Source: Sipunculus nudus
Taxonomy: Eukaryota > Annelida > Sipuncula > Golfingiida > Sipunculidae
DNA length: 64,000 bases
Reading direction: 5' to 3'
NCBI GenBank assembly: GCA_026874595.1
Contig: CM049322.1
Location: 51,189,340-51,253,339 of the forward strand
Made by a program: the position numbers and the translations under genes. The notes beneath the pieces are model-generated. The model had not been told where the DNA came from. It saw nothing but the letters and a program-made list of their open reading frames with translations, and made no database searches. Shown here piece by piece: positions 1 through 64,000 of this stretch (position 1 is its first letter; every line of letters starts with the position of its first letter).

Positions 1-453
1 AAATGTACCATTTCGAAGATTTCTGTAATACCTTAATATCGTACACAGTTCACAGCGCTACTAGTGATTAATTGCATAACTATGGGTTCAGGACGAAATA
101 TCCATGGAGATGTACATCTCACGAGATATCGTCTACAACTAACTTCCAAGTATCTAAGTAACCAGTCCAAAGTTGTTAAATGTACATTAGTCCTACCAAA
201 TCACTCTTTTTTTTATTGATTTCATGAAAATGATGCTAATTACTCTTTTTACTCTTTTTTTCATCAGCACTCCTTTCTCGCCCTCTTTTTTGTGAATCGG
301 GAGCTTTAACAGTCAGGTTAGAAAAAGAAATGGACATTTCACAATATTTTTGTGTGCAAATGTTCAGCATGTGTCACATGTAGAAAATGTCCTTATCTTC
401 AGACAAGGGGAAGTGCAGCTTGTATGTTTTCGACATTGGGAAGGATATGCGTC

Positions 454-457
<4 letters not shown>

Positions 458-489
<32 letters not shown>
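458..489. repeat. (TA)n microsatellite
   Basis: Uninterrupted TA dinucleotide run in the left duplication copy; its partner is at 13303-13332. Confidence 0.95.
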
Positions 490-491
<2 letters not shown>

Positions 492-2325
492 AAATGGAGG
501 TATGCGAAGCACATCTTTATTCAGTTTGTGATAAAAAAATTGGGGGGATTGACTCTAATTTTACTATTTTTTCTATCTTTTTTTCAAAGAAGTCGACTCT
601 TTTTTTTCTGGAACACTTACTCTTTTTTCGGTCAAATACCTTTGGCCGGCCTATACATTGTATCGAGGCCGACTTTGGTATTACCTCACGACGCTCGGGT
701 CCGTACGACAAGGGATAGCATGTTATCTTATTATTTCTAAATTTGCTATTATCCTCTTCTTCGATAATATGCTAATTCGTGAATGGGATATCCCAATATT
801 AATAGGGTAAATATTGAAAGCCTAACTTTTGAAATTTTACCTTTTGGGTTTTGAACATTTTTCCATTCTGTACCACCTACTATTGAAAAATAATCGAAGA
901 ATTCAGAGTTAATTGTAATATTTTATCGCTTAAACTTCACCGCCAGTAAAAGGTCTACTGCTGTGTTTTTGCTAACCTCAGCGGGTTTATTCATCACATG
1001 AACGTCTTACCTCTTTCATCTTCTCGTGATATTTGTTGGCAGCCATGGAACTTATTATCCGACAGAATTCTTCTTGTTCAACCTTAAACAAATAAATACC
1101 ATAACGGGATGACCACTTTTATTGTAACATGTGTGGTGGAAAAATATTCATAAGTGGGTGAAATAGTTGAAATAGCTTTGAGCCTCTTGGTCCTACAGCC
1201 AAAAATTCGCTTGTCTGATCGGTCGCTTGGTAAGTGTCTTGTTGAGATTTCGCACGCCACAGAGGCTTACACCCGCAAATGCTTGTTTACTTCGGACCAG
1301 AAATGTGAGAAAAGGAGACAAATTAACACCCAGTCTTTTACCTTTGTCATTATTTGGAAATGACAAAAAAAAACGAAATCAGAATTCAGTTACAAAGTTT
1401 TCAAAGAAGGCACAAAATTAAGCCTTGTCATATATGGGAAATGTTCATTCATTCGTATTACCACCAGAGAAGCCCGTGTTGAAAAATTGGTTGATTCATG
1501 GGAAACGTTAAGGTGTTAAACTGCTAAAACCTCGGTGGATTCTCTTCTCAGGGAGCGGCAATAACCTGAGTGGAAATGGGCCTTTACCACGAGCATGCGC
1601 ACTGCGCGTAATGGTCGTCTGCTGTGTTTGGGTCACTGTGAGCCAGCATTGCGGCTTTTATATGCTGAAACCAGATACACGTCAGAGAATGCGACAAACA
1701 CCTCGCTTTTTCTCAGAAAAAAATTACATAATGATATAACAAATACGTCTTTTTATTGATGAAACGGACCCGACCAATCAGCTTTACTCGTTATCGGCAG
1801 GGGGAGCTAGTGAGGTGACGTCTTTTAAAATAAAAAAGAACTAACCTGACTCGTTGTCATCCTCTTTGCTTTATTATTAACAATGAGCGCCTCCTCTATC
1901 GCGTCGATTCGCTGATTCAGCAGATCTTGGTGAGGACGGGCCTCTTCAGGGCGCCCTCTACCGGAGGTACGGAACTCTAGCATTGCCTTTTCCCTCATGG
2001 TTTTAACCCGTCTGGTCAGGTGATCACTGTCAACTGCTGGGGCGTCTTCACTGAACTCCTACAAACCAAAAAAGATGAAACAATATTCATTACATGCACT
2101 GAGGACTGAATTTAGGGGCCATATTCTTCATTGAATGTACTGATTACAATAAAGGAAAGTTGAATAGAGATGCTTGTGTCTGATGACTTAACTGTTTGCA
2201 TCCTTTTTATATGTAAAACCTTAGGCTTTTAATTTACTTGCTAGCAATACGCTGTTGAGTAATGTAATGCAAACGGCATTAATATTTAGTTATATTTAAA
2301 CTTGACATAGAGAGGCTACAATAAG

Positions 2326-2631
2326 CAGGGGCGTCAATATAGGGGTGGGGGATGGTGGTATATATATACCCCCTCCCACTTTTTGGCAGGGGGGGACGGT
2401 CAATGTAATCATCCCCCCCCCCCCACTTTTCAGAGAATAATATCATAATATTGCAAACGAACTATATTAATAAATAGAATTAAAGACTTTGGATCTATTT
2501 ACTAAAAAATGTTATATCTTAACCTTGCTTAGAATTCACAAAATAACTTATTTTCTAAAACATTATAATTATTTGAAACATGATTAAGTATATATATATA
2601 TAGTTGTAGATGCCACTCACAGACGCTGAAC

Positions 2632-2677
<46 letters not shown>

Positions 2678-2722
2678 ATACAGTCACCCCCCCCACCCTG
2701 GAAGAAAAATTTTACGCCAGTG
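2326..2722. mobile_element. Putative MITE with short terminal inverted repeats (left copy)
   Basis: The left edge reads CAGGGGCGTCAATAT and the right edge, reverse complemented, reads CACTGGCGTAAAATT, an imperfect inverted terminal pair. The interior holds poly-G/poly-C tracts and TA runs. The same unit lies at 15173-15561 in the other duplication copy, so it predates the duplication. No coding capacity is visible. The family is not identified. Confidence 0.4.
2635..2673. repeat. (TA)n microsatellite
   Basis: TA run inside the putative MITE. The matching run in the right duplication copy is about half as long, showing slippage after duplication. Confidence 0.95.
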
Positions 2723-4149
2723 ACAATAGGAGACTAAAATATTTTTTTCAACATTAGGTCTGGTAAGGACCTTAAATGGACATAATCACATACCAGGTAT
2801 GTTAAATATACATAAAATATTATGGTATGCTCCAATATTTTATTCTTAGACAGTTTGTTTAATCCTGAAGATAATCTGAGATAAGCTTGCTGTAGGCGCA
2901 ATCAGTGGCGTAAAATATTATCATAGAGCTCACGCCACCTCGTGGAAACTTCACAAATCAAGAACTTTAAGTTTCAAACCGATGGTTCCTCTTTTTTTTC
3001 TCTCTCTTTTTTTTTTTCTTTTTTTTTACTTATTTCGTGTTTCTTCTTGTTTAGGAAGTATTGCGAATGTTCCAAATCGGACCCCTGGTCACGATGTCTT
3101 GTTGGGTAAACAAACACACGAGAACTGTGTTTAGTCAAACCCAGAGTCCAAAAGCAATATATAAAGCAGGTGAAATGGAGATGATAAGTCTGTATGGAAA
3201 ACATTTGTATTTAGTCTGAACTATTAGCTTTATATAATACACATTTTGTAAATGAGTATGCACCTTTTAACTTTTGATTAGATTATGCTTTCATCCATTT
3301 GTGCAGTGAATTGGACTCGTATTTCCCAGGATAACATGAGATGCAGTCTCTCATATTACAGGGACAGTGATGACAGGGAATTCCCAACTTTTGTTGCTAT
3401 ACAATCAGCATCTCTTATAATGATTTAACATTAATAATACTAATGGCTTTGTCAGCCTGACTACGCTTTATAATGTGTTCATAAAGGGAGAGTTTTGTTT
3501 TCTATCTTACGACCAGCGTCTCATTCTTTATTTGATGTTTATTGTTTAATGTTTATTTGGGAGTGTGTCGCTTATTATCTTTGGGCGAACCCTTTCGTTC
3601 AGCGCCATCTGGATGATGTATACTCCAGAATTCACGTACCTCCTCACAAGTCGCTCGAAGGCGATCCAAGGCTTCTTTGACAACCTGATGGTTCCACCGA
3701 GAAACCAATGTCTGTGACACAATACATTTAATTTAAAAAAATGAGATAAAAAACAGCAACTGAGTTCATACAACACAAACACAGCATGGTATCTTCCAGG
3801 CTGTGCCGATAGACTGATACTGATATGCTTAATAACGACCATAAATATCATACCTTATAAATAAAATAGTGCATATAACTACAACATACAAGCATAATTA
3901 CTCTGAAATAGAATGAAAATTTATTTCCATACAATAAATCAGCTCAGTATATATGTATTTCAAACGTACAGTATGTAAATTTTCCTTTTACATGTATTAA
4001 ATCTGGAAACAAGAGCAGTGCAAATATGTTTGTATCTGAGAATTATATATCTTTGTTCAGGATATATTATTTTGTAAAGGTTGAACGCATATAAATAGTT
4101 GAAATGTTCATTTTTTTTCACTTACTTTTATCAACTACATCTTTGTTAG

Positions 4150-4323
4150 GAGGAACAGAAAGATAAAACCGAAATACAAGATCCTCAAAATAACCAAGAT
4201 CCTCCAAGTAACCAAGAAACAAAAACACCCGATACCGCTAAAGATGAGTCTGTTGGAGCGGCAGTCAAAATTCAGGCTGGTTTCCATGGTTACCAGACTC
4301 GAAAGGAACTCAAATCTAAAGGG
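4150..4323 (+). CDS. IQ gene exon a (one IQ motif)
   Basis: 58 codons between acceptor TTGTTAG and donor GTATGC. A hydrophilic Gln/Asp/Asn/Pro stretch is followed by IQAGFHGYQTRKEL; the usual Arg before Gly is His here. Confidence 0.82.
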
Positions 4324-7300
4324 GTATGCACGATTTAATCCAAATAATGTTAACCATGTAAATGCCAGTATGTCTGAAAAGTTCTTAAGAAAGTGTATCA
4401 AATCGCAATGTGCCATAAAAGCTTAGTCACATACTAGTAGTTGTTCTTTGGAAGTGGTTTTCTCTGGGGAACATGTTAAGTGTACAAAGTCTGTGGTAAT
4501 GTTTGCCTTTAACTTAAATGATAATACCAAACATAAATACAGATAATAAATATTGATGATCAGAGTTGTAACTAGTAGAAAAATGCTGCATATTAGCAAT
4601 TTCAGTATATCAAGAATGGGAAAAGAATCAATATGCAGTAGAAGTAATGTTGATCTATTGTTAAACACTGGCTGGTGCTAGATAATGTTACGTATGCTTT
4701 ATAATCTGAATACCCTCGACATGTGTCATAATTTGCTGTTTAAATTAATTTTACAATCAGACTGAAAATAATCAGGCAATGAGAGCGGAGCCATGTGAAA
4801 GTCCTGCTGAGCCAAAACAGGATACACATGATGCCAAAACGGTTGCCGCGGCAACCACGATACAGGCGGGGGTACGAGGTTATCAGACAAGAAAGGAATT
4901 AAAAAACAAACCGGTAAATCTGGTGTTGTTTAGTGAATATCACACTTTTGATGAGCTAATCACTTGTTGCACATAGTGTCATTCACTTAAAAAAAGCTAG
5001 AAAGGAGATACTTCACCAAATATTTTGTAGATATGTGAATGGTTTACATGTACATTGTGTTTTTTTACAGTAAAATAGTACTTCATCAAAGCATGAATGA
5101 ATAAATACGCAAAAGCTTAAATCAGTAAAGTGCAAATAATAATGAAAATATTTTAAATCTGGTTAAAGAATCGTTAAATTTACCCAAATTATTTAAATTT
5201 GATACAAGTAAAGTCATAAAAGGAAATTAGTAAGTTGACATTTATCATTCTCGGGCTCCTATACTTTATATTGAGTCCTGTTATGTATAGATCATGAAGG
5301 CACATGGTAGGTTGTCTCGGTGTGCACTTAGTGGATATTCTTCAGAAAGCTCTGAAAGTTTTATTTTATGCTGACATTAACCAGTATGTGGTAGTTCATT
5401 TCATGTCTTATTGTCCACATGTATATGATGCAAAATGTAGGTGATTAAGATATGTCTAGGTTTCAATAATCAAATTGAAAATAGATTTGTTGATCTTTTT
5501 ACCCATGCTGCAACAGTCTCACCATGGAGACACTGTGGAAACAAAGAAGGATTTTGAGGATGACGCTAATATTTATGATAATAAAACGGTTGCCGCAGCA
5601 ACTACAATTCAGGCCGGGTTCAGAGGATACATGACTAGAAAGTCATTGTATGCACAGCAGGTACATTGTATATCTAGAAAATCATATAATATGTGCCACA
5701 TCAATGTATTTGATGTGATAAAGGAGTAGCGAAACAATAGTCTCATAAACAGATGAATACGTATTCAGTAAATGTTAAAAACATTTTAGCTTCTGGATTT
5801 AAAGGACTAGATTTCTTAGTATTCTGATGTTTCCTCACGGTGCTAAGAATTATGTTGATACTCATTCTTACAAATATTACGTCAGAACTGACTCGCACGT
5901 GCCTGTGGACATTATTATAAACTGCGACTCAAGTGATTGCCTTGCAACTAGCCTTGGTATCTAGACCAACAAAACAAGTATAGACGCCGTCTTTCATGGT
6001 TAAATGTATGACCCAGTAATGGTTGGCAAAGTGACTCACAAATGCCTCCAGATTAGAGCCATAAATCTGAATTGTGTCATCATTGTTGAAACAGACTATA
6101 GACAAATGTATTAAAGGATGATTCGTAATGGATTTTTTTGGGCATTATCGTTATGTACGTTTGACGTGTTGCAGGTAAAGAAACACTAAATTATACTTTT
6201 TATTACCAAGCCTGACAAGGAAACCGCCGCTGTATCAACAGCGGTGACAGCGTCAGTAAGTGATCAGAATTACCCCGTTTCTGCGACAAACTGTTGTGCG
6301 GATTGCGGAAAATCTGAATCGAGCGTTTGCATGGATATGATATGTGGAAAGAATTGGTTTTACGCGCTAGGTTTTGACATCTCGGGAAAAAAAACCGGAC
6401 ACAGGGTTCCTTAAATTTTTTCCCATTGGTTTACTCTTTGATACGCTATGGACCAGTTTCAGTAACATGACATAATACAGGGGGCAGTTTTAAATACTAT
6501 TGTGTAATTTTTTTTATCATCAAGGTTGTGACTAACACATTAATTAAGACTGAAGTCGAAAATATGAATCGAGTCACTTTATTGAAACGCCCCGTTTTTA
6601 TCTATCCAAGATGTCTTGAAATGTCAGGCGAACGCTCAGTTCAGATTGAATATGGGACCAATCTGAACAGCAGATTTGTTGTGGCAGGGGTTCGCGCGTC
6701 ATGGGCAAGATTGCGGAAGTCTGTTCGTTTGTCTACGTGTTTGCAAAATAAAATAAGCTGCACGGTATGATTTCACATATTATTCATGCTTTTACATATG
6801 AAACTACATGTTTTAGGGCCTGCTTCATTCATCTGTATTCCCTGTGGTCTCATGGGTGTCAACTCGCAGCCCATATTCTATGAAAATACTGCAGAAACAA
6901 TTTGAACATGTTGACAAAGGGGCTGGCATGTGCATTGTATGGCATTACCTTTACGTTTGATGCATGAGAGATGAAATCGCCTGGAATTGTCTTATAAGAT
7001 GTCTTTGACTGGAGAGCAGTATGATGTATTCTGGGATATGTGCTGTCCAGCAGATGAAACTTGCATTCGCTGGCTGACGATTATGTTGCATATGATGTTG
7101 CTTTGGCTGATAACATACATGATATATTTATGCTGCCTGATAATGTGTCATATTATACATTGTTGGCAATGGACACCTGTGTGTTGGCTGACAGCATGTT
7201 ATATGTGGCAGATATATATTTTTGGCTAAAAATATGCATATTATGAATACTTTGTATACGTTGAAAGTGACCCACATTATGGTGTGTTTCAATTTCATTT

Positions 7301-8988
7301 TGACTCATTTTCACATAATGTAATCACATACTGTTTACGTTGCTACTTCACTATATTTTTGCTAGTAATGTTATTTTCATTGTAAATTTAGTTCCAGGTT
7401 TTGGTCACGTTATACACGAACAAAGAAGGCTGAAAAAGCGGCAACCATGGTTATCTGACTATTTGTGCCGTTATATTTGCTATACACGTGATCAGCTCAT
7501 TTGCATATTTTATGTTTCAGCTTTGCATATTGATTACAATATCTTCTGTATATGTTGTCATCCCTTTGTTCTCTCACGTTTTGTGTGTCACTTGATATTT
7601 TTCAGCATTAACATGTTTATTTTTACAGTTGTTTAAAAATATATATGAGATGTTACGTGTCATGTTTTTCATACACCACTCAGGTGATATAAAAATTAAG
7701 AACTAATAAATATAAATTTAATATAACTTTTTTACTGAAAATGATATTTTCGCAATACATGTAATGTAAAAAAAAGGTACACGCTACATGTAACATAGTT
7801 TCCATACATTACGCAGGTGAAATTTAAACATATGTAAAATTAAATATATAAAGCTGTAAACAAATTGTATTGATGATTCTCATAAATTAATAATAATTAG
7901 AGTTGCATATAAACGCTTATTTTAAATGACAAGTACTTCAATTTGTTGTTTGATAATGTTTTCATCGCCAGCACCATATTTTGTTTTTAACTTTGACCTC
8001 ATGTATAAAGTAATGAGCTTGTGGCCAGTCATTTTGACATTCTCATTACCATTTTATTCATATGGGCGACAATCACCTATACCTGTTATACTATTGATTA
8101 ACATTCACATTTAAATTCGTAATGGTAATTTAACATGAATTGTTGACCACGCGTGTATAAGACCTTGTCAAAGGCTTGTTCTTCATAAATGTTCAAAACA
8201 TGAGTGTAAGAATATTTTCATTTATGTGTGTCGATAAACGAGTATTTTCGTAGTTAATGGTTAATCACATTTGAGGTTCTTTTAAAGCCTACCTTTTTTG
8301 TATCAGGCTATGATAAGTAGGCTAGTGTTCATTCACGTTTGAATGCAGTTTTACAAAACTGAATCAAGAAAAATTTATTTTTTTGCAGACTGCTGAGGGA
8401 GGGGACGTTGAACAGACAGAACCCATTCCAGACAAACAAGAGGAAGGTACCGAAGAAAAACAGGAAGGTCCTGAGGTTGAGAAGGCAGCCACCACGATCC
8501 AGGCGGGTTTCAAGGGGATGAAAGCGAGGCGAGAGGTCAAAGCGATGAAGGAGGCAAGAGAAAAGGACAAACCGGAAGCGGAACAACCCGCAGAGACCAC
8601 AGAGGAACAAGCTGAACAACCTGCAGAAGCCAAAGATGAAGAGGACGCAGCGCCAGCTGCCGACGATCCAAATGCAGATAAAGCCGCCGTAAAAATTCAA
8701 GCAGGGTTCAGAGGCATGAAAGCCAGGCGGGAAGTTAAAGAAATGAAAGCCGGGAAAGCAACGGAAGAACAACCCCCAGAACAGCCAGCAGAGGGCGCCA
8801 CTGAAGCTACAAAACCAGAAGAAGAGGAGGTAGACATTGACCTCGAGGATCCCGAAGTCCAAAAAGCCGCAGCCAAAATCCAGGCCAGTTTTAGAGGCTT
8901 CCAGACCAGAAAGGACATTAAGGACCAGAAAAGCGAGACAGAACCAACAGAGGGCGCCACTGCAGAGGAGGAGAAGAAGCAGGAGTAG
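4150..8988 (+). CDS. Multi-IQ-motif calmodulin-binding protein, 3' part (four exons)
   Basis: Joined exons 4150-4323, 4761-4913, 5517-5660 and 8389-8988 give 356 residues in one frame ending at TAG 8986-8988. Every junction is phase 0 with AG/GT borders. The protein is rich in Glu, Lys, Pro, Ala and Gln and carries six IQ motifs of the form IQxxF(R/K/H)GxxxR: one in each of the first three exons and three in the last. IQ motifs usually bind calmodulin without needing calcium. The A-A-x-x-IQ-A-x-F-R-G style resembles neuromodulin/neurogranin and insect Igloo-like proteins, which is an inference from motif style only. The first visible exon has no in-frame Met, so 5' exons must exist upstream, probably beyond the left duplication copy, which would then sit antisense in an intron. 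No signal peptide or membrane segment is seen. Confidence 0.85.
4761..4913 (+). CDS. IQ gene exon b (one IQ motif)
   Basis: 51 codons between acceptor CAATCAG and donor GTAAAT, phase 0. It carries IQAGVRGYQTRKEL, with Val at the usual Phe. The VAAATTIQAG lead-in is repeated in the next exon, pointing to exon duplication. Confidence 0.85.
5517..5660 (+). CDS. IQ gene exon c (one IQ motif)
   Basis: 48 codons between acceptor GCAACAG and donor GTACAT, phase 0. It carries IQAGFRGYMTRKSL, preceded by an acidic segment. Confidence 0.85.
5661..8388 (+). other. Large intron of the IQ gene
   Basis: About 2.7 kb of AT-rich sequence with no convincing exon. Near 7425-7450 a short frame reads AEKAATM followed by a stop, resembling the EKAATTIQ lead-in of the last exon; it may be a decayed IQ exon or chance. 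Confidence 0.5.
8389..8988 (+). CDS. IQ gene terminal exon (three IQ motifs and stop)
   Basis: 199 codons plus TAG after acceptor TTTTGCAG. Three IQ motifs (IQAGFKGMKARR, IQAGFRGMKARR, IQASFRGFQTRK) are spaced by 50-70 residues of acidic, Ala/Pro/Glu/Gln-rich linker. A long opposite-strand open frame over the same bases is a by-product of the codon bias here. Confidence 0.9.
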   Translation, partial: TAEGGDVEQTEPIPDKQEEGTEEKQEGPEVEKAATTIQAGFKGMKARREVKAMKEAREKDKPEAEQPAETTEEQAEQPAEAKDEEDAAPAADDPNADKAAVKIQAGFRGMKARREVKEMKAGKATEEQPPEQPAEGATEATKPEEEEVDIDLEDPEVQKAAAKIQASFRGFQTRKDIKDQKSETEPTEGATAEEEKKQE

Positions 8989-11059
8989 TAACAATTAACG
9001 AAGGAGTGAAAAGAATGATGTCCATGCAAAAGTGCTACCGTACTATCATCACCTTCCGTTACGAGACGGATAATTAAGAATTTAACTGAAAATTAAATTG
9101 CTTTTCCCCTTCACCTTAATCACTGTTTGTATCTGCACTCTCAGTCATTTCGTTCATGAGCTGTAATTAGTGTTAGTTATTTATTTAATGATTTATACTT
9201 TTTCTATTGTCCAGGTAACGTTCCTATAATATGATGAGCATTCAGCACCTGCCTGACCTCGACCTAATTAAACGACCTTGACATTCATGACCTGCCTGTG
9301 CCACGCCGGTCATGTATGTCCAGTCAGATATTACATTTAACGCTGTATTTCATCTGTGCATACTGTTCCTCTATCCGGAAGGTGAAGCTGATAAAAAGTT
9401 GGAGGACCATAAATTTATGACAAAATTAATATATTAACCACATTTGAGTGGTTTCTGTTTCAAATGTATCACAGAGTGTTATAATTCACCATTGCTGATG
9501 ACGATTTCAATAAGGTATCTTTGATCATATCCTGTATTGATAAGGAATTCTCAATGCTGAAATCCATCACATGTTGTAACATACTTATTTTCGATACTGT
9601 GTGTGTTCAATTCTTTCAGCTTCTTACATCCGTGGCATTATTTCATATGAAGCATGTATTAATGATACAACCTGGTGACAGAATAAACCAGTGTCTAAAT
9701 TAACAAGAAAGACACGCATATCTATACCTTGGTTGGACTAACGTGATCTTCATCAGTCGGTAAATATGGTAATAATTCTACACTGGTTGTACTCTGAATG
9801 GTTTAATTACAAAATATAAATAATAATAATTATATATATATATTTATTATAATAATTATACCATTATACGTTAAAATCGGCATAGGAGGGGATAATATTC
9901 CTTGGTGTGCAATGAGCAGGCACAGTATCTACTACGAAACCACTTCTGGAAACTACGCGTTTCACATTTGGTTGCACAGTTACTGTTGCCAGTGTTATTG
10001 CTTTGCCAGTGTCGTTACTAAGGTAACTGTGTTGTCATGGAAACTGTTGGTATTAGTTACATGATTGTACTGTTTGTTAAGATGAAAACGTGTACAGCTG
10101 ATCGTTGTACACAGACGTTTTGATCGTTTTCTGATATATAATAAACGTTACGTCTCTAGGGGGTTCATCCGGTAACATGTACACATTATCAGTGCACTGT
10201 GTTACAATTTAAATCTTGAATATGCTGATTAAAAATTAACCATTGAAAATGAATGGGTAATCCAGCATCATTTGTTTATCCGATATACAGTTTCTTCTTC
10301 ATACTTATGGTATCACTTTTTCTCTCGTCTGGACTATGCAGAATAAAAAAACAAAAAACACTAAACTTGTCTTGTTTTATTAATTATTCACATGTTGGCT
10401 TTTGCGTGCATAGAAACCTTAATGTTAGCGGGACTTAAATACAGGACTAGAATGCAAGGTGTCAAAGGTACTTGATACAAGGTTTACACAGTTACAAACA
10501 TATGGTGTATCTGACTTATTTAAAATAAAATATACACGAGGGGGTAGTTTACAAAATTATCTGACTAATCTAATCTGTAATATACACATGGGGGTACTTT
10601 ACAATATTATATATTACTATGCAATGTAGAGTGTATTGATCCCCTGAAAATTTCCCAAGACTTTCACTCTAAAATAGTAGCTAGAAAGAAAATTAAAGGA
10701 AATTCCCTCTAGTTACTTTCCTAAAGACATTCAGAGTGATTCTCTTTTTAAACCTCAATTGATGGCTTTTGCATTGTTCGTTGAGAAGTGTGTTTTTGGA
10801 CAATCGATACCAAGGAAAACCGACAGACCGAGTTCACCCCCCCCCCCAAAAAAAAATAGGGACACGATCTCATCTTCTTCAGAGAACCTCCCCCCCCCCT
10901 TATGAAAACAGAATATTATCCAGATATAAAAAAAATTCTTTACTTCTAGCACATATTAAAAGATATATACAGTAAAATCTCGTTGTGTCGAACTCGCCTA
11001 AGTCGAATACTCCGCTTATGTCGAAGTTACAGACTCGATATTCCAGACAACTCTTGTTA
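8989..11059 (+). other. 3' flank of the IQ gene, no further coding seen
   Basis: Downstream of TAG 8986-8988. AATTAAA lies near 9090 and AATAAA at 9682-9687, either of which could serve as the polyadenylation signal. The remainder is AT-rich with a few homopolymer runs (poly-C near 10836 and 10891). At 10970 a CAGTAAAATCTCGTTGTG sequence matches the terminal repeat seen at 48434 and 51233. Confidence 0.45.
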
Positions 11060-11239
11060 AATAATTACGCGTGTTTACGTCAGTGTTTGTCCGAGTTTGT
11101 ACAGTTTACGTTTACGTTTGCGTTTTTCTGATTTTGTTCTTGGAATGTCAAAAGGGCGTGTGCACGTCAGTCATTGTCTGAGATTATTCAGGTAATGTTA
11201 ATGGGCATGTTTACGCCAGCTAATATTCCTAGAATGTAA

Positions 11240-11750
11240 GTTGGGCCACAGGCGCTTGAATTACTGTAAGTGTAGATTTCGGTTAAATTTGTTACTTTTC
11301 TGGGTAATTTCCATATAAATATTACTTATCCGATATTTTCCTAATTGGTCAATCTCTTTATTAATTACTTAATATTCGAGATAGGCAGAAAAGAAGCCCC
11401 CGTCGTTAGGTCCGACAGCCATGGCATAGTAACCGAGGACGCGCTTTCTGATTGGTTGATATATCTACTACTGGAGTCTTCAGATGGTGATACCGCTGAC
11501 CTAACAATGGTTCAGCCAGTCACGCATGTACTCTAAATGTAGCCTGAAACTGATGTGCCATGGCTGTCGGGCCTAACAACGGGGGCTTCTTGCCTGCCTA
11601 TCTCAAATATTAAGTAAATTATAAAGACATGGACCATATAGTGTGAAAAACGCTAGGAAATGTCAGGTAAGTAATAGTTATAAGGAAATGACCCAGAAAA
11701 GAAACAAATTTAACCAAAATCTACACTAATAGCAATTCAAGCGCCTTTGG
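11240..11750. mobile_element. Foldback (palindromic) MITE-like element
   Basis: Arms of about 190 bases at 11240-11430 and 11548-11750 are inverted complements with scattered mismatches and small gaps, around a loop of about 115 bases. Shared blocks include GGCGCTTGAATT, GGTTAAATTTGTT, GAGATAGGCAG and GACAGCCATGGCA. There is no coding capacity. The element has inserted into the ~40-bp minisatellite. Confidence 0.75.
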
Positions 11751-11811
11751 TTCGTTTACTTGTGTTTGAATCTGTCTGTATTGGGAATGTAGCATTAATA
11801 CGTCGGCTTTT

Positions 11812-11825
11812 TTTATTTATTTATT
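11812..11825 (-). other. Candidate polyadenylation signal of the GTPase gene
   Basis: TTTATTTATTTATT on the plus strand gives overlapping AATAAA hexamers on the minus strand, about 430 bases after the stop codon at 12256-12258. Position and sequence fit, but many AT-rich hexamers occur here. Confidence 0.3.
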
Positions 11826-12255
11826 CAGGGATGTAGCGAGAATACTCCAGCCGTCAGCGTTTGTCTAATTTTGTCCAAGGATGGTGGCGTGTTTCCGTCA
11901 ACGTTTGTCAAAGTTTGTGCAGTGAAAGTGTATTTACATCGGCGTTTAATTTTGTTCATGGAATGTTGAAGGGGTGTCTTTACGTTGGCTTTGCCTGATT
12001 TTGTTAATGGAGTGCTAACGGGGTGTTTTTTTACGTAACTGAGCGTGTTTAAGGAGGAGTGGATGTTTATTTTAGCGTCGGTCTGTTTTAAATTCCCGGG
12101 AAAGCGGCATGGTACCGTCAGCAGTTTGGTGATTGTTTTAAGAAAATCATGTACCCGTTAGCGTTTGTCTGGGTTTGTTCAGTTATTATGTTTACGTCAG
12201 CGTTTGTCTGAGTTTGTCCTGGGAGAAGAACGAGTTTACATCATTGTCTGTTTTT

Positions 12256-12600
12256 TCAGGGAGAGGAGTGGGGTTCTGTCAGTGTTTTTCTGAGTTTGGG
12301 GATGATGACTGACAGAATGTTTTCACATCTCGCCATCAGGCTGGTTACAAGTGGATCAGGAGTCGTAAACACGGAGCCAGAGAAGGAATCAAGTCTGTTA
12401 GGGCTGTTCAGCTCATTCATTTCCATGTACCTTGAGAATTCCTCGTCCAGTTTAGATCTCAGGCTGTCACAATACTGCGGATCGCAGGAAAACAGCGCCC
12501 CAGCGTTCGTCTCAAAGTACTCTATGGATTCCTGTACTGCCCTCTGGTGTAGATTTCGTAAATCATCGTTAGACTTGCGCCGCCTTCCCCTCATGGTGTT
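12256..12600 (-). CDS. GTPase terminal exon 13
   Basis: 114 codons plus TGA after acceptor ATTTTAG. Helical and charged, ending LTEPHSSP. The last ~10 codons overlap the first unit of the ~40-bp minisatellite. Confidence 0.83.
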   Translation of the reverse strand, partial: NTMRGRRRKSNDDLRNLHQRAVQESIEYFETNAGALFSCDPQYCDSLRSKLDEEFSRYMEMNELNSPNRLDSFSGSVFTTPDPLVTSLMARCENILSVIIPKLRKTLTEPHSSP

Positions 12601-13298
12601 CTAAAATATATATCAGCAGGTTTCAAACTCTCAATAAAATTGTCGTGATAATACAGGCATATTAAACAAAAAAAGTGTATACTGTTTGATTGTGTTTCGT
12701 TTGTGTGCATTCTCTAAATACATCTGCATACGTTTAATTCAACTGAAGGACTAGTTTAAGTTCGTAATGATGTAAGAGAGATGACAAAACGTGACGTGCT
12801 CACGGTGACCATATTTGTCCTATTTATTTAAATATACTCATGACTAAATGTACCATTTCGAAGATTTCTGTAATACCTTAATATCGTACACAGTTCACAG
12901 CGCTACTAGTGATTAATTGCATAACTATGAGTTCAGGACGAAATATCCATGGAGATGTACATCTCACGAGATATCGTCTACAACTAACTTCCAAGTATCT
13001 AAGTAACCAGTCCAAAGTTGTTAAATGTACATTAGTCCTACCAAATCACTCTTTTTTTTATTGATTTCATGAAAATGATGCTAATTACTCTTTTTACTCT
13101 TTTTTTCATCAGCACTCCTTTCTCGCCCTCTTTTTTGTGAATCGGGAGCTTTAACAGTCAGGTTAGAAAAAGAAATGGACATTTCACAATATTTTTGTGT
13201 GCAAATGTTCAGCATGTGTCACATGTAGAAAATGTCCTTATCTTCAGACAAGGGGAAGTGCAGCTTGTATGTTTTCGACATTGGGAAGGATATGCGTC

Positions 13299-13334
<36 letters not shown>

Positions 13335-16300
13335 AAATGGAGGTATGCGAAGCACATCTTTATTCAGTTTGTGATAAAAAAATTGGGGGGATTGACTCTA
13401 ATTTTACTATTTTTTCTATCTTTTTTTCAAAGAAGTCGACTCTTTTTTTTCTGGAACACTTACTCTTTTTTCGGTCAAATACCTTTGGCCGGCCTATACA
13501 TTGTATCGAGGCCGACTTTGGTATTACCTCACGACGCTCGGGTCCGTACGACAAGGGATAGCATGTTATCTTATTATTTCTAAATTTGCTATTATCCTCT
13601 TCTTCGATAATATGCTAATTCGTGAATGGGATATCCCAATATTAATAGGGTAAATATTGAAAGCCTAACTTTTGAAATTTTACCTTTTGGGTTTTGAACA
13701 TTTTTCCATTCTGTACCACCTACTATTGAAAAATAATCGAAGAATTCAGAGTTAATTGTAATATTTTATCGCTTAAACTTCACCGCCAGTAAAAGGTCTA
13801 CTGCTGTGTTTTTGCTAACCTCAGCGGGTTTATTCATCACATGAACGTCTTACCTCTTTCATCTTCTCGTGATATTTGTTGGCAGCCATGGAACTTATTA
13901 TCCGACAGAATTCTTCTTGTTCAACCTTAAACAAATAAATACCATAACGGGATGACCACTTTTATTGTAACATGTGTGGTGGAAAAATATTCATAAGTGG
14001 GTGAAATAGTTGAAATAGCTTTGAGCCTCTTGGTCCTACAGCCAAAAATTCGCTTGTCTGATTGGTCGCTTGGTAAGTGTCTTGTTGAGATTTCGCACGC
14101 CACAGAGGCTTACACCCGCAAATGCTTGTTTACTTCGGACCAGAAATGTGAGAAAAGGAGACAAATTAACACCCAGTCTTTTACCTTTGTCATTATTTGG
14201 AAATGACAAAAAAAAAACGGTGAAATCAGAATTCAGTTACAAAGTTTTCAAAGAAGGCACAAAATTAAGCCTTGTCATATATGGGAAATGTTCATTCATT
14301 CGTATTACCACCAGAGAAGCCCGTGTTGAAAAATTGGTTGATTCATGGGAAACGTTAAGGTGTTAAACTGCTAAAACCTCGGTGGATTCTCTTCTCAGGG
14401 AGCGGCAATAACCTGAGTGGAAATGGGCCTTTACCACGAGCATGCGCACTGCGCGTAATGGTCGTCTGCTGTGTTTGGGTCACTGTGAGCCAGCATTGCG
14501 GCTTTTATATGCTGAAACCAGATACACGTCAGAGAATGCGACAAACACCTCGCTTTTTCTCAGAAAAAAATTACATAATGATATAACAAATACGTCTTTT
14601 TATTGATGAAACGGACCCGACCAATCAGCTTTACTCGTTATCGGCAGGGGGAGCTAGTGAGGTGACGTCTTTTAAAATAAAAAAGAACTAACCTGACTCG
14701 TTGTCATCCTCTTTGCTTTATTATTAACAATGAGCGCCTCCTCTATCGCGTCGATTCGCTGATTCAGCAGATCTTGGTGAGGACGGGCCTCTTCAGGGCG
14801 CCCTCTACCGGAGGTACGGAACTCTAGCATTGCCTTTTCCCTCATGGTTTTAACCCGTCTGGTCAGGTGATCACTGTCAACTGCTGGGGCGTCTTCACTG
14901 AACTCCTACAAACCAAAAAAGATGAAACAATATTCATTACATGCACTGAGGACTGAATTTAGGGGCCATATTCTTCATTGAATGTACTGATTACAATAAA
15001 GGAAAGTTGAATAGAGATGCTTGTGTCTGATGACTTAACTGTTTGCATCCTTTTTATATGTAAAACCTTAGGCTTTTAATTTACTTGCTAGCAATACGCT
15101 GTTGAGGAATGTAATGCAAACGGCATTAATATTTAGTTATATTTAAACTTGACATAGAGAGGCTACAATAAGCAGGGGCGTCAATATAGGGGTGGGGGAT
15201 GGTGGTATATATATACCCCCTCCCACTTTTTGGCAGGGGGGGACGGTCAATGTAATCATCCCCCCCCCCCCCCCCACTTTTCAGAGAATAATATCATAAT
15301 ATTGCAAACGAACTATATTAATAAATAGAATTAAAGACTTTGGATCTATTTACTAAAAAATGTTATATCTTAACCTTGCTTAGAATTCACAAAATAACTT
15401 ATTTTCTAAAACATTATAATTATTTGAAACATGATTAAGTATATATATATATAGTTGTAGATGCCACTCACAGACGCTGAACAGGTATATATATATATAT
15501 ATATATTTGTATACAGTCACCCCCCCCCCCCCCACCCTGGAAGAAAAATTTTACGCCAGTGACAATAGGAGACTAAAATATTTTTTTCAACATTAGGTCT
15601 GGTAAGGACCTTAAATGGACATAATCACATACCAGGTATGTTAAATATACATAAAATATTATGGTATGCTCCAATTTTTTTATTCTTTTTATTCTTAGAC
15701 AGTTTGTTTACTCCTGAAGATAATCTGAGATAAGCTTGCTGTAGGCGCAATCAGTGGCGTAAAATATTATCATAGAGCTCACGCCACCTCGTGGAAACTT
15801 CACAAATCAAGAACTTTAAGTTTCAAACCGATGGTTCCTCTTTTTTTCTCTCTCTCTCTTTTTTTTTTTTTTTTTTTTTTTTCCTTTTTTCGTGTTTTTT
15901 CTTGTTTAAGAAGTATTGCGAATGTTCCAAATCGGACCTCTGGTCACGATGTCTTGTTAGGGTAAACAAGCACACGAGAACTGTGTTTACTCACACCCAG
16001 AGTCCAAAAGCAATATATAAAGCAAGTGAAATGGAGATGATAAGTCTGTATGGAAAACATTTGTATTTAGTCTGAACTATTAGCCTTATATAATACACAT
16101 TTTTGTAAATGATTATGCACCTTTAAACCATCCATTTGTGCAGTGAATTGAACTGGTATTTCCCAGGATAACATGAGATGCAGTCTCTCATATTACAGGG
16201 ACAGTGATGACAGGGAATTCCCAACTTTTGTTGCTATACAATCAGCATCTCTTATAATGATTTAACATTAATAATACTAATGGCTTTGTCATCTTGACTA

Positions 16301-19209
16301 CGCTTTATAATGTGTTCACTGAGGGAAAGTTTTGTTTTCTATCTTTGCGTTCAGACCTGCGTCTCATTCTTTATTCGTGATTTCCTTTGTTATCATATTG
16401 TTTATATGGGAGTGTGTTGCTAATTTTCTTTGGGCGAACTCTTTCGTTCAGCGCCATCTGGATGATGCATACTCCAGAATTCACGTACCTCCTCACAAGT
16501 AGCTCGAAGGCGATCCAAGGCTTCTTTGACAACCTGATGGTTCCACCGAGAAACCAATGTCTGTGACACAATACATTTAATTTAAAAAAATGAGAACAAA
16601 AACAGCAACTGAGTTCATACAACACAAACACAGCATGGTATCTTCCAGGCTGTGCCGATAGACTGATACTAATATATAACGGGTAACCTGGTACCTGGAT
16701 ATAGATTTTTCCATTTTGTGTTTTTTTTTTAACTTTTTCAATTGAATTTTCTGTATCGGTATATAAAAGCGCGATCATGTTTTTCATGTCCAGTTTTAGA
16801 AATAAGTTCCCAAGAAGGAGAATCCAATAGTGCTGCAATATGTTGTAAATAGTGATTAAAATAAATTGCAATGAATAAAATATTTTTTTTTTCTTTTAAT
16901 TAAACTGGATAAAAAGTTTAGGTGGGCACTCTCCGAAAACTTTCTGGTCAGTTTACATCAGTTCTATTAGATCATGGACATGTGAACCAAAATACCACCC
17001 AGAAACACCCCGAAAGGTCTCTTACTTATAGTCCCAACACTGGTTCACATATGCTTATTAACGACCATAAATATCATACCTTATAAATAAAATAGTGCAT
17101 ATAACTACAACATACAAGCATAATTACTCTGAAATAGAATGAAAATTTATTTCCATACAATAAATCAGCCCAGTATATGCATTTCAAACGTACAACCGTT
17201 TAGAGAGTGTCACTTTCGCATGCGATATAAATCTTGCATTTTTCAGTCAGAATAGCCATAGGCGAAAATTCCTATTGTTTTACTTAAGATTCAGTGATGA
17301 CCTGGAAATTGCTTAGACTTGAGTACTCGAGTCAACATTTTAGTACAGTCAGGAAGGGTATCAGAAATATAAAGAGTGTGACTTTACCTCTCTCGTGCCA
17401 GATAATGAAGGTATCTTTCCTGACTGCAGAATACCAACAATATTCTGTAACAAAATAAATGTCATGGATTTTTTGTAACAACAAAATAAATGTTATTCAC
17501 TGTCGATCCGGTGATGCGTAAATTAAAAAAATGTCCGTTACATTCAGCTAACTCTGTCACTGTGGTGTGAAACCGATTTCCTCACGTATACTGGTATATT
17601 CTAAACTTACAGCATCTCTACTACTCAGTTAAAATATATTCAATGTTTATTCCATTCTTTTGCCCGAAAAAAATCAAGGGTTATCTCAAACTCATGAAAA
17701 CCATATTTACAGTTCTAAGTTAATAACGTAAAAAGCTTGTCCTGTGTTCATGTTTGAAGCTACTAATATCAGGCCCTTAACTTAGACTTAATTTTTGTAT
17801 ATACAAAGTAACCCTACATTAACAAAAGAAAACGCTGAAAGACAAATGATGTTTAATTGTAAATGATATAAGCTAACATGATGTTTTACGGGGTTTTTTT
17901 ACCTACCATGATGTGCCTCAGAAGTCCGTAACAGGTGGTAGCTCGACCAGAGTTAGACTGATGTATGACGTCCGTAAATAAAGCGGCACAAAACTGATCT
18001 AGCTGTCGAACAAACTTCCCCAATAATTCTAAAATACACCACATATGTCAAAGTTTATTGGCAATAATAATAATACCATGATTACAAAGGTAAAAGTTGC
18101 ATGAAATTTGAAATGTAAAACTAGATACAGTATTCCGGAAGCGGCCAGGACAGAACTAAAAAAAATGGATTTTCAATGTAGACTAAGATGAAATATCGAT
18201 ATGGTTATGGCCTGTAAGCCATCTTACACTATAACAGAAACCCATTATAACTTGCACTGATTAATTCACGATAAAATTTTGTTAAAATACTAAGAAAAAA
18301 GTTATTCAAAACAACTATTTATTGAAGTAAACTGTATGTGTAAACTATAGGGTAAACCGCCTTTAACCAATGATGCTATATATCATATTGCCTCCCATTA
18401 TAGACGACTCCTACATGTATGATCGAGTTATAATATAGAAAAGAAGCACAAAAATCAACTCTCCTCGCTTGTCTCCTCACTAAACTCCGTTGTCGTCGGC
18501 TTTTTCCCTTGTAATGTAAACTATGTTGTAAGATAATAAAAGGATGCGATTTTAGGCTTTACCAAGGAGTTGTACTTAGAGTAGCGTGACGTTAATCCTA
18601 AGAGAATAAATATTTTCTGTTCAATGTTTATATAATTTTTTTAAATTCTGAATCAGACTAATTATGCAGGAGAGTAAAGTTCGCGCCAGACCGTGCCCCC
18701 GGGCACCTCCTCGCAAGCACAAATATTGCGGAAAAGGTTAAAAATAGATTTTGGGTAAATTTGACGTCCTAAATTTTACGCGGATACATAGGACCAACTA
18801 CGCGCTTCGCTAGTGCAAGGAAACTGCTTGAGATGCCCCGGAGGTATCGTCTGGCGTGAACATTACTCTTCTGCATAAATTACCGGAAACACTCCCCGTA
18901 AACGCAATTTCCTCCTCTTCTTGGGACTCCTCGTCATCAGACTCCCTCTGGTGGACTGGGAGCAAACAACACATGACGTCATCATACGCCGTTTTTATGC
19001 TATCCCTGACTCTCTGTTGCTGCTCAATTTTATGACTAGTCATCTGTGTAAAAGAGAAATGACAGTCCTCTGGAAAACACGGGATAAATGGGAAAGTAAT
19101 AAACTGGAAATAGTTCAAAATAAGCAGGCCCTTGTATTTTTATATGTAGACATGGTCATTGTTTTCGTTCTTGGTCATTTTTGATTTGCGCAATAATAAA
19201 CACATACGC

Positions 19210-19279
<70 letters not shown>

Positions 19280-22200
19280 TGTAATGTTGAAGATATGTCA
19301 TTTAAAAAAAGTAATTTTATTGTAAAAGCAATTACTATTATTGATGATGTTTTCATATTTTTTAAATCTATATTACGTTCATCGGTGAGAGTGTTGTGAT
19401 ATTAAGGATTTTAGCTCATGCATAGTCAGCTTTTTATACTATATATGTCACAGTTTACCTGTAGTTCCTGTTTTAGGTAGTTGCTTCCTCCCCGTAGGCC
19501 GTAACGCATCCCTTTCTTAGCCGTCCAGTCTCTTACCACAAACAACAGTTTCTGCAATAAGTTTATATGGAGTTATCATACTCAGAAATAGACTTTAAAA
19601 TATGATATACAGTGTCCATATGTGCCTAAAAAATCTAAAATAGTTCAGCCATTTATTGGACGGCAAGTCTCCGCTGATCCGAAAATTATGTATTTAGCCT
19701 ACAAACGTGATATGATTGTAAATTCTATGAATTCGGCGTAAATACATGTTTACTCGCATTTTAAGGTGTGTTTCCATATGCGTAAATATGCGTATGTGCG
19801 TACATGCGTGAAAAAATGTTGTGTTTCAATATGCGCGTATATCTGTGATCTGACAGACGTAATATATTTGTTCATAGGATCTAGCAGGTGTGCCACAAAA
19901 AGATGTTGATGTGACGTCATTTTACTGGTCATGCCTGAGTTCACACAGACCGTAGGCGTAAAAATTGCTCCTGTGTCGATTTTCAGCTTGAACGCACAGA
20001 CGCATACACAATGACGAACACACGGAAACATCTAAGTCATGAAGTCATATGTTCAATATTTCACGATTATTTACGTGCACATGGATATACGGCTTATGTC
20101 TTTTCCGAATAGCAGTTTTCCATTGTTTGTTTTATATACGGACTAAAACCCATACGTCACAAATATGATCTTCAGAAGGGTGTAACGTTAGTTTATATAT
20201 ACGGAGACATACGCTTTGTAAATGCAAAATGTAATTGAAACTGATCCTAGTATGATTTTGTACCCTGTTATAATTTGAGTGTTTGGGCGCTGTCCAAAAA
20301 AGGCGTTATTCCACTTTAAACTTTAAACGTCCGCTTGCCACCAAACACTCTTTACTGATAGGTCCTAGGTGTACTTTCGTGTCCCAACCCCCTGCCCTTA
20401 TGGAGACCTGACAGGTTTATTACTCCAAATTTCTCGAGACCGTTCGTGGGGGCTGCCATTTCGCTTAAACCGCTTAAACACTAAAATCCGGATGTCACAG
20501 GTCGAATGTCGAAATCATGGGTATACTCCTAGTAAAATAAAACCACGGCTTACATATCCAAAGTATCCCGGAAAAAAAAACAACTTCACCCAGTATAAGA
20601 ATCTGGACTTACAGGACATTTGTGTCCGATATCTGGTGTGGCACCGTTGAGCTGTAACACCAGGGAAGCCGATTCTATCAACATCTGAAACCAGGATATT
20701 CAAATGAATTATGCGTGTGTATAAAATTTTACTATGAGCGGCAGCGAGAACAATACATCATTTTAATATATCGGGAATAATTATGTTACGATAACAGTCA
20801 AGCAGTGGTAACTAAAATCACACGGTCAGTTTCGAGGGACATACCGGTATTAACTCCGGACAATTCTTGAGTGGGTTAAGGTAAAAAATAGTTAAAGCAA
20901 AGTCTTACTTCTAAATGTTTCAGTTTATCTTCATCCACCATCCTGACTGCATTATAAATCTGAAAAATGTTAATAAATCATATATCTCCCCTTTTCAGCT
21001 ACAAAATGCCTTTCTCTATAGAAATAATAACAATTAACCAATACGTGTTTCACTGTTCAAACATATATGAAACAAAGAGAAGGTATTCCATACACACGGA
21101 GCCGAGCTGCAGTATATCAGCTGTAATTATGTGACATGAGGAAAGTATACTGTGATATGAGCCATACTTAAACTATATGTATATACGTGTATATATGGCA
21201 TGGGTACTGCTCAAATCACTTCGGCTTATAACAAATACATAGCCCTATATCAGGCAAGTACGCTTATATCAGGTATTTGCGCCATAACTTGCATGACATA
21301 AGCTGTAATGGCATGATAAAAGGCATATTTGTACATGTATAGTATAAGCCATACAAGATGAAAGACAGAAAGCGTATCTACGTGATATACGGCGTATTGT
21401 GTATAACGTAAGCCGTATTTACGTGATATTAGTCGTATTTAACGTGATATAAGCTACTCCTGCGCGAGACATAAGGCTCGTTATTTTACACAAGGCATGT
21501 GTGGGATATATTTCATGAATGGACTTAATTTTAGGAGATTTAAGGTGATGCACGCAGTACATGCGTGATATGAGGCGTCATTGTTTGATATTAGGTGTAT
21601 TTATGTAATATATGCCGTACTTACGTTATATAAGAAGACATTGTGTATGTATAGGGAGATTTATTGGACTCGGCACTTACCTGTATGGAACTGAGAAGTA
21701 TAGTAAATGTAGTAAGTAAATTTGTATCTTCAATTGACGCTGTGCGGTCACCGAGTCCCTGTGTGTCCACCACCAGCACACACACCTACAAACACACGCA
21801 TACCCTTAGTGTGTGGACCTTGAAGATTGATCATAAACGTAAAGGTAAATACCTTAACGTTAAGTTTACCCTTATGTTAAAGACCTTTAAAAACATGTGA
21901 ACACGTTTAAAACAGAAAAAAAGTATGATCTGCACCGTCATCCTTATCATCGTTGTGATTGCAACTGTCTGTATACAGTGGAACCCTGGCTTCTGACTAC
22001 CCCACCATGGCGACCACCCTACAATTATGACCACCTTCCTTGATCCAGATTATATGATCCAGGTAACTTAGTATGTCACAAATACGACAACCCCAAATTA
22101 CGACAACTTTGGTCAGTCCCAAAGGTGTTTGTACTCGAAGTTTTTAATTGTCTATCACTGTTAATACTACGAAATTAACTTTTTTAGTTTTGGCTAAAGT

Positions 22201-24292
22201 ACCACTTGCATTAATCTCGTTAACCTTCTGCTGTCACTTCTACTATTACTCATACTTATATTAATACCTATATCTGTTCAACTGCTAGTTTCAATTACCA
22301 TTACTCGGTAAGGTCGCCCAGTGAAGAAAGTTTCTTCCCGATTTGGAACTGCATGGTGGCGACTATTCTAACTGATAACCTTTTGCAACTATATTACTCA
22401 GAGTAACATCTGATTCAACATATACCTCTTGGTAAATTTGCATCTCTCAGTATCTATGACAACCTTTTGCAAATTTAGAGAACTCTTTTTTTTTTTTGCC
22501 GATTAACATTATATTTTCATCGAAACGCCGCATCAGGTTCTTATATTTTAATATACAATTTGACAATATTTTATATTTTTAAAGTGGATTGATTGCCATG
22601 GAAACTGGTCCAGAAAAAAAAACACTTTTGAACCAGATATAGGTTTGACCATGCTCCATTCAAAATATAACAGGACATAAGCTGTTAAGCTAGAATAATG
22701 GCTACCGCTAGCAAATCAGTTACAGGTGGGACTAAACTGGTGTCAATTATGCCTTAAACCACAGCATTTTATCTGAATATAATGCAATCATCACTGCTTT
22801 TACAAAATCACTTTGCTCTTCCTTATAAAACTACTGCATATGCGTTTACTATTTTACTCATAATTTGAGTAACTAAACACACCATTCCTGTTTGACGCCT
22901 AATCTTGAAGACCCTGTTCCAGAATAATACGCCCTTAGTCCTGCTGTCTTCATCTTCACCCCACGGCACGCCCTCTAGCGGGGAAGTCTCATTCCGGAGC
23001 CAGTTGTCCTCTGTGCCTTTCTCCTGGTATAATACGTTAAAACAAAAATAGTAATCAAATACTGATAAAGCTAGATTTGTGTGTAGATTTGTGCGACTAC
23101 CTGATACCCCGACCAGTCAAGCTTAATTTCACGTATTGTACTACAATATCCCGCGATGGTAGCACTGCATGGTTCACATATTTTTAACAAATGCTGGCCC
23201 TAATATATATATAAATACCGCGGTCTTCCAATGAACAAAGGGATCGCCCTGAGTCACAATGGTATATAATCCTTTGAGTTAAGAAATGTATTACAGTGAT
23301 CCAGAGTACCTCCAAAATATGGGTTGTTCAGTGGTGTTACCTTAAACATATACAAAATTACGTCAAAATCGGGTCATAATTGTGTGCGTAAAGTTGCTAA
23401 AAGACAGACTAATGAACCAAATAACCAAGGGAAATCAATACCTTCCTGGCGGAGGTGCACTAATAAAACAACATACAGGTTTCAAGAATGAGACAGCTAC
23501 ATGCATACATGAAATTTCTGTGTGATTTACAACAACTGCAAGGGGCGGATCCAGGATTTAGAAAAAGCGAGGTCCAACCCAGGATGAATAATGAAAATCC
23601 TCAAAAGGTCATCAGGTCCGGAAAAGGGGGGACCAGGCCGCAAAATTACGTCTAAAACCCCTTAAAAAAGGTTGCTTCGGGTGAAAAAAGGGGGGTCCTT
23701 TCTCCGGATCCGCTTCTAATTGTAGTTTGTTTATATTCCTGTGGGCATTGAGCTAGATTCCAAATGAAATAATAAAATCAGCCAAGGGATTCTGGCATCA
23801 AGTCATATGAGAATTTTATGTTTGAAATATTGCAATTAATATTATATTGTTAAATAAATTTAAAAGACGTTCATGTGACAGAAAAACCGCAAGAGATAAT
23901 TAAATGAAAAATAAAATAAAATTTAATGTACCAACCCAGAAAGTTTTTCTAATATAGGTGTACAATCTTACATAATATTTATGGAATTTTGTGAATTATA
24001 AGTTCCTTTGAACTATGTTCTAGATCCTTTATGTTTTACATTTCTACCTATTCTAACGATGTATTCCATTAGACTGACAACAAATTACCAGTGCTGCCAA
24101 GTAGCGCATCAGATAGTTCAGCAGGAACGACCGGCCGGTCCGGGCAGAGCCAGTCACTGACAGTACTACTACTGGTAAATTCTTCACTTCTGCTCGGTCC
24201 AGCACAGAACGTGTTGCGGCCAAGTTGAATTCTACACTGCCGGAGTCGCACGTCAGCACACGAACAGGGCCGTCTGCTACCTCTATTATCAT
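12256..24292 (-). CDS. Atlastin/RNF112/GBP-superfamily large GTPase (GB1/RHD3-type G domain), 13 exons
   Basis: Thirteen exons join in one frame to a predicted 561-aa protein: 24292-24089, 23023-22883, 21785-21681, 20959-20909, 20684-20613, 19551-19459, 19043-18884, 18028-17907, 17423-17388, 16560-16489, 14905-14693, 13925-13854 and 12600-12256. All introns are GT-AG; all are phase 0 except the one after exon 7 (phase 1). The family hydrolyses GTP and remodels membranes or traps pathogens. Landmarks: P-loop GSARTGRS (48-55), switch Thr 97 in SRTKGVLFW, DTQG (122-125), the superfamily RD in VVRDW (198-199), then a helical middle domain from about 276. The P-loop lysine is Arg 54. An acidic ESDDEESQEEEE segment sits late in the G domain. 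No C-terminal hydrophobic hairpin or CAAX box is visible, unlike atlastin or prenylated GBPs. The start is the ATG at 24290-24292; an in-frame stop precedes it. Confidence 0.85.
13303..13332. repeat. (TA)n microsatellite
   Basis: Counterpart of 458-489. Confidence 0.95.
13854..13925 (-). CDS. GTPase exon 12
   Basis: 24 codons, phase 0, acceptor GTTTAAG, donor GTAAGA. VEQEEFCRII segment. Its duplicate is at 1011-1082. Confidence 0.82.
14693..14905 (-). CDS. GTPase exon 11
   Basis: 71 codons, phase 0, donor GTTAGT. Charged helical region of the middle domain (RRVKTMREKAMLEF). Its duplicate is at 1846-2058. Confidence 0.82.
15173..15561. mobile_element. Putative MITE with short terminal inverted repeats (right copy)
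   Basis: Same unit as 2326-2722, with a longer poly-C tract and shorter TA run. Confidence 0.4.
16489..16560 (-). CDS. GTPase exon 10
   Basis: 24 codons, phase 0, acceptor TGTCACAG, donor GTACGT. Helical segment TLVSRWNHQVVKEAL. Its duplicate is at 3640-3711. Confidence 0.82.
16676..17048. mobile_element. ~370-bp insertion present only in the right duplication copy
   Basis: The left copy reads straight through GATACTGATATGCTTAATAA near 3818-3835. Here the matching flanks are separated by about 370 bases that begin near ATAACGGGTAACC and end near GGTTCACAT. An ATAT-like sequence at both borders may be a target duplication. No terminal repeats or coding sequence are clear, so the element type is unknown. 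Confidence 0.6.
17388..17423 (-). CDS. GTPase exon 9: 36-nt microexon
   Basis: 12 codons, SGKIPSLSGTRE, between acceptor TTCTGCAG and donor GTAAAG, phase 0 on both sides. The GKIP core matches the G-x-[IL]-P turn that follows the first middle-domain helix in this superfamily. Confidence 0.7.
17907..18028 (-). CDS. GTPase exon 8
   Basis: Completes the split Glu codon and adds 40 codons up to donor GTAGGT. LLGKFVRQLDQF and GRATTCYGLLRHIM match the end of the G domain and start of the middle domain. Confidence 0.82.
18884..19043 (-). CDS. GTPase exon 7 with acidic insertion
   Basis: 53 codons plus one base (phase 1 donor GTAATT). DDVMCCLLP matches the Cys-Phe-Leu-Leu-Pro segment of atlastins, but the following loop is replaced by an acidic run with six or more Glu/Asp. 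Confidence 0.8.
19213..19277. repeat. (TA)n microsatellite
   Basis: About 32 TA repeats in the intron between GTPase exons 6 and 7. Confidence 0.97.
19459..19551 (-). CDS. GTPase exon 6: RD motif
   Basis: 31 codons, phase 0, donor GTAAAC. KLLFVVRDW is followed by RYGLRGGSNYLKQEL, a close match to the atlastin RD strand and G-G-x-x-[YF]-L helix. Confidence 0.88.
20613..20684 (-). CDS. GTPase exon 5
   Basis: 24 codons, phase 0, acceptor GTTTCAG, donor GTAAGT. MLIESASLVLQ occupies the place of the helix before the RD strand. Confidence 0.75.
20909..20959 (-). CDS. GTPase exon 4
   Basis: 17 codons, phase 0, acceptor TTTTCAG, donor GTAAGA. IYNAVRMVDEDKLKHLE aligns with the family segment IYN...EDDLQHL directly after SSIQ. 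Confidence 0.85.
21100..21660. repeat. Decayed short tandem motif in a GTPase intron
   Basis: Variants of ACGTGATATAAGCCGTATTT recur about every 25-30 bases, too diverged for a sharp unit length. No function is evident. Confidence 0.45.
21681..21785 (-). CDS. GTPase exon 3: DTQG motif
   Basis: 35 codons, donor GTAAGT. VCVLVVDTQGLGD is followed by TILLSSIQ, the expected strand, G3 motif and serine-serine segment. Confidence 0.87.
22883..23023 (-). CDS. GTPase exon 2: switch I region
   Basis: 47 codons, phase 0, donor GTGTGT. SRTKGVLFWNRVF matches the conserved T-x-G-I-x-x-W segment of the family. Confidence 0.82.
23541..23718. mobile_element. Small MITE with GGATCC-containing inverted ends
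   Basis: The left end AGGGGCGGATCCAGGA and right end CTCCGGATCCGCTTCT are imperfect inverted complements 178 bases apart. The interior is purine-rich with GGGG runs. It lies in the first intron of the GTPase gene. Confidence 0.5.
24089..24292 (-). CDS. GTPase exon 1: P-loop
   Basis: 68 codons from ATG to donor GTAATT. It contains GPVRVL, then VVVLSVTGSARTGRSFLL, matching the first beta-strand and P-loop of atlastin-like proteins. The codon at the invariant Lys is CGG (Arg). Confidence 0.83.
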
Positions 24293-25172
24293 TCACAAAC
24301 ATTCAGCTATGATAAGGATTTTAACTTTTTTTATATACGCTTAACATTTCATATATCTTTTTGTCAGCCTCGACCAATTACTAATGAACTGAACAGATTT
24401 ATTAATGAAAGTATAAAATCTAATAAAGTAACAAACTTAAAGTAAAATGAAATAATTTATGTATAACGTATATACAATAATGTATATATTGCAATCATTT
24501 TAAAACCCAGTTAACCCCAAGGTAGAATTTATTAAGTAGATGTACAATTTTTGTATAGATAAACGTGATATTTATTGATGTTTCTGTCGGCACGATAATA
24601 TGTTATACCCCGCTAATTCAGATGATGGACTGATAAATATTACTGCTCTCTGTGAGCGTTAATGTGTGTGTGTGTTTGTCTGGTCACTCTGGTGTACATT
24701 TATAAGGGTGTGCTTCCTCACCTGACGCCATTATGACCACGTGCTCAAAATTTATTTTCCAACTGTAAAAAAATTGAATTAAATATGTACAACGCAATTT
24801 CATAATAGCCGCAATGGTTAACTTTATACAACCTAGGATTGGCGTATTTCGCTCTATGACGGCACATGTATGGTTCATACAGAAAGATTTTATCATGAGG
24901 ACGCGATTATAGCATGTTGCCATTTGGGAAACAAAACACATGTGGTCCATACAGATTGCAAAATGCACACTAAAATGCAATATTTTCTCTCAGTCAGGTA
25001 TCATTTAGGAAAATTCATTTATGATAAATATTTATGAGCCATCATATGAGAGAGAGAGAGAAGTATAACTAATGTTTAACCACCTCTGTAACTGAAACAG
25101 AAAAAGGTAGGAGGTCGAATCCATGACAAAAACAGATATGTACATTAACATTGTTCGTGAGACATCTTAAGT

Positions 25173-25223
<51 letters not shown>

Positions 25224-27689
25224 GAAAAACAAGTGTTCATGTGACAGCTTAAAGAAATGGAGGGAGAGAGCCATAACTATAAATGATTAGGAATGTAAAA
25301 TGATGGTTTTTCATATATGACGTCACACATCAAGGTGTTAAGGGGTCAGTGAGTCCCGTCAGCACATTGAAGCTGACGCGGATCAAGTGTTTGGTATGGT
25401 GAACGTAATGCTTGGCTAACCACACGTCTCTATCATTAAGTCGACAGGACATGTGTGCCACCTTAATGCATCGTCAGTGGTTTATTTCCGTGTCATTGCG
25501 ACATACACTGAACTCGAAGGTCAAAGGGACCCCTAAAATCCCACACACTGGTCACCATTGTTACAACTGCCTCTCCTTGTCTTCTCACCTGTCATGTAAT
25601 GTTTGTCCAGTTAAATGCAACCGAAACCCAAGTGTGGCGATCACAGATTACCCCGTCTCCAGCTAACCCCCTCTTCAGATTACGGGGGGGGGGGGGGGGG
25701 AGGGGAGTCACTGTGGATGTGGGTATCCGAAATCGATTTAAGATTACCCCGCCCCGTAACATGAAATCATTTCAGATGATCCCCTGGGTTATCACTTGAT
25801 ATGAATTTTAAGGTAACAAACATAGGCCTATATATAGAAGCAACTATTTTGAAGGGGTCACCTAGAAATTGCAGGAGGTAATCTGAAAAGGACATGGATA
25901 TTTTCTTTTTGATTTCCCAAATATTGTTTAGGTTTTGTGTATCCTATATGTTCTCAATTAAAATGTCTTGTGTTTTGGTGAAGTCTATATAGGTCAATAT
26001 AAATGCAATATAATTCACATTTTTCATTGGCCTACACTGATTCCATCTTTATAGTTCGTATCATTAACATGTGGCCAAAAACATAAGAATTTACCTCAGT
26101 GAGGTTGTAATCTGAATAGTGGGGGGTGGGGGGGGGGGGGGTGGGGATTAAGTTTAGACTACCCCGGGGGGTAATCTGAAATCGATATCAGATTATTGGG
26201 AATACTTGGGAGGTAATCCGAGTCCATTTCACCGATCTAAAGCGGACAGCTGCTTGTGTCAATATATGTCTGTATTCAATATAAGTGCATTCACACACAC
26301 ACTGATTGGACATCATTTTTTCTTTAGAACCGTATTAGGCTATAATGTTCCTTGTATGTTTGTTCGGTATGCCCAAAAATTATTTTAAATGTCGAAAAAC
26401 TCTCCGGAGCAGTCCTTCATTCTTCATTTCTAAATGAGAGCGGGACGTTAGGCCTAATACGGGCTTACACTAAATATGACTTTGCTTCATACATAATATT
26501 GCGTTCGTGTGTATGTGTGTTTGTTATATACCACCTCTTCAATGTTACCGTTGGGGCCCTGACGGTGACATATTATGGGTGGCCCAATTAGCACGTCCGT
26601 TTTGACCTTATAAATCACTCTATAAATTGTATGGTCTTCCCTCCAGACATGTGTCAACCACGCATGTCAGTTACCGTAAATTCACCTTAAAAGGCGCCTC
26701 CCTCGCGTGAGCATATGTTATACAGAGGTTCATTATTATTGCTCTCGTTTTGTCAATCGCTAAGTAATTTGATTAATCACCTTTTTTTACTGAAGGTGAT
26801 ACTGAAACAGCTGGATATATTTGACTATTTATAAAATACTTATAAAAACCAAATTCCAATGTTTTATCTTGTTCTGTTATTAATAGTTACAGAGGATTAT
26901 GCACTGTCAAAAATGTAGGTGGATGTATTTTACATTCCATGGTTATGATGCATTCACAGTGACGTCATGTGCATCTTTAGTCTTTCTTTATCACCTTATA
27001 TATTTATATATCAATGATATATTTTATTCAAAATATTAGCATTTTTTCAAAATCTTTGTTTCTAGATAAAATTGTATTTTTTTAGAATTACTCGAAACTT
27101 ATCATTTTTAACCCCATGAGAATAAAACTGACCAATTTTATACACGACTAGTGACTCTATAAAATCTTAACCTCTAGAAAAGAAAGGAATTGACGAGATA
27201 TTTTCCTTTCTCGTTAATTATAAACATGTTATACTGCAGAATGCACTTTCTGACAATACGAATGAAAATAGCTTGATATATATATATATTAGGCATAATC
27301 AGGTTTGTTCAAGACCTGTAGTAAATATTTACCGAGTGGATAAATTTATCAATTTATAGTACAGTGCCTACAGTGATGCGACGGTGAGGACCGGAATATT
27401 TTACCTATTGGCCTGAATTATGTATGAATAATTTGAATTATTACAATAATAAATATCAATAACAAAAGCATTACAGTCTCTCTCTCTCTCTCCCTTTAAA
27501 ATGTTTATAATTATTTGCGTAAGCCGGCGTCTGTGTTCCCCTGTTTTATTTCCAGTTAAAAAAAAATGCCTCTATTGTTTACTATAAAATCGGATATACC
27601 ATTCCACAAATATACCCTTTCATACTGTTAACACTTGTTCCTGTACAGCTATACGACATATATACTATACAGACATGTGGAGAGCCTAC
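24293..27689. other. Region upstream of the GTPase gene, no confirmed exon
   Basis: AT-rich. It should include the 5' UTR and promoter of the GTPase gene, but no promoter element could be fixed. It holds a GA run (25177-25230) and long G runs near 25683-25705 and 26120-26145 inside a locally repeated motif TAATCTGAAATCGAT. Confidence 0.4.
25177..25230. repeat. (GA)n microsatellite
   Basis: Nearly pure GA run, with smaller GA tracts nearby at about 25050. Confidence 0.93.
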
Positions 27690-27773
27690 CTTAGATGGGA
27701 GCATCACATCTTTAACTCTGTAGCACTCGGTAGTACAGAACACGGGGACACCGCGAGTGATGATACACTCTCG
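27690..27773 (-). CDS. Isolated candidate exon, unidentified
   Basis: 28 open codons (RECIITRGVPVFCTTECYRV...) between an acceptor-like GATACAG and a donor GTAGGC, phase 0 at both ends. It does not join in frame to the GTPase ATG exon. Three cysteines are present but no domain is recognised. It may belong to an unseen upstream gene or be chance. Confidence 0.2.
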
Positions 27774-28324
27774 CTGTATCACATCCTATACATGCTTTGA
27801 GGGCCATTGCACGGCCAGGAGAGATCAAAAACTGATTGCTCCAGTGGGCGGCCTGTACTGCTTGCAACTTTACATGTATGTGCCATGCTTTTATATTTGT
27901 CCCACTTGTTAGACACCGTGGACGCGGGAAAAGCCTCTGAACTTGCAATGTTAGGATAAATTTTGGCTCGCGCGGCCTGATGTAATTAGAAGGGAGAATG
28001 CGACAAGACAAGCGTAAAGGTACTATAATCACACTGTGATACGTCACGCGGTGAACATCCGAGCTTTTATGTACCTGTTTATTGTAACTTGTTTTATTGG
28101 CCTTTCTGCGCTAAAGCGTACATGTTTATTTATATGAATAATGACGATGTTTATGATAGTGAATATCAGCTCTGTCATTATTATTATGATCTTTTGGAGA
28201 GTGTAACCGCCGCCATTTTGATACTCTCTTATCTAGTTATTTATCTAATTATGTACTTTATCTATATTGTTCCCTTTCAGATAGGGCGGCTCGCATCGCT
28301 TCCTATCATAATATTTTGAACCCT

Positions 28325-28570
28325 AGTATTATCCAAGCCCGGTGTCTACCGCACCTGTGGGTCCTGGGTGGGTAATTACCCAATTGCTGGGTCTAAAGAA
28401 CCGAGAACCCCAAAAGGCGCACTCGTTTATGAGTGATACACTGCTTTGGGGCACAGCCTTCCCATTAAGACTGCAGAGCGCTTACCCTAGGCGGGGCCGA
28501 AAGTGAAAAAAAATCTCGCCTCCTTCGCTGAGATTTTAACTCACGAACTGCAGGCTTTAATTCAATTCAA
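28325..28570 (-). repeat. Dispersed repeat, homologous to 48070-48310
   Basis: Reverse complemented, this block aligns with 48070-48310: both run through a CTCAGC-GAGGNGGNGAGA-like start, a CTTAATG(A/G)G block, a GGGGTTC block and CAATTGGG/CAATGGGGG before ACACCCAGGA or ACCCAGGA. The copies are clearly diverged. A SINE or similar short element is likely, but no polymerase III boxes were confirmed. Confidence 0.5.
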
Positions 28571-29322
28571 TGTGCAAGAGAAAAATATCAATTCCAATTC
28601 AATTCAAATTAATTTTATTCAATTCATATTCAATTCGCAATCCAAAAAGTTGCATTCATTTAAGTTCATTTCATTGGTGTGTAATGAGTATTATCACATA
28701 TGTTTTATTAGTTTTACACAAGTACACAGCTCACAGTTTTGTCGATAATTAGTTAAATATGCTCCAAACTAAATGCAAAACTAGTTATTATAAGTTTTAA
28801 CATCTCATATGATAGGGTATGTAGAAGCCAACCACATTTTACTGGTTTGGTTGAGAAATTACTCCGTAAGATCAGGTAAACTGCAATATATGCAATAAAT
28901 ATGCAAATATTCTTATTCTTTTCTGCTTGACGAAAATAAAGTTCTCATAATCGGGGGGGGGGGGGAGTCATTACTGTTATATCACTTAACAATACCAAGA
29001 TGAACAAACTTGGTGCTTGTCTATGGGATATACTTTATCTCATGGTGTTACTCGTTCTGGCCATTAAAGTATTCTAGGTAACCAGAACACTGTTTACTAT
29101 TTTGGAACTTGTTCAAGCTACCCCGCGCAGGTCAGCAGAGCAGGTGTAATCACATTGAATGCCATAACAATAGGCACTTCCTGGAAAGTCACTGAACCAA
29201 AACAAGTCAGTTAAGCATTATCTGATCTCGGGCTCTATGGGACAGCAGGTTATGTGATGTAGGCCTAATAGGGAGAAATTCATATTACTCTTATCCTTCT
29301 ATAATGATTACTTTTACAGCTC

Positions 29323-29366
<44 letters not shown>

Positions 29367-29605
29367 ACTTTTACCAAATACTGTACGGTTGATCTTCAAA
29401 CTGACCTGGGCAAGTTATAAAGAGCGACACTTAGGAAAATATAGGTTCTGGAACCTTTGTTCATCAATTCAGATTAATTCGGTGGAGCAAGTAAACTTCA
29501 ATTCCAATTCAATTCACTCATTTTACCTTTTCCCCAATTCCATTCCATTCCAATTCATAAAATGTTCCCTTCAGTTCCACTTCAATTCTAATTCAATTCA
29601 GAATT
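28556..29605. repeat. Two clusters of degenerate AATTC pentanucleotide repeats
   Basis: TTCAATTCCAATTCAATTC-like runs at 28556-28660 and 29464-29605, separated by unrelated sequence. The open frames they create (Asn-Ser-Ile repeats) are by-products. Confidence 0.7.
29326..29362. repeat. (TA)n microsatellite
   Basis: Uninterrupted TA run. Confidence 0.95.
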
Positions 29606-30199
29606 GACGCCAGGTCTGACCTTAACGCGGACATACACACATGTATATGATGTTCTGTCATTGAAGAAAGGCTCGTCTATTACAGTTTAGGATTGAATCG
29701 GGAACTGGCACTAGAGTGATAACAGTTTTGGTTTTGGTAAGAGAATTTTTTTACATATAACTGCATGTCTAATTTGGATTCGTTGGTCTAATGGTTTAAA
29801 AACATGCCTCTCTGATGGGTGGACGGACGGCGGACAATGGATTATATAATAACTATAGCTCAGTTGACTTACAATAAGCTGAGCAAAAATCAGGTCCTTC
29901 CTTCCCACATTTGACGAAAAACTTATAGTGTTAGCAGTCACAGGCAGGTGTCGCAAGTGTTGTTGGAAGGGTCATTGTTTTACAATGACTATTTACTGCA
30001 TGTTTGCCGTTTTGGCACAGCACTGCAATGTTTATCATTGGACCAAATGATATCCTGCAGGTATCACCTCACCATTAAAGTGAATTAATACCAAAGAGAA
30101 ATGAAAGGGGCCGTAAACGTCTAATCGGATTCTATAATAAAACTAAAGTCTAATGTTCTGGGATATAACTGAGGTCTTATTTGTCAAAGAACAGTCTGT

Positions 30200-30980
30200 C
30201 GCTTGATACTGATTAAACGAGTGACTCATGGGTCATGACGCTCAGCCGACTTGAACAGTCCGTAATATCAAATGTTTAGAGTGCTAAAACATAAAAACAT
30301 GCGTAACTTAAAAAAACGTAGATCACAGTAGCCTATGTTTGCTTTGACATATAAAGGAGCTATACCGTTACATTTTGTGTCTTGTTAACAACTGGCCAGC
30401 CGTAATTTCTGTGTACAAAAATAAAATGCGTTAAAATCGAGGATATGTATGTGGCGTCCCCAGTCTTCCACAGATGGAAGGGCTATGCATGATCAATATG
30501 CTAGCCAAATTTCTGTAAAATTCATGCAATCATTAATGAGATATTTCATCTAAAGTATGAATTTCAAATATCAACAGTTGAAAATGTTAACATTTTTCAA
30601 TATTGTCCGCAACAGTTCTGAAGGACTGACTCGGCCGATTTTCTTAATTTTGCTTCGTAACAAGGTTATTTGTAACGTTCACGCACAATGTTTTAGTTTT
30701 AGGGTTCACTGAAAAAAAAGTTTGATTTTCTTTAGGTGTTAAAAAACAGCAAAACGTGCGTAACTCGAAAAATATTGGTCAAGGTGACCTACCTTTTGAT
30801 ATTCAAATAGATGTTCCAAGGTTATGTTTTGATGTATAGGTAAAAGTTTCTAGGTCAAACGGTAACGATTTGTACCTTGTTAACGGAAGGGCGGACAGAC
30901 GGACGGCAAGACGGATGAAGTTCGATCGCTATAGCTCAGTCTCATGCTACCTATGTTCAGCTGAGGTTATAAATAGGGTA
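30200..30980 (+). repeat. Cassette-family dispersed element
   Basis: Begins near ACTCATGGGTCATGACGCTC and ends with GGACAGACGGACGGC, then GCTATAGCTCAG and a partner TTCAGCTGAG. The same head and tail motifs bracket repeats elsewhere in the window (35868 to 36795, 48750 to 51035, 63480). Confidence 0.5.
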
Positions 30981-33535
30981 GGTGAGGTATTTAGGAAGAC
31001 TATATATGGGCCGGCCAAGCTATCAAATTCTATGAAACAGAAAGAAACGGCCATGCGGAGATGATACATTTAAGACAGGAAATAACCGGCATATAGGGTA
31101 TATGATATGTAAAAAGCAACAATCTGAACGATCAAGAGCAGCTGAATGTTCATAAATAGACGTTTGTATCCATTATCACATTTCAAGACATTTTAGCAGG
31201 GTCAAAATTACGCTAACAAATGAGACAGATCAACGTTTAACGGCGCACTGATATCACAGGTATTCGAGGATATTAACTACACGTTCGTAAAATCCACCGT
31301 TTTTCTTTGGGGGCTAAATATTGAAAATGCCAGAAACGGTAAATACATTGTTCTGCCTGGAGTGATGTGATCGAAATACAGTTTTGCATAGAGTATCTGT
31401 CTGGTTATATCCTATCCACCATTCAACAAACGTTTGCATCGTAAACACATTATAACAGGGCTCATTCATAAAGATAAATTCTTTATATTTCATTGAAGTT
31501 TATTATAATTTCTTTCATAACACGAGCAATCAGATCATTTCACATATACAGGCGTATTCAATATCATGCATATGAAAATTGTAATACAAACCACTTTTCC
31601 ATTAAATCAATCCCCGTCTCTCGACTCTCTCCTGTCATTAACAATATATTATTACCTTCATATAATATTTCAGTTGGATTTCATACTGGACAAAAGGATG
31701 TTCCTCTCTAATACATCTGCATCTATATGCAATTATTTTGCCTATATTAGCATATTTTTTTTTTCATTCGTCATGGTACTATTCTCCTACAAATATAGCA
31801 TTCTTATCAGATTAAAGATGATTCACTTTTAATTACTTTAACAGTACCTGTCTAACGTTGTCCGAAATGTCTGAAACATTCCCTATATGGCAGTGGTGTG
31901 AACTGAAAGGCAACACTAACAAAATGTTAATAAAACAAAAGATGAATAAAACTCCGTGTCACCTAATTTGTTCGTCTCCTAATATTTTTCGCAGATCATT
32001 GTACATGTATCTTCAGAAGGCATTAAAGTATGAAAATGTAGTATGAAGTACAATCAATCATGCCCTGTAAAATGGTGATAACAATAAACATAATTACAGT
32101 ATATTATAAGGCTTGCTTGTCATTGCCTTTCATTCACAATGACACATTTACGTTGTTCATGGGTTGAACATATAAGCCAAGGATTATGTAAAACATTTGC
32201 TGTTTTCCTGTATATGTTTGATTACTACAACAGGCTTTGCTATAGCCTTCATACACTTAATTCGCCTCTTGGTTTATGAAAATACTATTATTTGCTGTAT
32301 GTACATAAGCTGTAATGTGGTCAGAGTTCAAGTGAATATCCGTGTTTTTATTTCATCTTACAAACCATGCCTGATATTATTCACCAGTTTCACTGGTTAT
32401 AATAAGGCACAAAATACACTGAACTTTCCTTAAAACACATGCATCTTTTGTGTTTTCTGCGGCTGGATATTGGGCCTCCTATTCTTGTGAAATATATATT
32501 TCAATACACTCGCTGTGATACATTAAATTATTGAACAGAGATAGTTCCTATTCAGCCAATTCATGTATAATATTATCTGAATACTAATAGGGACATAATA
32601 ATATCCATCAGTAATACACTGCAGATTTATGTTCTTAACATAAGCAGAACAATAGGACATAATCGGTCATCAATGATCATTATTATATACATGCTGAATT
32701 AAAATAAAAACATTAAATTTGCAAAATGCCCAAACGAAAACCCACACGAATGCAAGCTAACAATAAGTTGTGAAGTTTCAGTGCAATCTTATTAATAGAT
32801 ACATGTTGACCCCCACTGGCATTAAACAATGAAGCAGGCAGTAGAGTTGCCGTTTGACTAAGATTAATCTTAGACTGAGATTAATGGTCTCTAAACCGTT
32901 CAAAAAGGTATACATATACAAATAAAAACCACTTTCTTTCAATCACTGCATGTATTATGTGCAAAAGTCTATAAATGTTTGCACAAATGCATGCATCTAG
33001 GATCTTGGTCTCCCTCATTTAAAAGAAATACCGAAATCTCTAAGATCAGGGCCTTTGAGCAACGGCTTACGATTATGAGTACAATGGAAGGCTAAATGAA
33101 AGGTGGTTTACATTTGTATTTGCATTTGATAACTGACTGAGTGTGCGAGGGAAATCTGTCTTAATGATGTAACATAATATAAAAATATAATATAATGTGA
33201 TAGTAATGAAAAAACTATTTCTAAAAAAGAAATATATTTAAAACCAAGAGCAAGTTGTAGTATTAGTACAGACATTACTTTACAAAACATATCCAATAAC
33301 TTTACATTTGGGCCAAAACATATTTGTTTAATTGTGTCTATATCAAAGTATGTCTAGCTACTTTTACAGATATGGCTATATAAGCTCTTGTAAAATATTC
33401 CTCAAAAATAGGTATAACTAAAATATGAAATTGAAGGATATAAACTTAAAGTATGAAAACAGTGTCCTGAAAACCCTTTCACAAGAGTGATCAATCGATT
33501 ATATGAATTTAAATGCACCTTCTATATATACACAA

Positions 33536-33686
33536 TCAATAATATGTGCAGTTACAAGAACGATGCTTCCATTTAGATGAGATATGGGTACTCTTGATAG
33601 ATCCTGCTGGGTCTTCATCCAGCACCAGAAAAATGTTGTAGAAACTTGACGGAAACTTGGGTCTATGGTGCAGATTCTTCTGAAGA
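33536..33686 (-). CDS. Duplicated alternative 3' exon of the MAP2K-like gene
   Basis: Acceptor CCTTCAG is followed by T and LQKNLHHRPKFPSSF, then DEDPAGSIKS, a diverged copy of the 35526-35727 exon with the same phase-1 start. Read from the C-lobe exon it gives CLQKN... and ends at a stop at 33536. Read in phase 0 from the 35526 donor it gives only SSEESAP and a stop. It may be a mutually exclusive last exon or a decaying tandem exon copy. Confidence 0.55.
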
Positions 33687-36600
33687 CTGAAGGAAAAACA
33701 AATGAATGTTATATCAAAATGCAGAGTGTTGTATATAACTAGGGACCCATGGGTCTCGACGCTCAGCTGCATTGATCTGTAAGGATATATGTTTATGAGG
33801 TTTTCCAAAATATTGGTCCTGTGATCAGTTTGAAGCCAACCTGTCTACCCAAACTGGAGTTATTATCCATAAACTAATTTGTGAATGGATGGGCCCTGTG
33901 ACCTTAACCTTTGGCCTTATGACCCCAAAATCAAAAGGAAACTTCCCCTATTGGCAGGTGCACCACATGTTGATGATGAAAGGATTGAGAAGTAAAATTT
34001 GGCTTAAAATGCATCCACAATCTTTCTAAAGTAGTTTGTCCTGTGACCTTGACCTTTGATCTCATGCCCCCTAGAATCAACAGTTCTTACTTTAGTGGTG
34101 GGCATACATAAGTCAAGTTTGAAACCAATATGTCAAACTAATCTGGAGTTATCATCTGGAAACTAATTTGTGAACAGATAGCCCCTGTGACCTTGACCTT
34201 TGACCATGTGACCCCAAATTAATTTATGCTCTCCCCATAATGATAAGTCAGCTAAATGTGCAAAATGGAAAGTTTGATAGATGAAAAGCTTGGCTTAAAA
34301 TGCAACCATAATCTTTTTATAAAAGTGAGTCCTGTGACCTTGACCTTTGACCTCATGACCCCAAAATCATATAGGTTCTTGTGGTGGGCCATATGTAAGT
34401 CAAGTTTGAAAACCATGTGTCAATACAACCTGGAGTTATCATCTGGAAACAAATTAGTGTGGATGGACAGACAGACAGACAAGCAGATAGACAGACAGGG
34501 TGATAACTATATGGCATCCACTTGTGATCAATAAACACACCAGGTTTTGGGACACTAGATGTAATTACAGCTGAGAAACTGACATGATTGTTGTCATTTT
34601 ATAGTGAAAAAATTTTTTAAATATTTGTTAAAATAACAAAAAATACAGGTGGCGCCACCACTTTTTGGGAACTGACAAAACTAGTCATGGTCAATATTCA
34701 AGGCAAGATTCATGAAAATCCATGCATTTATTATCAAGATATTGGAGGTTTTGTATTATATTTTTTATTATTCTAGTGGGTACCTTCAAGCCCCATAGCT
34801 TGAAGGATATAGGTCGCAGTGACCTAATTTCAGGTTTCAAAGGAGATTTTTTATTAACTCCCTGGATGTTCACTTAAAAGATTCTAGGTCCAGCAGTTAG
34901 GATTTTTGCCTTGCTAACGGACGGCCGGACGGACGACGGACAAAGCGCCATTCCTATACCTCAGTTGACTTAAAGTCAGCTGAGCTAAAAATGCAAAGCG
35001 GTGTGATCCTCTCTGACTGTTCTAGAGTGCCTGTACATCGTTGGTTGCATTGATATCATGTGTAGTTATTTAATACTATGGATTGCTGGGCCTTAGGCTT
35101 ATATTGCCCTGGCCTTAGGCTGATATGCAAACCCTCAGGCGAATATTAATGCAATATAGGCAACACGGAACATTCTGGCTGATAACAAAGAAATATAAAA
35201 GAAATTAAAGACAAATTGTTTGGATATAACAAAACATTTATGGTATGACCATATAACAAATGACCAATGGGTCACTTGGTGAAAAGATTGGCCTGTAACG
35301 TTATTACACATGACCAAATTTATAATTGACGGACAAAGCGCCATTCCTATACCTCAGTTGACTTACAGTCAGCTGAGCTAAAAATGCATAGCGGTGTGAG
35401 CTGATGCTGTCACATAAATGATTTATTACATAAGGAAAAATGTCAAAATTTATGTGTAAAGCAGTGTCTGGATTGGCCTCATGCAGTTATTTAAGATAAG
35501 ATTCGTTTCAGTCACATTGACTAACCTTGCCTGAGACACTAGTAGAGGACACCTCTCCTCTTTCCAAGTCTGAAGATGTTTCCGTTGGAATGGTAGAGTC
35601 TTCTCCGGAAGAGGATCCCATGACACTCTTAACAAATCCTGCCACATCTACATCTTTGTACAGCTGCAGAAACTGGTGTTGAAGTAACTGCTGGAGGTCT
35701 GGTCTATTTTGCCTGTTTTTCTGTAAACTGTAGGAAACATTGAAAAACAGAGACACATTACCATAGTAATTGACTTTGGTCAATAAAAAGATCGAATTCT
35801 TGTCTCTGTATCAAGGTACAGCAGGTATAATCATGAGTAAGTTCTTTTTTTGGTTTTGGAAGAAAACAAGTGACCCATGGGTGATGACGCTCAGCTGACT
35901 AGGAAGACATTCACAAAAGGACTTTTATCATCTGAATGCCAAATTTTGTAGGTGGTATTCCCATTCAAGCGAAGCATAGCTGGGAGGATACGGATAACAG
36001 AGACCAACTTTCGGGTTTTCAAAGAGATTTTTCATGGGCCTCTCTGGATGTCAAGTTAGAAGATTCTAGGGGCAATGGTTACTATTTGTGTCCTGTTAAC
36101 GGACGACCGCATCTTTGGTAAAAAAAACAGAGAAAAAATGCGCAAAAAATTGAAAAAAATTCAGATGGCGACACCAGTCGGCAATAACTGATGAAAAACT
36201 ACCTGATGAATATGCTTGCAAAGAACCATAGTGATCAATGCATTGTTTGTTCAGATACTGGAGCTTTTGTAACAAATTTTTAATTATTTTGGGAGTTCTT
36301 CTGAGCCATATAGCTCGGAGGATATGGGTAACAGAGACTTAATTCCAAGTTTTTAAGGTGATTTTTTTACCTCCCTAAATGTCAAATTAGAAGATTCTAG
36401 GTCCAATGGTTACAATTTGAGCCCTGTTAAATGACAACCACATCTCTGAAATGAAAACAACCAAAATTGGAAAAAATACAGTTGGCGCCACCAGTTTGCA
36501 GGAACTGATGAAACTTCTTGATCAATATGCATGCAAAATATTATGGTGGTTACTGCAAAAGTTATTTAGATACTGGAGCTTTTGTATAAAGTTTTTAATT

Positions 36601-36937
36601 ATTCTCGGAGGTACGGGTAACAGAGACCAAATTTCAGGTTTCCTAGGAGATTTCATGGACCTCCCTAGATGTCAAGTTAAAAGATTCTAGGTCTAGCAGT
36701 AATGATTTTTGCCAGATTAACGAATGGACAGATGGACAGACACTGGACAAAGAGTGATCGCCTAAGCTCAGATGACTTGAAGTCAACTGAGCTAAAAAAA
36801 CTGTCCACCATGAGGCTATACATGACTTGTTGCACACATAATTTTACATTTACGATAAAGAGTCAATTGTTTGACTCAAAATAATCACATATTTTAAGAG
36901 AAAAGAGTATAAATAGAAGGGAAATTTGAATCAAATA

Positions 36938-36994
<57 letters not shown>

Positions 36995-37715
36995 GAGTTA
37001 CCCTCCATTGTAAAGTGCTCTATGGCCTACAGACTAGGCCAGAGCGATATATCTCTGAAGAAAAACAACACTGTAAATTCACAACAGTCTGTTTCACGGA
37101 ATGCGACCCGATCATCAGGTGAATGTGGTTAGAATGAAGCTAACGATGTGGTTTGAAAAGCCGAGACTTTACGAGATTACGAGATTATGCTTTGTGCGAT
37201 AGGGGGGGGGGCATGTGAAAGACTAACACTGATCCTATTGTCGTCAGGGGCAAAATAGGATAGGTCGGGGTATTATACATAAATATATTTATTGTGTATT
37301 TTCATAGTATATGTGTATTTATATCATATGTATACTACTGATACTTTCACTGCTTCCAGGACCCTATTGCAAATCATTTTAATATGCTAATTGAGCATCC
37401 TGGCAATATATCTTTGTATTATATATTAACATTAAAACAACAACAAACCTCTTTCCCCTGTTATGTTCCAGTATTGCACGTGTACCCCGACCAATCCTAT
37501 TGTGCCCCCGAGGACAATAGGATCAGTGTCAGTCTTTCACATGCCACCCTCCCCCCCCCCCCCGAGTCGCACAAAGCATAATCTCGTTATCTCTCGTAAA
37601 GTCTCGGCTTTTCAAACCACGTCGTTAGCTTCATTCTAACCACTTTCACCTGATGATTGGGTCGCATCCCGTGAGACAGACTGTTGTGAATTTACAGTGT
37701 TGTTTTTCTTAAAAG

Positions 37716-37773
<58 letters not shown>

Positions 37774-40700
37774 TATTCAAATGATAATTGTCAGTTCTTT
37801 TTTTCTGTTCTTCGAGATGAAGTTAGATGAAAGAAAGAGTAAGGTATGCATGTTTCATCCAAGAGCTTACGTTAAATTGATCATGCAGTCGTTTGCAACA
37901 TATAATATGCGACAACACTGCAGTATAACCTAAAGAAGCTGAGTAGCTTGGGAGGCGTGCCATATTGTCTGAATAATTTTTATCTAAACATATATCTGCC
38001 TGGTGCATGATTAGCTATCTCATGAATGGATCTCACTTTTGGTTTTGGCCTTAAAATATAAAAAATGCCATACAGGTATCATTCCCCTCATACAATTTGA
38101 CTCAAATCCATCATGCATTCAGTCTTTTTATTTTGTCAATTATGTTTTCCTGGACCCTGGCATAATTGATGCACAATGAGGTGTTTTAATTTTAACACTC
38201 AACTCATCTCCTTTATCCTGGTCTTGGGAAGGATATCCACAAAAAATGAACTTTCAGGTGTGTAGGACAGAAAGGGAGAGGGAGATTTTAAAATAGTGTG
38301 AAGTGCAGTACTAATTTATTGACAGAGTTTGCATAAAAATAATCTCACCATACGGCAACAAAATCCTGAAATTTGGAGGAAAACCCCTCAGCTGGAAGTC
38401 TAGGAGGTTCTGCTTGGTGTATTTGTTTTTGTAGTTCACGCAGACATGAGCATGCTGGGTATGGAAACTTGCCTGTTGCTACCTCGACCTATAACCAATA
38501 TGAAAGATGCCACACTATGTAAGAACAGGATCAATTATTTCAACACAATATTTAAACACATCAATCTTTTTTAAATATCTGATCTTAAATCAGAATGGAA
38601 TTGTTTGATTCTTTTTATTTTAATCTAACCTTTTATCTCCTTTTCATTTGGTTCAAACTCATAAGAGAAGATAGTTCCCTTATGGTTGTTTTAGATATTT
38701 TATTGATACTGAATATGCACATATAAATCACATAATACAAGCATCAGTGGGATTAAGTGCAAGCTACTTAAAGCTTACCTCGACTCTCTCCCGAATGTTT
38801 CCATTAACAGTATACGATGGCAGTATTCAGAGTGTTTGGATGTGAGTGAGTTTAGGTGAGGTAGGGTGGTATGGATGTTGGGTAAGTGAAGGCAAGTTGT
38901 AAATTTTCTTAGTAAGAATGGAAGAAATTGTTCATTTGTTCTTTTTTTATTTAATTTAATTAATTATTTGGAAGACAAGTATTTAAAATTGTTTTTGTTT
39001 CATTTTTGTTTAAGGTCCTAGTATATTAGGACTAATTTTATGACTGAATTATGAATATCACTTTTAGGGGAAAAATATGTAGGGGAATATTATATTTTGA
39101 ACCTTTTTGTGTCTTCTATGTATGAAGATACTGCTTCAAAAATTTCTTCATTTCTGATGTGGCTTGCATAGGGATTTCCATAAAGAAGTTCTTCTACAGG
39201 TATATTTAGGGGGAGATGTTTACTTCTAGAGTTGACATGGAGGTGACACTGCAGTAGGTAATGTTCTGCGTTTTCTGTTTCGAATCCACATTGGCATTTG
39301 GAATCGTTTAATAAGTGTCTTCTATATAAATCATGGTTTAGATTACTGCACTGTGTTCTTAGCCGTGTGTGAATTAGCTGGGCTCTTCTTGATCCTGAAT
39401 TATAATATTTAGGTGGTTTGTTTTTAGCAATTTCTCTTGATATATTATTTTTTAGCAATTTACTGGTCTGGCAGTGTTTAAGTCTATTATCTAGTTTGTT
39501 CCATAGTCGTATAGATTTTGGTAGGAATGAGTTGTAGTACAGCTCTGTTCTAGAGAAAATGTTTTGTATATTGAGTAGAGCACTTGACCTTGTATTAAAG
39601 GTATAGTTTCTTGGTGGAGGTAATAGAAGGTAAAGGTACTTTGGAGTTTCTTGTTTTAACATTTTGTGTAGTTGGATGACCACAGAGTTTTCCCTACGTT
39701 TTTTTAATTGGGGCCAGCCTGTTTCTTTGTATAGTTTGGCATGGCTAGTTCCTCTGACACAGCCTGTCACAATCCTGGCAGCTTGTAGCTGCACTGCCTC
39801 CAATGTATCACTTTGCTCTTGTGTGCAGTTACACCACACAACATTGCTATATTCCAATATTGGCCTTATATAAGTGAAGTGTATGTTTTCAAGAGTTTTC
39901 CTATCAAGCATATATTTCAGTTTGCTTAGTATTAATACTTTAGAGTTTGCTTTGGCTTTTATATTTTCTATGTGATCATTCCATTTACAGTCCTTTCTGA
40001 ATGTTAATCCTAGATGTTTGTGACTGTTAAATTTATCTATTTTAATGCCATTTAAATATAGGTCTGGGTGAGAAGTTTTAGATGATTTAGATGAAAATAT
40101 TAAGGATTTGGTTTTCTTTGCGTTAAAAGTGACTAACCATTTTGTGGACCATTTAAATATTTTATCCAAGTCATTGTTTAATATTTTTTCTGCCAATGAT
40201 GGATTTTCTATGGTGAGATATAACATAGTATCATCAGCAAATAACCTAATATTGCTCACTATGTTTTCTGTGATGTCGTTGATGAATATTAAAAATAATA
40301 GGGGTCCCAGTATGGACCCTTGAGGTACTCCTGCATGAAGTGATCCCCAATTAGAAAGTTCATTTTCAATTATTACTCTTTGTTTCCTATTTTTTAAATA
40401 CTGTGCTAACCACCGAAGTAATTTTCCTTTAATTCCAACTGATGACAATTTGGTGAGGAGGCCTTCAGACCAGACCTTGTCAAAAGCTTTACTCATATCT
40501 AGGAATACAGCCTGCACTTCCTTGCCTTTATCAACGTCTTGGCAGATTGAATTGTATAGGTCAGACAGTTGGTATACTGTCGAGTCTCCTGGGATAAAGC
40601 CAGACTGATATGGGCTTATTATGTTATTCTCTTTTAAAAAGTTGTACATTTGGGCAAAGATTATTTTTTCAAAAAGTTTGCAAATACAGGATGTCAGTGA

Positions 40701-43700
40701 TATAGGTCTGTAATTAATTGGCATACTTTTTTCTCCATTTTTATAGATTGGTGATACGTTGGCCTTTTTCCATAGTGAGGGAAGTTGCCCTTTTTCCATT
40801 GACAAGTTAAAAAATTTCCGTAGTGGATAAACCAGTTCTTTGTGGCATTCCCGAAGGACGATTGGGGGCACTTCATCAGAGCCTTGGGACTTGTTACAGT
40901 TTAGACCTATCATTATTGATTCTAGTTCATTAATATCAATAATGATGTTGTCAAGTCTATTTCTATTTTTACTAGCTAGGAATGGTGTGGATGAATTGTT
41001 TTCTTGAATTATTGTTTGTTTAATAAATTGTTCATTTAATAAATTTGCCTTATCCTTTGACTCTGTTGCAAATGTTCCATCTTTATTGATAAGTGGAGGT
41101 AAGAGTTGTTGGTTATTACCCTTCATTAAGATATTTACAGCGTGACCTGTCTGGCTTTCTGTTTGCTCAAAATCAAGTTTTTTGCTCATAGCTTACAGAA
41201 TATGGGTTACCTAACTTTAGGAATCAACGGTTGCTTGCACAGAACCTCTATGGATGTCATATAAGAAGGTTTAGGTCCATCAGTTAAGTCTTGTGCCCTG
41301 CCGGACTGTCTGGGCCCTCATAATCATACTTTTGACCAATTTTTTGCAGAATACAGGTCACACTAACCTAAGTTCAGGTTCCAAGTAGATTTATAAAGAG
41401 CCTCCTTGGATATTGTGTTATAGGATTCTAGGCCTAACGGTAATAATTTGTGAACTGTCTTACTGTATGGCTGCTCAAAATCATTTTTGACCAGTCACTC
41501 ACAGAATATAGGTCATCATGACCTATTTCCAAGAAAAATTTCCCAAGACTTCCATGGACATTACATTAGAAGATTCTAGGGCTACCGGATACATCTTTTG
41601 TGGACCTTATTGTCTCGGTGCTCAAAACAATGTTTTTGGCCACTCACTCAAAAAATGTAGATCATCGTGACCTAGATTCAGTTAAGAAAAAAAAATGCCC
41701 AGAACCTCATTGCGAGGTTGCGTTTGAAGAATCTAGGCCTAAAAGATACAATTCGATCCCATCTGACTTTCAGGTGGTCTAAAAATTATGATTTTACCTA
41801 TAGCTCGCAGAATAAAGGTCACTCTGACCTAATAACAGGATATTTATCAGGGCTTCCCTGAATGTCACATAAGCAGATTCTAGGCTCAATTGATATACTT
41901 TGTGTTCCGTCTGACTCAAAATCATGTTTTCCAGTAGTAGCTCGCAGAATATAGGTCACCATGACCTAATATCAGCTTTCTGAGACTTGCCTAGGACCTC
42001 GGGGATGTACGGTCAGACGATTCTTGGTCTAATGGTTAAGGCTTTTGTCCTGTCAACATTCATTTGAAGGTCTCAAATAGAGAAAATGCGTAGAAATTAG
42101 AAAAAAAATGTGGTGCCACCTCAAGAACTGATGAAACACTCCATCATCAATATGCAGGAAAAGAATCGATCATGACAATCAATGCATTTAGTTATTCAGA
42201 CACTGGAGTTTTTGTATAAATTTTGAATTATTCCTGGGGGTAATTACAATTCCCATAGCTCAAAGGATATAGGTCGCAGTGAGATTTATTTGTAGACCTC
42301 CAAAGGTGAAGTTTCTAGGTCCAGCGGTTACCATTTTTATACTATTAAGGGGCAACAGGATGTACAGCCGGGCAAAGAGTGACCACAATAGCTGAGATGA
42401 CTTTCAGCCGGCTGACTTAATAAGCAGATTAATTGTTATTACCCCTGTATTTGTGCATATACCTACACACATAAAAATACTTGCACAAACACATCCACAT
42501 TCTGCCGAACATTTGCCATACGCATAGACCCACGACTTTATTGCAAGAAGGCGGTATAATTAACACAGTGACCTACTTTTTTTGTTAGGAGTTTTCTACT
42601 ACCCATCGCAAAATATACTGTGATATGATTGGAAAATATTACCAGTATTCCTACTGTGACCATTTCTGATTTTTTTTTAAATAATGACTTCTATGGAAGG
42701 CCAAAAAGGCTGTGATGCACATGTCAGTAAGCTATTTTTCATAGACCTTTTCATAAGTTTTCATATTACCTCAAGTGCAGCCGTATTCTCACTGTCAAAG
42801 AGGCTTAATAAAATGAAACATGTCACAGAATCATTATTAGGATTTAATAAGTAACTAAGTTAATAATGCCTACACCAGTGCACACATGGAGGGTTGACAC
42901 TGACTTGAAAAAGAGTTGTTCTCGACCCGTCATGAATATTGTTCAGGGCATCAGTTTTCATGTGTATAAATGTGAATGGCTGGTTATACAAACAAACCCC
43001 TGAAAATTACAATATTGTTTGAAAAAATAATCTGCTTACCCAAAAGATGATTCTCTGCCAAAGTGCTATATATAAGGTTATGCATAAACATTTATGCTGA
43101 CTGAACATTTATTATATGCAAATATCGTAGCAGGCCACAGATGGAAATTTCATTTATCATTTAAATGTAGAATTTTGTTTATGAATGCTCACCATCAATA
43201 TTCCAAGTGACCACACAGATGACTTTGTATCATACCATCGATAAAATTCAATTTCTTCTGGCTGAAAATACGATATTTCAGATATTATTTTTAACGATGT
43301 AGTATATGTAGTTTTGTCAGTGCTGATTCTAGAATCTGAAGGCATGAATGCACAAATGGGTATTGCACAGACTTCTTTATACAAAGAACATATTTCTTAA
43401 ATGGTATTCCAATGTTTTTACATATACTATCGTATCAGAATTACAGGTGAATATGTACGTCTACATGCTTTACAGATATAAGTATAGACACTGTATCCAT
43501 CACTGCTGGTGTTCCCAAACCTTATTTTACATTCACCAAAACCCTTCATCCAATCTGTGTTACTTAATTTATGTTTCTTGAATTCAAAATTGCATAAGCT
43601 GAATTTTTTTATTTTATAACAAGGCCTACAGGTCTAATGCGAACCTGTGCAATGGTTTATACACCAGGTATAATGCTTCAGTGCTTGGCCATTACTTTTC

Positions 43701-46700
43701 AAGTAGGCTTACATGTCTTGTATACAACAAAGGTATCAGAGATGTATACATATGCCAAATTTCAGGTTGATATCCCCTTCTGAGAAATAAGCATGGACAT
43801 ACACTGTGCAAAAATTATTTAGGTGGTGCCACCAGTCTTGTTTACGATAAAGCTTTACAATATGTATAAATTTGTCCAATTTCAGGCTGATATATCAAAT
43901 TCCTCTGGAGAAATAAGCAGGCACAAACACTGTTCAAAAGTCATTGTAGGTGGCGACACCTGTCTTGTGAACGAGAAAACCATCAAAGATGCATAGACAG
44001 GTGAAAATATCAGGCCAATACATCAAATATTTCAAGTTTGATGCACTGGGCTGACCAGGTTTAGGTGAGAAAGGCAGTTGCCTCGAGTGAACTGTGACAA
44101 ATTTCTGGCTCAAGCTGCTGCACTGAGTGAACTCTTGACCTGCACCTGGTTAGACTGAATGATATTTTGACCTCTACCTGGCTGCACTGAGTGAACTCTT
44201 GACCTGTTGCATAATCTGACACAGTTGGCAGTCTGTCAAAGCTATAAATAGAATCCAGCTAGTGCACTGAGTGAACTCTTGACCTGTTGCCTAATCTGAT
44301 ACAGTTGCCAGTCTGCAAAAGCTATAAATAGATCCAGGCTGACCTTTGGCCTGTTGCAAAATCTGAAATAGTTGGTAGTCTGTCAAGCTATTTAATCTGA
44401 AATCTAGTGGCATGATGTTATAGATGCTGATAAACTGGTGCCAGGCTAGATGTAACTGCTTCACACAGCTTACAAATATGGTTAAATGATTCAATTCAGT
44501 CTCCATAATTCAGCCAAAAATCATTCATGTGGAACCATTAAAGACAATTATTATAAGAATTTTTGTGGGGATTATTCTTGTAAAATATTAAACAAATTGG
44601 CTTCAGTGGCATCAGTCGAAAAATGTTTTGCTGGTTTATCACTCAAATAGGAAGATACAGCGAACTGGCTAAGTTCAGCTTCCCGTAACTCAGCCAAAAA
44701 GCACTGAACCAAAACCATTTGAACAAACTTGAATTATCAAAATCTAAGGATAATTAATGTGTGAGATTTAAGAATCTGGCCCGTTGGTTTTTGAGAAGAA
44801 GTTCTTTGTAGACACTGAGCTAAAATGGGCTGTTATTGCATATGACTCAATTCAACTACTCATAACTCAGCTAAAAGACACTAAACAGAGACCATTTGAA
44901 AAAACTTCAGAAAGCACTACCCTAGGATCATTTCTGTGTGATGTTAAACAATTTGGCCAATTGGTTTCAGAGAAGAAGTTCTTCGTAGAACTCAGTATGA
45001 TACAGGCACTGATGACCCCCGTACAAAAAAAGCGGATGCAGGTTGCGCCACCAATACCTCAGTTTCAGATATGACTCATGTGACCAACATTGGCATAAAA
45101 TTAGGTGATGATAGCTCCAGCCTTTCTGAGATTGAAATTTTAGTATGCTTTTCTTGACAGATGACTAAGTTGAACTTCCTGTAACTCTGCTAAAAAGCAT
45201 CAAACTGGAACCATCCGTACAAACTTGAGAGAGATGGTATAAGAGATTATTTCTGTGAAGTATTGAACAATTTGGCTGGACCGTATTGGAGGAGAAGATA
45301 TAGTTTTTCAGATGGCTAATTTTTGGCATAAAATTTTATGATGCTAGCCCCTTTTTCGAGAAAGTATGGGTTAACGTACAGACAACGGATGACGAACGCC
45401 GAACAACGCCACACCATCGCATTAGCTCACAGGTTCGCTAAAAATGTCACAATCAATGGATCAACATGCTTTAATGGGGAATCTCTGACTTTTCATTGTC
45501 TTTTAATCATTAATAAAATAGGGGTGGTTTTAACCACACATTGCCAAATTTAGGAATTGTCCTGTTCCCCATACGATTTGCCCTGTTATTCTTACAGCCA
45601 TGTATGTTTTGGCTCCATCCATCATGGCCTTGGTATTATAAGCCACCGAGAAAGGGCTGCCCCATAGGTGACTTATTTTGACCTCTCCACTATCATTGAT
45701 GAGTATTTTTGAAGGTTTCAGGTTCCTAGGGTCATGGTCTGCCTGAGTTCGGAGATAAAGCAACCCTTTGACAACCTGAAACAAACATCAGATGTGAAAT
45801 GATGATATATAAACACAATGCAGAGTTACAGCTGAGTACTATAAAATTAATCATGTGTGAGCATTGCACACTTTAATGACTCCATGTCATTTGACCACAA
45901 GATTCAGAAGAACTAACAGCCTGCAAAATATAAATGATGGTTTATAGCTCAGCTGACCATAGGTCATCTGAGCGAGAGCTACCAGCCTTTGTTCCTCGCA
46001 TGCCTGTCCTTCCATCTGTTAAAAGGGCTCAAATCTTAATCACTTGACCTAGCAATGTTTTATATAATATCTAAGTGGCTCATGGTAGACTTACTTGCAT
46101 AGAAAATATGTGGTCATTTCTACCTATATTATGTGAGTTAAAAGAGTTTTTCTGATTTTAACTCTCAAATAATCTAACTTGTGTGATTACTTTGGGCGGT
46201 AAAGCAAACTTTGCACTAAGCAGAAATTGAGACATTTTACATTATTTGCATATATTATATTGTTACCATGTAAAAAAATGAAATTCTTTACATTCAAAAA
46301 ATATGTGCTTTACCTTTAATGCTGCTATTGGAAGACAGTGCATAATGTATAAGCCTCATTCATATTGAAAATCTAAAAAAAATCTGTAAATGGTTTCTTG
46401 ACAGCTGCTGCGGACACATTTAAAAAATACATATGTGGCATCTGATTTACACCTAAAATTCATATTTAAAAAAAAATATCTTGTGGTTGCTTGGTAAGTT
46501 TTGAAATGTGGTAAGCTTGATCATCATAGATAGCCCTTTCAGCTGTGAAGGACAGGTGGTGCCATCTACATCTCAATTTTTATGCTTTTTTTGTAATTAT
46601 TATGCTCGAGAATAACAACTTGCCCATTATTAACAAGGCTCATATCAAAACCGTTTGAACTACACAGCATTGTTGTCCTGTAAGACATAAAGGAAATCGG

Positions 46701-48375
46701 CCAAGCCAGTGCTTCAGAACTGTCACAAATACATCACACAATATTAACTTTAATGTTGTTGTATGAAATGTGTACTTTAGATAAAAATGCATTGATCTAT
46801 GGTAAATGAATACTGATCATGGATAGACATTTCAGCTGTGTTGTCGCCTTCTGCATTTTCTTTAATTTTACAAATTTGGCTGCACAAGGTCTCAAATGCG
46901 GGAAGTCTAGGCAGCAAGCAATATTGGGGATGGAGTATCTGAGTCTGCTCAGCCGACTTTGTCCGCTGCCAGGACGCATCCTAATGAATGCAGAAGAGAA
47001 TACATCACCATATACAAATGGGCACCTATCAGCAGAACAGGCTATAATACGAATATAGTACGAATCCTTATGCCATTTTAAGGAAGTACTCGTTTATACT
47101 TATTGTGTACTCTAGAAAGTACTCATGAGTACAAGCAAAGAAAAGCTGACCGACATCTAGTCCTAGAATGAAATGTAATTCAAAGTGATTTAATTAATGT
47201 TCACAATGGGCTCAAATTTACAACATAGGATGAATTGGAATTATTAAAAAAAAATTAAACCTTCATGAATAAAGAGGCTTCTATGATTGAAGAAAAATAT
47301 TTTATCTGAATAATCTTCCAATGATGAGCAAGATTTTCTACTGGTTCAATGTTACCTTAGCTCCTTATAAAACTGGTAGGATTTGTGCCCATTTAAAACA
47401 ATTCAGATGATGATGTATATACCCTTCCAAGATTACTGTATGACAAGATTAGTTAAACAATTTAAAATCACAACTTTCAGCCTTGTGAATAATAGCCCAC
47501 CACAGTATTCGTTGAAAGTAAGGTTAATAAATTGAAATATGATATACTTACTGCAAATGCAACCTTTCCTATAACTTTCTCTGGTATTGTCTGGCCATTT
47601 TCCTGAACTTTCTTGTAAAGTCTATCCAAGGAAGTGTCCATAACCTCCATGCATACCCAAATATCCTTCTGTAAAAAATAAATATGTATCCTTGATTACT
47701 GTCTATGCCAAGAGGGGATATGTGTTCATCCCGATTGGTGCAAATGCTTACAAGTATGAATCTTCTTTAACAACATATCGCACGCAATCATGAATGCATT
47801 TTCATGATATTTTCAAGGCACTTTAGCAATTGGCCAAATGATTAGATTTTGGTGTTGATCTGGCACGATTCAAGAACATCATCAAAGAATATTCACAAAT
47901 GAAAGGTTACTTCTGCAGAAATGGACCCAGGAATATGGACTGAAACTGTGAATGCATGTAGAGTTTTGGGAGCATCCCACAATAGGGACCCACACATGGC
48001 GGAGACTTGCATTCCTTAGAATGCAGTTTTCCAGGATATGACCTATACCCCTTAGGGAGAGCTTGGAGATTGTGTGTTGGAAACTCAGCCGAGGTGGTGA
48101 GACTTTTCACCCAACAATGGTGAGCACCCTATATGCTTAATGAGGATACAGTGCCCAATGGCCGTGTTTCACTCCGAACAGGTGCACCTTACGGGGGTTC
48201 CTTGGTGGTATTACCTAGCAATGGGGGTGATTACACACCCAGGAGCAGCAGGTTCAGTAGTCACTGGGCCTGCATGTGACGGGGCAGGGTCTAATAACCA
48301 CCCAGGTATGTAAATTCTATAGATGTACATATATACTTAGTCAAGCCAGCATTTAAAAAATAGAGGCAGTTAACT

Positions 48376-48436
<61 letters not shown>

Positions 48437-51230
48437 TGAAACCTCGTTGTGTCGAACTCGTTAAAGTTGAAATCCCGCATGTGTCGAAGGCTGACTCTAA
48501 TTTACCATAGAGTACGTTATACTGTATTACTGCTTCATTTTTATATTGTTTGTGTCCTGTTTGCTATGGCATCGCGGCCTGCTTAGTGTAAGCTCGATGT
48601 AAAGACCATATAACCTCATTCAATCTGTGTCTTTCTCTCTATCTCTCTCTCTCTCCACACACACTATTTTTCTGTTTCAGTTTGAAATTTTATCACGCTA
48701 AAAGAAATTGTCTCAACAAAATAAAAGAATAAAAAGAAATGGTAATAACAAGTGACCCGTGGGTCATGACGCTCAGCCGACTGACATGTTGACAATATGT
48801 CCTTGCACAGGAAACTAATTAAGATAATATAGGTGGCGTCATCATTCATGCATATTAGCTAAAGTTCATCAAGACCCATTAGAAAACCGAATTGGATGAC
48901 AATCCAACCAGCCTTTCCTGAGGTACCTGGCAATTTGTGTGTATCTTTCATTACTTCTGGGATGCTCAAACATACCCCAAAACTCTGGGAATATAGGTCA
49001 CATTTACCCAATTTCAGGTTTTGAGGGAAGAACTTTTAAGGAAGTCTCAGGATGCCAAGTGAGAAGATTCTTGGTCCAATCGTTATGATTTGTGCCCTAC
49101 TTTGGTATCAAATTTTCAAATATTCTGGGGTGTGCTTATAAACCCCACTGATCATAGAATATGGAACAGAAACCTAATTTCATGTTTCCAAGGAGACTTT
49201 TCATGGACCTCCCTGGATTTTAAGTTAGAAGATTCTAGGTCCAGTGGTTATAATTTGTGCCCTGCCTTGGTAACAAATTTTCAATTAAGTTAGGGGTGCT
49301 TATAAGCCCCAAAGCTAAGAGAATATGGGTAACAGAGAGTTTCAGGTTTCCAAGGATATTTTTTATTGACCTCCCTGACCTGTTAACAGACCAACGCATC
49401 TTTAAAGGTCTCAAAAATAGAGAGAAAATGCATAGAATATGGGAAAAAAATCCAGGTGGCGGCACCAGTCTGCAAGAACTGAAAACACTCCATGATGAAT
49501 ATGCATGCAAAGAATCATGGCAATTCTTGCACAATTTGTTGAGATACTAGAGCATTTGTATCAAATTTTAAGTTATTCTTGGGGGGTCTATAGAGCCCAA
49601 CAGCTCAGAGCATATTGGTAACAGTGACCTATTTTCAGGTTTCAAAGGAGATATTTTTATTGACCTCCCAGCATATCAAGATAGAAGATTCTAGGTCCAA
49701 TTGTTACTTTTTGCGCCCTGTTAACAGATTGCTGCATCTTTTAAAGTCTCAAAAATAGAGAAAAAAATCATAAAAAAAATAAAAAATAAAATACACAAGT
49801 CAGCAGGAATTGATTAAACACTCCATGATGAATTTTCATGCAGAGAATCATGGCAATCAGTGAACCATTTGTTGAGATACTAAAACTTTTGTATCAACGT
49901 TTTAGTTGATCTTGAGGGTACTTCAAAGCACTATAGCTCGAAGAAAATGGGTAACAGAGACCTGATTCCAGGTTTCAAAGAAGACTTTTAATCGGCCTCC
50001 CTGCATGTCAAGACAGAAGTTTCTGGGTCCAGTGGTTACGTTATGTGCCCTGTAAACATATGACCACATCTTTTAAGGTCTCAAAAATTGAGAAAAAAAT
50101 TGAAAAAAATCGACAGAAATAAGGTGGCGCCACCTGTCTGCAAAAACTGATCAATCACTCCATGATCAATATCCATGCAAAGAATCATGGTGAACAATAC
50201 AATAGTTGTTCAGATACTTGAGCCTTTGTATCAATTTTTCCAATTTATCAAAGTTACGAGAGAAGATCCTAGGTCAAGTCCTTAGGATTTCTGCCCTGTT
50301 AATAGATGACCACATCTTAAGGTCTCAAAAACAGAGAAAAAAAATTGTAAAAATCGAAAAGTCTACAGAAAGTGATAAAACATTCAATGACCAATATGCA
50401 TGCAAAAAATCATGGTTATCAATGCATTAGTTTCTCAGATACTTGAGCTTTTGATTTAAATTTACCATTATTCTGGGGGGTACTTTGGAGCCCCATAGCT
50501 CAAGGAATATGGGTGACAGAGACTTAATTTTTGGTTTCCTAGAAGACTTTTTATAGGCCTCCCTGCATATTAAGAGAGAAGATTCTAGGTCCAGTTGTTA
50601 TCATTTGAACCCTGTTAACACATGACCGCATATTATAAGGTCTTAAAAATATAGAAAAAAATCGTAAAAAATAAAAAAATACAGGTGGCGCCACCAGTCT
50701 GCAGAAACTAATAAAACAGTCAATGATCAATATATGTGCAAAGAATCATGGTGATCAATGTATTAGTTGTTCAGATACTTGAGCTTTTGTATCAAATTTT
50801 CCATTATTCTGGGGGGTACTTCGGAACCCCATAGCTTAAAGACTATAGGTAACAGAGACCTAATTCCAGTTTTTTAAGGAGAATTTTCATTAACCTCCCT
50901 GGATGTCAAGTAAGAAGATCTCAGGTCCAGCGGTTACGATTTGTGCCTTGTTAATGGACAGACGGCTGGACAGCCGGATGGCCGGACATACGAGGGACAA
51001 AGGGTGATCGCTATAGCTCAGATGACTTAAATTTAGCTGACCTAAATATTCTAAAGGATTCACAAAAACATTTGTGTGAACTATATGATACAGGCTCTAT
51101 ACATGTGCAGTATTTATCGATAATAATAACGGCTGAAGGAGGTTGAATATAACAATCACGGTTGTCTCGAACTCCGGTTGTGTCGAAGTAAATTCACCCG
51201 TCCCTTCGACTTCGACCCAACGAGGTTTCA

Positions 51231-51277
<47 letters not shown>

Positions 51278-53939
51278 CACACAATATAAATATATATATA
51301 TATATATATATAATGTTAATAATTGCAAATTAAAACATGTTTTTAATATATATGCTTATTGAAAAAGTTCACACAGTGACATTACTTTTACTTTTAGTAT
51401 ACAGTAGGGACCCATAATTGTATGATATCCACATAGCAATATACTATGATACAGCAATCCTCATATTGCGTATTTAGATAGCATTTTCATATGTATTTTT
51501 ATTTATATTTGTCTGAAAAAATACTGAAACTGATGACACTAATTTATTATAATAAAATAAAATTGTTTTCAGATGTCTCAAGGATAGATAGAGTAGTGCC
51601 AAAAATATATAATGACTACAGTTTCTTTTTAGGTATACATAAACAATACTTTCCTGTTTGTAAAAGGCTCCATAGCCCTGCACAGTGTATGGGCTTGAGA
51701 TGTCCCTCAGTTTTCCATCTAGCACCTGCAAACGGTGTGCCGTTAACTTTGTGAAGTTTGGAACTGGTACCCTCTGTCAAAAGAAATTGAGTCATAACAT
51801 ATATCAATGAGCATTATTTATCATGAGTGCTCTTTTCCTTTAATTCTTGTAATATGAGATAGGAAAATAACTGGAACCAGGAAGTACAGACAGGTGGCAG
51901 GGGGGGGGGGACCCAGGGGTTATGTAGGGTAAGGGGTTAAGGCAGTTAACGCACTGGGCTTCAGAGATGAAGTTCCCTCCGGTGAAAAAGTAAGGGAATT
52001 CAGCCACTGGACCAGAGGTCTGGCAGAATTTTTTTTTTATCTAGATCTACAAAATGTTTGCTGAACCAGTCATTTTCATGATTATAACTGCCTGAAATAA
52101 CATGAAAGAATATATGAGATACCATGTGGCATATGAAATATTTTCAGATGGACAGACAGGTGGACAGAATGGATTAATACTTTATTTCACTTTTTAGGGG
52201 AATAATGATTAAAAGTTTATATAAAACCCCATCTTTTAGCGTATCAATTTTTTTGCATAAATAGTTTGTATCATATTCATTTTTTTTAAATATACAATTT
52301 TATAAATTTGCAAAAAAAGTTTTGAAAATATAAGTTAATTCAGAATTGTAAGTTGCATCATTATTTAATCTTTGTTTGGCTCGTATCATGTCAAATTATA
52401 CATACATACACATATATTCTAGTGAGAAACTCTATTGGAAAATGTGTATAATGAGTTTCATGAAAATCCATTGGATTTTTGGTAAGTCACTAAGGTGCCT
52501 CCAAAGTGTGGTTACCTCTGACCGCATTAAATATGCATGAAATTTGCTGGAAATTGAACTGAGATATTTTATTGATTAACATTTCTGATGAGTTTTGTCA
52601 AAATCCTTCATATTCTTTGTAAGTAATCGCAGTAATGTTATGAAGTGGTAAATTTAAATATTGGTAATCAAACTAAAACTTGAGCGCATACAACCGCTGT
52701 TGTTACAGAGCTTTCACGTGACATATGAGACGTACATATCCATATTTCTGCATTTCGTCATAAAAGCTAAACCTTATCGGATGACTCAAAGTAGGTCACA
52801 ATTACATCAGAGGTGTAAGTGTTCTTCTTAACTTGTGTGAGATCTGATTAGACAAAAGTGCTATGGAAAGTCCCAAGTCTGACCTGACATGCATCCAGTT
52901 ATAGACTGAACTGCAATGCTATTTCCAAACTCTATAAACATAATCTGCCTGCCTCATCATAGAAACCAATTTAGAGCTAATTTTTGAGAGTACATTTAGG
53001 CTCTACAAACATACTGAGTTACCATTAGATACTTGGTCGTCTGATGAACATTAATTTCCTTTGGCTCTGTCTGAATATCCGTGCTCATCAATCTCTGACA
53101 CTGATCTTAGTGTTTGTCCCCCTGTGAATTATAAGTTTTAGTTTGATTACCAATATTTAAATTTACCACTTATATGTCAGCGCTGCAAGACTGCAGCATA
53201 TGACTTAGATGGCAACTCATGTAACTACCAGTAGTTTCAAGTTAACCCACCAGGCGGCGATATCGGCGGGCCGAAAAGGGACACGCAGCTGCACGGAAGT
53301 TGGAAGAAAACTTTATAAAAAATAACTACCTATTATCAGATAACTTTTATTTGTATAATACGTATTAAATATAGGAGAGAAAAGGCGCGTTAAATTACAT
53401 ACGACCGGAAATGGTCCTATCTTCCGTGCCCTCGATCGGACCCTGTTTTGTATGTGTGCATGGTCACCCATCCAAAAACTAACCTGGGTCGTTTTAGCTC
53501 AACTATGATGACAGTTCCGACTGTGACCCAGTTATTCCAACGCGTATGCCTACCTGTATTTTGTAATTATTGCTAAATACCCCACGTGAACTGCACACGA
53601 GCCACGTGCATACCAGGAACGGTACACGAGTTTGCTTCGTCACGGACACCCATTTGGAACTTAAACGCTTTATCATGTTTATATATTAATAATTGAAAAC
53701 GTATCTTTGAATCTTCAAAATTTTTTTAATGCAAACAAGTTTGATGTGGATGCTCAGTGTAATAAGAATCTAGTCGGATACAAACTGCGGCGCCCGCGAG
53801 AGACGGAGGCATTTCACCTAAACATCGTCGACAGAAAACATCGTCGGCAGTCGCGAAATTAGAGTCATTTCAGAAATTATTTGCACATGTATTAGAACAA
53901 AAGATTCTAGGTCCAGCGGTTACGTTTTGTGCCTGGTTA

Positions 53940-53970
<31 letters not shown>

Positions 53971-54409
53971 GCTAGACGGAGAGACGGACAAAGAGTGATC
54001 ACTATAGCCTAGATGAATTCCAGTCAGCTGAGCTGAAAAATTGGATGTTCTACACAAGAGATTAAATATTGCCTAATTACAAAATTGATTCCTCCTTAAA
54101 CTGCACATTTCCGTGCATGATGTCATGCAAGATCATGCATTTTCTCCTGTCATCAATGTTTATATTTTCATTATAATGCTATCTGCATTCTCATCTGAAA
54201 GAGACATTTACAGACTACCCACATCATGAAATTAACCATACATCACCTTGACAGCCATGTAGGATTTACTCTGAGAGTGAAGCATCTTATAAACAACTGT
54301 GCAGCTCCCTCTGCCAAGGTCTTCGATATGGATAAAATGTGATGGTTCTACATAAAAACAATGGCCACCAACTATGATCATGGCCTTGTGTTCATGCCCT
54401 GAAACGGAC
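33536..54409 (-). CDS. MAP2K (MKK3/6-type) pseudokinase gene, 5' end not seen
   Basis: Exons 54409-54247, 51773-51645, 47668-47552, 45775-45596, 43261-43193, 38488-38349 and 35727-35526 join in one frame to 333 residues, followed by an alternative or extra 3' exon at 33686-33536. The order and motifs follow a MAP kinase kinase: Gly-rich loop LGRGSCTVV, MAVK lysine, hinge VCMEVMDTSLDRLY, catalytic loop, activation segment ending APE, helix F and a C-terminal DVAGFVK segment typical of MKK3/6. Normal members phosphorylate p38-type MAPKs. Here HRD reads PRN, the catalytic-loop Asn is Lys, DFG reads HLW and the helix-F Asp is Ser, while the ATP lysine and APE remain. All frames are open and splice sites intact, so this looks like a retained pseudokinase with a scaffolding or regulatory role rather than a dead gene. 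N-terminal docking-site exons are missing, probably upstream of 54409. Confidence 0.85.
33830..34560 (+). repeat. ~145-bp tandem repeat with TGACCTTGACCTTTGACC core
   Basis: The core recurs near 33900, 34042, 34185 and 34333, spacing 142-147 bases, each followed by a CCCCAAAAT-like block and a GGAGTTATCATCTGGAAAC block. The array ends in GACAGACAGACA and a GGTGATAACTATATGG tail. Related units occur at 60400-60780 and 61510-61890. Confidence 0.8.
34920..35400 (+). repeat. Two near-identical cassette tails with hairpin
   Basis: About 70 bases starting GGACAAAGCGCCATTCC occur at about 34938 and 35332. Each holds a near-perfect hairpin (CTCAGTTGACTT / AAGTCAGCTGAG) directly followed by CTAAAAA. 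Confidence 0.75.
35526..35727 (-). CDS. MAP2K-like exon: C-terminal segment and tail
   Basis: Completes Cys (TG+T), then LQKNRQNRPDLQQLLQHQFL and DVDVAGFVKSVM, the MKK3/6 C-terminus. A Ser/Thr/Glu-rich tail follows to donor GTTAGT (phase 0), implying at least one further 3' exon. Confidence 0.85.
35868..36795 (+). repeat. Cassette-family element with 2-3 internal units
   Basis: Begins GTGACCCATGGGTGATGACG, contains repeated modules (GATTCTAGG-CCAATGGTTAC-ATTTG and TGGCGCCACCAG-type), and ends with a GGACAGACACTGGAC tail and the CTCAGATGACTT hairpin followed by CTAAAAA. Confidence 0.65.
36941..37771. mobile_element. Foldback element embedded in TA microsatellites
   Basis: TA runs at 36941-36989 and 37717-37771 flank a large inverted repeat. 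Arms at 37058-37272 and 37483-37711 match as inverted complements (for example AAGAAAAACAACACTGTAAA at both outer ends and CGGGGTA at both inner ends), with a ~210-base loop. No coding capacity. It lies in a MAP2K-like intron. Confidence 0.8.
38349..38488 (-). CDS. MAP2K-like exon: C-lobe
   Basis: 46 codons plus two bases (TG), acceptor GTTATAG, donor GTGAGA. VEVATGKFPYP and RLPAEGFSSKFQDFV match the MKK C-lobe. Confidence 0.85.
38500..39089 (-). other. 3' flank/UTR region of the Jockey-like element
   Basis: Sequence 3' (minus sense) of the retrotransposon stop codon. The exact 3' end of the element and any target duplication could not be fixed by eye. Confidence 0.35.
39090..41189 (-). mobile_element. 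5'-truncated Jockey/CR1-like non-LTR retrotransposon with intact RT frame
   Basis: A 699-codon frame without interruption encodes a non-LTR reverse transcriptase. Visible blocks: NYRPISL at 159-165, FLDMSKAFD at 229-237 (first catalytic Asp), GVPQGSILGPLL at 287-298 and FADD at 317-320 (catalytic Asp pair). A Cys/His cluster follows at 632-648 (CQCGF...EHYLLQC), as in many Jockey-group proteins of molluscs. An AP-endonuclease domain would be expected upstream but is absent: the frame opens within the linker that normally follows it. Its ATG comes from the host repeat, because CATAGCTTACAGAATAT matches the neighbouring 150-bp units. This is the usual result of incomplete target-primed reverse transcription. 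The open frame suggests a young insertion. It sits in a MAP2K-like intron in the same orientation. Clade assignment is by motif style only. Confidence 0.9.
41190..42420 (+). repeat. ~150-bp tandem repeat array with cassette tail
   Basis: CGCAGAATATAGGTCAC-like starts recur near 41199, 41347, 41502, 41650, 41801 and 41947 (spacing about 146-155), each followed by a GGATGTCA...AGAAGATTCTAGG block. From 42060 the sequence changes to the ~330-bp cassette type and ends near 42400 with GCTGAGATGACTT. Related units appear at 63590-64000. Confidence 0.75.
43193..43261 (-). CDS. MAP2K-like exon: APE and helix F
   Basis: 23 codons, phase 0, donor GTGAGC. PEEIEFYRWYDTKSSVWS completes APE with the previous exon. 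The conserved Asp before V/I-W-S is Ser. Confidence 0.86.
44050..44400 (+). repeat. ~95-bp direct repeats
   Basis: TGCACTGAGTGAACTCTTGA followed by CCTGTTGC and ...GCTATAAATAGA recurs at about 44110, 44180 and 44265, with a weaker fourth unit. Located in the intron between MAP2K-like exons. Confidence 0.65.
44490..45450 (+). repeat. Repeat modules with CAGCCAAAAA motif and ACGGATGACGAACGCC end
   Basis: Three to four modules of roughly 200 bases share AACTCAGC(C/T)AAAA, ACCATTTGAA(C/A)AAAC and TTTGAGAAGAAG. The last one ends in GACAACGGATGACGAACGCC and GCATTAGCTCACAGG. Short open frames here are not supported as genes. Confidence 0.55.
45596..45775 (-). CDS. MAP2K-like exon: degenerate catalytic and activation loops
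   Basis: 60 codons, phase 0, acceptor TTTCAG, donor GTAAGA. NLKPSKILIND sits where HRDxKPSNxLIN is expected, and VKISHLWGSP where VKxCDFGISG is expected. SVAYNT keeps Ser and Thr near the usual phosphorylation sites. Confidence 0.87.
47552..47668 (-). CDS. MAP2K-like exon: hinge
   Basis: 39 codons, phase 0, donor GTAAGT. KDIWVCMEVMDTSLDRLYKK is a close match to the MKK3/6 hinge (VWICMELMDTSLDKFYK in style). Confidence 0.87.
48070..48310 (+). repeat. Dispersed repeat, homologous to 28325-28570 in inverse orientation
   Basis: See the partner copy for the shared blocks. Ends just after GGTCTAATAACCACCCAGG. Confidence 0.5.
48379..48433. repeat. (TA)n microsatellite
   Basis: Directly abuts the CAGTGAAACCTCGTTGTGTC terminal sequence at 48434. 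Confidence 0.97.
48434..51233. mobile_element. Facing pogo/Tigger-like terminal inverted repeats in TA runs
   Basis: The left end CAGTGAAACCTCGTTGTGTC starts at 48434 directly after a TA run. The right end finishes ...GACCCAACGAGGTTTCACTG at 51233 directly before a TA run. They are near-perfect inverted complements and TA is the target of Tc1/mariner/pogo elements. The 2.8-kb interior has no transposase and consists mostly of cassette repeats, so this is either one composite element or two separate short elements. A third end-like copy lies at 10970. Confidence 0.5.
48750..51040 (+). repeat. Tandem array of ~330-bp cassettes
   Basis: Head GTGACCCGTGGGTCATGACG at about 48752. GGTCTCAAAAAT-type starts recur near 49408, 49748, 50079, 50321 and 50640 (spacing 242-340). 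Each unit runs through poly-A-rich sequence, GGTGGCGCCACC, CCATGATCAATATGCATGCA, TTCAGATACT, GCCCCATAGCTC, AGAGACCTAATTTCAGG, CTCCCTGGATGTCAAG and AGATTCTAGGTCCAG. The array ends in GGACAGACGGCTGGACAGCC and CTATAGCTCAGATGACTT. Confidence 0.82.
51234..51312. repeat. (TA)n microsatellites (51234-51273 and 51291-51312)
   Basis: Two TA runs separated by a short spacer, abutting the terminal repeat that ends at 51233. Confidence 0.95.
51645..51773 (-). CDS. MAP2K-like exon: helix C region
   Basis: Starts RVPVPNFTK directly after MAVK (phase 0) and runs through SSPYTVQGYGAFYKQ, matching the CPFTV-FYGALF segment of MKKs. The acceptor TTTGACAG is clear. The donor is weak: only GTTTAT after KQESI keeps the frame into the next exon, so the last few codons are uncertain. 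Confidence 0.75.
51925..52045 (+). repeat. Possible tRNA-derived SINE fragment
   Basis: GGGTTAAGGCAGTTAACGCA followed by CTGGGCTTCAGAGATG resembles a tRNA-type A-box region. No clear B box follows, so this is tentative. Confidence 0.25.
52050..54246. other. Intron of the MAP2K-like gene, no exon seen
   Basis: AT-rich except 53230-53850, which is richer in CpG (GGCGGCGATATCGGCGGGCC, GCGGCGCCCGCGAGAGACGG). It ends with a cassette tail (GACAGACAGACAGACAGACA at about 53941, hairpin-like CTAGATGAATTCCAGTCAGC). Confidence 0.4.
54247..54409 (-). CDS. MAP2K-like exon: Gly-rich loop and ATP lysine
   Basis: One base plus 54 codons, acceptor CTTTCAG, donor GTGATG. IEDLGRGSCTVVYKML ends at MAVK. The third loop glycine is Thr. 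Confidence 0.82.
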
Positions 54410-56689
54410 CTGAAAGAAAATTTTAAAAAAATCTGTACTTGGACTTCAGTAAAATATATAAAATCTTACATAATCTCAGTAGTACACTGGCTCATCAAAC
54501 TTTAAGATTACATGTATACCGCTACCCTGTCACCTTATGCATGTAAAAACATGAAACTAGAATATAACTCAAGGATTCATATACAAATCTAGCCAAATAT
54601 TTTACCAGTTTATTCTAATATTATATTAATTGTTCTCTGTCCTATGAGTCATATGAATGGGATCAATTCTGGATTGAATAAGAATGGAATTTTAAATAAA
54701 GTAAAGGATCTGAAATTAACTGATAATATATAAGGTGTGGCCTAAGTTGAGGGATTCCGGGATCTGATATCCCATTAAGTCCAGTGTATTTCTGTAAGAT
54801 AGTTGATGTAAGTCTCAAGTTTTGCCAGTTTCCAGACCTCTTTGAAATAAATGTCAGGAGTCATTACAAGGTTGCCCATGAGATTTAATTGCAGTTTATG
54901 GCGATGTTGCATTTTATGTTAGATTTAAGTTATTACATTTGACTGATTATTAAAAGACCTGATCACAGTAACACTTGGGACACGGTATCTATAATAAGCA
55001 ACCTGATTATTACTACATATAATTAAATATAAAATTTTCAGTGTTGACTGTCTCTATATACTTATTCAATGTGATATGTGCCTGATTATGATTTCAAAGT
55101 GGTATGATTGTTTTGAGCAGAACTTCTGTGTGTGTTTCTATGTTCATTTATAAAGATATGTACTGCGTTTGTGCTTTATTATGTTGTAATGTACTGCGTT
55201 TGTGCTTTATTATGTTGTACGTGTCTACATATTGTTCTACCATATGTATTCATATCACATTCTGTGACTAGAAATATTAGTATTTCCTCATTATCACCAC
55301 AAACTGATTGACGTAACAAAAATAACAAGTGACCAATGGGTCATGACGCTTAGCAAACTGACATGTTTACAAAATGTCCTTGCACAGGCAACTAATCAAG
55401 ATAAAGTAGGTGTTATCATTCATGTAAATTAGCTTAGTTCATCAAGACCCATAAGCTCACAAAATTAAATAACAAGCCATCCAGCTTTTACTGAAAAAAT
55501 TATTAATTTGTATATACTTGTAACAATATCTCTGGGGTGCTCATACATGTCCTATAACCCAGGGAATAGAGGTCACAGTGACCTAATTTTCAGGTTTCTG
55601 AGAACTGAGAAATCTCAGTATGCAGAGGTTCCTGATTCTAGCATTTATGGGTACGATTTGTGCCTTGTTCAGAGACCAAGTGTTTTAAAAATACAGGTTG
55701 AAATTCATAAAACTTAAGCTAACGAAGGTGGTGCTAACATTCATGCCCATTAGCTAAGGTTCATTAAAACCCATTTGCAGACCAAATTTGATGACAATCC
55801 ATTAAGATGTTCCTGAGGAATCTTGCAATTAGTTTTTTTTTTAAATTATTCGGGGGGGGGGGGGGACAGACCGGTAACTCTAAGAATAGAGTGACCTAAT
55901 TTCAGGTTTTTTTATGACAACTTTTGAGGACCTCTCATGATGCAAAGGTCATGATTCTAGGCATAATGATTATGAATTTTGCCCTGTTTACAGATGACTG
56001 CATCTTTAAAGTTCTCAGAAATGGAGAAAAAAAATGCCAATGTATTCGAAAAAACATGGGTAGCGCCACTAGTCTGCAGCACCTGCATTAGATATTCAGA
56101 TCCTAAAACTTTGGTACCAAATTTTTTATTATTCTGAAGGGGGGGAGGGGGGTACTTATGAGCCCCATAGCTCAGAGGATATGGGTAACAGATACAGGGA
56201 CCTCATTTCAGTTTTCCAAGGAGCTTTTTATGGACCTCCCTTGATGTCAAGTTAGAAAAATTCTAGGTCCAACCGTTTTGATTTGTGCCCTTTTCACAGA
56301 CAACTGCGTCTTAGAAGGTCTCAAGAACAGAGAAAAAAAAGCGCAAAGGTGGCACCATCAGTCTACAGGAACTGATGAAATACTCCATGATCAATATGCA
56401 TGCAAAGAATCATCATGATCAATGAATAAGTTGTTCAGATACTGGAGCTTTTGTATCATTTTTTTAATTACTCTGGGGTGTATTTATGAGCCAAATAGCT
56501 GGCAGGATATAGGTAACAGGGACCTTATTTTAGGTTTCCAAGGAGATTTTTCATGGACCTCCGTTGCTGTCAAGTTGGAAGATTCTAGTTCCAATGGTTA
56601 AGCTTTGTGCACTGTTAACAGACAACTGCACCTCTTAAGGTCTCAAAAATAGGGAAAATGCATAATATTCAGTAAAATCCATTCATCAC
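54410..56689. other. Repeat-rich stretch, missing MAP2K-like 5' exons not found
   Basis: 54410-55310 is AT-rich with no feature. At 55320 a cassette head (GTGACCAATGGGTCATGACG) starts, followed by two or more ~330-bp units to about 56680, including GGGG runs at 55852 and 56140. No exon leading into the 54409 splice acceptor was recognised. Confidence 0.45.
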
Positions 56690-57200
56690 CACCAGCACCT
56701 TCAAGCAGCACCTCTGAACACCAGCTGGCACACCTCTGAACACCAGCTGGAAGCAGCTCCCTTTGACACTGGCTGGCATCAACTCTCTCTCTAAAATGGC
56801 TAGCAGCACCTCTCTGGACACTGGCAGGCAGCACCTCTCTGGACACCGGCTGGTTGCACCTCTCTAGACACTGGCTGGTAGCATTTCCATGGACACTGCT
56901 GGCAACACTTCTCTGGACACTGGCTGGCAGCACGTAAGGTCACCGGCTGGGAGCATCTCTTGACACCGGCATGCAGCATCTCCAGGCAGCACCACTGGAC
57001 ACCGGCTGACAAAACCTCTGAACACCAGCTGGAAACACCTCTCTGCAAAACTGACTGCTGGCATTATCTCTCTGGACACTGGTAACCAATACCTCTCTGG
57101 ACACACTCGCTGGCAGCTCCTCTCTGGACACAGGCTGGTAGCACCTCTCTGGACACACTGGCTGGCAGCACCTCAGGACCCCGGCTTACAGCACCTCTGA
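56690..57200. repeat. 25-bp minisatellite
   Basis: About 20 units of the type CAGCACCTCTCTGGACACTG plus GCTGG, with point changes and a few 24-base units. The minus-strand open frames read Ser-Arg-Glu-Val-Leu-Pro-Ala-like repeats. Since 25 is not a multiple of 3, the frame rotates, and different units are open in different frames, arguing against a real protein. Confidence 0.85.
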
Positions 57201-57749
57201 ACACCGATGGGCGGAATTTGTCGGTACGGGTGGCTGGCTGACTTCTCGACTCTGCAGGCGCCACAGACTGTGGGTCCACACTGAGTATGCTACTCTCCTT
57301 AAATACATGTTCATCTCTACCCTTGAGCCTTATTTTTATACATAAGTCTAATACAAATCCTCAGCCTGCTTTTTCTACTCTATATTCAAATACAAATGTA
57401 CTGCTCAACCCAAGAATGAATAGTTAAAAATGATTAAACTAACCGACACGATTCAAATTGTGACACACTTCCCCTTAAATAACCATATCACAAAGTAAAG
57501 TGTTTTCCAAACAATGTTGGTCTAACTCATACCTAATATACCTTTGAGTTGCAAATACCATAAATCTTGTTTTTATCGCCGCACGTCTATTTATAGCCGC
57601 ACCCTGAGTCTCCTTAGAGGAGCTCCCGTAAGGGTCCAGATACTGAAAACCCCCCTTAAATGCCGCACCCTGACTTTGTCCTTAATCTACTGCTCTTAAT
57701 CTAAGGCCTTACTCCCTTACAACTCAACAAAAAATCAGGACCATAATTT

Positions 57750-59845
57750 AACTGGTACTCAGATTAAGACCATCTCAACACTCATATCAGAGCCCATCTC
57801 AACACTCATTTGTTGTTGCAATAGGACGTCACAATGCAATTTAAGGGTTTGTGACCCGTCTGGATCATGTATTTCCTCAAAATTTACCTGATGTAAAAAT
57901 CTGTCATCTCCTTGCAGCAGCATACTGCCAATACCTTCCTCTGATGCATCACTGCGTATGATAAACATTCTATTAAAATCCGGCAGTCATAGGGTGGGAC
58001 AGTTCGCTAGACTTGCCTTTTTTTCTTGAAGCCCTTCCCCAAATTATCCGATTTGGTTGACATTTACACGTTAAATATGTCAGTGGTACGGCTAATTCTG
58101 AATAATTGAAGACGATTATGCGGTAATAACCTGTGAGCTCAAGGTTAGCTCTCAGGAATATTTTTTTAGTAGGCTTATAAGTTGCCTGTATCTTCTACAG
58201 TAGGACTGTAACAGTTACTATGCAACCCGTACCTAATCTATGACCTAGGAATCCTAAGCCTTCATAGCCCACAAATGTCTCGGATGACTTCACGGCAAGA
58301 TTTGCGTCATACAACCTCCCTAACACTTCACAGAGAGCATGTAGGTTGTCATCCTATGTAACGGTATATATTAAGATTTGATACTCAATCTAGGACCTTC
58401 TGCATCATCCTGGTGGTAACAGCGCCTGTTGTGACTAATCTAAAAGGCAACATTTAAAGTAACGATCTGGCGTCGCAAATGCCATTTCATCACATACGCA
58501 GCGGTGACAGGTATTTGCTAATATCCCTTTATATGGTCTATTTTTGCAAAATATCTACTGAGAGATTATTCTTGGAATTAAACCTCTGGATTTGGATGGG
58601 CTCTAGGTAGAAGATAACTGCTTTGTTGAGCTTTCTATCAAGAACGGAATCTTACTGTCGGGCAAACCTAACATCAAACATGGCACAGCAAATCTCAAGT
58701 CTGATTTCTCTATGACCCCAGGTGCAAGCAAATTGTCAATAACTTAGCCTGCAGCACCAGATATGGCTTTGTCCTTACTGGTTTATCTAAGGTGAGTAAA
58801 ATTTCCCATTCTATTACATCAGTGCATTTAGGTACATCAGTGAATGCGTCTCTAAATTGATCAAGGGTTTCGCGTACTGCTACACCGCCTTATCCATAGT
58901 TTATTGTCTATATATGTACCTCACTTATGCACTGGCTCTGTATGGAACTGGGCATGAGGATAAAAGCCTCAAAACCGTTGGCTTTAACCAAGTGATCTTT
59001 GTCCCACGACAGCACAATAGAGAATTATCCTCAACACATTTTAATTCACTCACCGCAGCGAGAATGTACTGTGGCTCTGGTTTAGTAAGATACTGCTCTC
59101 GCAGTGTTTAACTTCCCATTCACCTTAACTGGGTAGTCAAGGTCAGTGACTTTCCCCATGACAGGATATGGCCCCTTCCATTGCACTAATTGTTAGTTGC
59201 AATCAGTCAGCAACAAAAAAAAGCTTGATCGCTGATATCAATATCTCGCAACCAAATCCCTCTATCACAGAGACTTTTTATTTCAAACTGCAGCCTTTTC
59301 AAAGACCAAACTCATGATGGTGCATGTATCACTTAAAAGTTCGGTCAAGTCAAGGACGTATTGATACATGGTTTAAACCTCCACATCTGTGCCCTCTTTA
59401 AACTAGAGTTCACACAATATCTGCACTGGACCTCTTACAAACCGCCCGTTAAGCAACTCAAAGGGCATAACTCGGCCCGTGCTTTCCTGCGGAACTTCAC
59501 AAAAGATGAACAATACAGCATTCACATATCGATCCCAATCTTTGGGTCGCACACTCCACATCCACTTAAGCATCCCTTTAATGTGCTCCACCATCCTGTT
59601 GCAAATAAGGTGGTAAGGTGTGTTGGTCAACTGCTTGATCGATAGCCATCTGCTAAACTCCTGAATGTGTTCAGTGGTAAATTGACTCCCCATTTCAGTG
59701 AGAATTTCGGCCAGTATACCTTCTCGCATGTATATTTGTACTAGTACCTCTGCTACCGTGAACATCTCTATGTTTGGCAGTGGCACAGAGTCACACCAGC
59801 AAGTGGCATAGTCAATAACAGTGAGAATATAACGATTCCCCTAAT
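57750..59845 (-). mobile_element. Decayed Ty3/Gypsy pol, integrase upstream of reverse transcriptase (Gmr1-like order)
   Basis: In minus sense the pieces run: integrase core (about 59840-59403: VIDYAT with the first catalytic Asp, GSQFT, VEHIKG with the catalytic Glu, PKDWDRY, QESTG), a GPY/F-type segment (about 59190-59110: WKGPYP-like, VMGKVTDLDYPV), an RT N-terminal segment (about 58880-58740: RDAFTDVP, VRTKPY, LLAPGVIEKSD), an RT core remnant (about 58440: PFRLVTTGA), an RT C-terminal segment (about 58340-58225: LCEVLGRLYDANL, FLGHRLG) and RNase H (57968-57900: FIIRSDASEEGIGSMLLQ). Frameshifts and stops break every block except part of the integrase and RNase H. Usual Ty3/Gypsy order is RT-RH-IN; IN before RT is the order known from Gmr1-like elements. 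No LTRs were found. A SINE-like unit cuts the upstream end. Confidence 0.75.
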
Positions 59846-59850
59846 CTGAT

Positions 59851-60120
59851 ACATGGACAGTCAAGTGGTAAAACGCTCGATCCTCTCCACAGGCAACCTT
59901 GGTTTGAATCCTGGTGTGGCTAAGAGAGTGGGTTAGTGTTGGACTGTCTAAGGTCGGTGTTTTTTCCAGGTGTTCCAGTTTTCTCCACCCTTATCGACCA
60001 CCAAGCTTTAACATTGAGCCATGGAAAGTGCCTCGTTTTTCTTATTATAACTAGTTGTACAATCCATGTAAAATATAAAGAAAGTTTATATTATACCGGG
60101 TGTATTGGGCAGAATAATTT
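59851..60120 (+). mobile_element. tRNA-derived SINE-like unit
   Basis: AGTCAAGTGGTAAAACGCTC (A-box-like, about 59859) and GGTTTGAATCC (B box, 59901-59911) lie about 42 bases apart, as in a tRNA promoter. A central block with TTTTTTCCAGGTGTTCCAG and TTTTCTCCACC follows, as in many invertebrate SINEs. Only the part after 59923 is included in the tandem duplication. Confidence 0.6.
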
Positions 60121-61033
60121 ATGACACAATTAATCTGACCGGTGCGTCGATTCTCGTTCAACAAATAAAAATGTATAGCTCAATCGGAGAAAAAACAAAG
60201 CATGATTAAACTAACCAATATGATTCACATCCAGACAAAATGCATCCTCATTTTTCTAAAAGAATTGTTACTGACCCTGATCTATGAAATAATTATCCCA
60301 AACTCAAAAGGGTATTTACTTTATTGGTAGGTCATATATAAGTCAAATTTGAACCCAATATGTCAGTCAATCATTCAGATTATATATCATTCAGAAACAA
60401 ATATGTGGACAGATGACCACTGTGACCTTGACCTAGTGACCCCAAAATTAATCAGGTTCATCTCCTATTTGCAGGCCACCTTTATGTGTTAGATAGAAGG
60501 TTTGGGATGAAAGTGTGGCTTACATGCATCCACAATCTTTCTAAATAAGTGGGTCCTGTGACCTTGACTGTTTACAACATTACCCTAAAATTTGAAAGAG
60601 TTCTTGCTTTAAAGGTGGTGTCATATATAATTCAAGTTTGAAATTGATATTTCAATCAAAACTGGAGTTATCATCAGGAAACAAATTTGACGGACATACA
60701 GAAAGATTCATAGACGGACAGACAGGATGATTATATGAAATCTGCTTATTCAAGCTGGGTCCTAATAACACATAAGGGTTCAGGACACCAGATGAAACCA
60801 TAGTTGCAAATCTGATAGTATCAATATAATTTGGTAGTCTCAAAATTAAGGAAAAAATTCATAAAAAATAGAAAAAATACAGGTGGCAGCACCAGTCTTC
60901 AGGAACTGAAGAAACCAGTCATAATCAACCAGGTTTTGTGACACTAGATGAAACCACAGTTTAGAAACTGACATAATAGCTGTCATTTGACATTCTTAAT
61001 AACCGAAAAAAATTGTTTAAAAGAAAAAAATGC
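59923..61033. repeat. 1,111-bp tandem duplication, copy 1
   Basis: Aligned with 61034-62144 at a constant offset of 1,111 bases. I saw one substitution (T at about 60709 versus G at about 61820). Contains the SINE body, TGACCTTGACC-type repeats and part of a cassette. Confidence 0.95.
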
Positions 61034-62144
61034 AGAGAGTGGGTTAGTGTTGGACTGTCTAAGGTCGGTGTTTTTTCCAGGTGTTCCAGTTTTCTCCACC
61101 CTTATCGACCACCAAGCTTTAACATTGAGCCATGGAAAGTGCCTCGTTTTTCTTATTATAACTAGTTGTACAATCCATGTAAAATATAAAGAAAGTTTAT
61201 ATTATACCGGGTGTATTGGGCAGAATAATTTATGACACAATTAATCTGACCGGTGCGTCGATTCTCGTTCAACAAATAAAAATGTATAGCTCAATCGGAG
61301 AAAAAACAAAGCATGATTAAACTAACCAATATGATTCACATCCAGACAAAATGCATCCTCATTTTTCTAAAAGAATTGTTACTGACCCTGATCTATGAAA
61401 TAATTATCCCAAACTCAAAAGGGTATTTACTTTATTGGTAGGTCATATATAAGTCAAATTTGAACCCAATATGTCAGTCAATCATTCAGATTATATATCA
61501 TTCAGAAACAAATATGTGGACAGATGACCACTGTGACCTTGACCTAGTGACCCCAAAATTAATCAGGTTCATCTCCTATTTGCAGGCCACCTTTATGTGT
61601 TAGATAGAAGGTTTGGGATGAAAGTGTGGCTTACATGCATCCACAATCTTTCTAAATAAGTGGGTCCTGTGACCTTGACTGTTTACAACATTACCCTAAA
61701 ATTTGAAAGAGTTCTTGCTTTAAAGGTGGTGTCATATATAATTCAAGTTTGAAATTGATATTTCAATCAAAACTGGAGTTATCATCAGGAAACAAATTTG
61801 ACGGACATACAGAAAGATGCATAGACGGACAGACAGGATGATTATATGAAATCTGCTTATTCAAGCTGGGTCCTAATAACACATAAGGGTTCAGGACACC
61901 AGATGAAACCATAGTTGCAAATCTGATAGTATCAATATAATTTGGTAGTCTCAAAATTAAGGAAAAAATTCATAAAAAATAGAAAAAATACAGGTGGCAG
62001 CACCAGTCTTCAGGAACTGAAGAAACCAGTCATAATCAACCAGGTTTTGTGACACTAGATGAAACCACAGTTTAGAAACTGACATAATAGCTGTCATTTG
62101 ACATTCTTAATAACCGAAAAAAATTGTTTAAAAGAAAAAAATGC
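61034..62144. repeat. 1,111-bp tandem duplication, copy 2
   Basis: Second copy. The junction shows a short shared AGA at the breakpoints, suggesting microhomology-mediated or replication-slippage duplication, or an assembly artefact. Confidence 0.95.
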
Positions 62145-64000
62145 AGATGGCACCACCCTTATTCTTATACTGACAACCCTAGTTATGATCAATATTCAAG
62201 GCAAACAATGCATTAATTATCAAGATACTGGAGATGTTGAATCAAATTTTTAATTACTCTGGGGGGTACTTAAAAGCCCCATAACTCATAGGATATAGGT
62301 GACCTTATTTCAGGTTTCAGAGGTGACTTTTTATCGACAAAACCGGATATTCAATAAGAAGTTTCTAGGGTCTTTCTAGGGACTTTCATTCAGCTGAAAT
62401 GAATACTGAATATAATAATAATTTTATTCCATCACATATAAAACACAGTAAAATGATCCGACAAACTCAATATGCATTTTTAAAAACTGAGGAAAACTAT
62501 AAACCAGCCAGTGACAAGAATACAGGGGCACCATGCAGCAGATTGATCATATTAAGGGAAAACTGAGGGGAAAATATATTTACATTTACTCAAGAGAAAG
62601 TCCTTGGAAATTAATAGATGATTATTTAAGAAATTAACACTTTGATGAGACCAAAGTAATGAAACAGTAATAAAACTGATGAAAGGCTAACAACCTGGTA
62701 ACCAGCATGCAATAACTCAAACTGGATTAAGAATAAAGACTTCAGGTGCAGGCCATTGATTACATGTACAATGAGGCACCAAACCTTCATACAATGCTAT
62801 AATACGAGTTGTCTGCAATGATTCTGAAGACCCAGTTCATCCAAATGTCCTCAAACTTTGCATGATAAGAGGAATACATCTGAAGAGGAGGCACATTCTT
62901 GTACTTTGATTAATTAATGCAAGTGAATATGCTTGAATACATTCACATGACTGTTATTTTTTAAGTGCTGAGAACTAACTGAAACCGTCATAACATTGTC
63001 AAAACTGAAGATAACCCCAATTCCAAATTTATTTAAATACTTTCACCAATTAAAAAATATGTGCACAATATATTGAAATTTCATACAGCCTTTGTTGAGA
63101 AAAGCAATCCCTTGTGTCAGAATTTGATGGAAAAGCACAGGAACCAGGGCCAAAGTAACAATGTGTCTGACATGGTTTTGAAAAACTGCGTTGGGCCAAT
63201 TTTCTTAAAACTGTGCTTGATGACATAGATATATCTCAGGATGATGCGCATACTTTCATTATTTTGATTATACACACCACGACTCCATAATAGGAGTAAT
63301 ACCTTGTTGGATGTTCACTTAGAAACTTTTAGGAATAGCAGTAACGATTTGTGTCCTGTCAACGGACAGACAGAAAGACGGCACGACAGTGGATGGACGG
63401 GCGATGGACAAAGAGTGATGGTAATAGCTCAGATAACTTTCAGTCAGCCAAGTCATAATGCATATAAAATCACCAACAAGTTGCCCATGGGCCATGACGC
63501 TCAGATAAACTTGACTGTCTGCTCATTTCTTATATTAATGTTATATATTGTCTGTTAGCATAGCCTATGGTTAATGCTACTATGTTGAAAAATAGACAGA
63601 AAATAAAAATTTAAGGATTCACAGGAGACCTGCCCAGGACCCCCCTGGATTCTGACATATGAGGGTTCCCAGAAAAATGGATACAATTTGTACTCGGTCT
63701 GTCTGGGTGCTAAAAATCATTTTTCTGGTCCATAGCTCGCAGAATATAGGACACTAGTATAACCCAATTTCAGGTTTCCAAGGAGAATTGCCAAGGACTT
63801 TCCTGAATGTCATGTTAGAAGAGCCTAGGGCTAATTGATTCAATTTGTGACCTGTTTGGCTGCTCAAAATCATGCTTTTGGCCAGTAGCTTGCAGAATAT
63901 GTGTCACTATGATCTAATTTTAAATTTCATAGGACATTTGCCCGAATCTAGGCCTAATGCATACAAATTGTACACATCTGACATTAAAGGTACATGAATC
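62145..64000. other. Cassette remnants and non-coding sequence to the window end
   Basis: 62145-62400 is a partial ~330-bp cassette. 62400-63300 is AT-rich with nothing recognised. 63300-63460 is a cassette tail (GGACAGACAGAAAGACGGCA, then GTAATAGCTCAGATAACTTT). 63480 starts another head (TGCCCATGGGCCATGACGCT). 63590-64000 holds two to three ~150-bp units like those at 41190-42060. Confidence 0.5.

Follow-up and report, generated by a model that had tools for sequence, protein, structure and literature searches.

The window analysed here, a stretch of 64,000 nt from the annelid Sipunculus nudus (contig CM049322.1, positions 51,189,340 to 51,253,339), carries on its minus strand, from 54409 down to 33536, seven exons of an MKK3/6-type MAP kinase kinase, ordered and in frame, plus a duplicate of the last exon; the earlier note's reading of MKK3/6-type exons in this interval was borne out. 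An intact MKK3/6 gene of the same genome (C2:55425216-55435756) is the paralog with which the features are compared in the following list (a slash marks the exon-intron border).

Exon A, 54247..54409, minus strand: N-lobe, with the P-loop GRGSCT (third Gly gone) and the MAVK lysine retained; starts in phase 2; 163 nt here and in the paralog; acceptor ttctttcag, donor AAG/gtgatg
Exon B, 51654..51773, minus strand: alpha-C and beta-4; 40 codons, 120 nt in both copies; donor CAG/GAAAGT
Exon C, 47552..47668, minus strand: hinge MEVMDTSLDRLY through alpha-E; 117 nt in both copies
Exon D, 45596..45775, minus strand: catalytic loop PRNLKPSK, HLW replacing DFG, activation segment lacking either phosphosite; 180 nt in both copies
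Exon E, 43193..43261, minus strand: (A)PE through helix F, with KSSVWSLG (Asp to Ser); 69 nt vs 78 nt in the paralog, in frame
Reverse-transcriptase ORF, 39093..41192, minus strand: LINE-like, 700 aa, PF00078 E = 4.7e-33; in the E-F intron, outside the gene proper
Exon F, 38349..38488, minus strand: alpha-G through alpha-H; 140 nt in both copies; donor TATG/gtgaga inside a Cys codon, phase 2
Exon G1, 35511..35727, minus strand: last exon, with helix I, the C-terminal DVD region (DVDVAGFVKSVMG), a Ser/Thr-rich tail and TGA; an AATAAA starts 83 nt beyond the stop (35427); two codons shorter than the paralog's last exon in the alignable part, with differing tails (217 vs 151 nt)
Exon G2, 33536..33686, minus strand: diverged duplicate of the last exon; phase-2 acceptor as in G1; open for 49 codons

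The spliced model amounts to 335 aa without a stop in its 335 codons. Its best PDB match is human MKK6 (E = 3.9e-68, 233 bits), followed by MKK4 and MKK7 (184 bits each) and MEK1 (175 bits), and Pfam PF00069 matches it with E = 2.4e-37. The segment from 33686 to 33536 turned out to be a second version of the last exon: G1 and G2 share 81 of 129 bases and align with a score of 87 vs a maximum of 62 among 300 shuffles, and G2 is, judged by this alignment, an alternative to G1 rather than its continuation. A match at 44820 (AQCLQRTSSQKPT, E 0.71) was rejected as a third last exon because, judged by eye, it lacks suitable splice sites and sits in repeat-like surroundings. The possibility that a true MKK3/6 is made from other exons at this locus had been raised in the earlier note; tblastn with human MKK6 against the whole window found no second, intact MKK exon set. 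No relatives of the spliced model were found in the viral contigs searched.

The separate catalytic MKK3/6 gene whose existence had been left to be checked is the one on C2, and its six introns coincide with those of the window copy in position and phase (6/6). Five exons (A, B, C, D and F) have the same length in both genes; E differs by 9 nt and G, where it can be aligned, by two codons. The copies are 49% identical, with 85 unique changes in the window copy vs 8 in the paralog; by this count the window copy is evolving far faster. In a tree of six rows the two pair at 100/98, with a warning from the tool that a branch this long is unsure, and on this placement the window copy belongs by descent to the MKK3/6 subfamily, in line with the p38-MAP2K branch to which it had been assigned. 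As judged from introns and tree, it is shown to be an old duplicate of MKK3/6 made at the DNA level.

Alignment of the residues confirmed each of the substitutions described before, namely HRD to PRN, the catalytic-loop Asn to Lys, DFG to HLW and the helix-F Asp to Ser. The positions of the HRD Asp, the catalytic Asn and the DFG Asp are thus occupied by Asn, Lys and His, which is not the equipment of an active dual-specificity MAP2K. S207 and T211 (human MKK6 numbering), which we take to be the activation-loop phosphosites, are Tyr and Ala in place of an S/T pair, and the third P-loop Gly is Thr. The statement that all catalytic signature residues are lost went too far, as 7 of 17 checked catalytic or regulatory positions are retained, including K82 and E223; the residues kept include the beta-3 Lys, the first and second P-loop Gly and the KPSN Lys. 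The 17 positions, a set of our own choosing with the alpha-C acidic residue outside it, have 22 of 51 bases changed and 10 residues replaced; an earlier group of nine catalytic codons, in which 14 of 27 bases differ, was dropped as biased, having been chosen among lost positions, and the 17-position set was used instead. There was no signal of excess loss at catalytic positions (7/17 kept vs 75/124 at other invariant positions, P 0.19). In the window copy, 85 of the 107 columns that are hydrophobic in the references remain so, and the changed ones gave no signal of core preservation (25/47 still hydrophobic, where a single random missense step predicts 26.6). Lost catalytic residues and an open frame are the combination by which we call this copy a pseudokinase.

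Splice sites are canonical at 12 of 13 places, so that the description of them as intact holds with one exception. The donor of exon B has GA in place of GT, so that not every exon has intact splice sites. Over the seven positions outside GT it scores 8.6, the top of ten sites scored, and is one base short of a strong site; an in-frame fallback donor 15 nt on scores -5.5, under the median of -4.7 for 3590 GT sites on the same strand. Skipping of exon B would preserve the frame from A to C and remove alpha-C and beta-4. Because this donor is not GT, the present state of the window copy is uncertain: exon B may be skipped today, or the gene may be starting to die.

On codon statistics, the open frame seems to have been preserved through most of the window copy's history. 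If the paralog's codons are taken as the start, neutral evolution would leave no stop with a probability of 1.3e-5 to 1.4e-4 across four settings at the smallest fitted divergence (1.06 substitutions per codon), and with a still lower one at larger divergences; between 1.06 and 2.18 substitutions per codon, 8.6 to 15.7 stops are expected, and none is present. Length changes relative to the paralog are exclusively in frame. If the two copies are assumed to have had equal time, the fitted omega is 0.49 and a value of 1 is rejected (2dlnL 12.0, with the saturated MKK4 outgroup branch at its bound in the omega = 1 fit); without that assumption the window-copy omega is 1.0, and the equal-time model fits no less well than the free model (2dlnL 1.64). 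Retention of family-conserved residues differs among the seven exons (chi2 15.3, 6 df, P 0.018), being highest in exon C (23/30) and lowest in exon B (11/29), with 21/46 in exon D. Under a post hoc grouping chosen from this exon table, A+B+D against C+E+F(+G), and with the same outgroup branch at its bound, the window-copy omega is 0.69 for A+B+D vs 0.30 for C+E+F (2dlnL 16.0), and the same groups in the intact copy run in the opposite direction (0.002 vs 0.107). Going by these values, constraint seems to have left the active-site half and to bear on the C-lobe instead. The longest possible fully neutral phase is ~0.035-0.063 substitutions per site; a phase that long replaces on average 1.3-2.3 of the 17 checked residues, and the observed 10 were reached in 0 of 20,000 simulations. 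The loss of catalysis therefore came before coding selection ended, if it ended at all. The selection claimed in the earlier note thus fits most of the copy's history, as seen in the open frame, the in-frame indels, the 12 of 13 splice sites and the uneven exon constraint, but is less certain for the present, given the broken donor and the free-model omega of 1.0.

The C-terminal DVD region, described in excerpts of PMC12942867 and PMC2100151 as the MAP3K-docking region of MAP2Ks, is identical between window copy and paralog at 12 of 22 positions, and the paralog matches human MKK6 at just as many (12/22). Splice-and-motif scans of 9.6 kb and 29 kb upstream of exon A recognised no N-terminal exon carrying a MAPK docking (D) motif: the stricter scan, which recovers the paralog's KKLPKFVI exon, left a single acceptor with candidates over the 9.6 kb, and the looser one gave 20 acceptors in 29 kb vs 11 in the paralog's 25 kb, indistinguishable from background. 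RKLNKAVI near 58636 was rejected as such an exon, its splice sites being absent. Binding to p38 or to an upstream MAP3K had been suggested; the p38 half of this proposal gained no direct support, whereas retention of the DVD region favours the MAP3K half.

In our estimate the chances are about even that the window copy is an old pseudokinase acting as a docking decoy or scaffold, possibly damaged recently. The old duplicate of MKK3/6 has lost its phosphotransfer residues and its own phosphorylation sites, its frame was maintained under altered selection for most of the copy's life, as the statistics suggest, and it probably became a non-catalytic binding protein. Its most likely role would be docking through the C-lobe and the C-terminal DVD region, with an upstream MAP3K as the presumed partner and p38 or the intact MKK3/6 as less likely ones; it might compete with the working kinase or scaffold it, and perhaps exon B is now skipped or the gene has begun to die.

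A somewhat doubtful reading, although one to be taken seriously, is that a long-expressed pseudokinase paralog has just lost exon B splicing and thereby its function. The donor one base off a strong site (8.6) looks like fresh damage, and the fast protein evolution (85 vs 8 unique changes), the omega of 1.0 without equal time and the random-looking changes in hydrophobic columns point the same way. Recent death is, however, opposed by the 335 codons without a stop, the absence of out-of-frame length changes relative to the paralog and the other 12 intact splice sites; moreover, the frame remains open even if exon B is skipped, and the GA donor may be a single-base assembly error.

We regard it as unlikely, though of interest, that a CARD-containing immune gene has taken up a partial MKK3/6 copy lacking the p38-docking exon, with the fragment, short of its own first exons, spliced to the gene upstream. 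Upstream lies a CARD exon (C17:51257811-51258134; PF00619 E 3.7e-10), and after it an exon X (862 nt by our reading) which seems TIR-like by eye and which ends with GAGGA/gtaagt in phase 2, compatible with the phase-2 start of exon A, but a phase match arises by chance in one third of cases. Neither AATAAA nor ATTAAA occurs in the ~630 bases past X, the tail of a relative of X on C8 was not found in the 11.6 kb between X and exon A (best E 0.59), and the lack of a recognised docking-motif exon like the paralog's upstream of exon A also fits a fusion; that gap, however, contains retroelement pieces, and short exons could hide there. The C8 gene, moreover, terminates at its own stop, and a tblastn search of the 38 kb downstream of it, with the window copy and the intact paralog as queries, found no such kinase. 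Searches of exon X against Pfam, PADLOC and PDB (phmmer) gave nothing over the cut-off, with weak chance hits in Pfam only, and ORFs around L030:2435-5104 were dismissed as copies of X or the CARD exon for want of convincing similarity. In a CARD - X - pseudo-MKK protein the inactive module would tether a MAP3K, or the p38 module, to CARD assemblies; if true, this would be a new MAP2K-derived pseudokinase adaptor.

A plain neutral pseudogene ever since the duplication would accord with the free-model omega of 1.0 but is very improbable in view of the 8.6 to 15.7 stops expected (P 1.4e-4 or lower), the in-frame length changes, the 12 of 13 splice sites retained and the uneven constraint along the gene. 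WNK and Haspin are kinases with unusual chemistry, and the retained beta-3 Lys, P-loop Gly 1 and 2 and KPSN Lys would suit an active kinase of that kind, yet the joint absence of the HRD Asp, the DFG Asp, the catalytic-loop Asn and both activating phosphosites makes this extremely improbable.

Returning to the reading as an old docking pseudokinase, the nearest known proteins are the p38-activating MKK3 and MKK6 (MAP2K3/MAP2K6), which the window copy resembles in its top sequence match, in introns as in the C2 gene and in the retained DVD region, and from which it differs by the missing catalytic Asp, Asn, DFG and both phosphosites and by the unrecognised docking-motif exon. KSR, a pseudokinase that scaffolds RAF-MEK-ERK signalling, has its relatives in the MAP3K tier and is regarded as working through docking; the window copy would likewise be a pseudokinase derived from one tier of a MAPK cascade, with docking as its proposed role, but its tier is that of the MAP2Ks, in the p38 branch. 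RIPK2-type proteins join a CARD to a kinase-fold domain, a likeness that would apply only if the fusion holds, and then with the CARD first and a kinase part that is MKK3/6-derived and inactive. Yeast Mlp1 is given in excerpts of PMC9106771 as a catalytically inactive MAPK paralog with a known role; that role is, on the same excerpts, non-catalytic, as is the one proposed here, but Mlp1 is fungal and of the MAPK tier, whereas the window copy is annelid and of the MAP2K tier. Going by those excerpts and by what is generally held of KSR, pseudokinases of the MAPK cascade are already known at the MAP3K-like (KSR) and MAPK (Mlp1) tiers. Among the titles and abstract openings listed by searches of open-licence PMC papers, none names an animal pseudokinase from the p38-branch MAP2K tier, and the main text of the oyster kinome paper names MEK3, MEK4, MEK5 and MEK7 and does not contain the word 'pseudokinase' (PMC4883820). 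If true, a pseudokinase of the p38-branch MAP2K tier would allow one to ask what a MAP2K does without catalysis, because constraint here seems to have left the active site for the C-lobe.

Spliced from seven minus-strand exons, the putative MKK3/6-type pseudokinase gene (the window copy) forms a single frame of 335 codons, in keeping with the open frames claimed in the earlier note, and its product matched human MKK6 (PDB 3vn9) at 3.9e-68 and 233 bits. MKK4 (184), MKK7 (184) and MEK1 (175) scored lower, which bears out the MKK3/6-type assignment, and Pfam places a protein kinase domain in it (2.4e-37). That a true MKK3/6 is made from other exons at this locus is not supported, as tblastn of human MKK6 against the whole window returned no second, intact MKK exon set; a weak match at 44820 was taken as chance.

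Exons of the window copy, all on the minus strand, with length (paralog length in parentheses) and retained fraction of the residues common to the paralog and human MKK6; A to G1 form the spliced frame.
Exon A, 54409-54247, 163 nt (163), 20/35
Exon B, 51773-51654, 120 nt (120), 11/29
Exon C, 47668-47552, 117 nt (117), 23/30
Exon D, 45775-45596, 180 nt (180), 21/46
Exon E, 43261-43193, 69 nt (78; 9 nt apart), 11/15
Exon F, 38488-38349, 140 nt (140), 15/26
Exon G1, 35727-35511, 217 nt (151; alignable part two codons apart, C-terminal tails unlike), 14/19
Exon G2, 33686-33536, strongly diverged duplicate of the last exon, 49 codons open, phase-2 acceptor shared with G1

Of 17 hand-picked catalytic and regulatory positions (human MKK6 numbering), 10 are lost: H177 to P, D179 to N, N184 to K, D197 to H, F198 to L and G199 to W, along with G65 to T, S207 to Y, T211 to A and D239 to S. 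The claim that all catalytic signature residues had gone is overstated, as G60, G62, K82, R178, K181, E223 and R302 are retained.

The window spans C17:51189340-51253339 in a 1.43-Gb genome. When this genome was searched with the window-copy model, 20 matches were obtained, led by the locus itself and followed by C2:55.43 Mb (exon C 73% identical, E 2.2e-13); the others were other kinases, of at most 1.4e-7 strength, including more C2 exons of the same gene. The C2 gene is the separate MKK3/6 that was sought; its kinase part, as read, preserves IHRDVKPSN, CDFG and APE together with both phosphosites. Given this intact paralog, the largely matching exon lengths and introns of the same position and phase in 6/6 cases, the window copy arose by DNA-level duplication of MKK3/6, and the animal has another MKK3/6 besides it. 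The genome also has exons of MKK4 (C2:63.05 Mb) and MKK7 (C5:29.04-29.08 Mb).

Leaving out gapped columns, the window copy is identical to the paralog at 153/310 positions and to human MKK6 at 123/301, compared with 202/306 between paralog and human. It shares 38 sites with the paralog against human and 8 with human against the paralog, and a six-row tree grouped the two copies at 100/98 with end branches of 1.32 vs 0.0096, a placement that the tool flags as unsure for so long a row. Unique changes numbered 85 in the window copy vs 8 in the paralog with human MKK6 as outgroup (chi2 63.8), 62 vs 10 with the genome's own MKK4 and 70 vs 7 with human MKK4; NG86 gave dS 1.55 and dN 0.40 over 310 codons.

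Neutral evolution from the paralog codons, under four settings, is predicted to give 8.6 to 10.8 stops at 1.06 substitutions per codon, the smallest divergence fitted by the codon model, with P(none) of 1.3e-5 to 1.4e-4 (at most 3.2e-6 at 2.18 substitutions per codon). The codon model itself, on 246 codons also present in the outgroup MKK4 (a saturated branch) and without exon G, gave the window-copy branch an omega of 1.0 with free times. With equal time since duplication for both copies, which paralogs in one genome should have and which fitted no worse (2dlnL 1.64), omega was 0.49 for the window copy and 0.049 for the paralog, and omega = 1 was rejected (2dlnL 12.0). Splice sites claimed to be intact proved so at all seven acceptors (AG) and five of six donors (GT), but the exon B donor reads CAG/GAAAGT; skipping exon B keeps the A to C junction in frame. 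Selection, also asserted earlier, is favoured for most of the copy's history by the improbably open frame and the equal-time omega, whereas the free-time omega and the broken donor speak against it. Neither the loss at catalytic positions, not significantly in excess of that at other invariant ones (retained 7/17 vs 75/124, P 0.19), nor the hydrophobic preservation in changed columns (25/47, where one random missense change would leave 26.6) favours constraint; overall, 85/107 hydrophobic columns remain hydrophobic.

With one splice base lost and no stop or frameshift gained, any fully neutral period can have lasted for at most roughly 0.035-0.063 substitutions per site, given a flat prior and indel rates set at 0 to 0.1 per substitution. 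The 17 checked codons differ from the paralog at 22/51 bases and 10 residues, while simulation at 0.063 replaced 2.3 residues on average and at least 10 in 0/20,000 runs, so catalysis was lost earlier than coding selection can have ended, if it did end. It is chiefly this order of events that argues for a genuine pseudokinase stage, although the copy may be dying now.

Retention differs across the seven exons (P 0.018). Under a grouping chosen post hoc from the exon counts, A+B+D retain 52/110 residues vs 63/90 for C+E+F+G (P 0.0015), and equal-time omega, likewise grouped post hoc, is 0.69 (139 codons) for A+B+D vs 0.30 (107 codons) for C+E+F (2dlnL 16.0); the intact copy has the reverse order (0.002 vs 0.107). 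The DVD stretch, the C-terminal MAP3K-docking region, matches the paralog at 12/22 positions, the same as paralog vs human. From these three measures, the N-lobe and active-site exons look relaxed, and the parts from hinge to alpha-E and from helix F to alpha-H look held, as does the DVD stretch. Within G1, a good donor (CAAG/gttagt, score 2.9) lies at 35526/35525 (minus strand) shortly ahead of the stop; read by eye, its splicing to G2 would yield a short alternative C-terminus, SSEESAP.

Two exons of a CARD gene lie upstream on the same strand, past the window edge.
CARD exon, C17:51257811-51258134, PF00619 3.7e-10
Exon X, 862 nt, after the CARD exon, phase-2 donor compatible with exon A

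A predicted CARD-X-pseudokinase transcript is possible, since the phases fit, the 11.6 kb that separate X from exon A (retroelement pieces and, by eye, a repeat) hold no stretch like the tail of the C8 relative of X, and no AATAAA or ATTAAA occurs in about 630 bases after X. However, chance alone gives a phase match in one case out of three, and that relative, the only match to X in its own genome besides itself (C8:61921413, 56%), closes with its own tail and stop, with no MKK-like kinase in the 38 kb read downstream. Its reading frame (L035:237-1379, plus strand; C8:61921236-61922378) has INLNLSDCQNVHIGTDN in the tail, which may resemble a RHIM core. The X to A interval includes retroelement RNase H and integrase pieces under Pfam cut-offs (57762-57986 and 59406-59840, minus strand) and a GC-richer stretch at 56600-57400 whose ORFs repeat by eye. 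A further CARD ORF (L030:2435-5104, minus strand, PF00619 E 6e-6) lies about 18-20 kb upstream of the first CARD exon, followed by two long ORFs with no Pfam match above cut-off.

Elsewhere in the window, a guanylate-binding-protein-like gene (24056-24292 and 12259-12600, minus strand; PF02263 E 1.7e-6, GBP_C E 0.0086 and under its cut-off) has the P-loop GSARTGRS, in which Arg replaces the usual Lys, and is perhaps a second degenerate enzyme domain close to the pseudokinase. By eye, the ORFs at 296-2058 recur in near-identical form and strand at 13141-14905, a spacing of about 12.85 kb, and may be a recent duplication or mobile element. An acidic protein with IQ calmodulin-binding motifs is encoded at 8326-8985 (plus strand; PF00612 E 2.1e-19, three stretches in a large ORF), and ORFs at 4749-4973 and 5460-5726 resemble it by eye.

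The binding to p38 suggested earlier finds no support as regards an N-terminal motif: in the paralog a docking-type motif, KKLPKFVI, sits in a separate exon 2.1 kb upstream of its exon A, and no similar exon was conspicuous ahead of exon A in the window copy, where a short one is easily missed. We regard the window copy as a real, unusual and old paralog of MKK3/6 that lacks the catalytic machinery; it is most likely a docking pseudokinase, with the exon B donor as its single serious lesion. MKKs bind MAP3Ks through their DVD region (PMC12942867, PMC2100151), and the window copy keeps its C-lobe and DVD region without phosphosites or catalysis; we infer that its protein would occupy a MAP3K without relaying the signal or, alternatively, would hold the MAP3K close to a partner.
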